Assembly: GCF_020529025.1 (NCBI RefSeq) | Contig: NZ_JACNMM010000007.1 | Span: 186,001-250,000, forward strand | DNA from: Oceaniglobus trochenteri | GTDB taxonomy: Bacteria > Pseudomonadota > Alphaproteobacteria > Rhodobacterales > Rhodobacteraceae | Reading direction: 5' to 3' | DNA: 64,000 nt | In this document: piece by piece, positions 1 through 64,000 of the stretch | Position numbering within the stretch: position 1 is the first letter of the stretch | Layout of the letters: each line of letters begins with the position of its first letter | Program-made: the position numbers and the translations under genes | The notes under the pieces: generated by a model | The model's input: the letters and a program-made list of their open reading frames with translations, nothing else | What the model was told of the DNA's origin: nothing | Databases searched by the model: none

Positions 1-796
1 CCTCGCCCGACAGGCTTGCGCCGGGGGCAAGGCGTGCCATCTGCGGCGCGGCGTCCATGTTGGGCGCATTGGTCAGGTGGCTGACCGGCTCGACGCAGGT
101 ATAACCGCGCGGATTGTCATGAATGACCAGGTGGTCCATTCCCACGGGCGCCGTGATCCGCAACTTCGCCCCGCCCGACAGGGCAAGATCGACATAGCCC
201 CACCCCGAGAGCGAGCTCGTCGCAGCCTGCAGGGGGCCGGGGCGGTGACGCTCACCCGTGGGCAGCCCGTCGTCATCGTGGGGCCACTGCCAGCGCGCAT
301 CGGAGACGATGGTTTCGGCCCTTGGGAAATAGGGATGCCAGCCGACACCTGCGGGCATGTCCCGGTGATCGCGGTTGATGATCTCAAGCGTGACGGACAG
401 CCCGGTTTCATCCAGCCGAAACACCTGCCGGGCCTCGAAGGACCAGGGCCAATCCTCGTCGGCGGCATAGAGGCAGCGCAGCGTTGCCCGGTCGGTGCCG
501 TGATCGTCAACCTCCCAGGGGGTCCGGTGCGCGGGGCCGTGCAGGCTGTGCGGGGCGGCATCGGGATGGGCGGCAAGCCGGGCCTGCCCGCCGTCCCACG
601 GAAAGGCGGCATTGCCCATGCGCCCGTGATAGGGAAACAGCGGATAGCCGCCGCCCTTGGGCCAGCGAAGGCGATCGAAGCTTTCCGCCGCGCAGGGATA
701 GAGCAGATCGCCTGCCGACGCATGGATCAGCCGCAGCATCCGCCCGCCCCAGTCCGGGGCCAGGATTGCCGCAAGGTCGCCGCAAGAGATCTTCAC
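1..796 (-). CDS. Aldose 1-epimerase-family protein (3' end outside window)
   Basis: About 265 codons are visible before the frame runs off the left edge without a stop. The start is GTG at 796, overlapping the stop of the uronate dehydrogenase gene as GTGA, so the two genes are translationally coupled. The frame shows the galactose-mutarotase fold landmarks: WGGRMLRL near the N-terminus, YPLFPYHGRMGNAAFPW, then HSLHG (first catalytic His), GWHPYF (second His), and CVEPVSH..N near the visible end, carrying the catalytic Glu. Such enzymes interconvert anomers of free sugars or sugar acids in the cytoplasm. Next to uronate dehydrogenase, a hexuronate is the likely substrate (inference). Confidence 0.85.
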   Translation of the reverse strand, partial: MKISCGDLAAILAPDWGGRMLRLIHASAGDLLYPCAAESFDRLRWPKGGGYPLFPYHGRMGNAAFPWDGGQARLAAHPDAAPHSLHGPAHRTPWEVDDHGTDRATLRCLYAADEDWPWSFEARQVFRLDETGLSVTLEIINRDHRDMPAGVGWHPYFPRAETIVSDARWQWPHDDDGLPTGERHRPGPLQAATSSLSGWGYVDLALSGGAKLRITAPVGMDHLVIHDNPRGYTCVEPVSHLTNAPNMDAAPQMARLAPGASLSGE

Positions 797-1611
797 GACC
801 AAAGCGTCCGCTCGGCGTCGCCGTCGAAGCCGTTGCCGGCAAAGGCCCCGCCCTGAAAGCGATCGGCAAGCGTTTCGGCCGCCACCTCACCCTGAGCGGT
901 AAGGGCATGGGCGCGATGATCCTCGGCGCGGTGGGCCGGGCGATACCCAAGCTGGAAGGCCTCCTGGTTGTCCCAGAAGGTGCGGACGTTGTCCGAGACA
1001 CCAAAGACGACGGCATGGTGCAGCTTCGGATGCTCAAGCCCTATGGCGCAGAGTTGCAGCAGGTCCTCGGGATGGAGCCAGACCGAAAGGCGGCGCAGAT
1101 CCAGAGGTTTCGGCGCAACGTTGCCGATGCGGATCGACAGGCACCGCATCCCGTGCTTGTCGGCATAGAGCGCCGCGACCGCTTCGCCGAAAACCTTGCT
1201 GAGCCCGTAATGGCCATCGGGACGCACGGGTTCCTTCGTGCCGATGCGGCGATGGCGGGGGTACATGCCGATGGCATGGTTCGAGGATGCGAAGACCACG
1301 CGTTCGACACCTGCGCGCCGTGCGCCTTCGAACAGGTTCATGACACCCTCGATGTTGGGCGCGGCAACCTCTGCCCAGGTGCCGTCGTTCGGCCGGCCGC
1401 CAAGATGGATCACGCCGGTCACGCCGTCGCAGGCGCGGCGGATGGCATCGACATCGCCAAGATCGGCCTGGCGGAACACCTCGCCTTCCGCCAGGTCGGC
1501 GGGTTCGGTCCGATCAGACAGGACAAGCCGTCCGTACCTTTGCAACAGCAGTGGCCGAAGCATGACCGCCACCCGTCCGGCAGCTCCGGTCACCAAGATC
1601 CTCTGGTCCAT
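793..1611 (-). CDS. udh: Uronate dehydrogenase-like NAD-dependent epimerase/dehydratase
   Basis: This 272-residue extended SDR oxidises hexuronates to aldarolactones in the known Udh family. The N-terminal Rossmann motif is TGAAGRVA, in which the usual last Gly is Ala. VIHLGG follows, then FASSNHAIGMYP with Ser110, RPDGHYGLSKVFGE with the Tyr135/Lys139 pair, RIGN, TFWDNQ and RFQGGAFAGN. This series closely matches what I remember of Agrobacterium Udh in both order and length. ATG 1611 was chosen over an in-frame upstream start at 1707 because AGGA lies just upstream and the fold begins there. It is the first gene of a short leftward operon with the epimerase. Confidence 0.85.
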   Translation of the reverse strand: MDQRILVTGAAGRVAVMLRPLLLQRYGRLVLSDRTEPADLAEGEVFRQADLGDVDAIRRACDGVTGVIHLGGRPNDGTWAEVAAPNIEGVMNLFEGARRAGVERVVFASSNHAIGMYPRHRRIGTKEPVRPDGHYGLSKVFGEAVAALYADKHGMRCLSIRIGNVAPKPLDLRRLSVWLHPEDLLQLCAIGLEHPKLHHAVVFGVSDNVRTFWDNQEAFQLGYRPAHRAEDHRAHALTAQGEVAAETLADRFQGGAFAGNGFDGDAERTLWS

Positions 1612-1644
1612 CGTCCTGGCCTTTCCTGGGCGTTGCGTCCTTTC

Positions 1645-1673
1645 GCGATACTGCTTTTCGGCTCGCTTGTCAA
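1645..1673 (-). promoter_or_regulatory. Predicted sigma-70-type promoter for udh
   Basis: On the minus strand there is a perfect -35 box TTGACA (1673-1668), a 17-base spacer and TATCGC (1650-1645) as -10. It sits 34 bases upstream of the chosen udh ATG, which also supports that start. It is read from sequence only. Confidence 0.55.
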
Positions 1674-1690
1674 AAGTGGTCTTTCCATTT
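1674..1690. promoter_or_regulatory. Candidate GntR operator between udh and gntR promoters
   Basis: An imperfect palindrome, AA-n-TGG-N5-CCA-n-TT, lies between the two divergent -35 boxes. FCD-type GntR regulators bind short palindromes in such positions, so it is a candidate site for the regulator encoded from 1752. The match is short. Confidence 0.3.
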
Positions 1691-1700
1691 CCAGCCCTGA

Positions 1701-1730
1701 TTGACAACTTATGACCCCTCTGCCTATCCT
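1701..1730 (+). promoter_or_regulatory. Predicted sigma-70-type promoter for the GntR regulator at 1752
   Basis: TTGACA at 1701-1706, an 18-base spacer and TATCCT at 1725-1730 give a good promoter with a leader of only about 15 bases before the RBS-ATG at 1752. It faces away from the udh promoter. Confidence 0.5.
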
Positions 1731-1751
1731 GCGGTTGAAAAGAGGTCGCCC

Positions 1752-2498
1752 ATGACGCCGCACAGCAGGAATTTCGCCGAAGACCCCGATCAGGACGACA
1801 ACGACGGGCCCGAAGAACTGCGCGAGTCGCCCCTTGCGGATCAGGTCTATGAACGCATCCTGGAACGCATCATCGACGGCGATTGCCCGCCGGGCACGCG
1901 CCTGCCTGCCGAACAGGCATTCAGTGCCGAACTGGGGGTGTCGCGCCCCGTCCTGCGTCAGGCGCTCAGGCAGTTGCGCGCCGATGGTCTGATTCAGTCG
2001 CGGCGCGGCTCGGGTTCTTACGTCCAGAAGCGCCCCGATCGCGAGATGCTGCGCTTTGCCCCGGTGGGAAGCATCACCGACCTGGGCCGCACCTTCGAAT
2101 TTCGCGCCACCGTCGAAAGCGAGGCGGCGGCACTGGCCGCCGAACGCTGGCAGCCCGAGGGGATGGCACGGATCGAGGCAGCCCTTGCGACGATGGACCG
2201 CACGGTTGCCGAGGGGAAAATGGCCGCCAAGGACGATGAGGAACTGCATCTCGCAATCTGTGCCGCGGCGGGAAACCACTATTTCCTGGATGCGCGGCGT
2301 TCCTTGCACGACCAGATCCTGACGGGCATGAATGTCGCGCTCAGCCTCTCGCATGCCAAGCCGCGCGCGCGGCTTGCCCTGGTGCAGGGCGAACACCGCA
2401 AAGTCGTCGAGGCGATCCGCCGGCGCGATGGCGATGCCGCCCGTGATTCCATGCGCACCCACATCGAGAACGCGCGCCAGCGTGTCTTTGGCGGCTAA
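1752..2498 (+). CDS. GntR/FCD-family transcriptional regulator
   Basis: This is a 248-residue regulator. The N-terminal winged helix includes LADQVYERILERII, then LPAEQAFSAELGVSRPVLRQ and GLIQSRRGSGSYV. A helical FCD effector domain follows, with FRATVESEAAALAAE, DEELHLAICAAAGNHYF and EHRKVVEAIRRRDGDAARDSMRTHI. FCD regulators of this kind usually repress sugar-acid operons until a pathway metabolite binds. ATG 1752 has AGAGG seven bases upstream; an earlier in-frame start at 1701 would overlap the promoter. It precedes the dehydratase and sulfatase genes and is divergent from udh, which suggests it controls both. Confidence 0.9.
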   Translation: MTPHSRNFAEDPDQDDNDGPEELRESPLADQVYERILERIIDGDCPPGTRLPAEQAFSAELGVSRPVLRQALRQLRADGLIQSRRGSGSYVQKRPDREMLRFAPVGSITDLGRTFEFRATVESEAAALAAERWQPEGMARIEAALATMDRTVAEGKMAAKDDEELHLAICAAAGNHYFLDARRSLHDQILTGMNVALSLSHAKPRARLALVQGEHRKVVEAIRRRDGDAARDSMRTHIENARQRVFGG

Positions 2499-2543
2499 GT
2501 CACCGGCCCCGCCCCGTCCGACCGAAAGAAGACAGGAAACGCC

Positions 2544-3764
2544 ATGAAGATCACAGCCATCGAGACGATCCGAAACGAGGAATGGTCGAACTTCCTTTGG
2601 GTCAGGGTTGAAACCGATGCCGGGCTGGTGGGGCTTGGCGAAACCTTCCGCCATGTCACGCCCATCGCCCGCTATGTGCATGACCACCTGGCGCCCTGGC
2701 TTCTGGGGCGCGATGCGGGGGCGGTGAACGCCCACGATCACGCGATGCGCCGCCACGGTGGATTGCGCTTCAGCGGCTATCCCACCCGCTCGGTCGAGAT
2801 CCGCGCCAACTCGGCTGTCGATATCGCCCTCTGGGATCTGAAGGCACGGGCGGCCGGGATGCCGCTCTGCGATCTGCTGGGCGGGCCGGTGCGCGACCGT
2901 ATCGCGATCTACAACACCTGCGCCGGTCCGTCCTATAACTGGCAATCGGGGGCCGAACGGGCACGGATCGTCCAGGACGGCGACGCCGCCCTTGCCGGCG
3001 ATGTGCCCGACGATCTTGCCGCCCAGGCCAGCGACCCCGGCGCCCTGGCGCAATCCCTCCTGGAAGAGGGCATCACCGCGATGAAGATCTGGCCCTTCGA
3101 TGCAGCCGCCGAGGCCTCGGGCGGGCACCGCATTTCGGGCGACGAGATGCGCGCGGCCCTGTCGCGCATCGCCGCGATCCGCGACGCGGTGGGTGACCGC
3201 ATGGATATCCTGCTGGAGTATCACGGGTTGTGGAACGCCGCGCCCGCCCGCCGCATCCTGGCCGAGGTGGATGAGTTCAACCCCTTCTGGCACGAAGACC
3301 CGATCCCCATGGAAGAGATCGCCACCCTCGCCGAATTGCGGCGCGGCACGAAGACCCCGATCGCCGGCAGCGAAAGCCACGGCACCGCCACCTGGATCCG
3401 CGATGCCTTGGCGGCGGGGGCCGTCGATTACCTGCATTTCGACATCGGCTGGACCGGCGGCATCAGCGAGGCGCTGCGCATCGCCCACCTGGCCGCGGCC
3501 CACGACCGCCTGATCGCACCCCATGACTGCACCGGCCCCGTCGTCTGGATCGCCAACCTGCATCTGGCGATGAGCCAGCCCAACGCGCTCTGGCTGGAAA
3601 GCGTGCGGGCCTATTACAAGGGCCTGTACCGCCGGTTGGTGACCGAACTGCCGAAGATCGAGATGGGCAATGCCCTGGCCATGCAGGGGCCTGGCCTTGG
3701 CACCGAACTGTCCGAAGAGCTGCTGAACCACCCCGCAACCCATATCGAACGCACCACTGGCTGA
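2544..3764 (+). CDS. Mandelate racemase/muconate lactonizing enzyme-family dehydratase
   Basis: This 406-residue enolase-superfamily enzyme probably dehydrates an aldonate or aldarate to a 2-keto-3-deoxy acid. The capping domain ends at SAVDIALWDLKARAAGMPLCDLLGG. Barrel residues visible are Lys181 in AMKIWPFD, metal ligands Glu225 (LLEYHG), Glu251 (WHEDP) and Glu277 (GSESHG), Asp300 (HFDIGWTGG) and His327 (APHDCTGP). The first ligand is Glu instead of the common Asp. The exact substrate cannot be read from the sequence. It lies 45 bases after the regulator and 9 bases before the sulfatase, so it is probably in the same operon. The neighbouring Udh points to a uronate-derived acid. Confidence 0.85.
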   Translation: MKITAIETIRNEEWSNFLWVRVETDAGLVGLGETFRHVTPIARYVHDHLAPWLLGRDAGAVNAHDHAMRRHGGLRFSGYPTRSVEIRANSAVDIALWDLKARAAGMPLCDLLGGPVRDRIAIYNTCAGPSYNWQSGAERARIVQDGDAALAGDVPDDLAAQASDPGALAQSLLEEGITAMKIWPFDAAAEASGGHRISGDEMRAALSRIAAIRDAVGDRMDILLEYHGLWNAAPARRILAEVDEFNPFWHEDPIPMEEIATLAELRRGTKTPIAGSESHGTATWIRDALAAGAVDYLHFDIGWTGGISEALRIAHLAAAHDRLIAPHDCTGPVVWIANLHLAMSQPNALWLESVRAYYKGLYRRLVTELPKIEMGNALAMQGPGLGTELSEELLNHPATHIERTTG

Positions 3765-3773
3765 GGACCGAAG

Positions 3774-5243
3774 ATGACCAAGGATAGCAGGCCGAACATC
3801 ATCTTCCTGATGCCCGACCAGATGCGATGGGATTTCGTCGGCGCCTATGGGGCGCCCCATGCCCGCACCCCAAACATGGATGCGCTGGCCGCGCGCGGGA
3901 CCGTCTTTGAAAGATGCCTGTCCCCCTCGCCGGTCTGCATCCCGGCCCGGGCCTCGATGCTGACAGGGCACAATCCGCTTTCGACCGGCGTTCTGGACAA
4001 CAACCACTGGCTGCGCCCCGATCATGACGCCTGCGGCGTGCCCAGCTTTGCCACACTGCTTTCAAGGGCGGGCTATCACACCGAGGCGATCGGCAAGATG
4101 CACTTTATCCCCTGGGACAGCGCCGAGGGTTTCGACCACCGGGTCATCGCCGAGGACAAGCGCCACATTCACATCCGCGACGATTATCACGATTACCTGG
4201 AGCGGAACGGGTTGCGGAAATATGCCGGCGCCGAAGAGCCGGGCTATGTCGAAGGGCGCATGGCGTCGATCAGCCTTGTGCCAGCCGAACACCAGGTCGA
4301 TGCATGGGTTGGCAATCACAGCGTCGATTTCCTTGAGCGCCACGACGGCGACGGGCCGTTCTTCCTGTGGGCCGCCTTTCCCGGCCCCCACGATCCCTAT
4401 AACCCCACACCCGATCTGCTGGCCCAGGTCACCGAGGATATGCCCGAGGCCTTCGCCGCCACCCCCGAAACCGAGCCCTTCCGCCCCGGCATGATCGAGG
4501 CGCATCTCAAGGGGTCGTCCGGGGTCGACATCTCGGATTTCGACGACGCGACGAAGCTGCGGATCCGGCGCCATTACCAGGCCCTGATCCGCCTGATCGA
4601 TGCCCAGGTCGGCGCCATCGTCGCCGCCGCCGAGGCCCGCGACGACGGGCGCGAAACGTTGATCGTGCTGTCCTCGGACCACGGCGATTTCCTGGGTGAT
4701 TTCGATTTCCTGGGCAAGGTGCTGTTCCATGAATCCTCGATGCGGGTGCCGATGATCGTGGCCGGGGCCGGCACGCCCGTCGCCCGGTCGGATGCCCTGG
4801 TTTCACTGACCGATGTCTTTGCCACCTTCTGTGCCGCCGCAAGGGTGCCCGCCGCCTGCCAGGACAGCCTGCCCCTGCCGGGCATCGGCCTTGGCGACAA
4901 ACGGCGCGGGCATCTCATGGGTGCCACCGACAAGGGCTATTGCATCGCGGATGCCCGCTGGAAACTGTCGCGCTATCGCAACGGGGTCTGCACCCTGCAC
5001 GACATCGTCGAAGACCCCCGGGAACAGCACAACCGGTGGTCTGACCCGGCCTGCAGCGACCTGCGCGAAGCGCTCGACCGCAAGCTGACGGCATGGCTGA
5101 TCGCCTCGGCCATGGATGGGCACAAGGACAAGAGCTATCCCTACATGACCATGACGCCCGACCATCCGGGCCACGGGCGGGGGTGGAAACGAACCTATCC
5201 TGCCGACCCGTGGAGCGGGGATCTGCCCCGGGGGTTGCATTGA
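3774..5243 (+). CDS. Sulfatase (alkaline phosphatase superfamily)
   Basis: This 489-residue protein has the sulfatase N-terminus NIIFLMPDQMRWD (metal ligand Asp15). The formylglycine-type motif CIPARASMLTG has Cys55 and Arg59, with Ala where Ser is more usual (C-x-P-A-R). Further active-site residues are Lys108/His110 (IGKMH), His206 (GPHDPY), Asp302/His303 (SSDHGD) and Lys315 (LGKVLFHE). No signal peptide is seen, so the enzyme looks cytoplasmic and would act on imported small substrates. Phosphonate monoester hydrolases share this fold and remain an alternative. Its partners, a sugar-acid dehydratase and uronate dehydrogenase, favour a sulfated sugar. No formylglycine-generating enzyme is encoded in the window. 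Confidence 0.87.
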   Translation: MTKDSRPNIIFLMPDQMRWDFVGAYGAPHARTPNMDALAARGTVFERCLSPSPVCIPARASMLTGHNPLSTGVLDNNHWLRPDHDACGVPSFATLLSRAGYHTEAIGKMHFIPWDSAEGFDHRVIAEDKRHIHIRDDYHDYLERNGLRKYAGAEEPGYVEGRMASISLVPAEHQVDAWVGNHSVDFLERHDGDGPFFLWAAFPGPHDPYNPTPDLLAQVTEDMPEAFAATPETEPFRPGMIEAHLKGSSGVDISDFDDATKLRIRRHYQALIRLIDAQVGAIVAAAEARDDGRETLIVLSSDHGDFLGDFDFLGKVLFHESSMRVPMIVAGAGTPVARSDALVSLTDVFATFCAAARVPAACQDSLPLPGIGLGDKRRGHLMGATDKGYCIADARWKLSRYRNGVCTLHDIVEDPREQHNRWSDPACSDLREALDRKLTAWLIASAMDGHKDKSYPYMTMTPDHPGHGRGWKRTYPADPWSGDLPRGLH

Positions 5244-5261
5244 TGCGCCGGGCGGGCGCGC

Positions 5262-6146
5262 TCAGCCTTCCATGACGGGAAGCGGAACGCCCTGAACGCC
5301 GGGAACGGTAAGCGCGAAAACCCCACCGGCCTGCGGCTGTGCCGGATCGTCCGCGGCACCGATCGAGGTGCAATAGAGGGTGCGCATGTCCGGCCCGCCG
5401 AAGGCCGGCCGTGTCGGACGCGCGACCGGCATCGGGATATCCATGTCGATCCGCCCCTCGGGCGTCAGGCGCAGCAGATGCCCGCCACCCACCCCGGCCA
5501 TCCAGTAACAGCCATCGGTATCGATCGCCGCCCCGTCCGGGCGGCCGGCGACAGCGCGGGTATCGAAAAACAGGCGCCTGTTGCTCCATGCGCCGTCGTC
5601 GGGGTCATAATCATGGGCCCAGATCAGGCGCACGTCGGGAAAACTGTCCGAAACATAGGCCGTCCGCCCGTCCGGCGAAAAGGCCAGCCCGTTGATGGTG
5701 TGAAAACCGTCCATCACCCGACGCGCCGGGGCGGTCCCGTCGAATGAATAGAGCGTGCCGCTGCTGTCTTCGGGTGTGGGGCCCGTCAGCGGCATTGTTC
5801 CGGCCAGGAAACGCCCACGATGATCGACCGAACCGTCGTTGAAGCGGTGGCCACGCTCGGCCGGGCGGGGGCCGGACAGGAATTGCAGGTGGCCGGTTGC
5901 AGGGTCGAATTCGTGAAAGCCCTCGGTCAGGGCCACCACCACCCGGCCATTCGCGCGCAGCGCAAGGCATCCGGCGGGCATCCCCATGTCCCAGCTGGCG
6001 TTTTCGCCCCGAGCGGGATCGTGGCGGTGAAGCCGTTTGCCGGCGATATCGACCCACCAAAGCGCCTGTTCGGCCACCGACCAGATCGCGCCCTCGCCCA
6101 GTGTCGCGCCGACATCGACGACGCAGTCAACAACCGGAGCAGCCAT
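5262..6146 (-). CDS. SMP-30/gluconolactonase-family lactonase
   Basis: This 294-residue six-bladed propeller hydrolase most likely opens a sugar-acid lactone. The first metal ligand is Glu19 in LGEGAIW. Later landmarks are RFNDGSVDHRGRFLAGTM, INGLAFSPDGRTAYVSD and GRPDGAAIDTDGCYW, which hold the expected Asn and Asp ligands. ATG 6146 overlaps the stop of the ABC ATPase gene by one base (TGATG), so it is the last gene of the importer operon. The aldarolactone made by Udh is a logical substrate (inference). The 3' end faces the sulfatase gene with an 18-base gap and no obvious terminator. Confidence 0.88.
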   Translation of the reverse strand: MAAPVVDCVVDVGATLGEGAIWSVAEQALWWVDIAGKRLHRHDPARGENASWDMGMPAGCLALRANGRVVVALTEGFHEFDPATGHLQFLSGPRPAERGHRFNDGSVDHRGRFLAGTMPLTGPTPEDSSGTLYSFDGTAPARRVMDGFHTINGLAFSPDGRTAYVSDSFPDVRLIWAHDYDPDDGAWSNRRLFFDTRAVAGRPDGAAIDTDGCYWMAGVGGGHLLRLTPEGRIDMDIPMPVARPTRPAFGGPDMRTLYCTSIGAADDPAQPQAGGVFALTVPGVQGVPLPVMEG

Positions 6147-7894
6147 CACGACACCCCCGCGTCTTCATAGCGATGACGCAGATGCATGCTGCGCGCCGTC
6201 GGGTCAGGATGGGGAACGGCCGAGATCAGCGCCTTGGTATAGGGGTGCTGGGGGTTGTCGCAGACCTGGCTTGCCGGCCCCATCTCGACGATCTCGCCCT
6301 TGCGCATGACGGCGACGCGATCGCAGAAATAGCGCACGACGCCGATATCGTGGGCGATGAAGACAAAACTCAGGTCCAGCCGCTCTTGCAGGCGGATCAG
6401 CAGATCCAGAACCTGACTGCGGATTGACACGTCCAGCGCCGATGTCGCCTCGTCGCAGATGACGACACGCGGCTCCAGCGCGATGGCGCGGGCGATGCAG
6501 ATACGTTGCCTCTGGCCGCCCGAGAAGGCATGGGGATAGCGTTCGGCCACAGCGGCGGGCAGGCCGACCTGCTCCAGCAGGTCGTAGACCCGGTCGCGCA
6601 GCGCGTCGCCCCTGGCGATTCCGTTGTTGAGCAGGGGTTCTGCCACGATCTGACCCACGGTCATGCGCGGATTGAGCGAGCCATGGGGATCCTGGAAGAC
6701 CATGCGCACCTGGCGGCGATAATTGCGCAGCGCCTCGCCCTCCAACTGCCCGACATCGCCCCCTGCCCCGCCGTTTTCATGAAACCGGATGCCGCCTTCG
6801 CTGGGGCTGAGCACGCTGGCAAGCACGCGACCCAGGGTCGTCTTGCCCGACCCGCTTTCCCCGACGATGCCAAGGGATTCCCCGCGGCGCAGATCGAAGG
6901 ACACGTCGTTCACCGCGCGAAACCCCCTTGCCGGGCCTTTCCGCTTGGGCCCGCGAAGGGGAAACACCACGCTGACGTTCTTCACCGACAGGATCGGGTC
7001 GGTCTGTTCGGCAAGCACCTCGGCTTCGGGGCGCTTGATCTCGGCGCGCTGTTCCAGCTTGACGACCGACTCCAGCAGCCGCCGGGTATAGGCGTGGCGC
7101 GGGTTGGCGAAAATCTCGTTCACCTCGCCGGTCTCGACGACCTTGCCGTGGCGCATCACCACCACATCGTCGGCGATCTCGGCCACGACGCCCATGTCGT
7201 GGGTGATGAACATGATCGCCATGTCGTGCTTTTCCTGAAGGCTGCGCATCAGGTCCAGGATTTCGGCCTGGGTTGTCACGTCCAGGGCGGTTGTCGGTTC
7301 GTCCGCGATCAGAACCTGGGGGTTGCACGACAGGGCCATGGCGATCATGGCGCGCTGGCGCATCCCGCCCGAGAATTCGAAGGTGTACTGATCGATGGCC
7401 TTCTCCGGCTCGCGGATTTCGACCTGGGCCAATAATTCGATGGCGCGGGCGCGGGCCTCGGCCTTGGTGACCTTTTCGTGCAGGCGGATGGATTCGATGA
7501 TCTGGTTGCCGATGGTATGGACCGGTGAAAGCGACGACATCGGTTCCTGGAAGATCATCGCGATGTCACGCCCTCGGATGGCACGGATCGCGCGCGACCG
7601 GGGGTGCAGGGTGGCGATGTCCACCTCGCCCCCGCCGGTCCTCAGCGCGATGGTGCCACCGACGATCCGCCCCGGCGCATCGACGATCTGCAGGACCGAA
7701 CGCGCCGTGACGGACTTGCCCGACCCGCTTTCACCCACGACGCAGGTGGTCTTTCCACGCCGCAGTTTCAGCGAAACGCCATCGACCGCATGAACCGTCG
7801 CGTTGCGCATCGGAAAATGTGTGGCAAGGTCGCGAATATCCAGGATGACATCCCCGCGCGCATCCACCTTGTCCTCGACGCTCGTTTTCAGCAT
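6146..7894 (-). CDS. Fused Dpp/Opp-type ABC transporter ATPase (two nucleotide-binding domains)
   Basis: A DppD-like and a DppF-like ATPase are joined in one 582-residue chain. The first half has [23 protein letters not shown] and [11 protein letters not shown]. The second has [24 protein letters not shown] and [11 protein letters not shown]. Each half ends with the oligopeptide-type C-terminal segment, for example [14 protein letters not shown] and [14 protein letters not shown]. It energises uptake by the permeases encoded just upstream. The RBS overlaps the end of the preceding permease gene. Such fusions are common in alphaproteobacterial Dpp-like systems. The lactonase gene downstream and uxuA upstream suggest a sugar-acid or oligosaccharide cargo instead of peptides. 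Confidence 0.92.
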
Positions 7895-7903
7895 GCGATA
7901 CCC

Positions 7904-9079
7904 TCAGTTGTAGGGATCGGCCGCATCGCGCAGACCATCCCCCAGAAAATTGAACGCCAGCACCGTGATCACCACGGCGACGCCCGGCGCGAAAAGCCAT
8001 GGGCCAAGCACGATCGACCGCACATCCTGGGCCTCCTTCAGAAGGACGCCCCAACTGATCGCGGGCGGCATCAGGCCAAGCCCGAGAAACGACAGCGAGG
8101 TTTCGGCCAGGATCATCAGCGGTACCGCCAGCGTGACCGAGGCGATGATGTGACTGGTGAGGGATGGCAGCATGTGGCGGAAGATGACCCGGCGCTGGGG
8201 CGCATTGTCCAGCACGGCGGCGACGACGAAATCGTCGTTCTTGAGGCTCATGAACCGCCCCCGGACGACCCGGGCCAGTTCGGTCCAGCCCACCAGGCTG
8301 ACGATCAGCGTGATGAAGAAATAGCGCGTCTCTGTCGACCATGTCGCCGGCAATGCGGCCGCCAGCGCCAGCCATATCGGGATCGTCGGCAAGGACAGCA
8401 CCAATTCGACCGACCGCGAGATGACGGTATCGACCCAACCGCCAAGATAGCCCGCAAGCCCGCCCAGGGTGATACCCAGCACCAGCGAGAACGCGACCCC
8501 GATCAGCCCGATGAGAAGCGACAGCCGCGCGCCGTGGATCGTGCGGCTCAGCATGTCGCGACCCAACCTGTCGGCCCCCAGCAGATAGAACCGCTTGTCC
8601 GGATCGACCGGCGTCAGAAGATGGCGGTTGCCCGGGATCAGCCCCCACAGCTCATAGCTGTCGCCCTCACCGAACCAGCGAAGATAGGTCTTTTCGCCGG
8701 TGGCCTGATAGGTGCTTACCAGGGTGCGCGGATCGCGCGTCAGTTCGGTTTCCCAGACCCAGGGCCGGATCGTGAGGCCGCCCTCTTCGGTGCGGTCGAT
8801 CAGGTGCACCGCCTGGGGCGGGTGAAATCCGCCCTTGCGGTCATAGGAATTCGGATCGAAGGGTGCCAGGAACTCGGCGAAGGCCGCGATCAGGTAAAGA
8901 ATGACGACGACCGTCAGACCGGCCATGGCAAGCCTGTGACGGCGGAACTTCCACCACATCAACTGCCATTGCGAGGCGACGGCCGTGTTGCGTCCATCGG
9001 CCAGGGGCGGGCCATCGGCCAGCATGCTTTCGTCACCGTCAGTATCGGCGGGGGTGTCGTCGTGCAGGTGTTCAGTCAT
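7904..9079 (-). CDS. Dpp/Opp-type ABC transporter permease (DppC-like)
   Basis: This 391-residue inner-membrane permease has a cytoplasmic N-terminal arm, SQWQLMWWKFRRHRLAMAGL, before the first membrane helix. A long periplasmic stretch of roughly 120 residues follows, then RLGRDMLSRTIHGARLSL, which opens the core permease domain. The coupling loop reads DFVVAAVLDNAPQRRVIFRHMLP and the end is NFLGDGLRDAADPYN. ATG 9079 was chosen over an in-frame start six codons earlier because GAGGG is well spaced. It overlaps the upstream permease gene by eight bases. The long insertion between helix 1 and the core also occurs in the paralogue at 40156. Confidence 0.92.
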   Translation of the reverse strand: MTEHLHDDTPADTDGDESMLADGPPLADGRNTAVASQWQLMWWKFRRHRLAMAGLTVVVILYLIAAFAEFLAPFDPNSYDRKGGFHPPQAVHLIDRTEEGGLTIRPWVWETELTRDPRTLVSTYQATGEKTYLRWFGEGDSYELWGLIPGNRHLLTPVDPDKRFYLLGADRLGRDMLSRTIHGARLSLLIGLIGVAFSLVLGITLGGLAGYLGGWVDTVISRSVELVLSLPTIPIWLALAAALPATWSTETRYFFITLIVSLVGWTELARVVRGRFMSLKNDDFVVAAVLDNAPQRRVIFRHMLPSLTSHIIASVTLAVPLMILAETSLSFLGLGLMPPAISWGVLLKEAQDVRSIVLGPWLFAPGVAVVITVLAFNFLGDGLRDAADPYN

Positions 9080-10058
9080 AGCGAACCCTCGGATCAAGCA
9101 GTGCCAGCAGGATGTCCGAGATCAGCATCCCGACCACCGTGAGCGAACACATTATCATCAGAATTCCGCCGGCCAGGTGCATGTCCTGCGCCAGCAACGA
9201 CTGGAGCATCAGCGGCCCCAGGGTCGGATAGCCAAGAACCACCGCCGTCACCACGGCCCCCGAAATGAGGGCGGGGAAATAGATTCCGATGATCGAGATG
9301 AACGGGTTCAACGCGATGCGGACCGGATACTTGAGGATCAGTTTCCATTCGGCCATGCCCTTGGCGCGGGCCGTCGTCACATAGGGTTTCGACAGTTCGT
9401 CCAGCAGGTTGGCCCGCATGATGCGGATCAGGCTGGCCAGGATCGCCGTTCCAAGGACAAGGATGCCGATCCAGAGATGCTTGTAGAGGTCGATGACCTT
9501 GGCCAGCGACCAGGGCTCGCCCTCGTATTCGTCCGAGAACAGCCCGCCCATGTGAACCCCGAAAAACCGCACGCCGAGGTAGAGCACCACGAGGGCCAAA
9601 AGGAAGTTGGGCGTGGCCAGGCCAAGAAAGCCGAAGAACGTCACGACATAATCGCCCACGGTATATTTGCGCACCGCCGAATAAATGCCGATGGGCAACG
9701 CCACGCCCCAGGCGAAGATGAAGGTCGACAGCATCAGGACAAGGGTAAGCGGCAGGCGGCTTTTGATGACGCTCCATGCGGATTGGTTCCACTCGAAGCT
9801 CTGGCCGAAATCGCCGACGGCAAGACCGGAAATCCACTTCCAGTACTGAACCGGCAACGAACGGTCGAGACCGTATTGCTCGCGCATACGCTCAAGCGTT
9901 GCCTGGTCGATGCCTTCGTTCGACTCTGCCATTTTCGCGACGTAGGTGGTGAGGAAGTCACCCGGAGGCGCCTGGATCAGGGCGAAGACCACGATCGAGA
10001 CCACGAACAGGAAGGGGATCATCCAGAGCAGGCGTCGGATGAAATAGCGCAGCAACAT
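9072..10058 (-). CDS. Dpp/Opp-type ABC transporter permease (DppB-like)
   Basis: This 328-residue permease starts MLLRYFIRRLLWMIPFLFVVSIVVF, the usual DppB first helix. It continues with APPGDFLTTYV, GLDRSLPVQYWKWISGL and FGQSFEWN. The coupling motif is ELSKPYVTTARAKGMAEWKLILKYPVRIALNP, and the end is SDILLALLDPRVRYD. ATG 10058 has AGGGAAC upstream; longer in-frame starts would run back into the hairpin region. It pairs with the DppC-like protein to form the channel. The gene follows the binding-protein gene after a 68-base gap containing a strong stem-loop. Confidence 0.92.
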   Translation of the reverse strand: MLLRYFIRRLLWMIPFLFVVSIVVFALIQAPPGDFLTTYVAKMAESNEGIDQATLERMREQYGLDRSLPVQYWKWISGLAVGDFGQSFEWNQSAWSVIKSRLPLTLVLMLSTFIFAWGVALPIGIYSAVRKYTVGDYVVTFFGFLGLATPNFLLALVVLYLGVRFFGVHMGGLFSDEYEGEPWSLAKVIDLYKHLWIGILVLGTAILASLIRIMRANLLDELSKPYVTTARAKGMAEWKLILKYPVRIALNPFISIIGIYFPALISGAVVTAVVLGYPTLGPLMLQSLLAQDMHLAGGILMIMCSLTVVGMLISDILLALLDPRVRYD

Positions 10059-10090
10059 GACAATGTTCCCTGGGGTGGGGGCAGGTGGTA

Positions 10091-10115
10091 GGCGCGGCGA
10101 AGAACCCGCCGCGCC
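10091..10115 (-). other. GC-rich intercistronic stem-loop after the binding-protein gene
   Basis: A nine-base perfect inverted repeat (GGCGCGGCG / CGCCGCGCC) with a seven-base loop sits between the binding-protein stop and the permease start. No T-run follows. Such hairpins often protect the abundant binding-protein mRNA from 3' decay or attenuate the permease genes, and comparable stems follow two other binding-protein genes here. Confidence 0.6.
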
Positions 10116-10126
10116 GCCGGAGAATG

Positions 10127-12046
10127 TTACTTCTCGAAGTAGTACTGTTGCGGCAGGGTCGGGCCCGGATCGGGATACATCCACGCCGCCGGGAAGGACA
10201 TCGGCACGTTCTTCAGCTTCCTGCTCTTGATCCCGACCTTGTTGGCCGGAAGCGCGACGCCGAACACCTCGAAGGCATCCGCCGCTTCCTGGTGGATCTT
10301 CTCGAAGATCTCGAGCTGCTTTTGCAGATCGGCCTCGGACTTGAACTCGGCGAAGAGGTCATAGCGCCGCTTCATGCTGTCGCTGGGTTCCATGCCGTCC
10401 TTGCCGCCCGACAGATACCACTTGGCCCATTGCAGGGCGAAACGGCTGCCCTGGGGATGCACGGCCATCACGTTGCGCGGGCTGAGCGTGGGGTCGAGCC
10501 CGCCGGGAGCGTTCCAGACCTGCATCTCGAAATCGTTGCTGTCGCCCCGCTCGTAGTAGAGGGTCCGTTCGACGGTGTTGGTGGTGGTCTCGATCCCGAG
10601 GGCCTTCCATTGTTCGTTGACCAGTTCCATCGCATCGACCCATTCGACCTGAAGGGTCGGGATCACGTCGACCTGGAACGACAGGCGCTTGCCATCCGGC
10701 AGCAGGCGATAGCCTTCGGCGTCGCGTTCGGTCAGGCCCAGGCCATCCAGAAGTTCGTTCGCGCGGTCGGGGTCATACTCGGTGAACTGACGGCCCAGCT
10801 GTTCGTTGTACAGCGCGTGGCCCGGACGTGCGCCGATCTGGAAGGGTTCGCCCTGCCCCAGGTAAACAAGGTCGATGATTTCGTCGCGGTTGATGCCAAG
10901 GCTCAGCGCGATGCGGAAATCCTTGGAATTGAACACCTTGTTCAGCTCGGGGTCTTTCTCGTTGAGGTTGAGATAGAAGCCCATGGCGTTGGCATCCGAG
11001 TTCAGGCGCTCCAGGATGTCATAGCCTCCACGTTCCTGGTTCTCGTAATAGACCGGGATGTTCTTGGAGGCGTCCAGATGGCGGGCCTGCATGTCGATCT
11101 CGCCGGCCAGCACCTGAAGGACCAGGCTTTCCGCGTCCTGCTCCACGCTCCAGCGCACCTTGTCGACATAGGGTAGCTGGTTGCCCTCGGTATCGACCTG
11201 CCAGAAGTAGGGGTTGCGTTCAAATACGACGCGGGTGGCGTCGCCGGTATAGGCCTCGTCGGTCGCCACCCAGGGATCGAGCGTCGGCCGGTCGGGGTTG
11301 CCCCAGCGCGCCGGGATCTCCAGGTCGCCACACTTGCGGCGGAACAGATCGGCCCAATCGGCCGCGCCCTCGGCGTCGACCATGCTCTGGACATCGGAAT
11401 TGTAGGTGGGGTGGAACTGCGAGCAGTAATGCTTGGCCCACAGGACCGGTTCCTGTGCAAGCGGCGTTGCCAGTTCCTGAAGGAACTGCCCGTAGGGCGC
11501 AACGAAGCTGAGCTTTACGGTGTAGTCGTCGATCTTCTCGGCCGTCATCGGCTGGCCCTCGATGACAAAACGGGCCGGCGGCGCCGAACCGTAGAAGTCT
11601 GCGTTGGTCAGCAGGTCGTTGACGAAGAACAGCACGTCATCCGCCGTGAAGGGTGCGCCATCCGACCACTTGGTGCCTTCGCGCAGATGGAAGGTGTATT
11701 CCGACGCGTCGTCGCTGACCTCCCAGCTTTCGGCGAGGTTTGGAACGACCTCGGTGAAATCGGGGTTCCAGCGGGTCAGGCCCTGCGGCGACAGGAAGCG
11801 CAGGATGTTGTTGTGGTCGGAAGAACCGCGCAGACCGCGGCGGATCGTGCCGCCATAGGTCCCGATCTGTTCGACCGGGGTGATCACCTCGGGTTTGGCG
11901 GGCAGACGTTCGGCAACTGGCGGCAGTTTGCCGGCCTTAACGGCCTCGGCCAGCGCCGGAGCCTCGTTGTAGTCCTGCGCCCAGGTTGGCGTCGTGACCA
12001 ACCCCAGCGAGAGCGCCAGCGCACCCATTTTCCAGTAAAGTGTCAT
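10127..12046 (-). CDS. ABC transporter substrate-binding protein (SBP_bac_5 family)
   Basis: This 639-residue periplasmic protein has a Sec signal peptide, MTLYWKMGALALSLGLVTTPTWA, with likely cleavage before QDYNEAP. Family landmarks follow: PEVITPVEQIGTYGG, LAESWEVSDDASEYTFHLREGTKWSDGAPFTADDV, and later FRIALSLGINRDEIIDLVYLGQGEP with YDPDRANELLDGLGLTERDAEG. At about 640 residues it is longer than typical dipeptide receptors (about 530), like the group often found with carbohydrate genes. ATG 12046 has GGAGG nearby. It sits between uxuA and the permeases, so its ligand is probably uronate-related (inference). It is paralogous to the protein at 42387. Confidence 0.93.
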   Translation of the reverse strand: MTLYWKMGALALSLGLVTTPTWAQDYNEAPALAEAVKAGKLPPVAERLPAKPEVITPVEQIGTYGGTIRRGLRGSSDHNNILRFLSPQGLTRWNPDFTEVVPNLAESWEVSDDASEYTFHLREGTKWSDGAPFTADDVLFFVNDLLTNADFYGSAPPARFVIEGQPMTAEKIDDYTVKLSFVAPYGQFLQELATPLAQEPVLWAKHYCSQFHPTYNSDVQSMVDAEGAADWADLFRRKCGDLEIPARWGNPDRPTLDPWVATDEAYTGDATRVVFERNPYFWQVDTEGNQLPYVDKVRWSVEQDAESLVLQVLAGEIDMQARHLDASKNIPVYYENQERGGYDILERLNSDANAMGFYLNLNEKDPELNKVFNSKDFRIALSLGINRDEIIDLVYLGQGEPFQIGARPGHALYNEQLGRQFTEYDPDRANELLDGLGLTERDAEGYRLLPDGKRLSFQVDVIPTLQVEWVDAMELVNEQWKALGIETTTNTVERTLYYERGDSNDFEMQVWNAPGGLDPTLSPRNVMAVHPQGSRFALQWAKWYLSGGKDGMEPSDSMKRRYDLFAEFKSEADLQKQLEIFEKIHQEAADAFEVFGVALPANKVGIKSRKLKNVPMSFPAAWMYPDPGPTLPQQYYFEK

Positions 12047-12094
12047 TTCTTGGTTCTCCTCCCTTGAATTCACTCTTCGGTGTTTTCGCAATCC

Positions 12095-13090
12095 CTATGC
12101 CGTCGTGTTCAGAAGCCCCTCCGCCCGCAGTGCCTGAAGCTGTGCCGCGATATACCCATAGCAGAACGCGAAGGCGGTATTCTCACCGTCACGCCCCGAG
12201 ATTTGCGGCACATGGTCCGGCATCACCATGTATCTGTAGCCCGTTTCGGCATAGAGTTTCAGCGCCGCCCACATGTCCATGTCACCCTCGTCGGGGAAGG
12301 TTTCCATGAACGACAGGCGGCGGCCCCTGATATTGCGGAAATGGACGTTGAATATCTTGCCCCGGGTGCCGAACCAGCGGATCACCTCGCCGATCTCGCG
12401 CGCCGGGTCGTCCAGCATTTCGCCCACGGTGCCCTGACAGAAGTTCAGGCCGTGATAGGGGCTTTCATGCAGGGTCACGAACCGCTTCAGTCCCTCGACG
12501 CTGCCCAGCACGCGGGTCACGCCACGATAGCCGGGCGGCGTCGGCGGATCATGGGGATGGCAGGCAAGACGCAGGCGGTTGGCCGTGGCGACCGGCACGA
12601 CACGGGCCAGAAAATAGTCGATCCGTTCCCAGATCTCGTCCTCGTCCAGGCTGCCGGCAAGGCCGGGCGCCGCGGCCTGATCCATCCTGTCCCAGCGGAA
12701 GGCGGCATTGCGCGCCCCTCCCCTGCCCTCTTCGGGGGCGCTGCGGGGGATGCCGATGAAATTGAAGTTGTATTTCGCCGCCCCGATGCCGGCCGCGGCC
12801 AGCCGTTCGATCAACCGGCAGATGGAGTCGATCTGTCGGTCTCGATCGGGCCCTGCAAGCACGATGTCGGGGCTTTGCGAATCTTCCACTACACAAGAGG
12901 CCAGCGGCAGTTGAACCATATCGAGGTTCAGCCCGAAACCTGCGATCCGGTCGCGATGACGCTGAAGCACATCCAGCGTCCAGTCATGCGGATTGCCATC
13001 GGGATCGGCGCAGACATGGGTCACCCCCAGTTGCGCCATGACGCGATAATCGTCGTCGTCACGCGCCCTGAATTGAGTGCCAAGCAGCAT
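12095..13090 (-). CDS. uxuA: Mannonate dehydratase-like protein (UxuA family)
   Basis: This 331-residue TIM-barrel enzyme would convert D-mannonate to 2-keto-3-deoxygluconate in glucuronate catabolism. Candidate metal and catalytic residues in UxuA-like motifs are His178 (LACHPHDPP, where E. coli-type enzymes read HPDDPP), Cys218 (GLNFCQGTVGEM), His250 (NVHFRNI) and Asp292 (MPDHVPQ). It is shorter than E. coli UxuA (394), as in many alphaproteobacteria. The start at 13090 has GGAGG upstream; a longer in-frame start at 13195 lacks one. It lies between a GntR regulator and the importer operon, all on one strand. Confidence 0.85.
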   Translation of the reverse strand: MLLGTQFRARDDDDYRVMAQLGVTHVCADPDGNPHDWTLDVLQRHRDRIAGFGLNLDMVQLPLASCVVEDSQSPDIVLAGPDRDRQIDSICRLIERLAAAGIGAAKYNFNFIGIPRSAPEEGRGGARNAAFRWDRMDQAAAPGLAGSLDEDEIWERIDYFLARVVPVATANRLRLACHPHDPPTPPGYRGVTRVLGSVEGLKRFVTLHESPYHGLNFCQGTVGEMLDDPAREIGEVIRWFGTRGKIFNVHFRNIRGRRLSFMETFPDEGDMDMWAALKLYAETGYRYMVMPDHVPQISGRDGENTAFAFCYGYIAAQLQALRAEGLLNTTA

Positions 13091-13204
13091 GACGGTCCTC
13101 CCGCGGTGCGGTTGCGAACAGGGTGCGAGGCGTCGCGAAATCCACCCCGACCGCATCGCCGAAACAACAGACACGCATCGCCGGGCGTCCTTCACGTTGT
13201 TCCG

Positions 13205-13263
13205 CGGTCATGGCACCTCACAGGTTAATTGGTAGTTATCGGTAAAGTTATCATATAAATCTG
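13205..13263 (-). promoter_or_regulatory. AT-rich promoter/operator region before uxuA
   Basis: A conspicuously AT-rich island lies in a GC-rich genome between the GntR gene and uxuA. It holds two direct copies of AGTTATC (13234-13240 and 13246-13252, period 12) and TTGACA on the minus strand near 13261. The repeats are candidate sites for the adjacent GntR regulator. No single convincing -35/-10 pair could be fixed. Confidence 0.4.
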
Positions 13264-13968
13264 TCAAACTTTTTTCATCAGCGCGGCGACGCGCATCTCG
13301 CGATAGCGTGCCATGGCGTTGGTCAGATGTGTCCGCATGGTGGCGCGCGCTGCATCGCGGTCCTGCGCGCTGACCGCCTGTAGAATCGCCATATGCTCGG
13401 CGTGCTGGGCGGTTTCCCAAGTGGCGTCGCGTTTTTGACCGGGCAGGGAATTCCGCGGGATGGCCCGGGCGCCAAGGCCGTCCATCAGGCGGGTGAAATA
13501 CTTGTTTCCCCCGGCCGCCGCCACGGCACGATGAAAGGCCCAGTCGGCCTCGTCCGAGGGCGATCCGGCTTCGATGCACCGCCGCATTTCGACAAGGCAA
13601 TCGGTCATCGCGTCAAGCTGGGAGGGGCTACGGCGCATGGCGGCCAGGCCCACGGCCTCGACTTCGATGGCAAGTCGCAGCTCCAGGCAATCCAGGATCT
13701 CGGCATGGGTGGTTGCCGTCAGGAGCACGCCGTTCCCTTCGGCCTGGGCGTCCGACACATAGACACCCGAGCCCTGTCGCGACGATACCAGCCCCATCGA
13801 CCGCAGGGCGGCCAGCGCCTCGCGCACGCAGACCCGGCTGACATCAAAGCGTTGTATCAGTTCACGTTCGGTTGGAAGACGCGCACCGACGGGGTGTTTT
13901 CCGCTGCGAATTTCCTCGCGCAGAACGGCGAACACGTGATCCGATCTTGACGCATGTTTCGGAGCCAT
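13264..13968 (-). CDS. GntR/FCD-family regulator (UxuR/ExuR-like role)
   Basis: This 234-residue regulator has the N-terminal winged helix SDHVFAVLREEIRSGKHPVGARLPTERELIQRFDVSRVCVREAL, then GLVSSRQGSGVYV. Its FCD domain contains LELRLAIEVEAVGLAAMRR, DWAFHRAVAAAGGNKYF and EHMAILQAVSAQDRDAARATMRTHL. It is encoded immediately upstream of uxuA and the importer on the same strand and probably controls them. GAGG precedes ATG 13968. It is a different protein from the GntR at 1752 although both carry the FCD domain. The ligand is not visible from sequence; a hexuronate or its dehydration product is likely. Confidence 0.9.
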   Translation of the reverse strand: MAPKHASRSDHVFAVLREEIRSGKHPVGARLPTERELIQRFDVSRVCVREALAALRSMGLVSSRQGSGVYVSDAQAEGNGVLLTATTHAEILDCLELRLAIEVEAVGLAAMRRSPSQLDAMTDCLVEMRRCIEAGSPSDEADWAFHRAVAAAGGNKYFTRLMDGLGARAIPRNSLPGQKRDATWETAQHAEHMAILQAVSAQDRDAARATMRTHLTNAMARYREMRVAALMKKV

Positions 13969-14064
13969 GTTGCCTCGATAGCCAGAATTTGTCAGTCAGA
14001 TTACCCCGATAAACCCCACGATGGCAAGGGGAGCCCGACAGGCGGGCGGCCCTGCCAAATGCAA

Positions 14065-14096
14065 TTCGACCGGCCGGAATATTCCGGCCGGTCGAA
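14065..14096. terminator. Perfect 32-base GC-rich palindrome at the end of the hyu-pot operon
   Basis: The two 16-base arms (14065-14080 and 14081-14096) are exact reverse complements with no spacer. The plus strand continues GAAAAAT and the minus strand continues into a weakly T-containing stretch. It lies 57 bases past the aminotransferase stop and before the next leftward gene, so a transcription terminator is the simplest reading. The absence of a strong T-run on the minus strand makes that uncertain; a protein-binding palindrome is the alternative. Confidence 0.5.
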
Positions 14097-14152
14097 AAAT
14101 GGAGCGGAACACTCCGAAACCGGATGATCCGCCCTGCGCGGTGCGGAAAGCC

Positions 14153-15040
14153 TCAGGCGAATTCGGCGGCCCGGGTCACTTCGCTGTTGGCGGTTTCAAG
14201 ATAGCGTTCGAGAAGCTTGAGCGTCCGCGGCCCGGGCTTGCCCGCGCCGATCCGCCGGCCGTCGATTTCCGTCACCGGCACGATTTCGCAGACGGTGCCG
14301 GTCATGAAAACTTCGTCGGCGCAATAGAGATCGCCCAGCGAAATGTTGTCCTCGACCGCCTTCAGGCCGAAATCGGCCGCGATCTTCAGCATGTAACCGC
14401 GCGTCAGGCCCGGCATCAGGGCATCGACCTTGGGGGTGCGCAGGGTGTCGCCCTCGATCATGAACAGGTTGGCCGAATTGGTCTCGGCCACGAAGCCCTG
14501 CATGTCCAGCATGATCGCCTCGTTCGCGCCGGCGTTGTTGGCTTCGATCTTGGCCATGATCTGGCCCAACTGGTTCAGGGTGTGCAGCTTTGGGTCAAGG
14601 CATTGCGCGGGCATCCGGCGCACGCTGGACGTGATCAGGCGCAGACCGTCCTTCGGAAAGCTCGGCTTCTTGGGTTCGATGATGATGACAAGGCAGGGTG
14701 GCCAGTCTTCGCCGATCTTGGTGTCCATGCCGGTGGTGGGCTTGTCGCCGCGGGTCAGGGTGATGCGGATATGGGCATCAGATGTCAGGCCGTTCGCCTC
14801 GACCGTTTTCAGGATCGCCTTGCAGATGTCATCATGGGTCATCTTCAGGTTGATGCGCAGGGCATGGGCACAGCGGATCAGGCGGGCAACATGTTCATGC
14901 AGGCGGAAGACGCCGCCATTGTAGACGCGCAGGCCTTCATAGACGCCGTCACCGCTCTGGAAGCCGCGATCCCAGACGGAAATCTTGGCGTTCTCGCGCG
15001 TCACGAGATCGCCGTTGATATAGACAAGCTGTTCGGTCAT
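14153..15040 (-). CDS. Class IV (D-amino acid/branched-chain type) aminotransferase
   Basis: This 295-residue PLP enzyme has fold-type IV landmarks: SVWDRGFQSGDGVYEGLRVYNG at the N-terminus, the PLP lysine Lys151 in DPKLHTLNQLGQIMAKIEA, and Glu186 in GFVAETNSANLF, then PGLTRGYMLK and DEVFMTGTVCEIVPV. It would transfer an amino group between an amino acid and a 2-oxo acid. D-alanine-type and branched-chain-type members cannot be separated with confidence by eye. A GGAGAAAAG RBS precedes ATG 15040. It is the last gene of the operon with hydantoinase subunits and a polyamine-type transporter, which suggests an amino acid product of ring opening as substrate. Confidence 0.87.
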   Translation of the reverse strand: MTEQLVYINGDLVTRENAKISVWDRGFQSGDGVYEGLRVYNGGVFRLHEHVARLIRCAHALRINLKMTHDDICKAILKTVEANGLTSDAHIRITLTRGDKPTTGMDTKIGEDWPPCLVIIIEPKKPSFPKDGLRLITSSVRRMPAQCLDPKLHTLNQLGQIMAKIEANNAGANEAIMLDMQGFVAETNSANLFMIEGDTLRTPKVDALMPGLTRGYMLKIAADFGLKAVEDNISLGDLYCADEVFMTGTVCEIVPVTEIDGRRIGAGKPGPRTLKLLERYLETANSEVTRAAEFA

Positions 15041-15091
15041 TGGTTCTTTTCTCCGGAAGTATGAGGTCGCGGGTGAAGGCCCTGGAAGGGC

Positions 15092-16216
15092 TCAGCGGGC
15101 GTCGAAGACATTGGCGACGGTGTCGTCCACACCTTCGACGAGGATGCTGTTGTCGGGGTGCCAGTGCAGGATCACGGCGTCGCCATCGGCGGTATCGGAA
15201 AAGGCGCCGATCTGTTCGACCACCTGGAACCGGCCATTCGCGCCGCAATCGACCACCAGCCGCCGCACCGAACCCATGAAGGCCGATGATGCCAGTTTCC
15301 CGGTGATCCGGTTGTGCCCATCGGGCACCGCGCCATCCGCGGCGCTGACCCGCAACTGGCCGGGGCGCACCAGAAGGGTCGCCGCGCCGTCACCTGCATT
15401 CGGGCCTGCCTGATAGTCCTGATCGCGGGCGCGGAACCTGCCCTGCGCCATGGCACCGGGGATCAGGTTCGATTCACCGATGAAATTGGCCACGAAGGGG
15501 CTTTGGGGGGCCTCCCACAGGGCGCGGGGCGTTCCGATCTGAAGGATCTGGCCGTCGTTGAAAACCGCGATCCGGTCCGACAGGGCCAGGGCCTCTTCCT
15601 GGTCGTGGGTCACGAAGAAGACGGTCACACCGATGCGGCGATGCAGTTCCTTCAGCTCGTATTGAAGTTCTTCGCGCAACTGCTTGTCGAGCGCGCCAAG
15701 GGGTTCGTCCATCAGCAGGATATGGGGTGAAAAGACGATGGCGCGCGCCAGTGCAACGCGCTGCTGCTGGCCGCCCGAAAGCTGCGCGATGTTGCGATCG
15801 CCCAGATGCCCCAGCTTCACCAGATCCAGCGCCGCCCTGGTTTTTTCGGCGATGTCCTGTTTGGCCATCCGCCGTTCTTCCAGCGGGTAGGCGACATTCT
15901 GGGAAACGGTCATGTGCGGGAACAGGGCATAGTGCTGAAACACCATGCCCATGTTGCGCTTGTGGGCGGGCAGCCTGCCGATGGGCTGATCGTTGACGAA
16001 AACTTCGCCCGCCGTGGCCTGTTCAAAGCCCGCGATGATGTTGAGCGTCGTGCTCTTGCCGCTGCCGCTGGGGCCCAGCAATGTCACGAATTCGCCGGGC
16101 TTCACGTCAAGGTTGACGTTCTCCACGGCAATGACGTCGCCGTAGCTGCGCTTGACGCCTTCAAGTCGAACCGCGGCGCCCTGCCCTTCGGAATTGTCAG
16201 CTAATATTTTGGCCAT
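15092..16216 (-). CDS. Polyamine/spermidine-type ABC transporter ATPase (PotA-like)
   Basis: This 374-residue ATPase has Walker [10 protein letters not shown], the Q-loop [12 protein letters not shown], signature [15 protein letters not shown], Walker [12 protein letters not shown] and the switch His in [15 protein letters not shown]-terminal TOBE domain covers roughly residues 275-370. This is the PotA/FbpC subfamily. Its start overlaps the end of the fused permease gene by 20 bases. With the permease at 16197 and binding protein at 17880 it makes a complete importer for a small cationic or amino-acid-like solute. Confidence 0.92.
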
Positions 16217-17837
16217 CTTTTCTAAACACCAGGTTCAATATGATAAGGATCGACGCCAGCGCCAGGATGAGGGTCGAGGCGACGGCAATCGTCGGATCGA
16301 TCCGGTCCTGGATGCTTGAGAACATCAGCACCGGCAGGGTTCGCAGGAACGGCCCCTGAAGGAAGAGCGAGATGATGACCTCATCGAAGGACGTGATGAA
16401 GGCCAGCAGGGCACCGCTGGCGACGCTGGGCCAGATCAGCGGCAGCGTCACGCGGCAGAACCCGCGCAGCGGCGACGAGCCGAGTGATTGCGCCGCGATC
16501 TCAAGCCGCGGGTCCAGCGTCTTGACCGCCGCCGACACGATGACGACGACGAAGGGCACCGCGAGGGCCGTATGCGCCATCACGAAACCCGTGGTCGTGG
16601 CCGTAAACCCCCAGACCAGGAACACCGCATAGACGGCCACCGCGACGATCACGGTGGGAACGATGCGCGGCACCAGGATGATGCCCTGCGCCCAGCGTCC
16701 GAAACGCGAGCGGCTTCGCACGATCCCGAACGAGGCCAGCACGCCCAGCACCGTGGCGCAGACCGTCACCAGCCCCGCGATCTTGAGAGAGTTGGTCAGC
16801 GCCTCGATCCAGTCGCGCGACGAGAAGAAGTTGGCGTACCAGCGCAGCGAGTAGGATTCGGGCGGAAAGACGAACGAGGCTTCGTTGGTGAAGCTGAGCG
16901 GGATCAGCACCATGGCCGGCCCCACCAGGATCATCCCCACGATCCCCGAGAAGATCACCAGCGCAACCGGCCTGCGCCCCGAAAGCGTCTCGGCGCCGCG
17001 CGGCGAAAGAACATTGGTGGACCCGAAGGTTTCCGTTGATCCGCCGAATTTGCGCGCCGACAGTAGGATAAGCGCCGTTGCCAGGAACAGGACAACCGCC
17101 ATGGCCGATCCGATCCCGAAGTTCAGCCGCACCGAAACCTCGTCCACGATCAGCTGCGACAGAAGTTGCTGGCGCGGTGAGCCCAGAAGTTGCGGGATGA
17201 GATAGAAGCCAAGCGACGAGACGAAGACAATCACCGACCCTGCCACGATCCCCGGCACCGTCAGAGGCAGGATCACACGGCGAAAGGCCCTGAGCGGCGG
17301 AGAGCCAAGCCCGTTGGCGGCGACCAGAAGCTTGCGGTCGATCGAGGCCAGCGCGGAAAAGAGCGGCAGGATCATCAGCGGCAGCATCACCTGGGTCATC
17401 GCCAAGAGCACGCCGATCAGGTTGCCGGTCAGGTAATAGGGCCCCAGGCCGAACAGGCCAAGCGCCTGGTTCACCAAGCCGCTGGGTTGCAGCAGCACCA
17501 TCCAGGCAAAGGTTCTGACGACCGCGCTGGTCCAGAACGGAATGAGGATCGCCCCCACCATGACAAGCCGCCAGCGCGCGCCCACCAGCGTCATCAGATA
17601 GGCATAGGGAAAGGCGATCAGCAGGCAGGCCACCGTCACCAGAAGCGCGGTAAGGATGGTTCGCACCAGAATCCGCACATAGGCGTCGCGCGCGAAGAAT
17701 TCGACATAGTTGCCAAGCCCGAGTTCGGGCTTGGCAAAACTTGTCCAGATCGTGTTGCCCAGGGGCAGGATCACCACCACCATCAGGAACAGCAGGGCCG
17801 GAATGACCGCAAGTTTCCACATGTTCGGTGACTTCAT
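16197..17837 (-). CDS. Fused ABC permease (PotB-PotC-type, two permease domains)
   Basis: Two complete permease domains are fused in 546 residues. Each carries a coupling (EAA) loop: DRKLLVAANGLGSPPLRAFRRVILPLTVPG in the first half and DPRLEIAAQSLGSSPLRGFCRVTLPLIWPS in the second. Polyamine permeases are usually two proteins. Fusions of this size are more usual in the ferric-iron (FbpB) and 2-aminoethylphosphonate groups, so the cargo need not be a polyamine. About twelve hydrophobic helices can be seen. It lies between its binding protein and ATPase. Confidence 0.9.
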   Translation of the reverse strand: MKSPNMWKLAVIPALLFLMVVVILPLGNTIWTSFAKPELGLGNYVEFFARDAYVRILVRTILTALLVTVACLLIAFPYAYLMTLVGARWRLVMVGAILIPFWTSAVVRTFAWMVLLQPSGLVNQALGLFGLGPYYLTGNLIGVLLAMTQVMLPLMILPLFSALASIDRKLLVAANGLGSPPLRAFRRVILPLTVPGIVAGSVIVFVSSLGFYLIPQLLGSPRQQLLSQLIVDEVSVRLNFGIGSAMAVVLFLATALILLSARKFGGSTETFGSTNVLSPRGAETLSGRRPVALVIFSGIVGMILVGPAMVLIPLSFTNEASFVFPPESYSLRWYANFFSSRDWIEALTNSLKIAGLVTVCATVLGVLASFGIVRSRSRFGRWAQGIILVPRIVPTVIVAVAVYAVFLVWGFTATTTGFVMAHTALAVPFVVVIVSAAVKTLDPRLEIAAQSLGSSPLRGFCRVTLPLIWPSVASGALLAFITSFDEVIISLFLQGPFLRTLPVLMFSSIQDRIDPTIAVASTLILALASILIILNLVFRKDGQNIS

Positions 17838-17879
17838 CGTTTCACCCGCCCTCGCGTTTTCGCAGTGCCCGGTTGGGCG

Positions 17880-18926
17880 TTACTGTGTCGACCAGTTCAC
17901 CCAGGCATCGCCCATCTCGCCGATGTGCTGCCAGCGCCACGACGGATCGAGATCGACAGCGTTGGTCGCGGAACCGGGATAGTTCTGCTTGAGCGTTTCA
18001 TTCGCGAACTCGGTCGGGTTCACGTCCTTGCGGGTCGGGCCCTGCGGATAGGTCGAGACATGGCCCAGCTGCGATTCCTGCGAGGTGACGAAGCGGATGA
18101 ACTCCAGCGCCTCTTCGCGGTTCGGCGCGCCCGTCGGGATCATGAGCTGATTGTAGATCATGATCGGTTGGTTCATCACGGGAACATAGGCATCGGCGCC
18201 GTTGATGATGGCCTGCGTCGCCGCCGGCCCCCAGCCTGCCACCAGATCGACCGACCCTTCCTGCATCAGCTGAACCAGCTGCGCGGCCGTGTTCCAGTAG
18301 ATGATGTCATCCTTGATGCCGTCGAACTTTGCCAGCGCCCTTTCGAAATCCAGCGGATACAGGTCTTCGGCGGCAACGCCATCGGCGATCAGCGCCTTTT
18401 CGAAGTTCGTTCCATAGCCCGAGTTCCAGACCGCGCGCTTGCCCGGGAACTTCTCGGTGTCGAAGAAATCGGCCCAGGTGCTTGGCACGTCACCGGTGAA
18501 CACGTTCTTGTTGTAGAAGAACGGGTGGGTGAAGGTCGCCTGCGGGATGCCGCATTCGTTGCTGACGTATTTCGGATCGAAGACCGACATGTCGAATTCG
18601 TCGGTGATCTTCTCAAGCACGGTGCCGCAGAAGCGGATGGCGAATTCCGGCGCCCATTCCACCACGTCGATCTCGACCCGGCCAACCTCGACCTGGGTCT
18701 GGATCTTGCCGAAATCCACGGGGGCCACGGTGACGACGCGAATGCCCGTCGCTTCTTCGAAAGGCTCGATGAAGGCCTTCTTCTGCGCGTCCAGCAGCAC
18801 GCCGCCCGAACTCATCAGCACCAGCGCGCGGTTCTGCGCGGTGGCTTCGCCCGCCACCAGCGGCAGGGCCGCCGCAAGAACGGCTGCCATCGCGCCCTGT
18901 TTCACTTTTCCGGTAATCACTCCCAT
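17880..18926 (-). CDS. Polyamine-type ABC transporter substrate-binding protein (PotD-like)
   Basis: This 348-residue exported protein has a basic N-terminus, the hydrophobic stretch AMAAVLAAALPLVAG and probable cleavage after ATA before QNRALVLMSSGG. The body resembles PotD/AfuA-type receptors, with EPFEEATGIRVVTV, FDTEKFPGKRAVWNSG and QEGSVDLVAGWGPA. GGAGGAG abuts ATG 18926 closely; a second possible start at 18890 would shorten the signal. It begins 18 bases after hyuB ends, so it is cotranscribed with the hydantoinase genes, suggesting import of their substrate. Confidence 0.88.
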   Translation of the reverse strand: MGVITGKVKQGAMAAVLAAALPLVAGEATAQNRALVLMSSGGVLLDAQKKAFIEPFEEATGIRVVTVAPVDFGKIQTQVEVGRVEIDVVEWAPEFAIRFCGTVLEKITDEFDMSVFDPKYVSNECGIPQATFTHPFFYNKNVFTGDVPSTWADFFDTEKFPGKRAVWNSGYGTNFEKALIADGVAAEDLYPLDFERALAKFDGIKDDIIYWNTAAQLVQLMQEGSVDLVAGWGPAATQAIINGADAYVPVMNQPIMIYNQLMIPTGAPNREEALEFIRFVTSQESQLGHVSTYPQGPTRKDVNPTEFANETLKQNYPGSATNAVDLDPSWRWQHIGEMGDAWVNWSTQ

Positions 18927-18944
18927 CTCCTCCTTGTTGGGACG

Positions 18945-20630
18945 CTAGTCGCGATAATCATAGTCGCGGGCGGCGCCCTCTGATGTAATCAGACCTTCCT
19001 TCAGATCCTCCGCGATCGCCGCGCGGTCGCGCTCGGACGGGTTGCCGCAGCCCCCGCCACCGGGAACGACCACCGTGACGACCTGACCGTGCTCCATCCG
19101 CTGTGAACGGCGCCGGTCGGCCTTCTGCCCCTCGATCCAGAAGCCGCCGCCGCGCCCGGCCTGGCCGCCGAACAGGCCGAAGGGCGGGTTGTCGACGCGG
19201 TCGTTCGTGCCGGGCACGAAATCGACGGGAACATCGCTCAGCACCTTGATGGCAAAGGCCTGGCCCACGCCGCCGCGGTATTTTCCGGGGCCGCCGGTGT
19301 CGGGCTCCTGGCGTTTGTATTCGAACAGGATCGGCGCGCGGGCCTCCATGATCTCGACCGGGATATTGGCGCAGTTGACCGGCATCGAAATCGTCGAATG
19401 CCCGTCGGAATCGGGCAGCGCGCCCGCCCCCCCATTGGCGAAATAGGCCTCGGTGAAGGTGGCGTTGACCTGGGGCGGGCCGCCATTGGCATAGGCGGCG
19501 GGCACCTTCGGATAGGTTCCGCGAAAGCGCACGGCCCAGATCCCGCCGAAATGGGCATGCAACCGGTTGGGCGCGATATGTTCGGGCACCAGCGGCGCAA
19601 GCGCCTTGAAGACCGCGCCATAGACGTTCTGCACCACCGTCACCCTGATCATCGTGGGCGCGGGGCGCAGGGGGTTCAGCACGCAGCCCTCGGGGGCTGT
19701 GACAGTGAAGGGGGCGACGGCACCGTCGACGACCGGAACATCCGGGGCAAAGGCGATGCGCAGGGCATAGAGCGTTTCGGCCCGGGTCAGGTTGAAGGGG
19801 GCATTCAACCCCCAGCGCACCTGGTCCGAGGTGCCGGCATAGTCCACCGTCACCGTATCGCCCTTGACCGTGATCGCCACGTTCAGCTTCAGCGGGGCAT
19901 CGGCGCCGTCCGAGGTGGCGCTTCCGGTATAGACCCCGTCGGGAACCTCGCGTATGCGTGCGCGCACCGCCTTTTCGGCCCGCGACTGGATCTGGTCGCT
20001 GAAGCCGGTCAGTTCGTCCAGCCCGTATTCGTCCATCAGCTCGCAAACCCGCTGGGCCGCCATCTTGTTGGCGGTGTTCAGCGCGTGCAGGTCGCCGTTG
20101 ACGTGGGTCGGCAAGCGGCTGTTGGCGGCGATGAAGGCCAGAACCGTGCGGTTCATCTTGCCCTTCTCATAGAACTTGATGGGCGGAATGCTCAGCCCTT
20201 CCTCGAACATGTCCGCCGCCTCGGCCGAGACCTTGCCGCCCAGGTCGGCCACATGGGCCACGTTGGCGGAATAGCCGACGATCCGCTCGCGATAGAATAT
20301 CGGGCGTATCATCACGATATCGGGCAGGTGCCCCGCCCCGATCCAGGGGTCGTTGGTGATGATGACATCGCCGGGCGACAGGGTTTCGGGCGGGAAATCC
20401 TCAAGAAGGCGCCGGAGGGCGGTGCCCAGGATGCCGATGAAGGCCCCCAGGGCGCGCGGTGTCTGGGCGATCAGGCGGCGCTGCGCATCGAACAGCCCGG
20501 CCGAAAAATCGGCGGCCTCGGCAACCGTCGATGAATAGGCGGTGCGCAGGATCGTCGCCTCGCTCTCCTCGGCGATACTGACAAGGCGCTGGCGAATGAT
20601 CTCGATATGCAGGGTGTCGATCTCAGACAT
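18945..20630 (-). CDS. Hydantoinase B/oxoprolinase family protein
   Basis: This 561-residue beta subunit begins MSEIDTLHIEIIRQRLVSIAEESEATILRTAYS. It continues with FSAGLFDAQRRLIAQTPRALGAFIG, GDVIITNDPWIGAGHLPD and ANVAHVADLGGKVSAEAADMFEEGLSIPP, all typical HyuB landmarks. The C-terminal region has GGPGKYRGGVGQAF and VVTVVVPGGGGCGNP. The family opens cyclic amides or carboxylates ketones with ATP. ATG 20630 has GAGG upstream and overlaps the hyuA stop by eight bases. The exact ring substrate (hydantoin, N-methylhydantoin or 5-oxoproline) is not evident. Confidence 0.92.
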   Translation of the reverse strand: MSEIDTLHIEIIRQRLVSIAEESEATILRTAYSSTVAEAADFSAGLFDAQRRLIAQTPRALGAFIGILGTALRRLLEDFPPETLSPGDVIITNDPWIGAGHLPDIVMIRPIFYRERIVGYSANVAHVADLGGKVSAEAADMFEEGLSIPPIKFYEKGKMNRTVLAFIAANSRLPTHVNGDLHALNTANKMAAQRVCELMDEYGLDELTGFSDQIQSRAEKAVRARIREVPDGVYTGSATSDGADAPLKLNVAITVKGDTVTVDYAGTSDQVRWGLNAPFNLTRAETLYALRIAFAPDVPVVDGAVAPFTVTAPEGCVLNPLRPAPTMIRVTVVQNVYGAVFKALAPLVPEHIAPNRLHAHFGGIWAVRFRGTYPKVPAAYANGGPPQVNATFTEAYFANGGAGALPDSDGHSTISMPVNCANIPVEIMEARAPILFEYKRQEPDTGGPGKYRGGVGQAFAIKVLSDVPVDFVPGTNDRVDNPPFGLFGGQAGRGGGFWIEGQKADRRRSQRMEHGQVVTVVVPGGGGCGNPSERDRAAIAEDLKEGLITSEGAARDYDYRD

Positions 20631-22737
20631 TCTGACCTCGGCTGGTATCTTCATGATTGATGGAAATGACGAGATTCCCCAGGTCGTCGACTTCCAGGCT
20701 GTCGTGCGGGCCGATGAGGGCGGTCGACATGCGGTCTTCGACGATAGCCGGACCGGGGGCCCGGAAACCGGGCTCCAACTGGGCGCGCTGATAGACCTTG
20801 CCGACAACCCCCCCGGTGCCTTCGAACCAGAGCGTGCGCGTCGGCACCTCGCCCGCTTGCCCGGCAACCGTCTCGGCGCGGATGTCGGGGCTTTCCTGGC
20901 TTACGGTGGCACGGATGCGCCAGTTGCCGGATTCAAGGACCGTCGGCTCCAGCGGCGCGCCGTAGATGCGCGTGCATTCCGCGTTGAAATTCTCGACCGC
21001 GGCCTGAGCGAATTCGCTGCCCGTGTCGCAATCAGGCAGCGGCGTTTCGACGGAATGCGTCTGGCCGACCCAACGGAAATCGGCCCAGCGTTCGATCCTG
21101 ATGGCATCGGCAGGCACGCCCGTGTCGGCCAGCGTGGCGCGCGCTTCGGCTTCCACCTCCTTCAGCATCCGGAACAGCCGGTCATAATCGGCATCCGGCG
21201 TTAGGCGGATGATGTGCGAGCGCACCAGGTCGATCGCGGGGGGCGTGACCAGCAGCCCCACCGCCGAAAGGACGGCGGCGTTGGCAGGCACCAGGACCTT
21301 GCCGATGGACAGCTTGCGCGCCACGCGGGCGGCATGCAGCGGCCCGCCCCCGCCCGAGGCCAGGATGGTGGCGCGGCGCGGGTCAAGACCGTGTTCGGCC
21401 AGGTGCACACGGATCGCATCGGCCATGGATTCGTTGATGGAATTGACGATGGCCAGGGCCGCATCCTCGACGCTGGCCTCCAGCGGCTTGGCCAGGGTGG
21501 CGATGGCATCGCGCGCGGCGGCGAGATCCAGCTGCATGGTGCCGCCGGCAAAGCCCTCGGCATCGAAATACCCAAGGACAAGGTTGGCGTCGGTCACCGT
21601 CGGCTTGGCACCGCCCATCCCGAAACAGGCCGGACCGGGGCGCGACTCTGCGGATTGCGGCCCGACCTTGAGAAGCCCCAGAAAATCGGTATGCGCGATG
21701 GACCCGCCCCCGGCGCCAATCTCGATCAGGTCGACACTGGGCAAGCGGACCGTGATGCCGCTGCCCTTGGCAAAACGCCGGGTGCGCGCCACTTCCAGGC
21801 TGGCGGTGCGCTGTGGCCGCCCTTCGGTGACCAGGCAGGCCTTGGCGGTGGTGCCGCCGATATCGAAAGCCACCAGCGCCGGGTTGCGATCGCCCGAGGA
21901 ATAGCCCGCCGCCGCAAGCACGCCCGCCGCAGGCCCCGATTCCAGCATCCGCGCAGGAAACTTCGATGCCACGCTGGCCGAGGTCACGCCGCCTTCCGAC
22001 AGCATGACCAACAGTTGCCCCTTGTACCTGAGATCGGCCAGTGCCGTCTCGAAGCGGTTCAGATAGCCGCTGACGACGGGCTGGACGTAGGCATTGAGAA
22101 CCGTCGTGGAGGCACGTTCGAACTCGCGGATTTCCGGCGCCACCTCGGACGACAGCGAGACGGGAAAATCATCTCCCAGCACCGACCGGATCGCGGCCAA
22201 TGCCGCCTGCTCATGGGCCGGATTGGCGTAGCAATGCATCAGGCAGACCGCGACAGCCGAGATGCCGGTGCCCTTCCATTCTTCCAGGATGCGCTTCAAC
22301 CCATCCAGATCGAAGGGTTCGATCTCGGTTCCGTCCGCAAGCATCCGCCCTGCCACGCCCCGGCAGTTGCGGCGCGCGACCAGCGGTTCCACCAGGGGCG
22401 CGTCGAGGTGCAGGGTGTCATATCGCGCCTCGCGGCCGATATGGATCAGATCTTCGAACCCGAGGTTGGTGATGAACCCGACTTCGGTTCCACGGCGTTG
22501 CAGGATGGTGTTGGGCACCAGCGTCGTCGCGTGGACGATCGATCCGACCTCTTCCAGCGTGACCTGCGCTTCTTGCACCACCCGTTCGATCGCCTCGATC
22601 GCGCCCTTGGTGGGGTCGGCTGTCGTCAGGGCCTTCGCGGTCCAGACCTGGCCCGAGGCGTCATGCAAAAGCACCGCATCGCTGAAGCTGCCACCGATGT
22701 CGATGCCGATGCGATAGTCGCGCTTCTTGTCCTGCAC
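20623..22737 (-). CDS. Hydantoinase A/oxoprolinase family protein
   Basis: This 704-residue alpha subunit has the ATPase phosphate loop YRIGIDIGGSFSDAVLL near the N-terminus, then VHATTLVPNTILQRRGTEVGFITN and HIGREARYD. Later come SEVAPEIREFERASTTVLNAYVQP, VAFDIGGTTAKACLV and ASGGGGPLHAARVAR. The chosen start is GTG 22737, which has GGAGG at ideal spacing; no in-frame ATG is close and a TTG at 22776 lacks an RBS. It is the first gene of a six-gene leftward operon ending with the aminotransferase. A GntR gene is divergent upstream. Confidence 0.92.
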   Translation of the reverse strand: MQDKKRDYRIGIDIGGSFSDAVLLHDASGQVWTAKALTTADPTKGAIEAIERVVQEAQVTLEEVGSIVHATTLVPNTILQRRGTEVGFITNLGFEDLIHIGREARYDTLHLDAPLVEPLVARRNCRGVAGRMLADGTEIEPFDLDGLKRILEEWKGTGISAVAVCLMHCYANPAHEQAALAAIRSVLGDDFPVSLSSEVAPEIREFERASTTVLNAYVQPVVSGYLNRFETALADLRYKGQLLVMLSEGGVTSASVASKFPARMLESGPAAGVLAAAGYSSGDRNPALVAFDIGGTTAKACLVTEGRPQRTASLEVARTRRFAKGSGITVRLPSVDLIEIGAGGGSIAHTDFLGLLKVGPQSAESRPGPACFGMGGAKPTVTDANLVLGYFDAEGFAGGTMQLDLAAARDAIATLAKPLEASVEDAALAIVNSINESMADAIRVHLAEHGLDPRRATILASGGGGPLHAARVARKLSIGKVLVPANAAVLSAVGLLVTPPAIDLVRSHIIRLTPDADYDRLFRMLKEVEAEARATLADTGVPADAIRIERWADFRWVGQTHSVETPLPDCDTGSEFAQAAVENFNAECTRIYGAPLEPTVLESGNWRIRATVSQESPDIRAETVAGQAGEVPTRTLWFEGTGGVVGKVYQRAQLEPGFRAPGPAIVEDRMSTALIGPHDSLEVDDLGNLVISINHEDTSRGQNV

Positions 22738-22956
22738 CCGTGCCTCCAGCAATCCGAATTCATCCCCGGCGCGCAAAGGGGGCGCCGCATGACTCGAAAG
22801 ATTAAAGACCGTTGGTCAATTGTCAACAGTTTGCTGTTAGCTATAGACAGTCTATTGTTATTGCCCGCACCGGCACTATGCTTGACAGGGAAAATTGCAG
22901 GGCGTTCCATCGGCGATTGCGTCGGACGAACATCCGGACATGAAGGGGGAGGCATC
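22738..22956. promoter_or_regulatory. Divergent hyuA/gntR control region with a 13-base palindrome
   Basis: This AT-rich gap separates hyuA from the GntR gene. The perfect palindrome ATAGACAGTCTAT lies at 22843-22855, and a CAATTG-centred element lies nearby at about 22813-22827. On the plus strand TTGTTA, 16 bases, TATGCT (near 22856-22883) can serve the regulator. On the minus strand TTGACA occurs near 22825 for hyuA. Promoter assignment is tentative; the palindrome is the likely GntR operator. Confidence 0.45.
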
Positions 22957-23634
22957 GTGGCCAAGGCAGCCGGAATCGAGAGAATTCAACGCAGTACCTT
23001 CGGCGACCTCGTCCATGAGAAACTGCGCGAAGCGATCATGAACGGGTCATTGCCGCCCGGAAGCCAGGTTGTCGAAACCCGCATCGCGGCGGAATTCGGC
23101 GTCAGCCGCGGCCCCCTGCGCGAAGCCATCCGCGCGCTCAGCAACGAAGGTCTTCTCACCACCCGCTCTTTCGGAGGCGCACAGGTTGTCGCCCTCACCG
23201 ACTCGGACGTGCGCGAGATGCATTCGCTTCGCACGACATTGGAGATTTTCGCCTTCGAACTGATCTGGGATCACCGGGATGCGGCCTTTCGCGCCGATCT
23301 GGTGGCCCGGCACGAGGAATTGCAAAGCTGCATTGACCGCCAGGACGACGAAGCCAGCCTTCTTGCCGAACTGGCCCTGCATTCCCTTGTCTACGAATCG
23401 ACAGGGCACAACCTGCTGAAGACCGTCTGGCACAGTCTGCGTGGGCGCGTGCAACTCTACTGGGCCACGCTTCATCGGGCGCATCAGCGCCAGGGGCCCA
23501 AGCGCGACGCCCACGACGACTACGTCGCCGCAGCCCTGGGCGAGGATTTCGAGGTGATGAAATCCGTGATCCGCGAACACATGAAGCAGGGGCTGGCACG
23601 AACACCGACCGCCCCGGAGGCCGAAGCGCGATAA
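22957..23634 (+). CDS. GntR/FCD-family regulator of the hydantoinase operon
   Basis: This 225-residue regulator starts at GTG 22957, just after GGGGGAGG. Its winged helix reads VHEKLREAIMNGSLPPGSQVVETRIAAEFGVSRGPLREAIRALSNEGLL. The FCD domain follows with VREMHSLRTTLEIFAFEL, ELALHSLVYESTGHNLL and REHMKQGL near the end. The frame stays open far upstream across hyuA, but only this C-terminal segment is protein-like. It is divergent from hyuA, the usual arrangement for a local repressor or activator. Confidence 0.88.
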   Translation: MAKAAGIERIQRSTFGDLVHEKLREAIMNGSLPPGSQVVETRIAAEFGVSRGPLREAIRALSNEGLLTTRSFGGAQVVALTDSDVREMHSLRTTLEIFAFELIWDHRDAAFRADLVARHEELQSCIDRQDDEASLLAELALHSLVYESTGHNLLKTVWHSLRGRVQLYWATLHRAHQRQGPKRDAHDDYVAAALGEDFEVMKSVIREHMKQGLARTPTAPEAEAR

Positions 23635-23805
23635 GCGGCAGCCCCAGCCCCCGCTCGTTTCACCAAAGCACATCTGCGATCCCGCGACCGATTGCTGACA
23701 GACGACAAGCGCCGCCTGTCAGCAGATATTGCGCGGATGCCTTCGCGCCCATTTCCTGCCCGTCACGGATTTGGGCAAGGGCGCGAAAACGCTGGCCAAC
23801 ACCGC
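23635..23805. other. Convergent intergenic gap with a 9-base inverted repeat
   Basis: The gap lies between two genes pointing at each other. TGCTGACAG (23693-23701) and CTGTCAGCA (23716-23724) form a nine-base stem with a 14-base loop. No T-run follows on either strand, so it is only a possible bidirectional terminator. Nothing else is recognised. Confidence 0.35.
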
Positions 23806-24606
23806 TCAGGCCTTTTCGAGGGCCTCCATGAAGCGGTCAAACTCAGGGTCTGGCATCGGAACCAGGTTGCGGTCTTCGGGGAAGGCCCCGCTGTCGACAT
23901 CGGCCACGAACTCCTGGAAGGCGGCGATGCGTTCCTGTTGAAGGCGGTCATATTCGCGGGCGAAATCGCGATAGACCTTGGCGTGGCGCGGAATGTGGCC
24001 GCGGGTTTCGCCCAGGATGTCGCAGGCGAAAAGGTATTGCGCATCGCACCCCGCCCCTGCGCCCATCGACCACAACAGGATGCTGGTGCGCCGGCTGATC
24101 GCCTCGGCAACCTTGGCGGGCACCACCTCGATCTCGACGGCGATGGCGCCTGCCGCCTCATAGGCCTTGACCTGGCGATACAGCTCAAGCGCGCTGTCGG
24201 CGGTCTTGCCCACGGCGCGGTAACCGCCCGTCCAGGTGGCCCGTGCGGGGACAAGCCCGACATGGCCGACGACGGGGATATGTTCGCGCGCCAGGTATTC
24301 GACCGTTTCAAACGACCCCGAGCAATAGACCGCATCGGCCCCGCCCGCGATGGCATTGCCGCACCAGCGCAGGTAATCCTCGGCGGTGCCTGCGGTCAGG
24401 TGTTCCTTGCCGGTCATGGCAAAGATGCCGGGGGCCAGGTCACGGAACCGGGGGTCGGCGCAAAGCTCGGGGATGACCGACCCGATCTCGATGCCCGCCG
24501 CCTCGGCGGCGGCGGCTTCGTCCAGTGATTCGATGCGCAGCATGGGAAGCTGACGCTTGCCCTTCTGGGCGCGAAGGTCGGCGACGGTGGGGCGCTTGCG
24601 GCTCAT
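23806..24606 (-). CDS. Diverged ketopantoate hydroxymethyltransferase (PanB)-superfamily protein
   Basis: This 266-residue barrel aligns by eye with KPHMT in its second half: PVVGHVGLVPARATWTGGYRAVGKT, ALELYRQVKAYEAAGAIAVEIEVVP (Glu160 matches the catalytic Glu of the ECVP motif) and MGAGAGCDAQYLFACDILG. In the first half the VGDSLG metal motif reads IGSVIP (residues 41-46), the LADLPF Asp motif is absent, and VKIEGG reads VYCSGS. True PanB activity is therefore unlikely. It overlaps the Rieske gene by ATGA in an operon with sugar dehydrogenases and a lactonase. An aldolase-type or lyase role on a 2-oxo acid is possible but unproven. Confidence 0.75.
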   Translation of the reverse strand: MSRKRPTVADLRAQKGKRQLPMLRIESLDEAAAAEAAGIEIGSVIPELCADPRFRDLAPGIFAMTGKEHLTAGTAEDYLRWCGNAIAGGADAVYCSGSFETVEYLAREHIPVVGHVGLVPARATWTGGYRAVGKTADSALELYRQVKAYEAAGAIAVEIEVVPAKVAEAISRRTSILLWSMGAGAGCDAQYLFACDILGETRGHIPRHAKVYRDFAREYDRLQQERIAAFQEFVADVDSGAFPEDRNLVPMPDPEFDRFMEALEKA

Positions 24607-24914
24607 GTCAGCATCACGAAGACGCGGTCGCCTTCGACCTTGGTTTCATAGGTCGCCAGGTTGACGCAGACCGGGGCGCGCTTGGCCTCGCCGGTGCGAT
24701 AGTCGAACAACCCGTTGTGCTTGGGGCATTCGATTTCGTGGTCCATCACCAGGCCATCGGCCAGGTGAACCTGTTCGTGGGTGCACAGCCCGTCGGTGCA
24801 GTAATACTCGTCGTCGGCGCTGCGATAGATGGCGAAGGTCCGCGTGTCATGGTCCCAGCGGATCACGTCCTCTTCTTCGACATCATCGGTGGCACAGGCG
24901 TCAATCCAGGGCAT
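24603..24914 (-). CDS. Rieske [2Fe-2S] ferredoxin (MocE-like)
   Basis: This 103-residue protein has the two Rieske ligand motifs C44-T-H46 (GLCTHEQVHLADG) and C63-P-K-H66 (IECPKHNGLFDYRTGEA), spaced as in soluble Rieske ferredoxins. It resembles the small MocE-type ferredoxins. AGGAAG precedes ATG 24914. Its stop overlaps the start of the PanB-like gene. No oxygenase or ferredoxin reductase gene is found in the window, so its electron partner is unknown. Confidence 0.92.
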   Translation of the reverse strand: MPWIDACATDDVEEEDVIRWDHDTRTFAIYRSADDEYYCTDGLCTHEQVHLADGLVMDHEIECPKHNGLFDYRTGEAKRAPVCVNLATYETKVEGDRVFVMLT

Positions 24915-25023
24915 CTTTTCTTCCTTTTAAGTGCAGTGTCTTTTGCAGTCATGGAGGCGGGGCATCGGCGTTGCAATGCGTCGGAGCCGAGTTTTGCGTC
25001 CTTCGCGGGAAACCGCAAGCCAT

Positions 25024-25953
25024 TCACGCCGGCGCATGCTGCGCGATCACACCCGGGGGCAGCCGATAGACGCGCCGCGCCGTTCCGGCAAGGATCATGT
25101 CCAGTTGCGCAGGCGACAGATGATCCAGCACTTCGGTCAGAACGGCAATCTGACGGGGAATCGTACAGTTCAGCGTTTCGATCGGCGCGTTGCTGCCATA
25201 AAGAAGCCGCGACGGGCCAAGCCGGGCGCAGGCATGCCGAAGGTAGGGCGCGAGTTTCTCGGCGCGCCAGGCAAGGTCGATGGTCCAGAGGCCCGAGATC
25301 TTCATCGCGATGTTGGGATGGGCGGCGATGGCATCGACTCCCTTTTCCCAGGGCGTCCGCGTCGCCGGTTCGGCGGTACCAAGATGGTTGATGACGATCT
25401 GAAGCTCGGGCATCCGCGCGGCAAGGGCTGCGACCTCGGTCAGCTGATCGGGCACCACCACCAGATCAAGCGAGAGGCCCAGACCGGGCAGCAGGGAGGC
25501 GGCCTTCAGGAAGGCCGGTTCGCCCATGACGCCGGGGCGGTTGGCAAAGCAGAACCGCCCCGATGGATGCCAGGACACCGGCGCGCGCACCCCCCGCGCG
25601 ATGGCAAACCGGGCATTCGCCGCAAGGACCGACGGCGCATGATCCGCGCTTAGATCGGCGTGAAAGACCGCGGCCTGGGGCGCGCCCTCTGTCCGGGCCA
25701 ACTGTGCCAGCCAGGCCGTTTCGGCAACGGGGTCGGACGCGCCGCATTCTGCCTGGACATGCACCCATTGTACCACCGGCATGTCGCCGATGGTGCGGCG
25801 GTGATCGTTGGGCAGGTAGTCACGCTTGATCGCGGTATGATCGCCGAAGGGGCGCGGCGGGGCGTCGGGGGCAAGCCAGGTGTAGGGAAAGCGCCCCAGT
25901 TCCCACAGGTGGTGATGGGCATCGACAATCGCGCGCGGCTGGTGTCCGGCCAT
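25024..25953 (-). CDS. Amidohydrolase-family lactonase (L-fucono/L-rhamnono-lactonase type)
   Basis: This 309-residue metal-dependent hydrolase belongs to the COG3618 type. It has the HxH motif IVDAHHHLWELGRFPYTW at the N-terminus, WVHVQAECGASDPVAETAWL, INHLG and the late motif LLYGSNAPIE, where many relatives have GSDWP or GSNFP. Known members open L-fucono- or L-rhamnono-lactone. Its neighbours are an SDR, a Gfo/Idh dehydrogenase and, across the operators, a rhamnose mutarotase and rhamnonate-type dehydratase. Opening of an L-rhamnono-lactone-type intermediate is a good inference. The gaps are 44 bases to the SDR and 109 to the Rieske gene. Confidence 0.87.
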   Translation of the reverse strand: MAGHQPRAIVDAHHHLWELGRFPYTWLAPDAPPRPFGDHTAIKRDYLPNDHRRTIGDMPVVQWVHVQAECGASDPVAETAWLAQLARTEGAPQAAVFHADLSADHAPSVLAANARFAIARGVRAPVSWHPSGRFCFANRPGVMGEPAFLKAASLLPGLGLSLDLVVVPDQLTEVAALAARMPELQIVINHLGTAEPATRTPWEKGVDAIAAHPNIAMKISGLWTIDLAWRAEKLAPYLRHACARLGPSRLLYGSNAPIETLNCTIPRQIAVLTEVLDHLSPAQLDMILAGTARRVYRLPPGVIAQHAPA

Positions 25954-25997
25954 GGCTCAGCCCTCCGCCCCGGCGGAACGATGGTAATAGGGCAGGA

Positions 25998-26744
25998 TCA
26001 ATAGGTCGCCCGCCCGCCCGAAAGATCGAAGGTGGCCCCGGTGGTAAAGCTGTTTTCCGGCGTGCACAGCCAGACGATCATCGCCGCGGCCTCGTCCAGC
26101 TCCAGGAACCGGCCCCGGGGAATCTTGCTGAGCATGTAGTCGATATGCTCCTGCTTCATCTGGTCGAAGATGCGGGTGCGGGCGGCGGCGGGCGTCACGC
26201 AGTTCACCGCGATGTTCTTGCCGGCCAGTTCCTTGCCCAGGGATTTCGTCAGCCCGATCACCCCGGCCTTCGAGGCGGAATAGGCCGAGGCATTGGGGTT
26301 GCCCTCTTTCCCCGCGACCGATGCGATATTGACGATGCGCCCGTAGTCCTGTGCCTCCATGCCCTTGACCACCACCTTGTTGACCATGAAACAGCCGTTC
26401 AGGTTGATGGCGACGATCTTCTGAAACTCTTCCACCGGGTAGTCGGCCACCGGAGCATTGGCCCCCGCGATGCCGGCCGAATTGACCAGAACGTCGACCC
26501 GCCCGCAGGCCTTAATGGTCGCGTCATAGGCGGCCTGCACGCTGCCCCAGTCGGAAACGTCGCATTTCACCGCGACGGCGCCGTTGCCAAGGGTGTCGGC
26601 CGTGGCCTGGGCCAGGGCTTCGTCCATGTCCCAGATCGCGACGCGCAGGCCCTTTTCGGCCAGTTGCGCGGCAACCGCGCCGCCGATGCCCTGGGCACCG
26701 CCGGTGACGACGGCAATCTGCTGGTTGAATTCGGGAGCGCTCAT
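25998..26744 (-). CDS. Short-chain dehydrogenase/reductase (sugar or keto-deoxy-acid dehydrogenase)
   Basis: This 248-residue classical SDR has cofactor motif VTGGAQGIGGAV, NSAGIAG, catalytic Ser142 (NIASVAG) and the Tyr155-x-x-x-Lys159 pair in AYSASKAG. The C-terminus is TTGATFDLSGGRATY. Such enzymes act either as L-rhamnose/L-fucose 1-dehydrogenase or as 2-keto-3-deoxy-L-rhamnonate/fuconate 4-dehydrogenase in non-phosphorylating pathways, and the sequence alone does not separate them. It overlaps the Gfo/Idh gene by ATGA. Confidence 0.9.
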   Translation of the reverse strand: MSAPEFNQQIAVVTGGAQGIGGAVAAQLAEKGLRVAIWDMDEALAQATADTLGNGAVAVKCDVSDWGSVQAAYDATIKACGRVDVLVNSAGIAGANAPVADYPVEEFQKIVAINLNGCFMVNKVVVKGMEAQDYGRIVNIASVAGKEGNPNASAYSASKAGVIGLTKSLGKELAGKNIAVNCVTPAAARTRIFDQMKQEHIDYMLSKIPRGRFLELDEAAAMIVWLCTPENSFTTGATFDLSGGRATY

Positions 26745-27811
26745 TCGGATGTTCCTTTTGATGTGATGTCGATGACCTGCCCCTCGGCCCGCGCCGATGC
26801 GACAAGCGCATGCAGGGTTTCAACGGCCTTCGCGCCGATGGCGCCGCCGCTTTCGTTCGTGCCCTGACCCAGCGCCAGATCGACCAGCGCGTTCGCCGGG
26901 CCTTCGCAGGAATAGAACCAGGCGCCCTTGGGCACCTGGGCCTCTTCCCGCGTGCCGCCGGGCAGTTTCAGGATCAGCCGTTCGGTTTCGATGTCCAGCA
27001 AGACAGACCCGCCCTCGCCGTAGATCCGCAGATCCACCTCGAAGCCATGGCCGTCGGGCACGCCGCAGGTGCCGGAAAAGACGCCCGTGGCGCCGCCGTC
27101 AAAACGGGCAACGGCGGCATCGTGCAGATCGACACCATTTTCGGCGTTCAGGGTCTGCGCCCGCACCGAACCGACCCGCAGGTCGGTCAGCCAGAACAGC
27201 AGGCCCAGTGCATGGCTGAGTTGCCCATAGGCATAGCCACCCCCGGCATCGGCATTCTGCCAGGTTTCGGCCTGGGGCTGGATCTTGATATGCGCCCACC
27301 GCCCGGCGCCGCCACTGCCCGCAAAGACCGACCGGGTGAACGACCCCATGTGGCAGACCACATGTTCGATGCGCCCGATCCGTTCGATCATCGCCCGGGC
27401 GTCGGACAGGCCGGGCTTGTAGTGCCAGCCATAGGACACCACCAGTTCGCGCCCGACGGCGCGCGCCTTTTCCACCAGTTCCCAAGCCTGAACCGGATCA
27501 AGACACATCGGCTTTTCCACCAGAACGTGACAGCCCTTGTCGAGAAAGGCCATCGCCTGTTCGTAATGCAGGTGATGCGGCGTCGCGATCACCGCGATGT
27601 CGATGTCGCGCTCCAGCACGTCGCGCCAATCCTCGGCCCCGAATTCAAAGCCGAACTCCTCCTTGATCAGCTTCAGGGGCTCGGCGCCGCGCCGGCAGAC
27701 ACTGTCCAGCACCACTTCGGGGCGGGCGGCCAGCACGGGGATATGGACGCGATAGGCGAAATGCCCGGCGCCGATCACGGCGGCGCGGACGGGTTTCTGT
27801 GAGGCAGTCAT
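26741..27811 (-). CDS. Gfo/Idh/MocA-family oxidoreductase
   Basis: This 356-residue NAD(P)-dependent dehydrogenase has the Rossmann motif AAVIGAGHFAYRVHIPVL, ATPHHLHYEQAMAFLDKGCHVLVEKPM with the Glu99-Lys100-Pro101 triad, and SYGWHYKPG. GGGYAYGQLSHALGLLFWL matches the second conserved His region. These enzymes oxidise sugars, inositols or their amino forms. It is coupled by ATGA overlaps to lacI upstream and to the SDR downstream. It may do the first oxidation of the imported sugar, or reduce a side product. Confidence 0.9.
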   Translation of the reverse strand: MTASQKPVRAAVIGAGHFAYRVHIPVLAARPEVVLDSVCRRGAEPLKLIKEEFGFEFGAEDWRDVLERDIDIAVIATPHHLHYEQAMAFLDKGCHVLVEKPMCLDPVQAWELVEKARAVGRELVVSYGWHYKPGLSDARAMIERIGRIEHVVCHMGSFTRSVFAGSGGAGRWAHIKIQPQAETWQNADAGGGYAYGQLSHALGLLFWLTDLRVGSVRAQTLNAENGVDLHDAAVARFDGGATGVFSGTCGVPDGHGFEVDLRIYGEGGSVLLDIETERLILKLPGGTREEAQVPKGAWFYSCEGPANALVDLALGQGTNESGGAIGAKAVETLHALVASARAEGQVIDITSKGTSE

Positions 27812-28824
27812 GCACTTTCCCTTATCATCAGATCGAAACCGACATCCTGAACGGTGTCGGAGATTTCATCGCCGGCCAGCCGGTCCAGCACCATGCGCGC
27901 GCTGCGCTCGCCGATCTCGCGCGCCTTGATGCGCACCGTGGTCAGCGGCACGGGCAGAAGCGCCGACAGGTTCAGATCGCCGAACCCCGCAATGGCCACG
28001 TCACCGGGCATGGACACCCCGCGCGACATGCAGGCCATGACCGCGCCAAGGGCCGGGATTTCCGCCTGGAAGAACACCGCGTCGGGCCTGACCGGGCCGT
28101 CCAGCAGGCGGTTCATCGCTTCGCCGCCGCTGTGCATCGTGGTCGGGTTGGGCACCGAGACGACGAATTCGTCACGCACGCTGCGCCCGGCCTCGGCCAT
28201 GGCCGACAGGAAACCGGCGTGGCGATCCACCGCTTGGTCGTTGTTTTCAAAGGCGCCGCCCACCATGGCGATTTCGCGATACCCGCGCTTGATCAGATAG
28301 CGGGTCATCTCGGCCGAGGCGGCGAAGTTGTCATAACCCACCGTCATGTCGATGGGTGCGCGGCGGGTGTTCCACGTCTCGACCACGGGGCCGTCAAAGG
28401 TCTCCAGCAGCTTCAGGCAGGCCTTCGAATGGGTGAAGCCGGTAACGATGATCGCATCCGCCTGGCGGGCGATGAAGGTGCGCACCGCCTCGGCCTCAAG
28501 ATCGACCGAGCGTTCGCTGACGCCCAGCAACATCTGCACATTGTCCCGATGCAGCGCCCCGGCCACGCCCTGGGCGAAATCGGCAAACAGCGAACTGGTG
28601 AGAATCGGGACGACGACACCGATCATCCCCGAACGGTTCGACACCAGCGAACGTGCGGTCAGGTTCGGAACATAGCCGATATCGTCGATCGCCTTCATCA
28701 CCTTGGCCCGCGTGGCAGGCTGCACGGTGTCGGGAAGACGCAGGGCGCGCGACACCGTGATCAGCGACACTCCCGAGGCTGCCGAGACATCCTTGAGCGT
28801 CACCTTTCGCTTTTTGTCGGTCAT
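27808..28824 (-). CDS. LacI-family transcriptional regulator of the sugar divergon
   Basis: This 338-residue regulator has N-terminal HTH VTLKDVSAASGVSLITVSRALRLPDTVQPATRAKV and hinge NLTARSLVSNRSGMIGVVVP. The periplasmic-binding-like effector domain includes ADAIIVTGFTHS, RGYREIAMVGG and DVAIAGFGDLN. ATG 28824 was chosen over an earlier in-frame start at 28863 because the HTH starts at once and the earlier start falls inside the operator. It heads the leftward arm and probably represses both arms through the two sites at 28858-28916. Confidence 0.92.
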   Translation of the reverse strand: MTDKKRKVTLKDVSAASGVSLITVSRALRLPDTVQPATRAKVMKAIDDIGYVPNLTARSLVSNRSGMIGVVVPILTSSLFADFAQGVAGALHRDNVQMLLGVSERSVDLEAEAVRTFIARQADAIIVTGFTHSKACLKLLETFDGPVVETWNTRRAPIDMTVGYDNFAASAEMTRYLIKRGYREIAMVGGAFENNDQAVDRHAGFLSAMAEAGRSVRDEFVVSVPNPTTMHSGGEAMNRLLDGPVRPDAVFFQAEIPALGAVMACMSRGVSMPGDVAIAGFGDLNLSALLPVPLTTVRIKAREIGERSARMVLDRLAGDEISDTVQDVGFDLMIRESA

Positions 28825-28857
28825 CTGGCATCCCTGACGCTTTGGCTTCGAACCCGT

Positions 28858-28873
28858 TGACATACGAATATCA
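28858..28873. promoter_or_regulatory. LacI operator, copy 1 (lacI side)
   Basis: The minus strand reads TGATATTCGTATGTCA, a pseudo-palindrome with a central CG that differs at one of 16 positions from the copy at 28901. It lies 34 bases upstream of the lacI ATG, suggesting autoregulation. Confidence 0.75.
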
Positions 28874-28900
28874 TTCCGCTAGTTCCGGTGCAACAGCATA

Positions 28901-28916
28901 TGACATTCGTATGTCA
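28901..28916. promoter_or_regulatory. LacI operator, copy 2 (binding-protein side)
   Basis: The plus strand reads TGACATTCGTATGTCA, a palindrome with one mismatched pair and the central CG typical of LacI-family sites. Its centre is 43 bases, about four helical turns, from copy 1, so one tetramer could loop between them. Confidence 0.78.
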
Positions 28917-28963
28917 TTTCTGTTCCCCAACCTGTCGGGGACATCTCATGGGAGGAAAGACTG

Positions 28964-30277
28964 ATGAAAACTGATATTGGCCGCCGCGGCTTCCTTGCCG
29001 GAACGACAGCGCTTCTGGCGCTGGCGACAACCTCGATTCCGGCCCGCGCCGCATCGGGGGCGCTTTCGGTCTGGAAATTCGGCGGCACCCCCGCCGAGGT
29101 CGAGGCATGGCCCGCCGCGAACGACAAGTTCCTGGCCGCCAACCCCGACATCGACCTGAACTATTCCTTCTTCAACGGGCAGATCCGCCGTCAGAAGATC
29201 CTGGCCGGGTTCCAGACCCGCAAGCTGGCCGATGTGATCATCGCCTTCGGCCAGGACATTCCCGAATTCGCCGGTTTCGGCATGATCCAGCCGTTGGAAG
29301 AGATCGCGGGCGACAAGCTGGAGGGTTGGAAGGACCGTATCGTTCCCGAAATCCTGTCCTCGGGCATGCACGAGGGCAAGCTTTACGGCCTGCCCACCTA
29401 TGTCGACATGGCCACCTTCATCGCCATCGACACCGATGCGATGAAAGAGGCCGGATACGACCGCCCGCCCGAAACCTGGAGCGAGCTGCGTGAATACGCC
29501 AAGAAGCTGACCACCGCCGACCGCCCGGGCATCGCCTTCCCGGCCACCACGGCCCCCGTCGACATCAACATCTTCGAAGGCATCGCCTATGCCAACGGCG
29601 GGCGCATCTTCGACGAGGAAACCGGCAAGGTCACGCTGAACGACGCGGGCGTCGTCGGTGCGCTGCAACTTTACGCCGACCTGATCGCCGATGGCTCCAC
29701 CCCCTCGGGCAACTCGATGACCGAAACCAACTTCCGCGACACCGCGCAGCTGTTCGGTCAGAAGCGCGCCGCCATGTGGATCGGCCTGTCCTGGCTGAAC
29801 ACCCCCTGGGGCGTGATGGAGGGCATGAACTGGGCCGGCGCGCCCTTCCCGAAACCCGACGCACCCTCGGGCGCCTTCCCGCCCGTGGCCGCGATCATGG
29901 ACGGCACCGCCGTTCTGATGGTGTCCAGCAGCACCAAGAACCCCGAGGCCGCCATCGAATACCTCGATTTCTGGTCGCAGAACGAGCAGCTGAACACCTG
30001 GGGCGGCAACCCCGAGATTGCCCGCGTTCCCGCCGGCAAGAGCGCCTGGAGCGAACAGGGCCTGGCCGACGCATGGCCTGCCTGGGTTGAATCCTACAAC
30101 GCCGGCACGCTGTTCGACGGCGCCGAACCGATGCCGCGTTTCATCGGCGTCTCGGCCGTGGAATCGGCCCTGGCAACGGCGATCCAGCAGGTGGTCCTGG
30201 GTCAGAAGACCCCGCAAGAGGCCGCAGACGAAGCAACCGAGGCAGCCCAGGCGCAGATCGACCTGCTGCGCGGCTGA
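28964..30277 (+). CDS. Sugar ABC transporter substrate-binding protein (family 1), Tat signal
   Basis: This 437-residue receptor has a twin-arginine signal, GRRGFLAGTTALLALATTSIPARA, followed by the mature start ASGALSVWKFGG. The body shows family landmarks such as GKLYGLPTYVDMATFIAIDTDAMKEAGYDRPPETWSEL, PSGNSMTETNFRDTAQLFGQKRAAMWIG and NPEAAIEYLDFW. GGAGG precedes ATG 28964. It heads the rightward LacI-controlled operon with MalF/MalG-type permeases and a UgpC-type ATPase, so it binds the mono- or oligosaccharide used by this pathway. Confidence 0.92.
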   Translation: MKTDIGRRGFLAGTTALLALATTSIPARAASGALSVWKFGGTPAEVEAWPAANDKFLAANPDIDLNYSFFNGQIRRQKILAGFQTRKLADVIIAFGQDIPEFAGFGMIQPLEEIAGDKLEGWKDRIVPEILSSGMHEGKLYGLPTYVDMATFIAIDTDAMKEAGYDRPPETWSELREYAKKLTTADRPGIAFPATTAPVDINIFEGIAYANGGRIFDEETGKVTLNDAGVVGALQLYADLIADGSTPSGNSMTETNFRDTAQLFGQKRAAMWIGLSWLNTPWGVMEGMNWAGAPFPKPDAPSGAFPPVAAIMDGTAVLMVSSSTKNPEAAIEYLDFWSQNEQLNTWGGNPEIARVPAGKSAWSEQGLADAWPAWVESYNAGTLFDGAEPMPRFIGVSAVESALATAIQQVVLGQKTPQEAADEATEAAQAQIDLLRG

Positions 30278-30298
30278 TCGCCCGGAAAGGATAAAGAT

Positions 30299-31186
30299 AT
30301 GAACCGTCGCAGCGACACATGGCTAGCCTACTTCATGATACTGCCCGTCGTTGCGGCGGTTCTGGCCTTCGTCATCGGCCCGACATGGGATGTCGGAACC
30401 CTGTCCCTGACCAGCGTGGTCATGGGCCAGGAAAGGGGGTTCGGCACATTGTCGAACTTCCGCGCGCTTTTCGCCGATCCGGTCTTTCCCACGGTGGTAA
30501 AGAACACCGCGATCTGGATCCTGGGCGGCACAATCCTGTGCGTGATGACAGGGCTTGCCGTGGGCATGTTCCTGGCCATCGATTCGAAGATGACCATGGG
30601 CCTGCGCGCCATCATTCTGTTGCCCTGGGTCCTGCCCGACGTGGTGACGGCGATGGCCTGGAAATGGATGCTGCACGGCCAGGTGGGCGTGATCGGCGAC
30701 TATATCTCGCGCATGGGGCTGACCGACGGGGCGATCTCGTTCCTTGGCAACCCCGACCTTGTGATGTGGATGCTGGTGATCGTGCTGATCTGGCGCAAGA
30801 TGCCGCTGGTGGCCCTGATCCTCTGCGCCGCGATCCGTTCGGTGCCTTCGGAACAGCTTGAGGCGGCGCGCATGGATGGCGCCAACGGCTGGCACCGGTT
30901 CCGCTTCGTGGTGGTGCCCAACATCGCCTTTTCTCTGACGGCGGTGACGGTGATCTCGATGATCTGGATCACGGCGGAATTCACCCTGCCCTGGGTCATG
31001 ACGGGCGGTGGTCCGGCCAACTCCAGCCAGATCATGTCGACCTACATCTATCAACAGAGCTTCCAGTTCTTCAACTGGGGCGTCGGCTCGGCCATGTCGG
31101 TGGTGAACCTGGTGTTCCTGATGACGGTCGTCGGCCTTTACCTTTACATCAACCGCCGGTCCTGGGCCGCAGGGGGTAACTCATGA
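30299..31186 (+). CDS. Sugar ABC transporter permease (MalF/UgpA type)
   Basis: This 295-residue inner-membrane protein has six predicted helices, beginning LAYFMILPVVAAVLAFVIGP. The coupling motif is EQLEAARMDGANGWHRFRFVVVPNI, near residue 200. FTLPWVMTGGGPANSSQIMSTYIYQQSFQFFNWGVGSAMS is the typical late periplasmic loop of the CUT1 group. It starts 21 bases after the binding-protein gene and overlaps the next permease gene by ATGA. Confidence 0.93.
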   Translation: MNRRSDTWLAYFMILPVVAAVLAFVIGPTWDVGTLSLTSVVMGQERGFGTLSNFRALFADPVFPTVVKNTAIWILGGTILCVMTGLAVGMFLAIDSKMTMGLRAIILLPWVLPDVVTAMAWKWMLHGQVGVIGDYISRMGLTDGAISFLGNPDLVMWMLVIVLIWRKMPLVALILCAAIRSVPSEQLEAARMDGANGWHRFRFVVVPNIAFSLTAVTVISMIWITAEFTLPWVMTGGGPANSSQIMSTYIYQQSFQFFNWGVGSAMSVVNLVFLMTVVGLYLYINRRSWAAGGNS

Positions 31187-32040
31187 ATCCGCAGCCGCGC
31201 CCGCTTTACTGGATCGGCCTGTCCATCTTCGGTCTGGTGATCGCCACCTATGTGCTGTTCCCGATCTTCTGGCTGTTCCTGGCCTCGTTCAAGACGACGG
31301 GCGAACTGGCTTCGTTGCCGCTGACCTTCTGGCCCGTCGCCCCCACAATCGAGGCCTATACGGCCCTGTTCGACACCACGTCGCAGTCCAGCCAGATCCT
31401 GAACTGGCCGCGGCTGATCTCGAACAGCTTCCTTGTCTCGGTCAGCTCGACCCTGATCGTGCTGGTCTTCGGTACCCTGGCCGGCTACGCCTTCAGCCGG
31501 ATCCAGTTTCCGGGCCGCGACCTGATCCTGGGCGGGCTCTTGATCAGCCGGATGTTCCAGGGGGCGGCGCTGCTGCTGCCCACCTACCGGCTGATGAACA
31601 ACCTTGGCCTGCAAGACAGCCTTCTGGGCCTGACGCTGCTCTACTCGGCCTTCGGCTTGCCTTTCGCCACCTGGATCATCGCATCCTCCCTGCGTGAAAT
31701 CCCCTTCGAGCTTGAGGAATCCGCGATGATGGACGGGGCGTCGCGTCTGCAATGCATGGTCAAGATCGTGCTGCCCCTGGCCACGCCCGCGTTGATCACC
31801 GCCGCCATGTGGCATTTCGTCGGCGCATGGTCCGAATTCGCCTTCGCCTCGATCCTGATGGAAAGCTCGGACAGCAAGACCGTGACCATCGGCCTGGCCA
31901 GTTTCGTCGAACTCTTCACCATCGAATTCAACCGCGTTGGCGCCGCCGCCAGCCTTGTGGCCATGCCGATCATGTTGGTCTTCTTCTTCGGCCAACGCTA
32001 TTTCACACGCGGCCTTCTGGCCGGGGCGGTGAAGGGATGA
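31183..32040 (+). CDS. Sugar ABC transporter permease (MalG/UgpE type)
   Basis: This 285-residue partner permease begins with LYWIGLSIFGLVIATYVLFPIFWLFLASFKT. The coupling motif is FELEESAMMDGASRLQCMVKIVLPLATP, and the C-terminus is FGQRYFTRGLLAGAVKG, typical of the MalG branch. Its stop overlaps the start of the rhamnonate-dehydratase-like gene by ATGA, so transport and catabolic genes are translated together. Confidence 0.93.
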   Translation: MNPQPRPLYWIGLSIFGLVIATYVLFPIFWLFLASFKTTGELASLPLTFWPVAPTIEAYTALFDTTSQSSQILNWPRLISNSFLVSVSSTLIVLVFGTLAGYAFSRIQFPGRDLILGGLLISRMFQGAALLLPTYRLMNNLGLQDSLLGLTLLYSAFGLPFATWIIASSLREIPFELEESAMMDGASRLQCMVKIVLPLATPALITAAMWHFVGAWSEFAFASILMESSDSKTVTIGLASFVELFTIEFNRVGAAASLVAMPIMLVFFFGQRYFTRGLLAGAVKG

Positions 32041-33188
32041 AGATCACCTCGATTCAGGCCCGCGCCGTCGACATGGGCTTTCAGGCGCAAAAGCTGCAAA
32101 CCACGCGCGTCGCCTCGCCCATGTCGCGGTTTCCGCAGTTCGGCGAGAAACGGTCAAGCTGGATGTGGCCGACAAAGAAGGTCTTCGTGCGCATCGAAAG
32201 CGACGATGGCCAGGTCGGCTGGTCCGCCACCAACGGCGGCGAGATCGTGGCGATGATCATCGAACAGCACCTCTCGCGCCTTCTGGACGGGGTCGAGGTG
32301 ACGGACATCTCCGAAGTCTGGGACCAGATGTTCTTTTCCCTGCTTCCCTGCGACAGATCCGGCTTTCCCATGATGGCGATTGCGGGCATCGACATCGCCC
32401 TGTGGGATCTGAAGGCAAGGACCGAAGGCAAATCGCTGGTCGATCTGCTGGGCGGGGCGAAAACCCCCGATCTGGCCGTCTATTGCACCACCCCCCAACC
32501 CGAGGCGCACGGCGGCGCGGAGTGGTGGGGCATCAAGGCCGCCATGCCCTTTGAACCCTCGGCCGGCGATCAGGGGCTGGCCGAGAACGTGAAATACATC
32601 GCCCAGTTCCGCGACGTGGCCGGCAAGGGGCGCGTGATGCTCGACAGCTTCATGGCCTGGGATGCAGAATATACCCTGCGCTTTGCCGAGGCGGCGCGCG
32701 ATCTGGATGTCTACTGGATCGAAGACCCCCTGCCGCCCTACGATCTGGACGGGCTGCGCCGCATCCGTGCCGAGGCCGGCAGCGACATCCGCCTTGCGCT
32801 GGGGAACTTCTGTTTCACCCGCTGGGATTGCGCCGAACTGATGCGCGAGGATCTGTGCGACCTGCTGCAACCCGATGTCGCCTGGGCCGGGGGCATCACC
32901 GAGGTGCTGCGCATCCTTGACATGGCGGCAGAGAAATCGGTGCCGGTGATCCTTCACAACACATGCGAACAGCCCTGGGCGCTAGCGCTGGCCGCCGCGC
33001 GCCAGACCGACGCGGTGGTTGAATTCGTGGATCGCGGCGAAACCTCGCCCTTGTACGAACTGACCGGCCCGCGCGCCCGGATCGCCGGAGGCCGGGTTGC
33101 GGTGCCAACCGCCGGCAACCGTCCTCCCGAACATATTTCGGCACTTTTCGACGGCGAATCCGCCCGTCCGAGCCAAAGCAGGAGCTAA
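32037..33188 (+). CDS. L-rhamnonate dehydratase-like enolase-superfamily enzyme
   Basis: This 383-residue enzyme resembles RhmD in several stretches I remember: ASPMSRFPQF near residue 27, NGGEIVAMIIEQHLSRLLDGVEVTDISEVWDQM, and later MLDSFMAWDAEYTLRFAEA with WIEDPLPP. Metal ligands Asp203 and Glu229 are visible. At the third ligand position, where RhmD reads GEHHG, this protein has LGNFCF with Asn257. The His of the other catalytic group is His308 (ILHNTC). It would make 2-keto-3-deoxy-L-rhamnonate or a close analogue. The Asn may indicate altered metal binding or specificity. Confidence 0.83.
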   Translation: MKITSIQARAVDMGFQAQKLQTTRVASPMSRFPQFGEKRSSWMWPTKKVFVRIESDDGQVGWSATNGGEIVAMIIEQHLSRLLDGVEVTDISEVWDQMFFSLLPCDRSGFPMMAIAGIDIALWDLKARTEGKSLVDLLGGAKTPDLAVYCTTPQPEAHGGAEWWGIKAAMPFEPSAGDQGLAENVKYIAQFRDVAGKGRVMLDSFMAWDAEYTLRFAEAARDLDVYWIEDPLPPYDLDGLRRIRAEAGSDIRLALGNFCFTRWDCAELMREDLCDLLQPDVAWAGGITEVLRILDMAAEKSVPVILHNTCEQPWALALAAARQTDAVVEFVDRGETSPLYELTGPRARIAGGRVAVPTAGNRPPEHISALFDGESARPSQSRS

Positions 33189-33191
33189 CCC

Positions 33192-34250
33192 ATGGGGTCC
33201 GTCACACTTCGCAACATCCGCAAATCCTATGGCCCGGTCGAGGTGCTGCATGGCATCGACCTTGACGTGGCCGACGGCGAATTCGTCGTTCTGGTCGGCC
33301 CGTCCGGCTGTGGGAAATCCACGCTCCTGCGCTCGCTTGCCGGGCTGGAGACGATCAGCGCCGGCGACATTTCCATCGACGACAAGGTGATCAACGGGCT
33401 GGAACCCAAGAACCGCGACATCGCCATGGTGTTCCAGAACTATGCGCTGTACCCGCATATGAAGGTGCGGGAAAACATGGCGTTTTCCCTCAAGCTCAAC
33501 AAGGTTCCCAAGGACGAGATCGAAAGCAAGGTCGCCAAGGCGGCCGAGATCCTCAGCCTGACGGCGATGCTTGACCGCTATCCCAAGCAGCTTTCGGGCG
33601 GCCAGCGTCAGCGGGTTGCCATGGGCCGGGCCATCGTGCGCGACCCCAAGGTGTTTCTCTTCGACGAACCGCTGTCCAACCTCGATGCGAAACTGCGCGT
33701 CCAGATGCGTTCGGAAATCAAGGAGCTGCACCAGCGCCTTGGTACCACCATCGTCTATGTCACCCACGACCAGATCGAGGCGATGACCATGGCCGACAAG
33801 ATCGTGGTGATGAAGGACGGCCACGTCGAACAGATCGGCGCGCCGCTCGATCTTTACGACACGCCCGCCAATCTTTTCGTGGCGGGGTTCATCGGGTCGC
33901 CCTCGATGAATTTCATGTCCTGCACCGCCCAGGGGGGCAAGGCGGTTCTTTCCAACGGTCAGGTGCTGGGCGCGGCCCCCGCCGGGCTGGGCGAGGGACA
34001 GGCCTTTACCGCCGGGGTGCGGCCCGAACATTTCGTCATCGGCAGCGGCGCGCTTGATGCCCCTGTCACCCTTGTCGAACCGACGGGCGCGGAAATCCAG
34101 TTCACTGTCGATATCGCGGGCGATCATGTGCTGATCACCACGCGCGACCGGGTCACGGCCCGGCTGGGCGACACCCTGAACCTGTCGGTCGAACCGGGCA
34201 AGCTGCACGCCTTCGACCCCGAAACCGGCGCACGCCTTGGCGGAGTCTAG
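33192..34250 (+). CDS. Sugar ABC transporter ATPase (UgpC/MsmK/MalK type)
   Basis: This 352-residue ATPase has Walker [11 protein letters not shown]-loop [12 protein letters not shown], signature [19 protein letters not shown], Walker [13 protein letters not shown] and [22 protein letters not shown]-containing regulatory domain follows from about residue 240. It energises the permeases at 30299 and 31183. Only three bases separate it from the dehydratase gene before it and three from the one after. Confidence 0.94.
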
Positions 34251-34253
34251 GCC

Positions 34254-35417
34254 ATGAAGATCACCGATGTCCGCGTCATCACCTTCCGCACCCATGCGGA
34301 CCGGTGGGACATCGGCCATGGCCGCCTGTTGCCGAACGCCGAGGTGACGCAGACCGTCACCTGCATCGACACCGACGAAGGGCTTTCGGGGTATTTCCTG
34401 GGCGGCGGCAAGCATGGCGATCAGGACGGGCTGAACGTGGTCGAGGCGGGGCTTCTGACCGGGCGGATCAGGGAGCTGTTGCTGGGGCAAGACCCCTTCG
34501 ACCGCGAGATGATCTGGAAATGGCTCTGGGTCGCCAATATTCCCGAGGTTGTCGCCTCGGTCGTCGATCTGGCGCTGTGGGATCTGGCGGGGCGCGCCTT
34601 TGGCCAACCGGCCTACAAGGTGATGGGCGGCGCGCGCGACCGGGTCAAATGCTATGCCTCGACCTATCCCAACATCGGCGCGCCGCAGGTCTATGCCGAT
34701 CACGCGCTGGAATGCCAGGCCCAGGGCTATACCGCCTACAAGATCCACCCCCATTATTTCTGGAACCCCGAAACCGGCACCCCCACGCCGGGCCGCCCGT
34801 CGAACATCAAGGCCGATATCGAAACCTGCCGCCTGGTGCGCGAGGCTGTCGGCCCCGACATGGTGCTGATGTACGATGTCTGGGGCACCTATCACACGCT
34901 GGAAGAAACCATAAAGGTCGGGCGGGTGCTGGAATCGCTAGATTTCTACTGGTTCGAACATCCGATGCCGGAATATCGCGTGGAGAGCTATGTGCGCCTG
35001 TGCCGCGAGTTGTCGATCCCGATCCTGGCGCCCGAAATCGCCGCCGGCGGCGTCTTCACCCGCGCCGAATGGATCCTGCGCGGCGCGAGCGACATGAGCC
35101 GGATGGACGTGCGGCGCGGCGGGCTGACCGGCTGCCGCAAGACGGCGGTGGTCTGCGAGGCCTACGGCATCAAGTGCGAAATCCACATGGCCGGCTGGGG
35201 CAATCTTCACGCCATGGGCGCCACCAGCGAGGATACCAGCGAATACTACGAAAAGGGCCTGCTGGCCCCCGGCGTGGATTACGACGCGCCCCACCCCTAT
35301 CTGCGCGCCAACTGCGATCCGATGGACCCCGACGGCATGATCACCCTGCCCACCGGCCCCGGCCTGGGGTATGATATCGTCTGGGATTACATCGACGACA
35401 ACGTGATCGCCCGATGA
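34254..35417 (+). CDS. Enolase-superfamily dehydratase with a K-x-H motif
   Basis: This 387-residue protein is a third mandelate-racemase-type enzyme, distinct from those at 2544 and 32037. It has VVDLALWDLAGRAFGQPAYKVMGG in the cap, then Lys163-x-His165 (AYKIHPH), Asp208 (LMYDVWG), Glu235 (WFEHPMP), Glu261 (LAPEIAAGG), Asp285 (RMDVRRGG) and His311 (CEIHMAGWGN). All metal ligands are present. The K-x-H at the second strand differs from the K-x-K of many racemases. The substrate is not recognisable. It overlaps the mutarotase gene by ATGA. Confidence 0.85.
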   Translation: MKITDVRVITFRTHADRWDIGHGRLLPNAEVTQTVTCIDTDEGLSGYFLGGGKHGDQDGLNVVEAGLLTGRIRELLLGQDPFDREMIWKWLWVANIPEVVASVVDLALWDLAGRAFGQPAYKVMGGARDRVKCYASTYPNIGAPQVYADHALECQAQGYTAYKIHPHYFWNPETGTPTPGRPSNIKADIETCRLVREAVGPDMVLMYDVWGTYHTLEETIKVGRVLESLDFYWFEHPMPEYRVESYVRLCRELSIPILAPEIAAGGVFTRAEWILRGASDMSRMDVRRGGLTGCRKTAVVCEAYGIKCEIHMAGWGNLHAMGATSEDTSEYYEKGLLAPGVDYDAPHPYLRANCDPMDPDGMITLPTGPGLGYDIVWDYIDDNVIAR

Positions 35418-35722
35418 CGCGCCGCGCCTGGATCATGACCCTGAAACCGGGCTGCGCGGCCGAATACAAGGCCCGCCACGATGCCATCTGGCCCGAGATG
35501 CTGGACCAGATGCGCAAGGCGGGCGTGTCGCGCTTCACCATCCACCGCCACGGGCTGACCCTCTTTGCCGTGCAAGACCGCGACGGCCCGGCCCCGGGCG
35601 AACCTGATCCGGTGATGTGGAAATGGTGGGCACACATGGCGCCCCTGATGGAGGTTCACCCCGACACGCGCCCAATCCAGACCGATCTGGAAACGATGTT
35701 TGATTTCAACGCTTCTTCCTGA
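35414..35722 (+). CDS. rhaM: L-rhamnose mutarotase
   Basis: This 102-residue protein matches the RhaM family in length and motifs: AWIMTLKPGCAAEYKARHDAIWPEML, with Tyr18 and His22 at the same positions as in E. coli RhaM as I recall it, and MWKWWAHM corresponding to the WWKYM aromatic motif. It interconverts anomers of L-rhamnose; L-fucose and L-galactose are close alternatives. It is the strongest single clue to the sugar used by this operon. Confidence 0.9.
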   Translation: MTRRAWIMTLKPGCAAEYKARHDAIWPEMLDQMRKAGVSRFTIHRHGLTLFAVQDRDGPAPGEPDPVMWKWWAHMAPLMEVHPDTRPIQTDLETMFDFNASS

Positions 35723-35732
35723 CGAGGTTCCC

Positions 35733-36608
35733 ATGGAAAACCCCGACTTCACCGGCATCATCCCGATTCTGGTCACCCCTTTCGACGGCCAGAACCGTAT
35801 CGACGCCGACAGCCTGCAATCGCTGATCGAGTTCAACATCGACGCGGGCGTGCATGGCCTGGGCATCGCCATCGGCAGCGAGCTTTACAAGATGGACGCG
35901 GCCGAGCGGGACGAGATCCTGAAGCTGACCGTCGCCGCGGTGCGCGGCCGGGTGCCGGTGGTGATGAACGTCTCGGCCCAGGGAACCGACCTGACCGTGG
36001 CCCAGGCCCGCCGCGCCGCCGAACTGGGCGCCGATGCGCTGATGCTGTTTCCGCCGTCCTTCATGCCCACCGGGCCGGACAGCGGCGCCGATTGTTTCGA
36101 GGCGGTCGGCCGCGCAACCCCCCTGCCCCTGATCCTTCAGGACGTGGTGCAGGGCCCGATACCGGCCGCCATGGCCCGCGCGGTTCTGGCGCATTGCCCC
36201 ACGGCACGGGCGATCAAGGTCGAAACCATGCCAACCGTTTCACAGGTGGGCGCCATGGCCGCCCAGGTGGCCGACAGCCTGACGGTGATCGGCGGCCTGG
36301 CCGGCACCTACATGATCGAGGAATTCCGCCGTGGCGCCCGTGGCACCATGCCGTTTTGCAGCCAACCCGCCGCCTTCGTCTCGGTCTGGGATCACCTGCT
36401 GGCGGGGGACGAGGCAGCAGCGCGCGAGGTGTTCGACCGTGAGATCATGGCCGTGAACCGGCTGGGCGCACAGCAACATGACCTGTTCTACCACGTCCAC
36501 AAGCAGATGCTTGTGAAGAAGGGCGTGATTGCCCGGGCGGATGTGCGCGCGCCGACCGCCCTGCCCGACAGGATCACGCAGGGCGAAATCGACGCGCTGA
36601 TCGGCTGA
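35733..36608 (+). CDS. DHDPS/N-acetylneuraminate lyase-family aldolase
   Basis: This 291-residue class I aldolase-type protein has FTGIIPILVTPFDGQNRIDADSL at the N-terminus and the Schiff-base lysine Lys162 in RAIKVETMPT. The usual proton-relay tyrosine is missing: DapA-type LYNVP reads LQDVV (Gln136-Asp137), and the GTTGE substrate motif reads AIGSE (residues 46-50). It would cleave or modify a 2-keto-3-deoxy acid from the dehydratases upstream. ATG 35733 has GACGAGG upstream; an in-frame start at 35700 would overlap rhaM. It is the last gene of the operon and abuts the convergent DUF2264 gene. Confidence 0.85.
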   Translation: MENPDFTGIIPILVTPFDGQNRIDADSLQSLIEFNIDAGVHGLGIAIGSELYKMDAAERDEILKLTVAAVRGRVPVVMNVSAQGTDLTVAQARRAAELGADALMLFPPSFMPTGPDSGADCFEAVGRATPLPLILQDVVQGPIPAAMARAVLAHCPTARAIKVETMPTVSQVGAMAAQVADSLTVIGGLAGTYMIEEFRRGARGTMPFCSQPAAFVSVWDHLLAGDEAAAREVFDREIMAVNRLGAQQHDLFYHVHKQMLVKKGVIARADVRAPTALPDRITQGEIDALIG

Positions 36609-36611
36609 CGC

Positions 36612-38456
36612 TCAGAGATCCCAGACCTTGATGACCTGCCCGCCCTCGCGCATCGCCACAAGATCCGCGGCGGTGGGCAACCCTTCGGGCGCGCCATCGG
36701 GCAGCGCCATGTCGCGCCCCGCCCGCACCCATGCGGCCAGCGACCAGGTGCCGGGCGTCAGGGTGCCGGTCAGCTGCGGCACCCATGACTGCGGCCAGAT
36801 CACGTTGCTGTTGGGTTCGGGCGTGATGATCCGGGGGGTACGGGACACCGGGTTTTCAAACGGCGCGGTGCCATCGACGATGCAACTCATGTCACTTTGC
36901 GTCGCGATGCCGGCCATGGGGCCGATCGGCGCCGGTTCGGGGTTGCGCGCCGGGGTCGGATCGTAGCGGCGAATGGCAAAGCCCCCTTCCACGGTTTCCA
37001 CCTCCCGCCCGGTCACGATCCGGTGGATGCGCAGATGCCAGGGGGCGCGGGCGATCAGCCAGGTTTCAACCTCGACCTCGGGCATGGGCGACCAGGCCGA
37101 GAACAGCCAGTCATCGCCGATCCGCGCCATGGATTCCCGGCTGCGCAGGGCGGCCAGTTCGCCGTTTTCGGAAAAGGCCAGCATGTTGTCGAAGGTGCCA
37201 TTGGCAAAGCACCGCCCCTCGGGTTCGGCGCTGAAGCCATAGCGGGTGGAATAGGCGAACTTGTTGTACTTCTCGGCGGTGCGCCCGAAGGTCGGCGATT
37301 GCTGCCCGCCCGACAGGACCGTCACATCGCCCTTGTCCTCGTATTTCACCATCCCCGGTTCGGGCAGGGACACCACGCCGTCACGCTCCTGGGCGGGGGT
37401 TTCCTCGGCCGTCCAGAACGGGTGGGTTTCGGGCAGGGCCAGCGGGGCAAAGGCCTTGAACGCCCAATAGGGCGAGCCGGGGGAATTGTACCGCTCGGCC
37501 ATCGACAGTTGCGCATAGCCGTATCCGATGGACATCACGCCGGTGCGGTCGGTGATCGGCTTGTCCGACCACCAGCGCAGGTTGCGCGCCCAGTGACCGC
37601 GGATTTCACCCCAGGGCAGGGCCTCTTCCCCCGCCAGGGCCAGCGCGCCCCAGATGCCGCCATGGGCAAATCGGTAGGTCAGCGACCGCCCATAGGGCAG
37701 CGCCGAACCGTCGGCCCCGTACCAATGGGCGATCTGCGGCGCAAACAGGCGCGCGCGTTCGCGAAACCTTTCGCGGCGGGCGGCGTCGGCCTCGGGGCCG
37801 TATTGCGCGTAGATCAGGCCATAGAAATGCATGGCGAAGGGAATGTAATGGTCGGCCTGCCGCTGGTCGCCATCGCGATACCATCCATTGCCCATGTCCC
37901 AGGTTTCCAGCCGGTCCAGGTTGCCCTTGATGATCGACAGGTCATGGTCGACTCCGACCCGGGTCAGGCCCAGCGATACGAGGACATGGAAAAAGTTCCA
38001 GTTGTTGGGTGCGGGGGTCTGTTGCAGCGAATGCAAAAGCCAGTCGCGCAGGCAATCGCGCCCCCTGCCCGTCAGCCCATCCCAGAAGGTTTCGGGCGCC
38101 AGCGCCAGCGCATAGCCAAGGGCGGCGGATTCCACCATCCTTTGATCCCGGTCGGCCACCGGGCCCCAGTATTCGGGATGATCGGGATCGGCGCCGTTGT
38201 TCACCCCTTCGACAAACAGGTCGATCCCGTCAAACGTGCCGCCCCCCGCCAACAGCGGTGCCAATCCCCAGAAGGGGCGCGACAACCCTTCAAGATGCGC
38301 GGCGGCGGTGTGGAAATGCGCCGCGCTGGTGCCCAGCTCCACCCGCGCGCGCCCGGGCGAAAACCCGGCCAGCAGAGGCGTAGTCAGGTCCTGCACGGCC
38401 CTTTGCACATCGGCGCGGGTGGCAAAGGGATTGCCGTTCATCGGGTTGGTCATCAT
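36612..38456 (-). CDS. DUF2264-family protein, possible glycoside hydrolase
   Basis: This 614-residue protein begins with a helical, presumably (alpha/alpha)-barrel domain: RPFWGLAPLLAGGG, NWNFFHVLVSLGLTRVG, DMGNGWYRDGDQRQADHYIPFAMHFYGLIYA and YGRSLTYRFAHGGIWGALAL. A beta-rich C-terminal region starts after about residue 370. These match DUF2264 as I know it. I recall that relatives have been placed among beta-glucuronidase-type glycoside hydrolases (GH154), but I cannot confirm that here. No signal peptide is seen. It is the last gene of the second Dpp-type importer operon, so a cytoplasmic role on imported uronate oligosaccharides is a reasonable guess. Confidence 0.78.
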   Translation of the reverse strand: MMTNPMNGNPFATRADVQRAVQDLTTPLLAGFSPGRARVELGTSAAHFHTAAAHLEGLSRPFWGLAPLLAGGGTFDGIDLFVEGVNNGADPDHPEYWGPVADRDQRMVESAALGYALALAPETFWDGLTGRGRDCLRDWLLHSLQQTPAPNNWNFFHVLVSLGLTRVGVDHDLSIIKGNLDRLETWDMGNGWYRDGDQRQADHYIPFAMHFYGLIYAQYGPEADAARRERFRERARLFAPQIAHWYGADGSALPYGRSLTYRFAHGGIWGALALAGEEALPWGEIRGHWARNLRWWSDKPITDRTGVMSIGYGYAQLSMAERYNSPGSPYWAFKAFAPLALPETHPFWTAEETPAQERDGVVSLPEPGMVKYEDKGDVTVLSGGQQSPTFGRTAEKYNKFAYSTRYGFSAEPEGRCFANGTFDNMLAFSENGELAALRSRESMARIGDDWLFSAWSPMPEVEVETWLIARAPWHLRIHRIVTGREVETVEGGFAIRRYDPTPARNPEPAPIGPMAGIATQSDMSCIVDGTAPFENPVSRTPRIITPEPNSNVIWPQSWVPQLTGTLTPGTWSLAAWVRAGRDMALPDGAPEGLPTAADLVAMREGGQVIKVWDL

Positions 38457-38471
38457 GGGAGCGTCTTTCGT

Positions 38472-40145
38472 TCAGCTTGCCGTCAGGTGCCGTTTGCGCG
38501 GATCGGGGATCGGCACGGCGGAAATCAGGCGTTGGGTATAGGCCTCTTGCGGGGCGTCGCAGATCTGCACGGCGGTGCCGGTTTCCACTACCCGGCCCCG
38601 GTGCATCACCGCCACCCGATCGCAGAAGTAACGCACGACGCCGATGTCATGGGCGATGAACAGGATCGACAGGTCCAGCTCGGCGCGCAGGTCCAGCAGC
38701 AGATCGAGGATCTGCGCCCGGATCGACCCGTCCAGCGCCGATGTCGCCTCGTCCGCGATGATGATCCGGGGGTCCAGCGCGATGGCGCGGGCGATGCCGA
38801 TGCGCTGCCGCTGGCCGCCCGAAAAGGCGTGGGGGTATCGCTCCATCGCGGTTGCGGGCAGCCCGACACGTTCCAGCAATGCGCCGACCCGGCGGCGCAG
38901 GTCGGCGCCCTTCAGCAGCCCGTTCACCAGAAGCGGTTCACCGATGATCTGCTCAACCGTCATGCGCGGGTTCAGCGAGCCGTAGGGGTCTTGAAAGATC
39001 ATCCGCATCTCGCGGTAGACCTGCCCGTCGCGAAAGCTGGCCTTGTCGGTCAGATCGCGGGTGCCGCCGTCGCGCATGTGATAGATCGCCTGCCCCGACT
39101 GCGGCTGAAACCGCCCCATGAGAACCCGCGCCAGCGTGGTCTTGCCCGAGCCGGATTCACCTACGATGCCCAGAATCTCGCCCTTGCGCAGCTCGACCGA
39201 CACCCGGTCCAGGGCCTGCACTCCGGCAACTCTCTTGAACAGCTTGCCCTTGCTGGGAAAGGCCAGCGAAAGATCGCCGGTTTCGATCAGCACCTCGTCC
39301 GAGGGCGTCTCGCGCCGCCGTGCGGGGGCATCATCCAACCCCAGCGCGGCCTTGAGCAGCTTCTTGGTATAGGCGTGTTCGGGGGCGTGAAACACCTGGT
39401 CGACCGCACCGGTTTCCACGACCCGGCCATGGAGCATGACGACCACCTGATCGGCGATTTCGGCCACCACGCCCATGTCGTGGGTGATGAACATCACCGC
39501 CATGCGGCGGCTTTCCTGCAAACCACGGATCAGGCGCAGGATTTCGGCCTGGGTGGTGACATCCAGCGCGGTTGTGGGTTCGTCGGCGATCAGGATGTCG
39601 GGTTCGCACCCCAGCGCCATGGCGATCATGGCGCGCTGGCGCATCCCGCCGGAATATTCGAAGGGATACTTGTCGATCGCCTGTTCGGGGTCGGCGATCT
39701 GCACGGCGCGCAGCGCCTCGATGGCGCGGCGCCGGGCCTCGGCCTCGTCGACATCCTGATGCAGCAGGATCGCCTCGGTGATCTGCTGACCGATGGTATG
39801 AACCGGGCTGAGCGATGACATCGGTTCCTGGAAGATCATCGCGATGCGCGCCCCGCGCACGGCGCGGATCTCGGCGCCGTCGGGGTCAAGGCCCGAAAGC
39901 TCGATCTTCTGGCCCGCCTTCACGTCGACGAGGTGAATCGCGCCCTTCTTGATGATCGCCGGTTCCACGATGTTCAGAACCGCCCGCGCCGTCACCGATT
40001 TGCCCGACCCGGATTCGCCGACGAAACAGGTGGTTTCCCCCAGCTTCAGGTCGAAATCCACGTCGGCAATGGCCGTGGTGTCCCCCTTGCGGCCCGGGAA
40101 ATCGACGCTGAGGCCGCGCACTTGAAGAATGGTGTCGTTGCTCAT
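38472..40145 (-). CDS. Fused Dpp/Opp-type ABC transporter ATPase (second copy)
   Basis: This 557-residue protein carries two ATPase domains, with GESGSGKS / [15 protein letters not shown] / [11 protein letters not shown] in the first half and GESGSGKTT / [15 protein letters not shown] / [11 protein letters not shown] in the second. It is paralogous to the protein at 6146. ATG 40145 has GAGAGG upstream, and upstream in-frame starts lie inside the preceding permease gene. It powers the permeases at 40156 and 41325. The DUF2264 gene follows after 15 bases. Confidence 0.92.
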   Translation of the reverse strand: MSNDTILQVRGLSVDFPGRKGDTTAIADVDFDLKLGETTCFVGESGSGKSVTARAVLNIVEPAIIKKGAIHLVDVKAGQKIELSGLDPDGAEIRAVRGARIAMIFQEPMSSLSPVHTIGQQITEAILLHQDVDEAEARRRAIEALRAVQIADPEQAIDKYPFEYSGGMRQRAMIAMALGCEPDILIADEPTTALDVTTQAEILRLIRGLQESRRMAVMFITHDMGVVAEIADQVVVMLHGRVVETGAVDQVFHAPEHAYTKKLLKAALGLDDAPARRRETPSDEVLIETGDLSLAFPSKGKLFKRVAGVQALDRVSVELRKGEILGIVGESGSGKTTLARVLMGRFQPQSGQAIYHMRDGGTRDLTDKASFRDGQVYREMRMIFQDPYGSLNPRMTVEQIIGEPLLVNGLLKGADLRRRVGALLERVGLPATAMERYPHAFSGGQRQRIGIARAIALDPRIIIADEATSALDGSIRAQILDLLLDLRAELDLSILFIAHDIGVVRYFCDRVAVMHRGRVVETGTAVQICDAPQEAYTQRLISAVPIPDPRKRHLTAS

Positions 40146-40155
40146 GCCGGGCCTC

Positions 40156-41325
40156 TCAGTTTGCATAGGGGTCGGCGGCATCGCGCAGGCCGTCACCGAC
40201 GAAGTTCATCGCCAGAACGGCAATCACGATGGCGGCACCGGGCACCAGCAGCCAGGGCGCGGTGGCCAGGGTGCGGATGTTCTGCGCCTCTTGCAGAAGC
40301 ACGCCCCAGGAAATGACCGGCGCCTGAAGCCCGAGCCCAAGAAAGGACAGCGCGGTTTCCGCCAGGATCATCCCCGGCACGGCCAGCGATGCGGCGGTGA
40401 TGATGTGGCTTGTGAAGGCGGGCACCATGTGGCGCACGATCACCCGGCCATGGGAGCAGCCGTCATAGCGGGCGGCGGCAACGTAATCTTCGCCGTTCAG
40501 CGCCAGGAACCGCCCCCTGACCACCCGGGCCAGTTCGGTCCAGCCCAGGAAGGACAGGATCAGCGTGATGGCGAAATAGGTTTGCAGAGGCGACCAGCCG
40601 CTGGGCATGGCCGCGGCCAGCCCCATCCACAGCGGAATGGTAGGCAGGGATCGCAGGAATTCGATCACCCGCTGCGTGGCGGCATCGAACCAGCCGCCGA
40701 AATACCCCGCCGCCCCGCCGATGATGACGCCGAGGACCAGGCTCATGATGACGCCGACAAGGCCGACCGACAGCGAAATCTGCGTGCCATAGGCCACCCG
40801 CGAGAACATGTCGCGGCCCAGCCTGTCGGCCCCGAAGATGTAAAGCGGATCGCGGGTCTTTTCCGGGCCGATCAGGTGCAGGTCGGTGGGGATCAGGCCG
40901 AACAGCTTGTATTCCCAGCTGCGCTTGAAGAAGGTCAGGTAGATCTTCTTTTCCTCGTCGATCACGAAGGTGCGGCGCAGGGCCACCGGGTCGATCTCGA
41001 CGTCGTAGCCATAGACATAGGGGCGGAACGACCAGCCCTCTTCGGTGCGGTCGATGAAATGCAGCCCCTGGGGCGGCGCGAAGGTATAGCGCGCCTTGAC
41101 GTCACCCGGATCGTTGGGCGAAATGAAGCCGGCAAAGAGGGCGACAAAGCCGAACAGCGCCAGGATCACCAGGCTGATCATCGCCAGGCGGTGCTTGGAA
41201 AAGCGGCGGCGGATCAGTTGCCATTGGCTTTCGGTGCCGGCATTGCCATCGATGCGCGGGTCAATGTCGCCCGAGGGCGCCTCGAGCCGGGTGTCGGGGC
41301 TGTCTGCGGGGGGAATGATCGACAT
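40156..41325 (-). CDS. Dpp/Opp-type ABC transporter permease (DppC-like, second copy)
   Basis: This 389-residue permease has the cytoplasmic arm ESQWQLIRRRFSKHRLAMISL and helix 1. A long periplasmic insertion follows, containing GLHFIDRTEEGWSFRPYVYG, and then RLGRDMFSRVAYGTQISL. The end is NFVGDGLRDAADPYAN. The insertion parallels VHLIDRTEEGGLTIRPWVW in the copy at 7904, showing common ancestry of the two cassettes. Its ATG overlaps the upstream permease stop by one base. Confidence 0.92.
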   Translation of the reverse strand: MSIIPPADSPDTRLEAPSGDIDPRIDGNAGTESQWQLIRRRFSKHRLAMISLVILALFGFVALFAGFISPNDPGDVKARYTFAPPQGLHFIDRTEEGWSFRPYVYGYDVEIDPVALRRTFVIDEEKKIYLTFFKRSWEYKLFGLIPTDLHLIGPEKTRDPLYIFGADRLGRDMFSRVAYGTQISLSVGLVGVIMSLVLGVIIGGAAGYFGGWFDAATQRVIEFLRSLPTIPLWMGLAAAMPSGWSPLQTYFAITLILSFLGWTELARVVRGRFLALNGEDYVAAARYDGCSHGRVIVRHMVPAFTSHIITAASLAVPGMILAETALSFLGLGLQAPVISWGVLLQEAQNIRTLATAPWLLVPGAAIVIAVLAMNFVGDGLRDAADPYAN

Positions 41326-42323
41326 CAGTTCGCTCCTACCATGCCAAGCCGGATGCGCGGGTCGATCCAGGCCAGCAGAAGATCGGAAATCAGCGTGCCC
41401 ACCAGCGTCAGAAGACCCATGAAGAGGATCAGCGCACCCGCCAGATACATGTCCTGGCTCAGCAACGCGCGCAGAAGGATGGGCGACAGGGTGGGCAGGT
41501 TCAGCACGATGGCGGTCACGAAAGAAGACGAGATCACCGTGGGCAGCACCCAGCCGATGGTCGACACCAGCGGGTTCATGGCCACGCGGACGGGATAGCG
41601 CCAGATCACCTTGCGCCGCGCCAGACCCTTGGCGCGGGCGGTCAGGACATAGGGCTTGTTCAATTCATCCAGCAGGTTGGCGCGCAGCACGCGTACCAAT
41701 TGCGCCGCGCCGGCGGTGGAAATCACCAGGATCGGCGCCCAGACATGGCTGGCGAAATCCAGGAACCGGTCAAGCGACCAGCGCGCGTTCATGTATTCGG
41801 CCGAGAAGAGGCCGGTGATCGTGACCCCGAACCAGTTATAGCAGACATACATCAGGATCAGCGCGAACAGGAAATTCGGGATCGCAAGGCCCAGGAAGCC
41901 CAGGATCGTGGCGACGTAATCGCCGATCGAATACTGGTTCACCGCGGAATAGATGCCGATGGGAATGGAAATCGCCCACATCACCACCACGGCCGTCAGT
42001 TCGACCGCCAGCGATATACCGATGCGCTGCGAGAAGATCTCGCCAACGGGGCGCTGCATTTCAAAGCTGTAGCCGAATTCGCCGCGCAGCAGATCGCCCA
42101 GCCAGGCGGCGTATTGGACAAGGACCGGGGAATCCAGCTTGTAGCGTTCGCGCAGGGCGATGATCGTTTCCTGGTCCACGCTTTCGCCCGCCGCCGACAG
42201 GCTGGCGATATAGGAGGTAACGAAATCCCCCGGTGGCAGCTGGATCACGACAAACACCACCACGGACAACGCAAGAAGCGTGAACACCATGGTCACAAGC
42301 CGACGCGCGATATAGCCAAGCAT
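41325..42323 (-). CDS. Dpp/Opp-type ABC transporter permease (DppB-like, second copy)
   Basis: This 332-residue permease begins MLGYIARRLVTMVFTLLALSVVVFVVIQLPPGDFVTSYI. It has YKLDSPVLVQYAAWLGDLLRGEFGYSFEM, the coupling loop ELNKPYVLTARAKGLARRKVIWRYPVRVAMNP and a C-terminal LLAWIDPRIRLGMVGAN. It corresponds closely to the permease at 9072. It follows its binding-protein gene after a 63-base gap with a strong stem-loop. Confidence 0.92.
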   Translation of the reverse strand: MLGYIARRLVTMVFTLLALSVVVFVVIQLPPGDFVTSYIASLSAAGESVDQETIIALRERYKLDSPVLVQYAAWLGDLLRGEFGYSFEMQRPVGEIFSQRIGISLAVELTAVVVMWAISIPIGIYSAVNQYSIGDYVATILGFLGLAIPNFLFALILMYVCYNWFGVTITGLFSAEYMNARWSLDRFLDFASHVWAPILVISTAGAAQLVRVLRANLLDELNKPYVLTARAKGLARRKVIWRYPVRVAMNPLVSTIGWVLPTVISSSFVTAIVLNLPTLSPILLRALLSQDMYLAGALILFMGLLTLVGTLISDLLLAWIDPRIRLGMVGAN

Positions 42324-42352
42324 CCGTTTCCCCCCTGTTCGGTTCCGGGTCG

Positions 42353-42380
42353 GACGGGCGCGGAAAACCCCGCGCCCGTC
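42353..42380 (-). other. GC-rich intercistronic stem-loop after the second binding-protein gene
   Basis: An 11-base perfect inverted repeat (42353-42363 with 42370-42380, arm GACGGGCGCGG) encloses a six-base loop between the binding-protein stop and the permease ATG. No long T-run follows. It mirrors the stem at 10091-10115 in the paralogous cassette, suggesting a conserved role in setting binding-protein versus permease expression. Confidence 0.65.
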
Positions 42381-42386
42381 GCCCTG

Positions 42387-44276
42387 TCACTTCTTGTAGT
42401 AAAGCTGAGCCGGTTCCATCGGGCCCGGCTGCGGATAAAGCCAGGTATAGATCTGACCATCCGGCACGTTGCCAAGGTTCGATTTCGCTACCACATAGCC
42501 GTCGGCGGGCAGGACCGTGCCGATGACATAGAACTGATCTGCGGCGATATCCAGGATCTCGCCGAACAGCTCTTTCTGGCGCTCCTTGTCGGCGGTTGCC
42601 GTCATTTCAAGGTACAGATCCATCTGCTTCTGCACCTCGGCGGGCGGCGCTTCGGCCAGGGTGCTGCCGCTTTTCATGAAATGCTGCGCCCATTTTTCGG
42701 CATAGGCCGATTCAAGGTTGAAGGGGAAATAGAAGCGCGGATCGAGAAGCGCGTCATTCAGCCCGCCATCGCCCCACCAGATGTGCATGTCGTGGCTGTT
42801 GTTCTGCACCCTTTCGTAGACCAGCGAACGTTCGGCGTTGCGCGCATCGAGGTCGATGCCGATCTCCTTCCACTGCTCGACGACAAGCTGGGCCACGTCG
42901 TTGAACTCGGACTGGTCCGAGGGCGACAGAAGCTGGATACGGATCGGCTCACCGTCATACCCGAGGCGGATGCCATCGGCGTTGCGCTCGGTCAGGCCCA
43001 GGCCGTCCAGAAGCTCGTTCGCGCGGTCGGGGTCGTATTCGGTGAACTGGGTCGCCAGTTTTTCGTTGTACAGCGCCGAAGTGGGGCGCGGTGCGGCCTG
43101 ATAGGGTTCGCCCTGCCCGGCGAAGACCACGTCGATGATTTCTTCGCGATCCATGCCAAGGCTCAGCGCGGCGCGGAAATCCTTTTCGTTGTACAGCTTG
43201 CGCTTGTTCTCGTCCTCGTGGGTCAGGTTCAGCTGGAAGATCGCGTTGTTCATCCGCGCATCGACCGTCGACTTCAGGGTGTAGCCTCCGCTTTCCTGCG
43301 CGTCATAGATCACCGGCTTGTTGGCCACGGTGGCGAAGTGACGGTTGGAAAAGTCGATCTCGCCCGCGACGACCTTCAGCACGATGTCCTCGACGCTTTC
43401 GGTCTGGATCATCTGCACGTCGTCGATATAGGGCAGCTGCTGACCCTCGGTATCGACCTTGAAGAAGTAGGGGTTGCGCTCCCATTCGATCAGCTGGTTC
43501 AGCCCGTCATAGGGCGTGGTCTGGCGCCAGGCGAAAAGAAGCGGGCGGTCTTCATCGACGAAGTTGAAGAAACAGGTCTGTTCCACAGCCTGGCTCCAGG
43601 ATTCGTACCCGTCCGCCTTGGCGTTGTCGTTCGCCGCTTCATCCGTTTCGGGGAAATACTTGCCGCAGTAATGCTTGGCCGCGTTCACGATGAACATGCC
43701 CTCGACCGAAGCCAGACGCTCCAGCAAAAAGCCGTTGGGTTCGGTCAGGGTGATCTTGAAGGTCTGCGGATCGATGACCTCGCCCGTCATCTTCTCCCAC
43801 TCGAAGCCGCTGGCCTTGCGGCCGCCATAGGCGGGGCTTTTCATCAGGTCGAGCGCGAACTTCAGGTCTTCGGCGGTGAAGGGTTCACCGTCCGACCACT
43901 TGTGACCCTTGCGCAGATGGAAGGTGAACTCGGTCGCGTCGTCGTTCACTTCGAATTCTTCGGCAACGTTGGGGAAAACGCCGGTCCATTCCAGATCATA
44001 GGCCACCAGGGGCTCATAACCCACCGAGCGGCGGATCCAGCCGCTGTCATAGGTGCCCTTCAGCGCCGAACGCCATGTGCCGCCATAGGTGCCCACCGAT
44101 TCAATCGGCGTCAGGACATAGGGGTTTTCCGGCAACCGCTCGGCCACGGGGGCCAGATCGCCGGCCTCGACCGCCGCGTCCAGTTCAGGCGCCTGGGTAT
44201 ATTCCTGCGCCAAGGCCGGCCCGGCCATGGCCAGGATCGCCACGAGCGATACGCTCATCCGATTTCTCAACATCAT
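42387..44276 (-). CDS. ABC transporter substrate-binding protein (SBP_bac_5, second copy)
   Basis: This 629-residue periplasmic receptor has a signal peptide running through RMSVSLVAILAMAGPALA, with cleavage before QEYTQAPELD. It shares with the copy at 10127 the motifs YVLTPIESVGTYGGTWR, EFTFHLRKGHKWSDGEPFTAEDL and YDPDRANELLDGLGLTERNADG. The start is ATG 44276, nine bases after GGGAGG; that RBS lies inside the last codons of the TIM-barrel gene, so the two are coupled. The ligand is probably carbohydrate-derived, given the DUF2264 and LacI neighbours (inference). Confidence 0.93.
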   Translation of the reverse strand: MMLRNRMSVSLVAILAMAGPALAQEYTQAPELDAAVEAGDLAPVAERLPENPYVLTPIESVGTYGGTWRSALKGTYDSGWIRRSVGYEPLVAYDLEWTGVFPNVAEEFEVNDDATEFTFHLRKGHKWSDGEPFTAEDLKFALDLMKSPAYGGRKASGFEWEKMTGEVIDPQTFKITLTEPNGFLLERLASVEGMFIVNAAKHYCGKYFPETDEAANDNAKADGYESWSQAVEQTCFFNFVDEDRPLLFAWRQTTPYDGLNQLIEWERNPYFFKVDTEGQQLPYIDDVQMIQTESVEDIVLKVVAGEIDFSNRHFATVANKPVIYDAQESGGYTLKSTVDARMNNAIFQLNLTHEDENKRKLYNEKDFRAALSLGMDREEIIDVVFAGQGEPYQAAPRPTSALYNEKLATQFTEYDPDRANELLDGLGLTERNADGIRLGYDGEPIRIQLLSPSDQSEFNDVAQLVVEQWKEIGIDLDARNAERSLVYERVQNNSHDMHIWWGDGGLNDALLDPRFYFPFNLESAYAEKWAQHFMKSGSTLAEAPPAEVQKQMDLYLEMTATADKERQKELFGEILDIAADQFYVIGTVLPADGYVVAKSNLGNVPDGQIYTWLYPQPGPMEPAQLYYKK

Positions 44277-44281
44277 GTTTC

Positions 44282-45097
44282 TCAACCTCCCATTGATTTC
44301 ATGCTGGTTTCATCTTCGCCCCGGGTGCCGCAAAGGGCGTGCAGATGGCGAATGTCGTCGCGGAACCGTGCGGTCGTGTCGTCCTGCACGAATTCCAGAA
44401 AGGCGGTGCGCGGGTGGGGCCAGGCATCGGCCACCTGCCAGCGATGGAACAGGGCGCGCCAGTCTTCCACACCTTCGGCCAGAGGGCGGCGCTTCTGGCC
44501 CTCGTCGGTCATGATCCAGTGAAAGACATGCAGATCGCCCAGGTGGGGCGCCAGCAGGTCAAGCTCGGCCTGCCACCTTGCAAGGCCACGGCCCGGCACC
44601 GGCTGCCAATAGGTAAAGAGGTTCGGATGCGCGGCGGCCTTCAGCAGGGCCAGGGTATCGGCGGCCTCTTCGGTCAGGGAATTGCGGTGGTATTCCACGC
44701 TGACGGTGATGTTCCTGTCCTGCGCCAGGGCGGCCATATGGGCCAGGTCGCCGGCGGCCGTGGCAAAGGCATCCTCGCCCGCCTTGTCGCGCCGTGCCGT
44801 CCCGGCCCAGACGCGGATGTTTCCCGCACCAAGGGCGGCCACCGACTTCAGCACGGTTTCAAAATCCACGCGCGCGCCTTCGTTGCCTGCGCGCACGTAC
44901 GACCCGTACGAACACGAGTCGATTCCCCGCGCCGCGCCCGCCGCACGGATCGCGGCGGCGCGGCCCATGTCGCCGGGGGGCAGGTGAACGTCGCCACCCC
45001 ATTCGATCGCGGCAACACCGGTTTCGGCGGCAAGGTCGATCACCGCGTCGGGCGACAGGTCGCGGAAGGTCACGGAACAGAGACCCGGGCGGATCAT
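44282..45097 (-). CDS. Sugar phosphate isomerase/epimerase-family TIM-barrel protein
   Basis: This 271-residue AP-endonuclease-2-type barrel begins MIRPGLCSVTFRDLSPDAVIDLAAETGVAAIEWGGDVHLPP. Probable metal ligands are in VSVEYHRNSLTEE, DLHVFHW and AFLEFVQDD. The family isomerises or epimerises sugars and sugar acids; the substrate is unknown. ATG 45097 overlaps the dehydrogenase stop (ATGA) and has GGGAG upstream. It lies between a hydroxyacid dehydrogenase and the binding-protein gene in the LacI-controlled operon. Confidence 0.85.
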   Translation of the reverse strand: MIRPGLCSVTFRDLSPDAVIDLAAETGVAAIEWGGDVHLPPGDMGRAAAIRAAGAARGIDSCSYGSYVRAGNEGARVDFETVLKSVAALGAGNIRVWAGTARRDKAGEDAFATAAGDLAHMAALAQDRNITVSVEYHRNSLTEEAADTLALLKAAAHPNLFTYWQPVPGRGLARWQAELDLLAPHLGDLHVFHWIMTDEGQKRRPLAEGVEDWRALFHRWQVADAWPHPRTAFLEFVQDDTTARFRDDIRHLHALCGTRGEDETSMKSMGG

Positions 45098-46116
45098 GCC
45101 AGACGCTCCCAATCGCCGAAGGCCACTTCGTTCTGAAGCGGCTCACCCCGGCAGAACCTTTCGATGTCCGACAGCACCAGCTGCGTCATGTCGCACACCT
45201 CGTGCCCGAAGGACCCGGCGATATGCGGGGTAAGCTGGACGTTGTCCATGTCCCAGAGGGGGGAATCGTCGTTCAGCGGTTCGGGGTCGGTCACGTCGAT
45301 CACGGCGCGCAGGCGCCCGTCGGCCATGGCCGCTTCCAGCGCGGCGGTATCAATGATCCGTCCGCGCGCGGTGTTGATCAGCAGGGCGCCGTCGCGCATC
45401 CTGGCGAATTCGGCAGCCCCGAACGACCGTTCCGTGTTGGGCAGAAGCGGCTGGTGCAGGCTGACCACATCGCTTTGCGTCAGCAGTTGCTCCATGGTCG
45501 CCTTCGTTGCACCCAGGTCGCGCACCTCGTCTTCGCTGAGGAACGGATCGTGCAAGAGCACGGAAATCTGGTGCCGCCGCAAATGGCCGATCACCAGCCG
45601 CCCGATGCGCGATGCCCCGACGATCCCCACGGTGCGCCCGCGGTTGCCCACCAGGGCCTGCATCGGGTCGGTGCGGGTGGACATGGCGCTGCGCCGTTCG
45701 CGGTAGATGCGGCGCCAATCCTCGACCCGCTTCAGGTGCAACAGGATATGGGCGACGGTGAATTCCGACACCGGGCGCGCATTGGCCGCCACGGCATTGA
45801 CCACCCGCAGGCCGCTGTCGGCGATTTCGGGCGTCAGCAGCGCCTTTACCGTGCCCGCAAGATGGGCGATCAGTTTCAGGTTGGGCATCCGGCGGCGCAG
45901 GTCGGCATCCACGGGCCGCGACCCCCAGCCGGTGATCAGGATATCGACCTGCGACAGGGCACCGTCAATTTCGGGCGCGCGCAGGTCGGCAACCGGGCCG
46001 GGCGCAAGAAGTTCGGTCATCGCGGCGAGGGCCGAGAGGTGGCCATCGCGGCAGGAGGGCGGAAAATGGATGTCGAACTGCTGTGGCTTGAGCTGGATCA
46101 GTGAACGGTATCGCAA
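45094..46116 (-). CDS. D-isomer-specific 2-hydroxyacid dehydrogenase-family protein
   Basis: This is about 340 residues. The NAD-binding domain has VGIVGASRIGRLVIGHL, followed by LHDPFLSEDEVRDLGA, VSLHQPLLPNTERSFGA and LINTARGRIIDTAALEAAM. The Arg, Glu and His catalytic set is visible as NTARG, DVTDPEPL and LTPHIAGSFG. I place the start at TTG 46116, five bases after GGGAGGAA; an in-frame ATG at 46161 lacks an RBS and overlaps the presumed operator. It is the first structural gene of the second LacI operon and would interconvert a 2-oxo and a 2-hydroxy sugar acid. Confidence 0.85.
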   Translation of the reverse strand: MRYRSLIQLKPQQFDIHFPPSCRDGHLSALAAMTELLAPGPVADLRAPEIDGALSQVDILITGWGSRPVDADLRRRMPNLKLIAHLAGTVKALLTPEIADSGLRVVNAVAANARPVSEFTVAHILLHLKRVEDWRRIYRERRSAMSTRTDPMQALVGNRGRTVGIVGASRIGRLVIGHLRRHQISVLLHDPFLSEDEVRDLGATKATMEQLLTQSDVVSLHQPLLPNTERSFGAAEFARMRDGALLINTARGRIIDTAALEAAMADGRLRAVIDVTDPEPLNDDSPLWDMDNVQLTPHIAGSFGHEVCDMTQLVLSDIERFCRGEPLQNEVAFGDWERLA

Positions 46117-46155
46117 GTCTTCCTCCCGGCACGCATCTGCGCTTGCGGGTGAAAG

Positions 46156-46200
46156 TTGCATGACTTGCACTAACGCGCAAGTTTTGCAATTTCTTGCACA
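46156..46200. promoter_or_regulatory. Candidate LacI operator cluster before the dehydrogenase operon
   Basis: Four TTGCA half-sites occur at 46156, 46165, 46184 and 46194 on the plus strand. The first pair, TTGCATGACTTGCAC, is identical at 14 of 15 positions to an element in the lacI upstream region (47363-47377). This region lies directly before the operon start at 46116. Confidence 0.6.
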
Positions 46201-46251
46201 AAACCGGCAAATGGCCACAACCATACCCGCCAAGTCATTGAAGCGGTTACC

Positions 46252-47280
46252 TCAATTCACATCGGCCACGGAGTTGCGATCCTTCAGCAGAACTTCGGTC
46301 TCTGTCTTTTGCGTAGGTCGGCGAGGTTCCGCGTGGCGCAACAGCAAAAGCCGAATCGCCTCGGTCCCCAGATACTCCCAATCGACGGCCATGGTGCTGA
46401 GCAGGGGCGAGGACATTTCCGAATGCGGCAACCCGTTGAATCCCAGCAACGACACGTCGCCCGGCACATCGAAACCACGCAACCGCAGCGCCTGCATTCC
46501 GCTCAGCGCGACGTTGTCGGCGGCGCAGAAGATCGCCGTATAGGGAAAGGGCCGCTGGTCCAGCAGGGGCGCCAGGGCCTGCAATCCCTCGCGTTCAGTC
46601 ACGTTGGCCATGGTGACGTAATCGCAATGAATGTCTTTTGGCGCCGCATCCTCGATCGCCTGGCGAAAGCCATCGGTGCGGGCGCGCAGGGTCCAGCGGC
46701 GGCTGGTGCCCAGGTGCAGGATGCGCCTGTGCCCCTTGCGGATCAGGTATTCGGCCGCCATCCGTCCGCCGAAGAAATTGTTGGGCGCGACGTGATCCAG
46801 CGTCATCGTCGGGTCAAGCCCGTTGACCATCACCGCCGGATGCCCCCCGGCCACAAGCCGCTGCATCAGCCGCTGCGACGGATCGACCCCGGCCAGAAGA
46901 ACACCGGTTTCCGCACCGCCCAGGATCAGGTCGGGAATGTCGCCGTCATCCCCCAGCAGCGAGAATTCGATGGGCAGGTCGGCCTCCCTTGCGGCCTTGC
47001 GCAGACCCGCGGTCACGAAATGATAGATCGAGGCCGAGCCGCTGTTGGTATCCACCTGGTTCAGGAACAACAGCGCGCGTTTCAACCCGTGGCCCCGCGC
47101 CGCCTGTTTCGCACCAAGCGGACCAGGCACCTGGGTGCCCATATCCGAGGCCGCCCGCAGGACACGCGCCGTTGTGGCGGGGCTGATACCGGGGGCGCCG
47201 GACAATACCCGCGACACCGTTGAAACCGACACGCCGACCGCGCGCGCAATGTCTTCCTGCTTGATCCTTGGCTGTCGCAC
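46252..47280 (-). CDS. LacI-family transcriptional regulator (second)
   Basis: This 342-residue regulator starts at GTG 47280 after GGGGGCAGG. Its HTH reads IKQEDIARAVGVSVSTVSRVLSGAPGISPATTARVLRAA. The effector domain includes LKRALLFLNQVD, LILGGAETGVLLAG, KGHRRILHLGTSRRWTLRARTDGF and GDVSLLGFNGLPHSEMSSP. The frame stays open further upstream into ureG, but that part is not protein-like in this frame. It sits directly upstream of the operon it probably regulates, on the same strand. Confidence 0.9.
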   Translation of the reverse strand: MRQPRIKQEDIARAVGVSVSTVSRVLSGAPGISPATTARVLRAASDMGTQVPGPLGAKQAARGHGLKRALLFLNQVDTNSGSASIYHFVTAGLRKAAREADLPIEFSLLGDDGDIPDLILGGAETGVLLAGVDPSQRLMQRLVAGGHPAVMVNGLDPTMTLDHVAPNNFFGGRMAAEYLIRKGHRRILHLGTSRRWTLRARTDGFRQAIEDAAPKDIHCDYVTMANVTEREGLQALAPLLDQRPFPYTAIFCAADNVALSGMQALRLRGFDVPGDVSLLGFNGLPHSEMSSPLLSTMAVDWEYLGTEAIRLLLLRHAEPRRPTQKTETEVLLKDRNSVADVN

Positions 47281-47351
47281 CCTGCCCCCACTTGCCCTGC
47301 GACACCCTGAAACGGCAATCGCCCCACCGTTGTTCACCGAACAGCGCCGCG

Positions 47352-47377
47352 ATGCAAGTATCTTGCATGATTTGCAC
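47352..47377. promoter_or_regulatory. Candidate autoregulatory operator of the second LacI
   Basis: A perfect 7-3-7 palindrome, ATGCAAG-TAT-CTTGCAT, spans 47352-47368. It overlaps TTGCATGATTTGCAC (47363-47377), which recurs with one change before the dehydrogenase operon. It lies about 75-100 bases upstream of the lacI start. Confidence 0.6.
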
Positions 47378-47423
47378 GATCTGCAGCTCTCCAGAGCGCG
47401 GGCGGCGGAGCAATCAGTGCGTT

Positions 47424-48044
47424 TCAGGACATCCGGATCCCGCCGATCTGCGTGATCAGCCGGATAATCTCGCCCACGCCTTGCCGGTTTCTCAGTTGCG
47501 CGAAAAGGTAGGGCAGGTCGCGGCGCATGCGCTTTGCGTCGCGGTCCATCACGTCGAGGTTGGCGCCCACATGGGGGGCAAGGTCGGTCTTGTTGATCAC
47601 CAGGATGTCGGATCGCGTGACAGCGGGGCCGCCCTTGCGCGGAATTTCCTCGCCCGCGGCGACGTCGATGACATAGATCGTCAGGTCGGCCAGTTCCGGG
47701 CTGAAGGTCGCCGAAAGGTTGTCTCCGCCACTCTCGATCAGGATGATCTCGATCCCGGGGTGGCGTTTTTCCATCTCGGCCACCGCGGCAAGGTTGATCG
47801 AGGCATCCTCGCGGATCGCTGTATGCGGGCAGCCGCCGGTCTGAACCCCGATGATCCGGTCGCCGGCCAGCACCTGCATCCGCATCAATGCCTCGGCGTC
47901 CTCCTGCGTGTAGATGTCGTTGGTGATCACACCGATGGAATGGCTGTCGCGCAGGGCCTCGCACAGGGCCGCGGTCAGCGTCGTTTTGCCTGCGCCCACG
48001 GGGCCGCCGATACCGATGCGCAGGGGGCCGTTGAATTCAGTCAT
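47424..48044 (-). CDS. ureG: Urease accessory GTPase UreG
   Basis: This 206-residue protein begins [23 protein letters not shown], with the P-loop [43 protein letters not shown] (the conserved CPH metal site), [27 protein letters not shown] and [13 protein letters not shown] follow, all UreG hallmarks. It delivers nickel during urease maturation. ATG 48044 overlaps the ureF stop by ATGA. Last gene of the urease operon. Confidence 0.97.
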
Positions 48045-48694
48045 GTGCGGAATATCCTGGAATACTGGGTTTCGTGATGCATCGACGCGATATCGGTCAG
48101 GAATGCGGTGCCGGACAGGTCGTTCAGATCGCCGTCTGCCGTCGTCTGGCCGATCTCGCGGCACAGCGGGGCCAGATCGTGGATAAGGCGTTGCGCGTCG
48201 GTTTGACCAAGGGGCAGCAAGCGCTGCGCCGCCGCCGCAAGGTTGCTAATGAAGGCCTGAAGATACATCAGCGATCCGGTGACCTGGTCCAGCCCGGCCA
48301 GCCCGATGGCGCGACCCACCGCAACCGGAAAGGTCAGCGCGTGCAGATCAAGGCCCCAGACGGCGCGGGTGACATCGCAAAAGGCGGCGCCCTGCAAATC
48401 CGTCTCGCGCAGGCGCTCCACCGACGGGGCAAAGGCGCGGGCGGTCTGGTCGATCTCGTGAACGCGCGCCCTGGTGTCGGCGCGGCAGGCCGCCGCCAGG
48501 CACAGGGCATCGAACCGCCCCGCCCCGGCCTGCAACACGTCGCGCAACCACGACGCCAGGCTGTCGGCATCGACCACTTCGCCCCGGTTCACGGCGGCCT
48601 CCAACCCATGTGAATAGGCAAACGACCCCACGGGATAGGAAGGCGACAGCCATTGCGCCAGCGTCAGGATGCCCGGGTCAGTGGGCGTGGTCAT
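48041..48694 (-). CDS. ureF: Urease accessory protein UreF
   Basis: This 217-residue helical protein has the UreF opening [31 protein letters not shown] and later [44 protein letters not shown]. It acts with UreD and UreG in loading nickel into the urease active site. Its start overlaps the end of ureE by 17 bases and its stop overlaps ureG, so the three accessory genes are tightly coupled. Confidence 0.96.
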
Positions 48695-49133
48695 GGGTCC
48701 GCCCCATCCCGTAGGCGCCGCCTTCCGGTGTGAAGGGCGCGCTTACCTCGCGCAGGGTTGCGCCCAGGGTTGCCAGCATGTCGTGCAAGACGTGGTCGCG
48801 CTGGATCAGCAGGCGGCGCGCTTCGATCTGGCAGGGCTTGTGACGGTTGCCGATATGCCAGGCCAGCCGGGTCAGGTGGTCGCCGGTGATCTCCAGCAAT
48901 TCCTCGGGCGCGGCAATGACCCCGATCAGGCGGCCATCCTCCAGTTCGAACGCATCCCCGTGATCAAGCGAGGTGGTATGGCCCAGGTCCACCAGAAACC
49001 TGCCGCCGCTGTCGGTGTGCAGCACCTTGCGGCGCAGGAAACGCCCGTCATAGTCAAGCGACACATGGTCGGCGGCACCGGACCAGTGGCCGGCATGCCG
49101 GATCCGGCGCGATGCAGGAAGGGTCATGGTCAT
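48678..49133 (-). CDS. ureE: Urease accessory nickel chaperone UreE
   Basis: This 151-residue protein has DHVSLDYDGRFLRRKVLHTDSGGRFLVDL, then RLAWHIGNRHKPCQIEARRLLIQRDHVLHDML, where the His near NRHKPCQ is the conserved nickel site. The C-terminus ends MGRTHDHAH, a short His-rich tail instead of the long poly-His of some UreE proteins. It hands nickel to UreG. The gap to ureC is three bases. Confidence 0.96.
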   Translation of the reverse strand: MTMTLPASRRIRHAGHWSGAADHVSLDYDGRFLRRKVLHTDSGGRFLVDLGHTTSLDHGDAFELEDGRLIGVIAAPEELLEITGDHLTRLAWHIGNRHKPCQIEARRLLIQRDHVLHDMLATLGATLREVSAPFTPEGGAYGMGRTHDHAH

Positions 49134-49136
49134 ACC

Positions 49137-50846
49137 TCAGAACAGGAAATAGCGTTGCGCCATGGGCAGAACCTCGGCGGGTTGGCAGGTCAGCAGTTCG
49201 CCATCGGCGCGCACCTCGTAGGTTTCGGGGTTCACCTCGATCTGCGGCAGGGCGTTGTTCAGGATCAGATCCTTCTTGCCGATGTTGCGGGTGTTTTGCA
49301 CCGGGACGGTCTGCTTGGCCAAGCCCAGCGTGGCGCGGATGCCGGCCGCGTGGGCCGCGCCCGACACGAAGGTCACGGCCGAATGCCCGACGGCCCGCCC
49401 CATCGCACCGAACATGGGGCGCGAGTAAACCGGTTGCGGCGTCGGGATCGAGGCGTTGGGATCGCCCATCTGGGCACAGACGATCATGCCCCCCATCAAC
49501 ACCATTTCCGGTTTCACCCCGAAGAATGCCGGGCTCCACAGCACCAGATCGGCGCGCTTGCCCTCGGCGATGCTGCCAATCTCGCGCGATACCCCATGCG
49601 CAATTGCCGGATTGATGGTGTACTTGGCGATATAGCGGCGGACGCGGAAATTGTCGTTGTCGCCCGTCTCTTCGGTCAGCCGCCCGCGTTGCTTGCGCAT
49701 CTTGTCGGCGGTCTGCCATGTGCGGATGACCAGTTCGCCGACCCGCCCCATCGCCTGACTGTCCGACGCGATGACGCTGAAGGCCCCCATGTCGTGCAGA
49801 ATATCCTCGGCCGCGATGGTTTCACGGCGGATGCGGGATTCGGCGAAGGCCACGTCCTCGGGAATCGACTTGTCCAGATGGTGGCAGACCATCAGCATGT
49901 CGAGATGTTCCTCCAACGTGTTAACGGTGAAGGGGCGCGTCGGGTTGGTCGAGGAGGGAATGACGTGCTCCTCACCGCAGACCCTGATGATGTCGGGGGC
50001 ATGACCGCCGCCCGCACCCTCGGTATGAAAGGCGTGAATCGTGCGGCCCTTCATCGCGGCGACGGTATGTTCGACAAAGCCGGATTCATTCAGCGTGTCG
50101 GTATGGATCATCACCTGCACGTCCATGTCGTCGGCAACCGACAGGCAGCAATCGATCGCGGCGGGGGTGGTGCCCCAATCCTCGTGCAGTTTCAGCGCAC
50201 AAGCGCCACCGTTCACCATTTCCACCAGCGCCTCGGGGCGCGAGGCGTTGCCCTTGCCCGACAGGCCGATGTTCATCGGCACATCGTCGATGGCCTGCAT
50301 CATCCGCCCGATGTGCCAGGGGCCCGGGGTGCAGGTGGTGGCCAGCGTGCCATGGGCCGGGCCGGTGCCGCCGCCCAGCATCGTGGTGACACCCGAATGC
50401 AGCGCATCCTCGATCTGTTGCGGGCAGATGAAATGGATGTGGCTGTCAAAACCGCCGGCGGTCAGGATGCGCCCTTCGCCTGCGATGATCTCGGTTCCCG
50501 GACCGATGATGATGTCGACGCCCGGCTGGGTATCGGGGTTGCCCGCCTTGCCGATCTTGCCGATGCGCCCGTCCTTCAGGCCCACGTCGGCCTTGAAGAT
50601 CCCTGAATGATCGACGATCAGCGCATTGGTGATCACGGTATCCATCGCGCCGCCCGCGCGCGTGACCTGCGATTGGCCCATGCCGTCGCGGATCACTTTG
50701 CCGCCGCCGAATTTCACCTCTTCGCCATAGGTGGTCAGATCGCGTTCGACCTCGATGATCAGATCCGTATCCGCCAACCGCAGACGGTCGCCGGTGGTGG
50801 GGCCGTACATGGCGGCATAGTCGGAGCGGGAAATCTGTGCAGGCAT
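49137..50846 (-). CDS. ureC: Urease alpha subunit UreC
   Basis: This 569-residue catalytic subunit hydrolyses urea to ammonia and carbamate. It begins [25 protein letters not shown]. Nickel and active-site motifs are [21 protein letters not shown] (carbamylated Lys), [46 protein letters not shown] and SDSQAMGR. Length and motif order are standard. The ATG at 50846 has no strong RBS; it may depend on coupling to the small ORF that ends at 50861. Confidence 0.98.
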
Positions 50847-50860
50847 GTCTTAATCCACTT

Positions 50861-51010
50861 TCAAGCCGCGTTCGCCCGGACGGCGTGTTTCTTCAGGAAG
50901 GTTCCATCGACGGGTTTCGACAGGGCTGTCACGCTGTTCACCGCGGCGATCATGTGACCCCATGGCGCCTTGCCCCGTCCAGGGGCCGGGTTGCGGGGAT
51001 GCGTTTTCAT
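50861..51010 (-). CDS. Small 49-residue ORF coupled between ureB and ureC
   Basis: ATG 51010 overlaps the ureB stop as ATGA, and the frame runs 49 codons to TGA at 50861, 14 bases before the ureC start. The product is basic with no recognised domain: [14 protein letters not shown] at the start, [12 protein letters not shown] in the middle and [10 protein letters not shown] at the end. The overlap and exact fit in the 160-base gap support translation. It may be a protein in its own right or a leader that carries ribosomes to ureC, whose own RBS is poor. It does not resemble UreA, B or C. Confidence 0.6.
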
Positions 51011-51321
51011 AGATCCCCCATGACCTGACCGTTGAATCCGAACACCCGCCGCGCGCCGCCAATCGGGATCAGCCGCACCTCGCGGCGCTGGCCGGGTTCG
51101 AACCGCACGGCTGTGCCGGCTGCGATGTCAAGGCGCATGCCACGCGCGGCGATGCGGTCAAACTCCAGCCCCGGGTTGGACTCGGCAAAGTGATAGTGAC
51201 TGCCGACCTGAACCGGCCGGTCGCCGGTATTGGCCACCATCAGCGTGATGGGCACGGCACCCGCGTTCAGGGTGATCTGGCCTTCACCGGTCAGGATCTC
51301 ACCCGGAATCAACTGTTTCAT
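51007..51321 (-). CDS. ureB: Urease beta subunit UreB
   Basis: This 104-residue subunit begins [21 protein letters not shown] and contains [53 protein letters not shown] and the C-terminal [17 protein letters not shown], all UreB landmarks. ATG 51321 was chosen over a longer in-frame start that would overlap ureA. Its stop overlaps the small ORF at 51010. Confidence 0.97.
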
Positions 51322-51332
51322 GGCATCGCTCC

Positions 51333-51635
51333 TTAGCGGATCGGGTTGTGTACGGTGACAAGCTTGGTGCCATCGGGGAATGTCGCTTCGACCTGAACTT
51401 CGGGGATCATCTCGGGGATGCCGTCCATGCATTGTTCGCGAGTGACGATCTGCGCGCCCGCCTCCATCATGTCGGCGACCGAGCGCCCGTCGCGTGCGCC
51501 TTCGACCACCGCGTCGGTGATCAGTGCGATGGCTTCGGGGTGGTTCAGCTTCACGCCGCGGGCCAGGCGCCTGCGCGCCACCTCGGCGGCCATGGCGATC
51601 AGCAGTTTGTCTTTTTCTCTGGGGGTCAGTTGCAT
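51333..51635 (-). CDS. ureA: Urease gamma subunit UreA
   Basis: This 100-residue subunit reads [27 protein letters not shown], then [66 protein letters not shown]. It is canonical in length and sequence. It sits three bases after ureD and 11 before ureB. Confidence 0.98.
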
Positions 51636-51638
51636 GGG

Positions 51639-52451
51639 TCAGATCATCCAGGTTCGGGGAAGCGTGCCGCCGTTCAGACGGTTCAACACGGGGACAAGCG
51701 ATTGGCGCAGGACAAAGCTGTCAGGGGCCAGAATGCGAATGGCCATCAGGCCGTCACGGATCAGGCTGGCCCCCGCTGTTTCGGGCAAAAGCGCCCGCAC
51801 CGCATCCAGATGGGCGGCAGCGTCATCCGCCAAGTATACCAGCGTCGCCATTGCCCTGGCGCCTGCCGCTACGCCGGGCCGCGACAGATGCGCGGCAATG
51901 TCGCCCTCCAGGGCGATCCGATCCAGGTAAAGCGGCCGGCCCCGGCTGCAGATCTCGATTCGGTCGGAGAATTGCCCGCGGCGCAGGACTTCGCCCATGC
52001 TGGTACGCCCGAAGACCAGCGGCTCGGTCAGCAGCAGCGACGCACCGGCGGCAAGATCGACCGTCAGCGTCCGGTTCAGTGCACAGCCGTCAAACAGGAT
52101 CGTTTCCTGCGGCAGCCAGTTCAGCCGCGCACCTTCCTCCAGGCAAACGCGACTGTGCATCTGCCCCACCTGGCCGGGCTGCGCACGATAGGCACGCTCG
52201 GCCGCCTGGGTGGTGACGGTCAGATCGGTGCCCGCTTCGGCGCGCAGATCGATGGAAAAGGCATCGCCGCCGGTGATCCCGCCCGCCGTATTGACCAGAA
52301 CCGCCTGCATGTTCGGCGGGTCGGCACGCGGAAACAGGCATTTGAGAGATCCGGATTGCCGCAGCCCCGCCAGGCAGGTGCCGCGCGGTCCGGTCTTGGC
52401 CGACAGAACGACAGCCCCCCGCGCGCGCGGTTGATCCTGCACCGTGGGCAT
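51639..52451 (-). CDS. ureD: Urease accessory protein UreD
   Basis: This is about 270 residues. Landmarks are [69 protein letters not shown] and [22 protein letters not shown]. It scaffolds the apo-urease for nickel insertion. The start is uncertain: ATG 52451 gives the usual length, while ATG 52535 would add 28 residues of proline-rich sequence, and neither has a clear RBS. It is the first gene of the urease operon. Confidence 0.93.
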
Positions 52452-52862
52452 CGGGGCCGTGGGGGCCAAAGGAGGCTGTTGAACAAGAATGGTCGGGGTC
52501 CGTGTGCTTTGCGGTGGCCCCTTGCTCATCACCATGTTCACGCGAACAGGCCAGCCCATTCCGCCGCAACAGCGCCCGCTGGCTGGCGGATTGCCCAAAG
52601 ATCAGGTGAAAACCTGCGCAACGCACAAAAAACAGGCAACACACGGCAACGCGCCGATTATTTGGCTGTTAAAGTTGTATCCGCCGCCGCATCGCAGAAA
52701 CGATGACCCTGCCAACTCTGAATGAATGAGTGGGTGTGTGACGACTGGGTGAATTGAGCCTCAGACCAGCCGCCACACGGATGCAACAGAAGTTGCAGGG
52801 TAAGGGTATGGTCGACGGTGCGATGCCGCAAGGGCCGACCCCCGCCCTGCGGGGAGAACCAG
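52452..52862. promoter_or_regulatory. Divergent ureD/urtA control region
   Basis: This gap of about 330-410 bases separates the leftward urease and rightward urea-transport operons. A 16-base inverted repeat, TGCAAC-AGAA-GTTGCA, lies at 52782-52797, about 65 bases before the urtA ATG. Several CAAC/GGCAAC repeats lie around 52618-52650. I see no convincing sigma-54 (GG/GC) element or NtrC site, although nitrogen control would be expected. No further gene is seen. Confidence 0.5.
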
Positions 52863-54146
52863 ATGAATTTCCTGAGAACCACACTTGCGGCCCCGATTGC
52901 CCTTGCCGCATTTTCCGCACCTGTCTGGGCCGCAGATTGCCCGATCAAGGTGGGTGTCCTGCATTCCCTGTCCGGCACGATGGCGATTTCCGAAACCACG
53001 CTGAAAGACACGGTTCTGATGCTGGTGGACAAGCAGAACAAGGCCGGGGGCCTTCTTGGCTGTCAGATCGAACCGGTGGTCGTTGACCCCGCCTCCGACT
53101 GGCCGCTGTTCGCCGAGAAGGCCCGCGAACTGCTGAGCGTGCAAGAGGTCGATGTCATCTTTGGCGGCTGGACCAGCGTGTCGCGCAAATCGGTGCTGCC
53201 GGTGATCGAGGAACTGAATGGCCTCATGTTCTATCCCGTGCAGTACGAGGGCGAGGAAAGCTCGAAAAACGTCTTCTACACCGGGGCCGCGCCGAACCAG
53301 CAGGCAATCCCGGCGACGGATTACTTCCTGGACGAACTGGGCGTCGAGAAATTCGCGCTTCTGGGCACCGATTACGTCTACCCACGCACGACCAACAACA
53401 TTCTGGAAAGCTATCTTGCGTCCAAGGGCGTATCCGAGAACGATATCTTCGTGAACTACACACCGTTCGGGCATTCCGATTGGTCGAAGATCGTGGCCGA
53501 TGTCGTCGCTCTTGGTGCCGACGGCAAGAAGGTCGGGGTGATTTCCACCATCAACGGCGATGCCAATATCGGGTTCTACAAGGAACTTGCCGCTGCGGGC
53601 ATCAATGCCGACGACATCCCCGTCATCGCGTTCTCGGTGGGCGAAGAGGAACTGTCGGGTCTGGATACCACCAACCTTGTCGGGCATCTGGCCGCGTGGA
53701 ATTACTTCATGTCATCGGACACGCCCGAGAACGCCGAATTCGTCAAGGACTGGCACGCATTCATCGGTGACGAAAAGCGTGTCACGAACGACCCGATGGA
53801 AGCCACCTATATCGGTTTCAACATGTGGGCAAATGCGGTGACGGCAGCGGAAAGCACCGAAGTGGATGCCGTGCGCGCCAAGATGTACGGGCAGGAATAT
53901 CCCAACCTGACAGGCGGCACCGCGGTGATGAACGGCAACCACCACCTGTCCAAACCCGTCCTGATCGGCGAGATTCAGGAAGACGGTCAGTTCGACATCG
54001 TCAGCCAGACCGATGTGGTTGCGGGCGACGCCTGGACCGATTTCCTGCCTGCCTCGGCGGTGTTGAAATCGGATTGGATGGAGCTTGGCTGCGGGATGTA
54101 CAACACCGAAACCGAGACCTGCGTCCAGATCAAATCCAACTACTGA
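52863..54146 (+). CDS. urtA: Urea ABC transporter substrate-binding protein UrtA
   Basis: This 427-residue receptor has a signal peptide, MNFLRTTLAAPIALAAFSAPVWA, cleaved before ADCPIKVGVLHSLSGTMAISE. It continues DTVLMLVDKQNKAGGLLG, FGGWTSVSRKSVLPVIEELNGLMFYPVQYEGEESS and FYTGAAPNQQAIPA, all diagnostic of UrtA. GGGGAG precedes ATG 52863. It captures urea or short amides in the periplasm and is the first gene of urtABCDE. Confidence 0.96.
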   Translation: MNFLRTTLAAPIALAAFSAPVWAADCPIKVGVLHSLSGTMAISETTLKDTVLMLVDKQNKAGGLLGCQIEPVVVDPASDWPLFAEKARELLSVQEVDVIFGGWTSVSRKSVLPVIEELNGLMFYPVQYEGEESSKNVFYTGAAPNQQAIPATDYFLDELGVEKFALLGTDYVYPRTTNNILESYLASKGVSENDIFVNYTPFGHSDWSKIVADVVALGADGKKVGVISTINGDANIGFYKELAAAGINADDIPVIAFSVGEEELSGLDTTNLVGHLAAWNYFMSSDTPENAEFVKDWHAFIGDEKRVTNDPMEATYIGFNMWANAVTAAESTEVDAVRAKMYGQEYPNLTGGTAVMNGNHHLSKPVLIGEIQEDGQFDIVSQTDVVAGDAWTDFLPASAVLKSDWMELGCGMYNTETETCVQIKSNY

Positions 54147-54167
54147 TCAAAACCTGACGAAACGGGA

Positions 54168-54187
54168 ACGGGGGGCCTGCCCCCCGT
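54168..54187 (+). other. GC-rich stem-loop between urtA and urtB
   Basis: An eight-base perfect inverted repeat (ACGGGGGG / CCCCCCGT) with a four-base loop lies in the urtA-urtB gap, 18 bases before the urtB ATG. It resembles the stems after the two SBP_bac_5 genes and may stabilise urtA mRNA or limit readthrough. Confidence 0.6.
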
Positions 54188-54205
54188 CGCCTGATAGGAA
54201 ACATC

Positions 54206-56182
54206 ATGAAAATCAGAGTTTTGGCCGCCCTCGTGCTGGGGCTGGCCTGCGGGTCGGTTGCCGCACAGACCGCCCGAACCGCGCCAGACGGCCTTGAACC
54301 GGTGCAAACCATCCTGCAGGAGAACCGCCTGCTGATCGAGCAGGGTTCGCGCACCACCATCGGCCCTGTCATCGACGCGCTGGCCAACAGCGGCCTGCCC
54401 CAGGCCCAGGCCGTCCTGCAGGCATGGCAGGCCAAGGATATGTGGCAGCGCAAGTCAGACGGGTTGTTCTTTGCCGGGCAGAAAGCCGACGGCAGCTATA
54501 CCCTGACCGACTTCGACAGCGGCGAAACAGTTGGCCGTGCGGACAAGAACGCGCTTGACCAGATCAAGCCGAACTCGGGTATCCGCGCGCTGATCGGTGC
54601 GGCGCTGGTGCAGTTTCAGCTCTCTGATCCCGATCCGGCGTTGCGTGCCGATGCCGTGGCCACGATGGCGCGCAGGGCCGATGCGTCGATGCTGGCCCCG
54701 CTGCGCGCGTCGATTCCCGGTGAAACCGACCCCGCCCTGCTGGCACAGAAAAAGCGGCTCGAAGCGCTTTTGACCATGGCATTCGACCCCGATGATGCCG
54801 CGCGCGTTGCTGCGATCGATGCGGCGGGCAGCGATCTGGGCCTTGATCTGCGCGCCACGCTGAACCCACTGGTCGCCACCCGGCGCGCGGTCTCCGCGGG
54901 GGCCGTGCCCGAGGGCTTGAACATTGCGCGCCAACTGACCCCAGGCACCGACGCCTTGCCCCGGGCCGAGGCCTGGGCGATGCTGGTGCAGGCCGGGCTG
55001 GCAGCGCCGCTGAAAACTCCCCATGACCGCAACGCCGCGCTGGAACAGCATATCGAAAAGGGCAAGGTCGGCGGCGTTCCTCTGGTGCAGCTGAACAGCG
55101 AGGCAAAGCGCGATCAGGCCTATGCCAATCTGGCGGCGGCGGGCCTTGTGACAGGGTATGTCCCGGCTGAGGAACAGGCCAGAACACTGGAAAGCCACAG
55201 CTTTTACGATGAATACCTTGAACCTTCCGCGCCCGTCACCGAAGCGGCGCAGGCGGCGCTGACGCGGATCGCCCTGAAGGTCGGCGCCAATCAGGCGCTG
55301 GATCTGGGGCTGGATGCACTGTCGCTGGCGTCGATCTATTTCCTGGCGGCAATCGGACTGGCGATCACCTTTGGCGTCATGGGCGTGATCAACATGGCCC
55401 ATGGCGAATTCATCATGATGGGTGCCTATACCGGCTATGTCGTGCAACAGGTGGTGCCGGGGCACACCCTGTCGATCATCGTGGCGATCCCGGCGGCCTT
55501 CGCCGTCACCTTCATGGCCGGCGTCGCGCTGGAGCGGCTAATCATCCGGCACCTGTACCAGCGCCCGCTGGAATCGCTGCTGGCCACCTTCGGTGTCTCG
55601 ATCGTATTGCAGCAGTTGGCCAAGAACATCTTCGGCACCCAGGCCCGTCCGCTGACGGCGCCTGCCTGGCTTGACGGCGCTTGGGTCGTGAACGACGTCG
55701 TGTCGATCAGCTTCATCCGCATTGCGATTTTCGTGCTGGCGCTGCTGTTCCTTGCGCTGTTCCTATTCATCATGAAGCGCACGCGCCTTGGCCTGGAAAC
55801 CCGCGCCGTCACGCAGAACCCGCGCATGGCCGCATCCATGGGGATCAACCCGGCGCGGGTGAACATGCTGACCTTCGGGCTGGGGTCGGGCATCGCCGGG
55901 ATCGCGGGTGTTGCGATCGGGCTGTTTGCCAAGGTCACGTCGGAAATGGGCGGCGGCTATATCGTCCAGAGCTTCATGACCGTGGTGGTCGGCGGCGTCG
56001 GCAACATCTGGGGCACGCTGGCCGGGGCTGTCATGATCGGATTCACCCAGAAAGGGATCGAGTGGTTCAACCCCTCGAACACCCTGGCGGCCCAGACCTA
56101 CATGATCGTGTTCATCATCATCTTCATCCAGTTCAAGCCCCGGGGCATCATCGCCCTCAAGGGCCGCGCGGCGGGGGATTAA
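54206..56182 (+). CDS. urtB: Urea ABC transporter permease UrtB with long N-terminal domain
   Basis: This is 658 residues, long for the family. A signal-like N-terminus (MKIRVLAALVLGLACGSVAAQ) leads into about 340 mostly helical, periplasm-like residues. These include the HEAT-like stretches DPDPALRADAVATMARRAD and DPDDAARVAAIDAAG. The LivH-type permease starts near residue 368: LSLASIYFLAAIGLAITFGVMGVINMAHGEFIMMGAYTGY. TRLGLETRAVTQNPRMAASMGINPARVNMLTFGLGSGIAG follows. Proteobacterial UrtB proteins often have such an extension, but its task is not known to me. Confidence 0.95.
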   Translation: MKIRVLAALVLGLACGSVAAQTARTAPDGLEPVQTILQENRLLIEQGSRTTIGPVIDALANSGLPQAQAVLQAWQAKDMWQRKSDGLFFAGQKADGSYTLTDFDSGETVGRADKNALDQIKPNSGIRALIGAALVQFQLSDPDPALRADAVATMARRADASMLAPLRASIPGETDPALLAQKKRLEALLTMAFDPDDAARVAAIDAAGSDLGLDLRATLNPLVATRRAVSAGAVPEGLNIARQLTPGTDALPRAEAWAMLVQAGLAAPLKTPHDRNAALEQHIEKGKVGGVPLVQLNSEAKRDQAYANLAAAGLVTGYVPAEEQARTLESHSFYDEYLEPSAPVTEAAQAALTRIALKVGANQALDLGLDALSLASIYFLAAIGLAITFGVMGVINMAHGEFIMMGAYTGYVVQQVVPGHTLSIIVAIPAAFAVTFMAGVALERLIIRHLYQRPLESLLATFGVSIVLQQLAKNIFGTQARPLTAPAWLDGAWVVNDVVSISFIRIAIFVLALLFLALFLFIMKRTRLGLETRAVTQNPRMAASMGINPARVNMLTFGLGSGIAGIAGVAIGLFAKVTSEMGGGYIVQSFMTVVVGGVGNIWGTLAGAVMIGFTQKGIEWFNPSNTLAAQTYMIVFIIIFIQFKPRGIIALKGRAAGD

Positions 56183-56186
56183 GACC

Positions 56187-57419
56187 ATGCAACGCTCGTT
56201 CTTCGCCCGCAATCCTTCGGCCCTGGTGTTCATCAGCATCCTGGCCATAACGGTTCTTCTGGTCACGATCTTCTCGGATGCCTTTGGCGTCGGGCCGATT
56301 TCAACATCCTTCGTCAAGACCCTGGGCAAGACCCTTTGCCTGTGCCTGGTCGCGCTGGCGATGGATCTGGTCTGGGGATATTGCGGCATCCTCAGCCTGG
56401 GCCATTTCGCGTTCTTCGGCCTGGGCGGCTACATGATCGGCATGTGGCTGATGTATCGCCGCACCCATGACATCGTGGTGGCGTCGATGGCCGAAAGCGC
56501 CCTGCCCCCCACCCCGCAGGACATCACCGATGCCATCGCCAACCAGATCTTCGGCGTGGTCGGGTCGGCCGATTTTCCGCTGATCTGGTACTTTGCCGAC
56601 AGCCTGTTCCTGCAACTGGCCCTTGTCGTGCTGGTTCCCGGGCTGCTGGCGCTGGTGTTTGGCTGGCTGGCCTTCCGCAGCAGGGTCGCGGGTGTCTATC
56701 TGTCGATCCTGACACAGGCCATGACGCTGGCCCTGTCGCTGTATCTGTTCCAGAATGACAGCGGCCTGCGGGGAAACAACGGGTTGTCCGGCCTGCAGAA
56801 CCTGCCGGGGCTGGACCAGGTGCCACAGTCGGTGGTGTCGGTCTGGTTCCTCTGGGGCTCGGCGCTGGCGCTGGCGCTGGGGTATTTGCTGGCCGCTTGG
56901 CTGGTGTCGGGAAAGTTCGGGTCGGTCATGCGCGGGATCCGTGACAACGAGGCCCGCGTGCGGTTCCTCGGCTACTCGGTCGAAACCTTCAAACTGGTGG
57001 TCTTTACCCTGACCGCCTGCATCGCCGGTATCGCGGGGGCGCTGTATTACCCGCAGGCCGGCATCGTGAACCCCGCCGAGATCGCGCCGATTGCCTCGGT
57101 CTATCTCGCGGTCTGGGTGGCCATCGGCGGGCGCGGCCGGCTTTACGGCGCGGTGATCGGCGCGGCCTTCGTCAGCCTTGTGTCGTCGTGGTTCACTGGC
57201 GGTCAGGCCCCTGACGTGCCGCTGGGGTTCTATACCATCAAGTGGGTCGACTGGTGGCTGATCGTACTTGGGCTGTCCTTCGTTCTGGTGACGCTTTTCG
57301 CGCCCAAGGGCATCGGCGGTCTGGTCGATCTTTGGGTCCACCGCAAAAGCCCCGACCGCCACGGCGCGGATCTGGGGCCAAGTGCGGGTGCGCTGCGTGA
57401 ACAGGAGGCCTCGGAATGA
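56187..57419 (+). CDS. urtC: Urea ABC transporter permease UrtC
   Basis: This 410-residue LivM-type permease has LGKTLCLCLVALAMDLVWGYCGILSLGHFAFFGLGGYMIGMWL. A periplasmic insertion follows, then FRSRVAGVYLSILTQAMTLALSLYLFQNDSGLRGNNGLSG, GSVMRGIRDNEARVRFLGY and the C-terminal LFAPKGIGGLVDLW. It pairs with UrtB. The gap to urtB is four bases, and the stop overlaps urtD by ATGA. Confidence 0.96.
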   Translation: MQRSFFARNPSALVFISILAITVLLVTIFSDAFGVGPISTSFVKTLGKTLCLCLVALAMDLVWGYCGILSLGHFAFFGLGGYMIGMWLMYRRTHDIVVASMAESALPPTPQDITDAIANQIFGVVGSADFPLIWYFADSLFLQLALVVLVPGLLALVFGWLAFRSRVAGVYLSILTQAMTLALSLYLFQNDSGLRGNNGLSGLQNLPGLDQVPQSVVSVWFLWGSALALALGYLLAAWLVSGKFGSVMRGIRDNEARVRFLGYSVETFKLVVFTLTACIAGIAGALYYPQAGIVNPAEIAPIASVYLAVWVAIGGRGRLYGAVIGAAFVSLVSSWFTGGQAPDVPLGFYTIKWVDWWLIVLGLSFVLVTLFAPKGIGGLVDLWVHRKSPDRHGADLGPSAGALREQEASE

Positions 57420-58156
57420 GCACGCTTCTCGAAGTATCCGGCGTTTCCGTCAGCTTTGACGGGTTCCGCGCCATCAGCAACCTCAGCTTCCGGATCGCCA
57501 AGACAGAATTGCGCGCCGTGATCGGGCCGAACGGGGCCGGCAAGACAACGTTCATGGACATCGTCACCGGCAAGACCAGGGCAGACGAGGGCCGCATTTC
57601 ATGGGGCGATGAGGGCACATCCCTGCGCGGTCTGTCCGAGGCCCGCATCGCGCGCATGGGGATCGGGCGAAAGTTCCAGAAACCCACCGTGTTCGAGGAT
57701 CAGACCGTGCAGGAAAACCTGCTGATGGCCCTGAAGAACAAGCGCGGCGTGTTCGGCGTACTGTTCTATCGCCCGTCGGATCGCGATCTGGACCGCGTGG
57801 CGGAATGGGCAGGTGAAATCGGGTTGGCCGATCATCTGCTGCGCAAATCGGGTGAACTGTCGCACGGACAGAAACAATGGCTGGAAATCGGCATGTTGCT
57901 GGCGCAGGACCCCCGGCTTCTGCTGATCGATGAGCCTGCTGCCGGCATGACGCCGCAGGAGAGGGAAAAGACCACCGACATCCTGGTGAAAGCCGCCCGG
58001 ACCCGCGCGGTTGTCGTGGTGGAGCACGACATGGATTTCGTGCGGCGGCTGAACTGCAAGGTCACGGTGCTGCACGAAGGCTCGGTCCTGGCCGAGGGCA
58101 GCCTGGACCACGTCACCGCCAATCAGGCGGTGGTTGATGTATACTTGGGACGCTGA
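57416..58156 (+). CDS. urtD: Urea ABC transporter ATPase UrtD
   Basis: This 246-residue ATPase has Walker A GPNGAGKTT and DIVTGKTRADEGRISWGDEGT. The unusual signature LSHGQKQWLEIGMLLAQDP is typical of UrtD, followed by Walker B LLIDEPAAGM and VVEHDMDFVRRL. It is the LivG-like subunit of the urea importer. Three bases separate it from urtE. Confidence 0.96.
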   Translation: MSTLLEVSGVSVSFDGFRAISNLSFRIAKTELRAVIGPNGAGKTTFMDIVTGKTRADEGRISWGDEGTSLRGLSEARIARMGIGRKFQKPTVFEDQTVQENLLMALKNKRGVFGVLFYRPSDRDLDRVAEWAGEIGLADHLLRKSGELSHGQKQWLEIGMLLAQDPRLLLIDEPAAGMTPQEREKTTDILVKAARTRAVVVVEHDMDFVRRLNCKVTVLHEGSVLAEGSLDHVTANQAVVDVYLGR

Positions 58157-58159
58157 ATC

Positions 58160-58855
58160 ATGCTGGAAATCGACAATCTCACCCTGCACTACGGCCACAG
58201 TCAGATCCTTTACGACATTTCGCTACGGGCGGAACCCGGCAAGATCACCTGCGTGATGGGCACCAACGGCGTTGGCAAGACCAGCCTGATGCGCGCCATT
58301 TCCGGCACCCACCCCCGTTCGGGCGGCGGTGTCAGCCTTGATGGCGAACCGCTGGGCAAATTGCCCGCCCATGTGCTGGCGAACAAGGGCGTGGCCTATG
58401 TCCCGCAGGGGCGCGAGATATTTCCGCTGCTCACCGTGCGCGAAAACCTCGAGACCGGGTTCAGTTGTTTGCCCAAGGACGAACACGTCATTCCAGACGA
58501 GATCTACGAGCTGTTCCCCGTGCTCAGGCAGATGCAGTCCCGGCGCGGCGGCGATCTTTCGGGCGGGCAGCAGCAACAGCTGGCCATCGCCCGCGCCCTG
58601 ATCCTGAAGCCCCGGTTGCTGCTGCTGGACGAACCGACCGAGGGCATCCAGCCCAACATCGTTCAGCAGATCAGCGACGTCATCCGCCACCTGCGCGACA
58701 CCCGCGACATGATCATCGTCCTGGTCGAGCAGTATTTCGACGTGGCCTACGACCTGGCCGACCGGTTCCTGGTGCTGCGAGGCGGGCGCATGATCCTCGA
58801 CGGAGACCGCGACACCATTACACGCGGTGAATTGCTGGCTGGCGTTTCGGTCTAG
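58160..58855 (+). CDS. urtE: Urea ABC transporter ATPase UrtE
   Basis: This 231-residue LivF-like ATPase has GTNGVGKTSLMRAISGTHPRSGG, VPQGREIFPLLTVRENLETGF, signature LSGGQQQQLAIARALILKP, Walker B LLLDEPTEGIQPNIV and VEQYFDVAYDLADRFLVLRGG. It is the last gene of urtABCDE. A weak five-base inverted repeat (58870-58884) lies just downstream and might help termination. Confidence 0.96.
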   Translation: MLEIDNLTLHYGHSQILYDISLRAEPGKITCVMGTNGVGKTSLMRAISGTHPRSGGGVSLDGEPLGKLPAHVLANKGVAYVPQGREIFPLLTVRENLETGFSCLPKDEHVIPDEIYELFPVLRQMQSRRGGDLSGGQQQQLAIARALILKPRLLLLDEPTEGIQPNIVQQISDVIRHLRDTRDMIIVLVEQYFDVAYDLADRFLVLRGGRMILDGDRDTITRGELLAGVSV

Positions 58856-59028
58856 CCCGATCCTTGGTGGCCTGCAAACCAGGCGGCTTGCCCGTATAAT
58901 GCGTTGATTGCCCATGCTTTACATCAACCGGGCATTCGTGCGGCGGGCGGGGCCAGAACCTTCCCATGGCAATTGCCGCCAGATCTTTCCAACGCCATGG
59001 ACCCGCCGGACCCCGGGCCGCAATGCCT

Positions 59029-59157
59029 GTCCGCCTCAACACCGACCGGCGTGTCGTAGAACGCGGATCGGCTGAGCCGATCCAGCTTGCCTTGCCGACT
59101 GATGCCCAGTTCAGGGTCATCCAGTTTGCTCATCGCGCGTTTCTTCACGGGGCGCAC
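59029..59157 (-). pseudogene. IS3-family transposase OrfB N-terminal remnant
   Basis: A short leftward frame reads VKKRAMSKLDDPELGISRQGK and then LDRLSRSAFYDTPVGVEAD. This fits the beginning of IS3-group OrfB proteins, which typically read H-P-E-L-S-I-x-R-Q-C-x-L-L-x-I-S-R-S-S-F-Y-Y. The conserved DDE core does not follow; after about 40 codons the similarity stops. It is a scrap of a decayed element. The match is short and from memory, so confidence is moderate. Confidence 0.5.
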
Positions 59158-59259
59158 CGCTTCTGCCCTTCGGGCAAAAATCTGTTCTCGACCGCCAGCC
59201 TCCCAATCTTGGCATGGCGTTCATTGATTTCTGCTTCTGTCGGTCCTTCCGGTTTTGAC

Positions 59260-59508
59260 TCCACAAGCAAGAACTTCGGTCATGCCTTCAACAGCCTGAT
59301 GCTTTCATGCGCGGATCTGTGCTTCATCGCAGACGAAGCGTCGATTCATCCGACCTGCCCGCAGATCGTTTTCGGCAATCGCGGTATGTTGCACGTCCGC
59401 GCTCAGGTGCGCATTGCACGTCTGGATGTGCATTCCGGCACCTACGGCGGGGTGATGCCCAATGCCGCCAACCGCCTCATCGGGTTTCTGGCCGACCTGA
59501 TCGGTTCT
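59260..59508 (+). pseudogene. M20-family peptidase internal fragment
   Basis: A rightward frame of about 83 codons reads STSKNFGHAFNSLML, CADLCFIADEAS, PQIVFGNRGMLHVRAQV and LDVHSGTYGGVMPNAANRL. This follows the order seen in M20 dipeptidases: a G-S-x-N-F region, A-D-x-x-x-x-x-D, P-x-I-x-x-x-x-R-G, and R-D-L-H-S-G-x-x-G-G-x-x-x-N. The N-terminal metal site and the C-terminal half are missing, and the EE pair before the SxNF region is lost. It is a dead fragment, cut at the point where the convergent EamA gene ends. Confidence 0.6.
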
Positions 59509-59523
59509 CCCCGGCCACCCGGC

Positions 59524-60432
59524 TCATCCGGGGATGTCGGGCAGTGCGCGGGCATTCTTGCGCCAGATCAGCCCGATGCCCGACCCGACGATCACGGCGG
59601 CTCCGGCGATCATCGCGCCGTCGGGAACATCGCCGAACACCAGCCACCCCATGACCACAGCCCATGGCAGGATCGTGTACTGAAATGGCGTGATAAGCGC
59701 CGCATCACCCAATTTCAGCGCGCGGTTGACGCAGACATGCGCCAGCATCGCCACCACTCCCAGAAAGCCCAGCAGCGCGAAATCGGGGGCCGTGGGCGCC
59801 ACCCATGTGGCGGGGCCAAGGACAAGCCCCGCGACCAGCGCGCCGACGATCTGCCAGAACACCAGCACCGTGTCGGGCGTGCCGCGCAGGCTTCGCCCGG
59901 TGATCATCATGCCGGCAAAGCTGGCCATGCCGATCAGCGCGACGATCATTGGCCATGGGTCGATCACCCCCGCCGGGTCCAGCGCGATCACCACGCCGAC
60001 AAAGCCGATGGCGATGAATGACCAGCTGCGCCAGCCCACAGGTTCCTTGAGCAGGAAGGGCGAAAGCGCTGCAACCAGCAGCGGCACGGCCAGCCAATAG
60101 GTCATCACATCGGCCAGCGGCAGGAACCGCACCGCCCAATAGAAACAGAACACCTCAAGCGTGGAAAAGACCACGCGCAGCGCCTGAATTCCCGGCCGTT
60201 CCACCCGCACCAGCCGCCTCAGCCCGAAACGCCAGAGGATCGGCGCCAGAACGATCAGGGCAACGACGCTGCGCACCAGAAGAACCTGGCCAACCGAATA
60301 GGTGGCAACCAGCCATTTGCCCATGGTGTCATTGGCGGCAAACAGGAACATCCCGACCAGCATAAGTGAGACGCCCAGAAGTGCTGGGGAAAGACGCCAC
60401 CAGCTGGGGGCGGAAACGGTGGCGGTACTCAT
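59524..60432 (-). CDS. EamA/DMT-family transporter
   Basis: This 302-residue membrane protein has about ten hydrophobic helices in two EamA repeats, beginning LLGVSLMLVGMFLFAANDTMGKWLVATYSVGQVLLVRSVVALIVL. It continues with EVFCFYWAVRFLPLADVMTYWLAVPLLVAALSPFLLKEPVG, and in the second half AHVCVNRALKLGDAALITPFQYTILPWAVVMGWLVFGDVP. The family exports or exchanges metabolites and amino acids; the substrate is unknown. It is 68 bases downstream of the TRAP binding-protein gene on the same strand. Confidence 0.9.
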   Translation of the reverse strand: MSTATVSAPSWWRLSPALLGVSLMLVGMFLFAANDTMGKWLVATYSVGQVLLVRSVVALIVLAPILWRFGLRRLVRVERPGIQALRVVFSTLEVFCFYWAVRFLPLADVMTYWLAVPLLVAALSPFLLKEPVGWRSWSFIAIGFVGVVIALDPAGVIDPWPMIVALIGMASFAGMMITGRSLRGTPDTVLVFWQIVGALVAGLVLGPATWVAPTAPDFALLGFLGVVAMLAHVCVNRALKLGDAALITPFQYTILPWAVVMGWLVFGDVPDGAMIAGAAVIVGSGIGLIWRKNARALPDIPG

Positions 60433-60455
60433 GGATCGGCAAGCCTCACATGCGG

Positions 60456-60479
60456 GCGGCGCCCCCGAGGGGACGCCGC
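60456..60479 (-). terminator. Imperfect GC-rich stem-loop after dctP
   Basis: GCGGCG (60456-60461) pairs with CGCCGC (60474-60479), with an inner C-run pairing a G-run. It lies between the dctP stop and the EamA start. No T-run follows, so it may be a weak terminator or an mRNA-stabilising end. Confidence 0.4.
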
Positions 60480-60500
60480 AATCGGGGTTTGGGTCGGCGA

Positions 60501-61505
60501 TCAGCCGCGGATTTCGTCCAGCTTCGCGCGGATCGCCTCGACCACGTCAGAGCCGATGGTTTCCGCGTGCTTTTCATAGACAGACTGTACGGCTTCGCGA
60601 ATGCGCTCCATCTCGGCCGGATCGACCTCGTTGAAGGACATACCCGCCTCCTGCACCGCGGCAAGCGATTTGCTGGACAGGGCGCGGCTTGCGGCGCGCT
60701 GTGCGTCTCGGCCCACGGCGCCGCATTCCTTCAGGATCGCGTGCTCTTCATCGGAATAACTGTCCCAGATCGGCTTGGAGAACAGCAGCATGAACGGCGT
60801 GTAGGCGTGGCGCGTGGCCGACAGGTAATCCTGCACCTCGTAGAACTTCGAGGTATCGATGGTGACATAGGGATTTTCCTGCGCGTCGATGGTCTTGGTT
60901 TCCAGCGCGGTGAACACCTCGCCAAAGGCCATGGGCATGGCATTGGCGCCGAGGTTCTGGAATGTGTCGAGGAAGATGTTGTTCTGCATCACGCGCACGC
61001 GCATGCCTTCGAAATCTTCCAGCTTGGTCACCGGGTGCAGCGAGTTGGTGAGATTGCGGAAACCGTTCTCCCAGTAGGCCAGGTTGATCAGCCCCGAATT
61101 TTCCATCTTGCCCGAGATCATGTCACCGAAATCGCCGTCCAGCACGGCGTCGGCCTCGGATTCGTCGGCGAACAGGAAGGGCAGGTCGAACACGCCAAGG
61201 GCCGGTTCGATCCCAACCAGCGGCGAAGTCGAGGTGATGACCATCTCCTGGGTGCCCGAGCGCAGCGCCTGGGTGGCCTGAAGGTCATCGCCCAGCGACG
61301 AGGACCAGAAGGCGTTCAGCGTCCATTTGCCGTCGGTCTTGTCGACGATGCATTCGCGCATGGCCGCCACGCCGTCGGCGACGGGGTGGGTTTCGGACAC
61401 GCCGTTGGACAGGGTCAGGGTGCGTTCCTGGACCTCGGCCATGGCCGGCAGGGCAACGCCGGCGGCCAGGATGGCCGTCAGACTGAGGTTGGCTAGGGTC
61501 TTCAT
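60501..61505 (-). CDS. dctP: TRAP transporter substrate-binding protein (DctP)
   Basis: This 334-residue protein has signal peptide MKTLANLSLTAILAAGVALPAMA, then EVQERTLTLSNGVSETHPV. DctP landmarks are FDLPFLFADESEADAVLDG, AYWENGFRNLTNSLHPV, GMRVRVMQNNIFLDTFQNLGANAMPMAFGEVFTALETKTIDAQENPY. The Arg in MRVRVMQN is the usual carboxylate-binding residue, so the ligand is an organic acid. GGAGG precedes ATG 61505. With a denD-like gene divergent nearby, a C4 sugar acid such as D-erythronate is possible (inference). Confidence 0.94.
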   Translation of the reverse strand: MKTLANLSLTAILAAGVALPAMAEVQERTLTLSNGVSETHPVADGVAAMRECIVDKTDGKWTLNAFWSSSLGDDLQATQALRSGTQEMVITSTSPLVGIEPALGVFDLPFLFADESEADAVLDGDFGDMISGKMENSGLINLAYWENGFRNLTNSLHPVTKLEDFEGMRVRVMQNNIFLDTFQNLGANAMPMAFGEVFTALETKTIDAQENPYVTIDTSKFYEVQDYLSATRHAYTPFMLLFSKPIWDSYSDEEHAILKECGAVGRDAQRAASRALSSKSLAAVQEAGMSFNEVDPAEMERIREAVQSVYEKHAETIGSDVVEAIRAKLDEIRG

Positions 61506-61550
61506 GTTGGTCTCCTCCACATGTTCTGTTTGGTTCTGGTTCTCACCCTG

Positions 61551-62828
61551 TCACCGCAGGAATTCCAGCGGCACGAGGACGATCTGGGGAAAGGCGATCA
61601 GGATCATCAGCACGATCACCTGCGACAAGAGAAAGGGCGCCACGCCATAGATCACCTGGCCCAGGGGCACCCGGGCCACGCCGCTGACCACGTTCAGCAC
61701 CACCCCCACGGGCGGCGTGATCAGCCCGACGCAGGTGGTCATCACGAAGATGACGCCGAAGTAAACCGGGTCGATCCCCGCCTCGCGCACCAGGGGCATC
61801 AGGACGGGCGACAGGATCAGGATCGTCGGCGCCAGATCAAGAACCGTACCGATCACCAGCACCAGCAGGACGATGACCAGCATCAGAAGGCGCGGCCGGT
61901 CGATCAGCGGCTGGATCAGCCCGCCGATTTCCGCCGGAATGTTGGCCCGCGTGATCAGCCAAGATGTGACCAGCGCCGAGGCCACCAGGAAAAGCACGAT
62001 CGAGGTGGTCTTCGCCGCCGTGACGCAGACGCCGTAAAGATCGCGGATCTTCAGTTCGCGATAGATGAACATGCCGACGAACAGGGCATAGACGGCGGCG
62101 ATCACCGCGGCCTCGGTGGGCGTGAAGATGCCGAACCGGATGCCCCCCAGGATGATGACGGGCATGAACAGCGCCCAGATGGCATCGAAGGCGGCGCGCC
62201 CGCGCGCCTTGCCCGACTGGCGCGGCAGCGTCTTTACCTTTTCCTTGCGGGCAACGAAGGTCCACATGGCAATCAGGGCCGTGGCCATCATCAGGCCGGG
62301 CACGATGCCGCCCATGAACAGGCCGGTGATCGATACATTGGCCGCCACGCCGAAGATGATGAAGGCGATCGAGGGCGGAATCACCGGGGCGATCACCCCG
62401 CCCGCAGCCATCAGCCCCGAGGCACGCGGCACGTTGTATCCTGCATCGCGCATCATCGGAATCAGGATCGCCGCCAGCGCCGCCGAATCGGCGGCGGCCG
62501 AACCCGACAGGCTGGCCATGATCACGGCGGCAAAGATCGCCACCAGCCCCAGCCCGCCGCGGATGTGCCCCACGCAGGCAACCGCGAAGCCGACGATCCG
62601 CTTGGATAGCCCGCCGGCGTTCATCAGTTCGCCCGCCAGAAGGAAGAAGGGAATGGCCAGCAAGGTAAAAGTATTGGCCCCCGAGATCATGTTCTGCGCC
62701 ACGATCTGGGTGTTGAAGATACCCATATAGCCCATCAGGACGATGCCGCAGAACATCAGCGCAAAGGCCACCGGAACGCCGAAGGCCAGGGTGCCGAACA
62801 GGGTGACGAGAAAAACGCCGATGGTCAT
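61551..62828 (-). CDS. dctM: TRAP transporter large permease (DctM)
   Basis: This 425-residue membrane protein has a dozen or so helices and DctM landmarks: FGTLAFGVPVAFALMFCGIVLM, IPFFLLAGELMNAGGLSKRIVGFA, SGSAAADSAALAAILIPMMRDAGY, SGLMAAGGVIAPVIPPSIAFIIFG and TPPVGVVLNVVSGVARVPLGQV. It moves the ligand using the sodium gradient. Its start overlaps the dctQ stop by ATGA, and dctP follows after 45 bases. Confidence 0.95.
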   Translation of the reverse strand: MTIGVFLVTLFGTLAFGVPVAFALMFCGIVLMGYMGIFNTQIVAQNMISGANTFTLLAIPFFLLAGELMNAGGLSKRIVGFAVACVGHIRGGLGLVAIFAAVIMASLSGSAAADSAALAAILIPMMRDAGYNVPRASGLMAAGGVIAPVIPPSIAFIIFGVAANVSITGLFMGGIVPGLMMATALIAMWTFVARKEKVKTLPRQSGKARGRAAFDAIWALFMPVIILGGIRFGIFTPTEAAVIAAVYALFVGMFIYRELKIRDLYGVCVTAAKTTSIVLFLVASALVTSWLITRANIPAEIGGLIQPLIDRPRLLMLVIVLLVLVIGTVLDLAPTILILSPVLMPLVREAGIDPVYFGVIFVMTTCVGLITPPVGVVLNVVSGVARVPLGQVIYGVAPFLLSQVIVLMILIAFPQIVLVPLEFLR

Positions 62829-63385
62829 CGCGTCACCTCTTCCTTCGGGCTGCGCAGGTCTTCGGGCACCAGTTCATTGGGGTCGATCTCGCCGGCGAAG
62901 CGGGCGATCTCGGCCTCACTCATCCGGCCGGTGACGATGCGCAACAACCGGATAACGGCAATCAGCCCGATTCCGAGCGAGGTGAAATAGCCGACACCGA
63001 AGACCCAGATCATCGACATGCCCACCACCGCCGCCGTCATCGAGGCGTTGATGTCGTGCTGTTTCCAGGTGCCCCAGAAGAAGACCGCCATGCAGATCAG
63101 CACCACGATGTTGCTGACCGCCATGCAGGCCAGCCGGCCGCGCCGCCCGAACAGGCGCACCATGGTTTCCACCCCGATATGCCCGTGTTCGCCAAAGGCC
63201 AGAACGGCGCCGGTGAAGGTGAGCCAGACGAAGAAATACCGTGACATCTCTTCCGAGAAATTCAGCCCCGAGTTGAACGCATAGCGCAGCACCACGTTGC
63301 CGAACACCATGATGACCATTCCCACAAGAAGCAGGACAAGAACCGCCTCGATCATGCGTACCAAGGCTTGGGTCAGCCGTTCCAT
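62825..63385 (-). CDS. dctQ: TRAP transporter small permease (DctQ)
   Basis: This 186-residue protein has four helices: MIEAVLVLLLVGMVIMVFGNVVLRYAF, then SGLNFSEEMSRYFFVWLTFTGAVLAFGEHGHIGVETM, the family hallmark, and two more. ATG 63385 has GGAG upstream; a longer in-frame start at 63481 would add a non-conserved segment. It is the first gene of the TRAP operon, in the order Q-M-P. Confidence 0.93.
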   Translation of the reverse strand: MERLTQALVRMIEAVLVLLLVGMVIMVFGNVVLRYAFNSGLNFSEEMSRYFFVWLTFTGAVLAFGEHGHIGVETMVRLFGRRGRLACMAVSNIVVLICMAVFFWGTWKQHDINASMTAAVVGMSMIWVFGVGYFTSLGIGLIAVIRLLRIVTGRMSEAEIARFAGEIDPNELVPEDLRSPKEEVTR

Positions 63386-63621
63386 CGCCGACTCCGATGA
63401 ACCTGTGTCTTGATGTCCTGCACCAGGTGTCCTCCCCAAGGCCGTGCGGTCATTGGCATTTTTCTGACAGGTTCGCGCCACGGTTGCAACGCCAACAGCA
63501 GCCTCCTCTGACCGGGATTTTGCACCGGCGATCCCGACCGGCGCGGCGCGCGGGCTTTCAACCGGCGCGCGCCGGGGTTAGGGATTGGCATCGCCAGTCA
63601 GAAACCCGCAGGACACAACCC
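63386..63621. promoter_or_regulatory. Divergent dctQ/denD intergenic region
   Basis: The gap of about 236 bases between the TRAP operon and the denD-like gene must hold both promoters. A 14-base perfect palindrome CCGGCGCGCGCCGG (63562-63575) lies about 46 bases before the denD ATG. No clear -35/-10 pair could be fixed by eye. Confidence 0.35.
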
Positions 63622-64000
63622 ATGAAAATTCTCGTTATCGGCGCCGCCGGCATGATCGGCCGCAAGTTGACCCAGGCGATTCTCGATCAGGGCGGGATCG
63701 GCGGAGGCAGGGTCGATCACATGCTGCTGGCCGACGTGATCGAACCCGTTGTGCCCGCGGGGGCCCCGGCCACGGCGCTGGCCGTCGATCTTGGCGATCC
63801 CGGCACGGCAGCGCGGCTGCTGGCCGACCGGCCCGACGTGATCTTTCATCTTGCCGCCGTGGTATCGGGCGAGGCCGAGGTGGATTTCGAGAAGGGCTAT
63901 CGCGTCAATCTCGACGGCACGCGCGCCCTGCTGGAAACCATCCGCACTACCCCGGACTACATGCCCCGGCTGGTCTTCGCCTCATCACTGGCCGTGTTCG
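63622..64000 (+). CDS. denD: D-erythronate dehydrogenase-like NAD-dependent epimerase (5' part only)
   Basis: The first 126 codons are present before the window ends. The protein begins MKILVIGAAGMIGRKLTQAI with a GAAGMIG cofactor loop. It continues VIFHLAAVVSGEAEVDFEKGYRVNLDGTRALLE and RLVFASSLAVF. The SGEAE-DF-KGY-NLDGTRAL series matches what I recall of DenD, which oxidises D-erythronate at C2. The catalytic YxxxK lies beyond the edge. It is divergent from the TRAP genes, which suggests transport and first oxidation of one four-carbon acid. Confidence 0.8.
   Translation, partial: MKILVIGAAGMIGRKLTQAILDQGGIGGGRVDHMLLADVIEPVVPAGAPATALAVDLGDPGTAARLLADRPDVIFHLAAVVSGEAEVDFEKGYRVNLDGTRALLETIRTTPDYMPRLVFASSLAVF

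Follow-up and report, generated by a model that had tools for sequence, protein, structure and literature searches.

Family GH154 was proposed in 2025 to be a family of dehydratases, in a pathway that removes the product with a GH88 enzyme (PMC12269599). The locus analysed here has in common with BcGDH and BT3677 of that family a DUF2264 domain, a catalytic Tyr/Arg/Tyr set and the expected dehydration of β-glucuronate at the non-reducing end. BT3677 carries a second domain besides DUF2264, and our locus differs from both systems in having a 2-hydroxyacid dehydrogenase rather than GH88 as the partner, and ABC importers rather than a Bacteroides PUL. In the ulvan pathway of Formosa agariphila, P29_PDnc likewise dehydrates a saturated terminal uronate beside rhamnose (PMC8511951), but it is stated to be unrelated in sequence to GH154 (PMC12269599), and our scanned ORFs include no lyase, GH105 or GH78 family. 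A haloarchaeal system with GH154, GH88 and an ABC importer (PMC13260240) resembles ours in placing dehydratase and importer in one locus and differs by the presence of GH88. The same likeness extends to GH88-type rhizobial loci (35 of L039–L109), which have GH88 and lack the 2-hydroxyacid dehydrogenase partner.

We analysed a window of 64,000 nucleotides from Oceaniglobus trochenteri, in which the initial annotation had tentatively joined three modules, A, C and D, into one locus. Pfam recovers the gene families named there at or near the coordinates first given: the three enolase-superfamily (MR_MLE) proteins, the rhaM, Amidohydro_2, SDR, DHDPS and DUF2264 proteins, and the three ABC importers of A, C and D with binding proteins at 10127, 28964 and 42387. 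Three families are additional to that earlier list, namely a Gfo/Idh/MocA dehydrogenase, an AP_endonuc_2 TIM barrel and a 2-hydroxyacid dehydrogenase.

Comparison of sequences leads us to favour a reading in which modules C (25024–36608) and D (36612–47280) form one catabolic locus, with A separate. The substrate would be a small imported β-D-glucuronic acid glycoside, probably with a 6-deoxy-L-hexose, and the GH88 step would be taken by the 2-hydroxyacid dehydrogenase. Uptake would use the Opp-type importer of D and the CUT1-type importer of C. In the cytosol the DUF2264 protein would take water out across C4–C5 of the non-reducing-end glucuronate, as its family and intact catalytic residues suggest. 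The exclusive partnership described below suggests that the unsaturated residue would pass to the dehydrogenase, with help from the TIM-barrel protein here, where related loci have GH88 beside DUF2264. The other sugar, judging from gene families, would enter the mutarotase, dehydrogenase, lactonase, enolase-type dehydratase and DHDPS-type aldolase of module C.

The DUF2264 gene (36612–38456, minus strand) is predicted to encode a β-D-glucuronate dehydratase of the GH154 type (PMC12269599). Its domain scores 411 bits against a Pfam cut-off of 25, and the protein matches the β-D-glucuronic acid dehydratase 9o4u (E 8e-24). The correspondence of DUF2264 to GH154 is deduced from the PDB match to BcGDH chains. 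In the HMMER alignment to 9nwf/9o4u, Tyr204, Arg257 and Tyr261 occupy the positions of Tyr229, Arg285 and Tyr289 of BcGDH, and all three are kept in 81 of the 81 DUF2264 proteins compared. This match, with the catalytic residues intact, supports glucuronate as a component of the substrate. A literature search with DUF2264 as the search term found no paper, and those found with PF10022 were unrelated by title.

The remainder of module D, also on the minus strand, was assigned with Pfam and comprises an Opp-type importer (fused DF ATPase, C and B; 38472–42323), its SBP_bac_5 binding protein (42387–44285), a xylose-isomerase-like TIM barrel (AP_endonuc_2; 44282–45097), the D-2-hydroxyacid dehydrogenase (45094–46110) and the regulator LacI2 (46252–47280). 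An Arg/Glu/His set forms the catalytic triad of D-2-hydroxyacid dehydrogenases, and the corresponding Arg249, Glu277 and His296 are kept in 44 of 44 dehydrogenases compared. The AlphaFold2 model of the dehydrogenase has a pLDDT of 89.0 and a best Foldseek E value of 3.4e-25. The TIM-barrel model is of good confidence, but since its structural neighbours are generic (AsbF, tagatose/psicose epimerases, with a C-glucosyl deglycosidase at rank 26) no function follows from it.

We surveyed the partners of DUF2264 in the best 80 of 274 confirmed stretches, which are closely related; the other 194 lie outside the count. Of these best 80 of 274, 43 carry the 2-hydroxyacid dehydrogenase, as the window does, and 37 carry GH88; none has both and none has neither. 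The tree of these loci requires two partner changes, forced by the starred branches, so that, given the close relationship of the loci, only about two independent switches stand behind the exclusive pattern. Record titles of the dehydrogenase type include Rhodobacteraceae, Devosia, rhizobia and Granulosicoccus. In one relative, L033, beside the same importer and dehydratase, a GH88 gene on the opposite strand occupies the place of the window's TIM-barrel, dehydrogenase and lacI2 genes.

The locus in the window has no GH88 or GH105 partner, and in this it departs from the known GDH–GH88 pathway. Of 24 dehydrogenase-type genomes, 5 have a match to model PF07470 above the cut-off, which weighs against a GH88-independent route. 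To establish absence we judged this model too insensitive: it gives the partner GH88 no more than 35 bits, although that protein matches 1vd5, an unsaturated glucuronyl hydrolase, at E 2e-73. The search was therefore repeated with the partner GH88 protein itself as the query, which found this type in 2 of 44 dehydrogenase-type assemblies and in 6 of 6 of the GH88 type, although some absences may reflect incompleteness since several assemblies are MAGs. Exclusive partners in the best 80 of 274 loci, together with the failure to find this GH88 type in 42 of 44 assemblies, point to GH88-independent processing of the dehydratase product in dehydrogenase-type loci. Our literature search found no description of such processing, nor any paper bringing GH88 and a hydroxyacid dehydrogenase together.

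How the dehydrogenase might take part is a matter of two readings. It could, with or without the TIM-barrel protein, be a functional replacement of GH88, with Δ4,5-unsaturated glucuronides cleaved or opened by redox chemistry; as an example, NAD-dependent oxidation of the allylic C3 hydroxyl (a vinylogous 2-hydroxyacid) would be followed by elimination of the aglycone. We hold this only tentatively and think it rather unlikely as it stands. Somewhat short of an even chance is a purely downstream role, in which DUF2264 acts on free glucuronate, or its product opens spontaneously or is opened by an unlinked hydrolase, which would leave the dehydrogenase only the reduction of the α-keto acid so formed. 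The normal substrates of 2-hydroxyacid dehydrogenases are α-keto or α-hydroxy acids, and GH88 yields an α-keto acid, which fits this role. The organism's own genome also has another GH88 and no clear KduI: the search with KduI gave one strong match, whose neighbours look iol-like by eye, and one marginal match. That GH88, the single PF07470 match in the genome (127 bits), is of another subtype, lies outside the window on contig C1 beside its own LacI and enolase-type genes, and could act in trans; the partner type has no match in this genome at E 1e-8. A downstream role sits poorly, however, with the substitution in L033 and with the complete lack of loci bearing both partners among the best 80 of 274. 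The second, GH88-free type of locus (43 of these best 80) would make a missing step of glucuronide catabolism testable with two or three purified proteins, and a genome without GH88 or GH105 should not be taken to lack a glucuronide dehydratase pathway.

Module C looks like a non-phosphorylating 6-deoxyhexose route. On the minus strand are a lactonase-type Amidohydro_2 protein (25024–25953; counterparts 44–50% identical in 8 module-C loci), an SDR dehydrogenase (25998–26744; 70–76% identical in 7 of 8), the Gfo/Idh/MocA dehydrogenase (26741–27811) and LacI1 (27808–28863). On the plus strand follow the SBP_bac_1 binding protein of the CUT1-type importer (28964–30277), two permeases (30299–31186 and 31183–32040), mle2 (32037–33188), a MalK-type ATPase (33192–34250), mle3 (34254–35417), a rhaM-family mutarotase (35414–35722) and a DHDPS-family aldolase or dehydratase (35736–36608). 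The mutarotase exceeds its Pfam cut-off (82.9 against 23.4 bits) and falls below that of TIGR02625 (64.8 against 99.6), and the nearest solved chains to mle3, 1rvk and 4hcd, are titled merely isomerase/lactonizing enzyme. Protein mle2 resembles L-rhamnonate dehydratases, scoring 218.7 bits against a cut-off of 393 for the NCBIfam equivalog, but differs from them at two active-site positions: Asn257 and Phe258, present in 9 of 9 counterparts, replace what we take to be the third metal ligand, Glu, and the His that follows it.

The L-fucose and L-rhamnose non-phosphorylating pathways (FucM-A-B-C-F-G-H, LRA5/LRA6; PMC11199699) use the same mutarotase, dehydrogenase, lactonase, enolase dehydratase, SDR and aldolase families; the window differs by its two enolase-type proteins and the Gfo/Idh/MocA protein. 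Families for an aldolase route are present in module C. The FAA hydrolase of those pathways has no copy in the window, but in 6 of 8 relatives a 2,4-didehydro-3-deoxy-L-rhamnonate-hydrolase-like gene adjoins the DHDPS-family gene. A 6-deoxyhexose route is thus moderately supported by the gene families, by this hydrolase and by the L-rhamnose isomerase of G125 described below. That the sugar is L-fucose, or another 6-deoxy or modified sugar, instead of rhamnose is a possibility with perhaps one chance in three: the fucose route has the same order of enzymes, with a hydrolase reported to be near that for rhamnose (PMC11199699), and the lactonase matches a single NCBIfam model, that of L-fucono-1,5-lactonase, albeit far below the cut-off (88.8 against 400 bits). 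Against fucose stand mle2, nearest to L-rhamnonate dehydratases, and the relatives' hydrolase, which most resembles the L-rhamnonate model, with 418.7 of 500 bits.

Synteny, co-occurrence and an operator common to both modules in two relatives support C and D as one system. L030 and L031, two of the best 80 of 274 DUF2264 loci, have the modules side by side with the same gene order, and of the 9 closest genomes with DUF2264, 7 have a counterpart (66–70%) of the Gfo marker of C; the background rates among 120 relatives are 2 for mle3 at at least 77% and 1 for DUF2264 at E 1e-30. Against a fixed unit, G030 has module C without DUF2264. Within about 55 kb, G125 holds a GH88–DUF2264 pair, two KduI genes, module C, an L-rhamnose isomerase and a KdgK-like kinase; because the isomerase operon lies near C, the module may serve another sugar there. 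The module-C counts exclude locus L111 (G019), which has mle3 and DHDPS counterparts but not most of module C. G124 has a lactate-dehydrogenase-like gene near C, which we gave no weight because its neighbours resemble a sulfonate cluster (by eye).

The two LacI genes, with distinct palindromes, would belong to C and D respectively; the sites are seen in the DNA, and control through them is what they suggest. A predicted LacI1-type operator pair (28857–28874 and 28900–28917, 43 bp start to start; 2 found against 0.08 expected) recurs in all 8 of the other module-C loci. L033 also has one at its GH88/sbp5b promoter, and there 400 simulated sequences yielded no pair at 43 bp. A probable LacI2 operator, TGCAA-N5-TTGCA, lies upstream of lacI2 (47353–47367; 1 found against 0.01 expected), with similar sites upstream of lacI2 in L030, L031, L032 and L036; L035 has no LacI2-type site, and that of L037 has a longer spacer. 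A possible second site in the lacI2–dehydrogenase gap (46185–46198) is weak alone, with 0.47 expected in the window. Similar sequences near the genome's own GH88 and at 52782 were dropped as probable chance matches. The different palindromes of C and D in the window argue against one system, but in two relatives the DUF2264 genes bear the C-type palindrome: L033, where a LacI1-like gene (56%) adjoins DUF2264, and L034, with a single site in the GH88/DUF2264 gap.

Module A (1–13968) has at the left edge of the window an aldose epimerase-like gene (1–788 and beyond), judged by eye only; beyond that edge the module goes on with an SDR and two further enolase-type genes (MR_MLE matches). Inside the window follow a uronate dehydrogenase (793–1611), similar over nearly its full length to solved uronate dehydrogenases (3ay3, E 1e-55; 3rft, E 8e-52), a GntR regulator, mle1, a sulfatase (3774–5243; 165.5 bits against a Pfam cut-off of 25), an SMP-30 lactonase (5262–6149), an Opp importer with its binding protein at 10127, a UxuA-like protein (12095–13195), whose match is limited to the C-terminal half and below both NCBIfam cut-offs, and a second GntR. 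Formylglycine sulfatases of class S1 have the motif C-x-P-x-R, which appears here as CIPAR, in a protein with no evident signal peptide.

The proposal that A, C and D jointly serve a sulfated rhamnosyl-uronate of the ulvan type appears improbable to us. In its favour, G121, one of the two genomes with adjoined C and D, has a distant Opp–SBP5–enolase–sulfatase group (L136, 3–8541) adjoining its module C on the left, so that a sulfatase group beside C and D is seen twice, and G125 has L-rhamnose isomerase and KduI genes near C. The G121 sulfatase is, however, just 29% identical to that of the window and the binding proteins 41%; the best other sulfatase match in the C+D genomes is 35% (G121), with none at E 1e-40 in G122. 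Sulfatase–enolase pairs also occur at many places in the organism's own genome, where 10 of the 21 sulfatase genes have an MR_MLE match no more than 10 kb away (uniform placement would give 1.8), and neither palindrome was found in module A. Among the 50 ORFs of 793–58156 scanned with Pfam, there is no GH78 or GH105 family and, as first reported, no polysaccharide lyase. In view of these scanned ORFs, and with no close module A in the C+D genomes, we set ulvan aside as the substrate common to all three modules. The earlier grouping is supported for C and D, and we judge module A to be a separate sulfatase and oxidative uronate unit adjoining their region. Between A and C, block B (14153–24914, minus strand) is not part of the system and encodes an aminotransferase IV, a PotABCD-like importer (the fourth of the window), hydantoinases B and A, a PanB-like protein and a Rieske protein.

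Modules C (25024–36608) and D (36612–47280) of the window (G000:C30:186001–250000, in a genome of 4.59 Mb and 33 contigs) very probably act as one system. Genes were called from ORFs and codon-position GC together with Pfam/NCBIfam scans. In loci L030 and L031 both parts keep the window order, lacI2-hacid-apendo-sbp5b-opp-DUF2264 for D and dhdps-rhaM-mle3-malK-mle2-perm-perm-sbp1-lacI1 for C, with one added gene, for an FAA hydrolase, between DUF2264 and dhdps. A counterpart (66–70%) of the Gfo/Idh/MocA dehydrogenase gene occurs in seven of the nine genomes of L030–L038, surrounded in those seven by most module-C genes. Module C is present without a DUF2264 match in G030 (L112).

Upstream of sbp1 is a pair of palindromes, 43 bp from start to start, found in the window and in 8/8 other module-C loci with at most three mismatches; the window holds two such C-type palindromes against 0.08 expected. 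The same pair at 43 bp occurs in L033, a DUF2264 locus, between its GH88 gene and sbp5b-opp-DUF2264, and L034 has a single C-type palindrome between GH88 and DUF2264. First-order Markov simulations of L033 gave the pair in 0/400, with a mean of 0.05 single matches. Four of the 76 further DUF2264 loci (L030, L031, L033 and L034 set aside) have a single match, about the chance level. In G124 the two copies are separated by about 560 kb on the same contig. The D genes carry a TGCAA-N4/5-TTGCR palindrome near lacI2 in the window, L030, L031, L032 and L036; a second D-type site in the window, at 46185, is by itself within chance expectation. All regulation is inferred here, as is every enzymatic step; the observations themselves are of sequence, synteny, palindromes and phylogeny.

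The DUF2264 protein of module D is the single match to PF10022 in its genome; its nearest named holders (73–76% identity) are Fluviibacterium and two MAGs, one alphaproteobacterial and one of Rhodobacteraceae. In a sequence search it matched three different sequences of solved structure: two bear the name beta-D-glucuronic acid dehydratase or glucuronate dehydratase, and the third is called beta-galactosidase. In PMC12269599, glucuronate compounds are dehydrated by the GH154 members BcGDH and BT3677; with BcGDH this step lets GH88 act, and catalysis is proposed to involve Y229, R285 and Y289. In an HMMER alignment the window protein has Y204, R257 and Y261 at these positions (numbering counted by hand and anchored by Ala in 9nwf versus Arg in 9o4u), and all three are conserved in 81/81 DUF2264 proteins. 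Glucuronyl dehydration by DUF2264 is probable, and the enzyme would be cytosolic since its translation has no evident signal peptide.

The partner of DUF2264 switches. We compared the best 80 of 274 confirmed DUF2264 stretches by tblastn (E 1e-6, half of the query covered) with the window genes and the GH88 of L145. A homologue of the window 2-hydroxyacid dehydrogenase is present in 43 and GH88 in 37; none of these 80 loci has both or neither. The TIM-barrel protein occurs in 18/80, every one of the dehydrogenase type. In a quick tree built from 81 DUF2264 rows, three of them on long branches, the partner label changes twice, with both changes forced by starred branches: at the rhizobial GH88 group, and at L033/L034, nested in the window's own group. 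The importer and dehydratase of L033 are 64–88% identical to their window counterparts, and its GH88 lies, on the opposite strand, at the place held in the window by the TIM-barrel, dehydrogenase and LacI2 genes.

A direct replacement of GH88 in function by the dehydrogenase pair is possible but rather unlikely. When whole assemblies were searched (E 1e-8), an L145-type GH88 was present in 6/6 GH88-type genomes searched (such loci total 37), in 2/44 dehydrogenase-type genomes (43 loci plus our own genome), where absence may mislead, as several assemblies are MAGs and most have no stated completeness, and had no match in our own genome. PF07470 lies above cut-off in 5/24 dehydrogenase-type genomes and has one such match in our own; an unlinked hydrolase may therefore be active in some of them. 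The dehydrogenase conserves its R/E/H in 44/44 and has the predicted structure of a standard D-2-hydroxyacid dehydrogenase. The GH88 of G125 has a match (E 2e-73) in 1vd5, an unsaturated glucuronyl hydrolase, and retains the aspartate replaced by asparagine in the 2ahf chain. The sole strong KduI/IolB-family match in our own genome (G000:C10:12346–13128) sits, by eye, among iol-like genes, and a standard KduI therefore seems to be missing.

The families of module C are those of non-phosphorylating deoxyhexose pathways, as PMC11199699 presents them, and a 6-deoxyhexose is by a small margin the favoured substrate. The FAA hydrolase adjoins dhdps in six of the eight genomes with a fetched module C; it was not found beside dhdps in G128, and the G126 stretch stops short of that place. 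Its nearest model is 2,4-didehydro-3-deoxy-L-rhamnonate hydrolase (418.7 bits, cut-off 500); no copy of it turned up in the window. The nearest relatives of mle2 (32037–33188) are L-rhamnonate dehydratases, whose Glu and His are replaced by Asn and Phe in mle2 and in 9/9 counterparts. By sequence mle2 is not a proven L-rhamnonate dehydratase, and its family possibly represents a new enolase specificity.

Within about 55 kb, G125 (L145–L147 and L141; G125:C2:321–385 kb) combines GH88-DUF2264, a sugar importer assigned by eye, module C and two KduI, both above cut-off. The same stretch encodes an L-rhamnose isomerase that scores 719 bits (cut-off 647), a rhaM barely above cut-off and two kinases, one FGGY and one KdgK-like but below its cut-off. 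This set is in keeping with a cell that feeds on rhamnose plus uronate, in which rhamnose itself may take the isomerase route. In G124 module C has neighbours (L140:305–7339) that by eye resemble genes for a TRAP transporter, histidinol dehydrogenase and sulfopyruvate decarboxylase and may make up a sulfonate cluster.

The initial annotation had suggested that module A (1–13968) may form one rhamnosyl-uronate (sulfated oligosaccharide) utilisation locus with C and D. Synteny, co-occurrence and palindromes uphold the union of C with D; membership of A is unlikely. At E 1e-60 the module A sulfatase has matches of 44–49% identity in 3/120 relatives and one further match (44%) in its own genome. 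In the two genomes with C and D adjoined the best match is 35% (G121), with none at E 1e-40 in G122, and module A holds no C or D palindrome. Sulfated substrates may nevertheless serve this guild: G121, too, has sulfatase genes next to C and D, in an Opp-SBP5-enolase-sulfatase group that adjoins module C directly (L136:3–8541) and whose likeness to module A is distant (binding protein 41%, sulfatase 29%).

Across our own genome, 22 sulfatase matches reduce to 21 genes once two are merged, and 10 of the 21 have at least one of the 26 MR_MLE matches no more than 10 kb away, against 1.8 expected under uniform placement, which suggests many oxidative sulfated-sugar modules. The pairing is spread over contigs C30, C24, C12, C29 and C1; a second sulfatase module (L116, G000:C1:60000–79999) holds SMP-30-, MalK-, SDR-, permease-, DHDPS- and enolase-like genes. 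Module A goes on beyond the window edge with an SDR and two further enolase-type genes, and farther left is a 2592-aa ORF, PKS-like by eye (L009:1050–8828). The right flank of D carries urease genes together with an importer of branched-chain type whose substrate is probably urea. Block B (14153–24914) is an odd combination: it joins hydantoinase A/B genes that resemble caprolactamase (under cut-offs) to genes for a class IV aminotransferase, for a PotABCD-like importer whose permease has two domains, and for PanB-like and Rieske proteins, and may encode a lactam or amide pathway.
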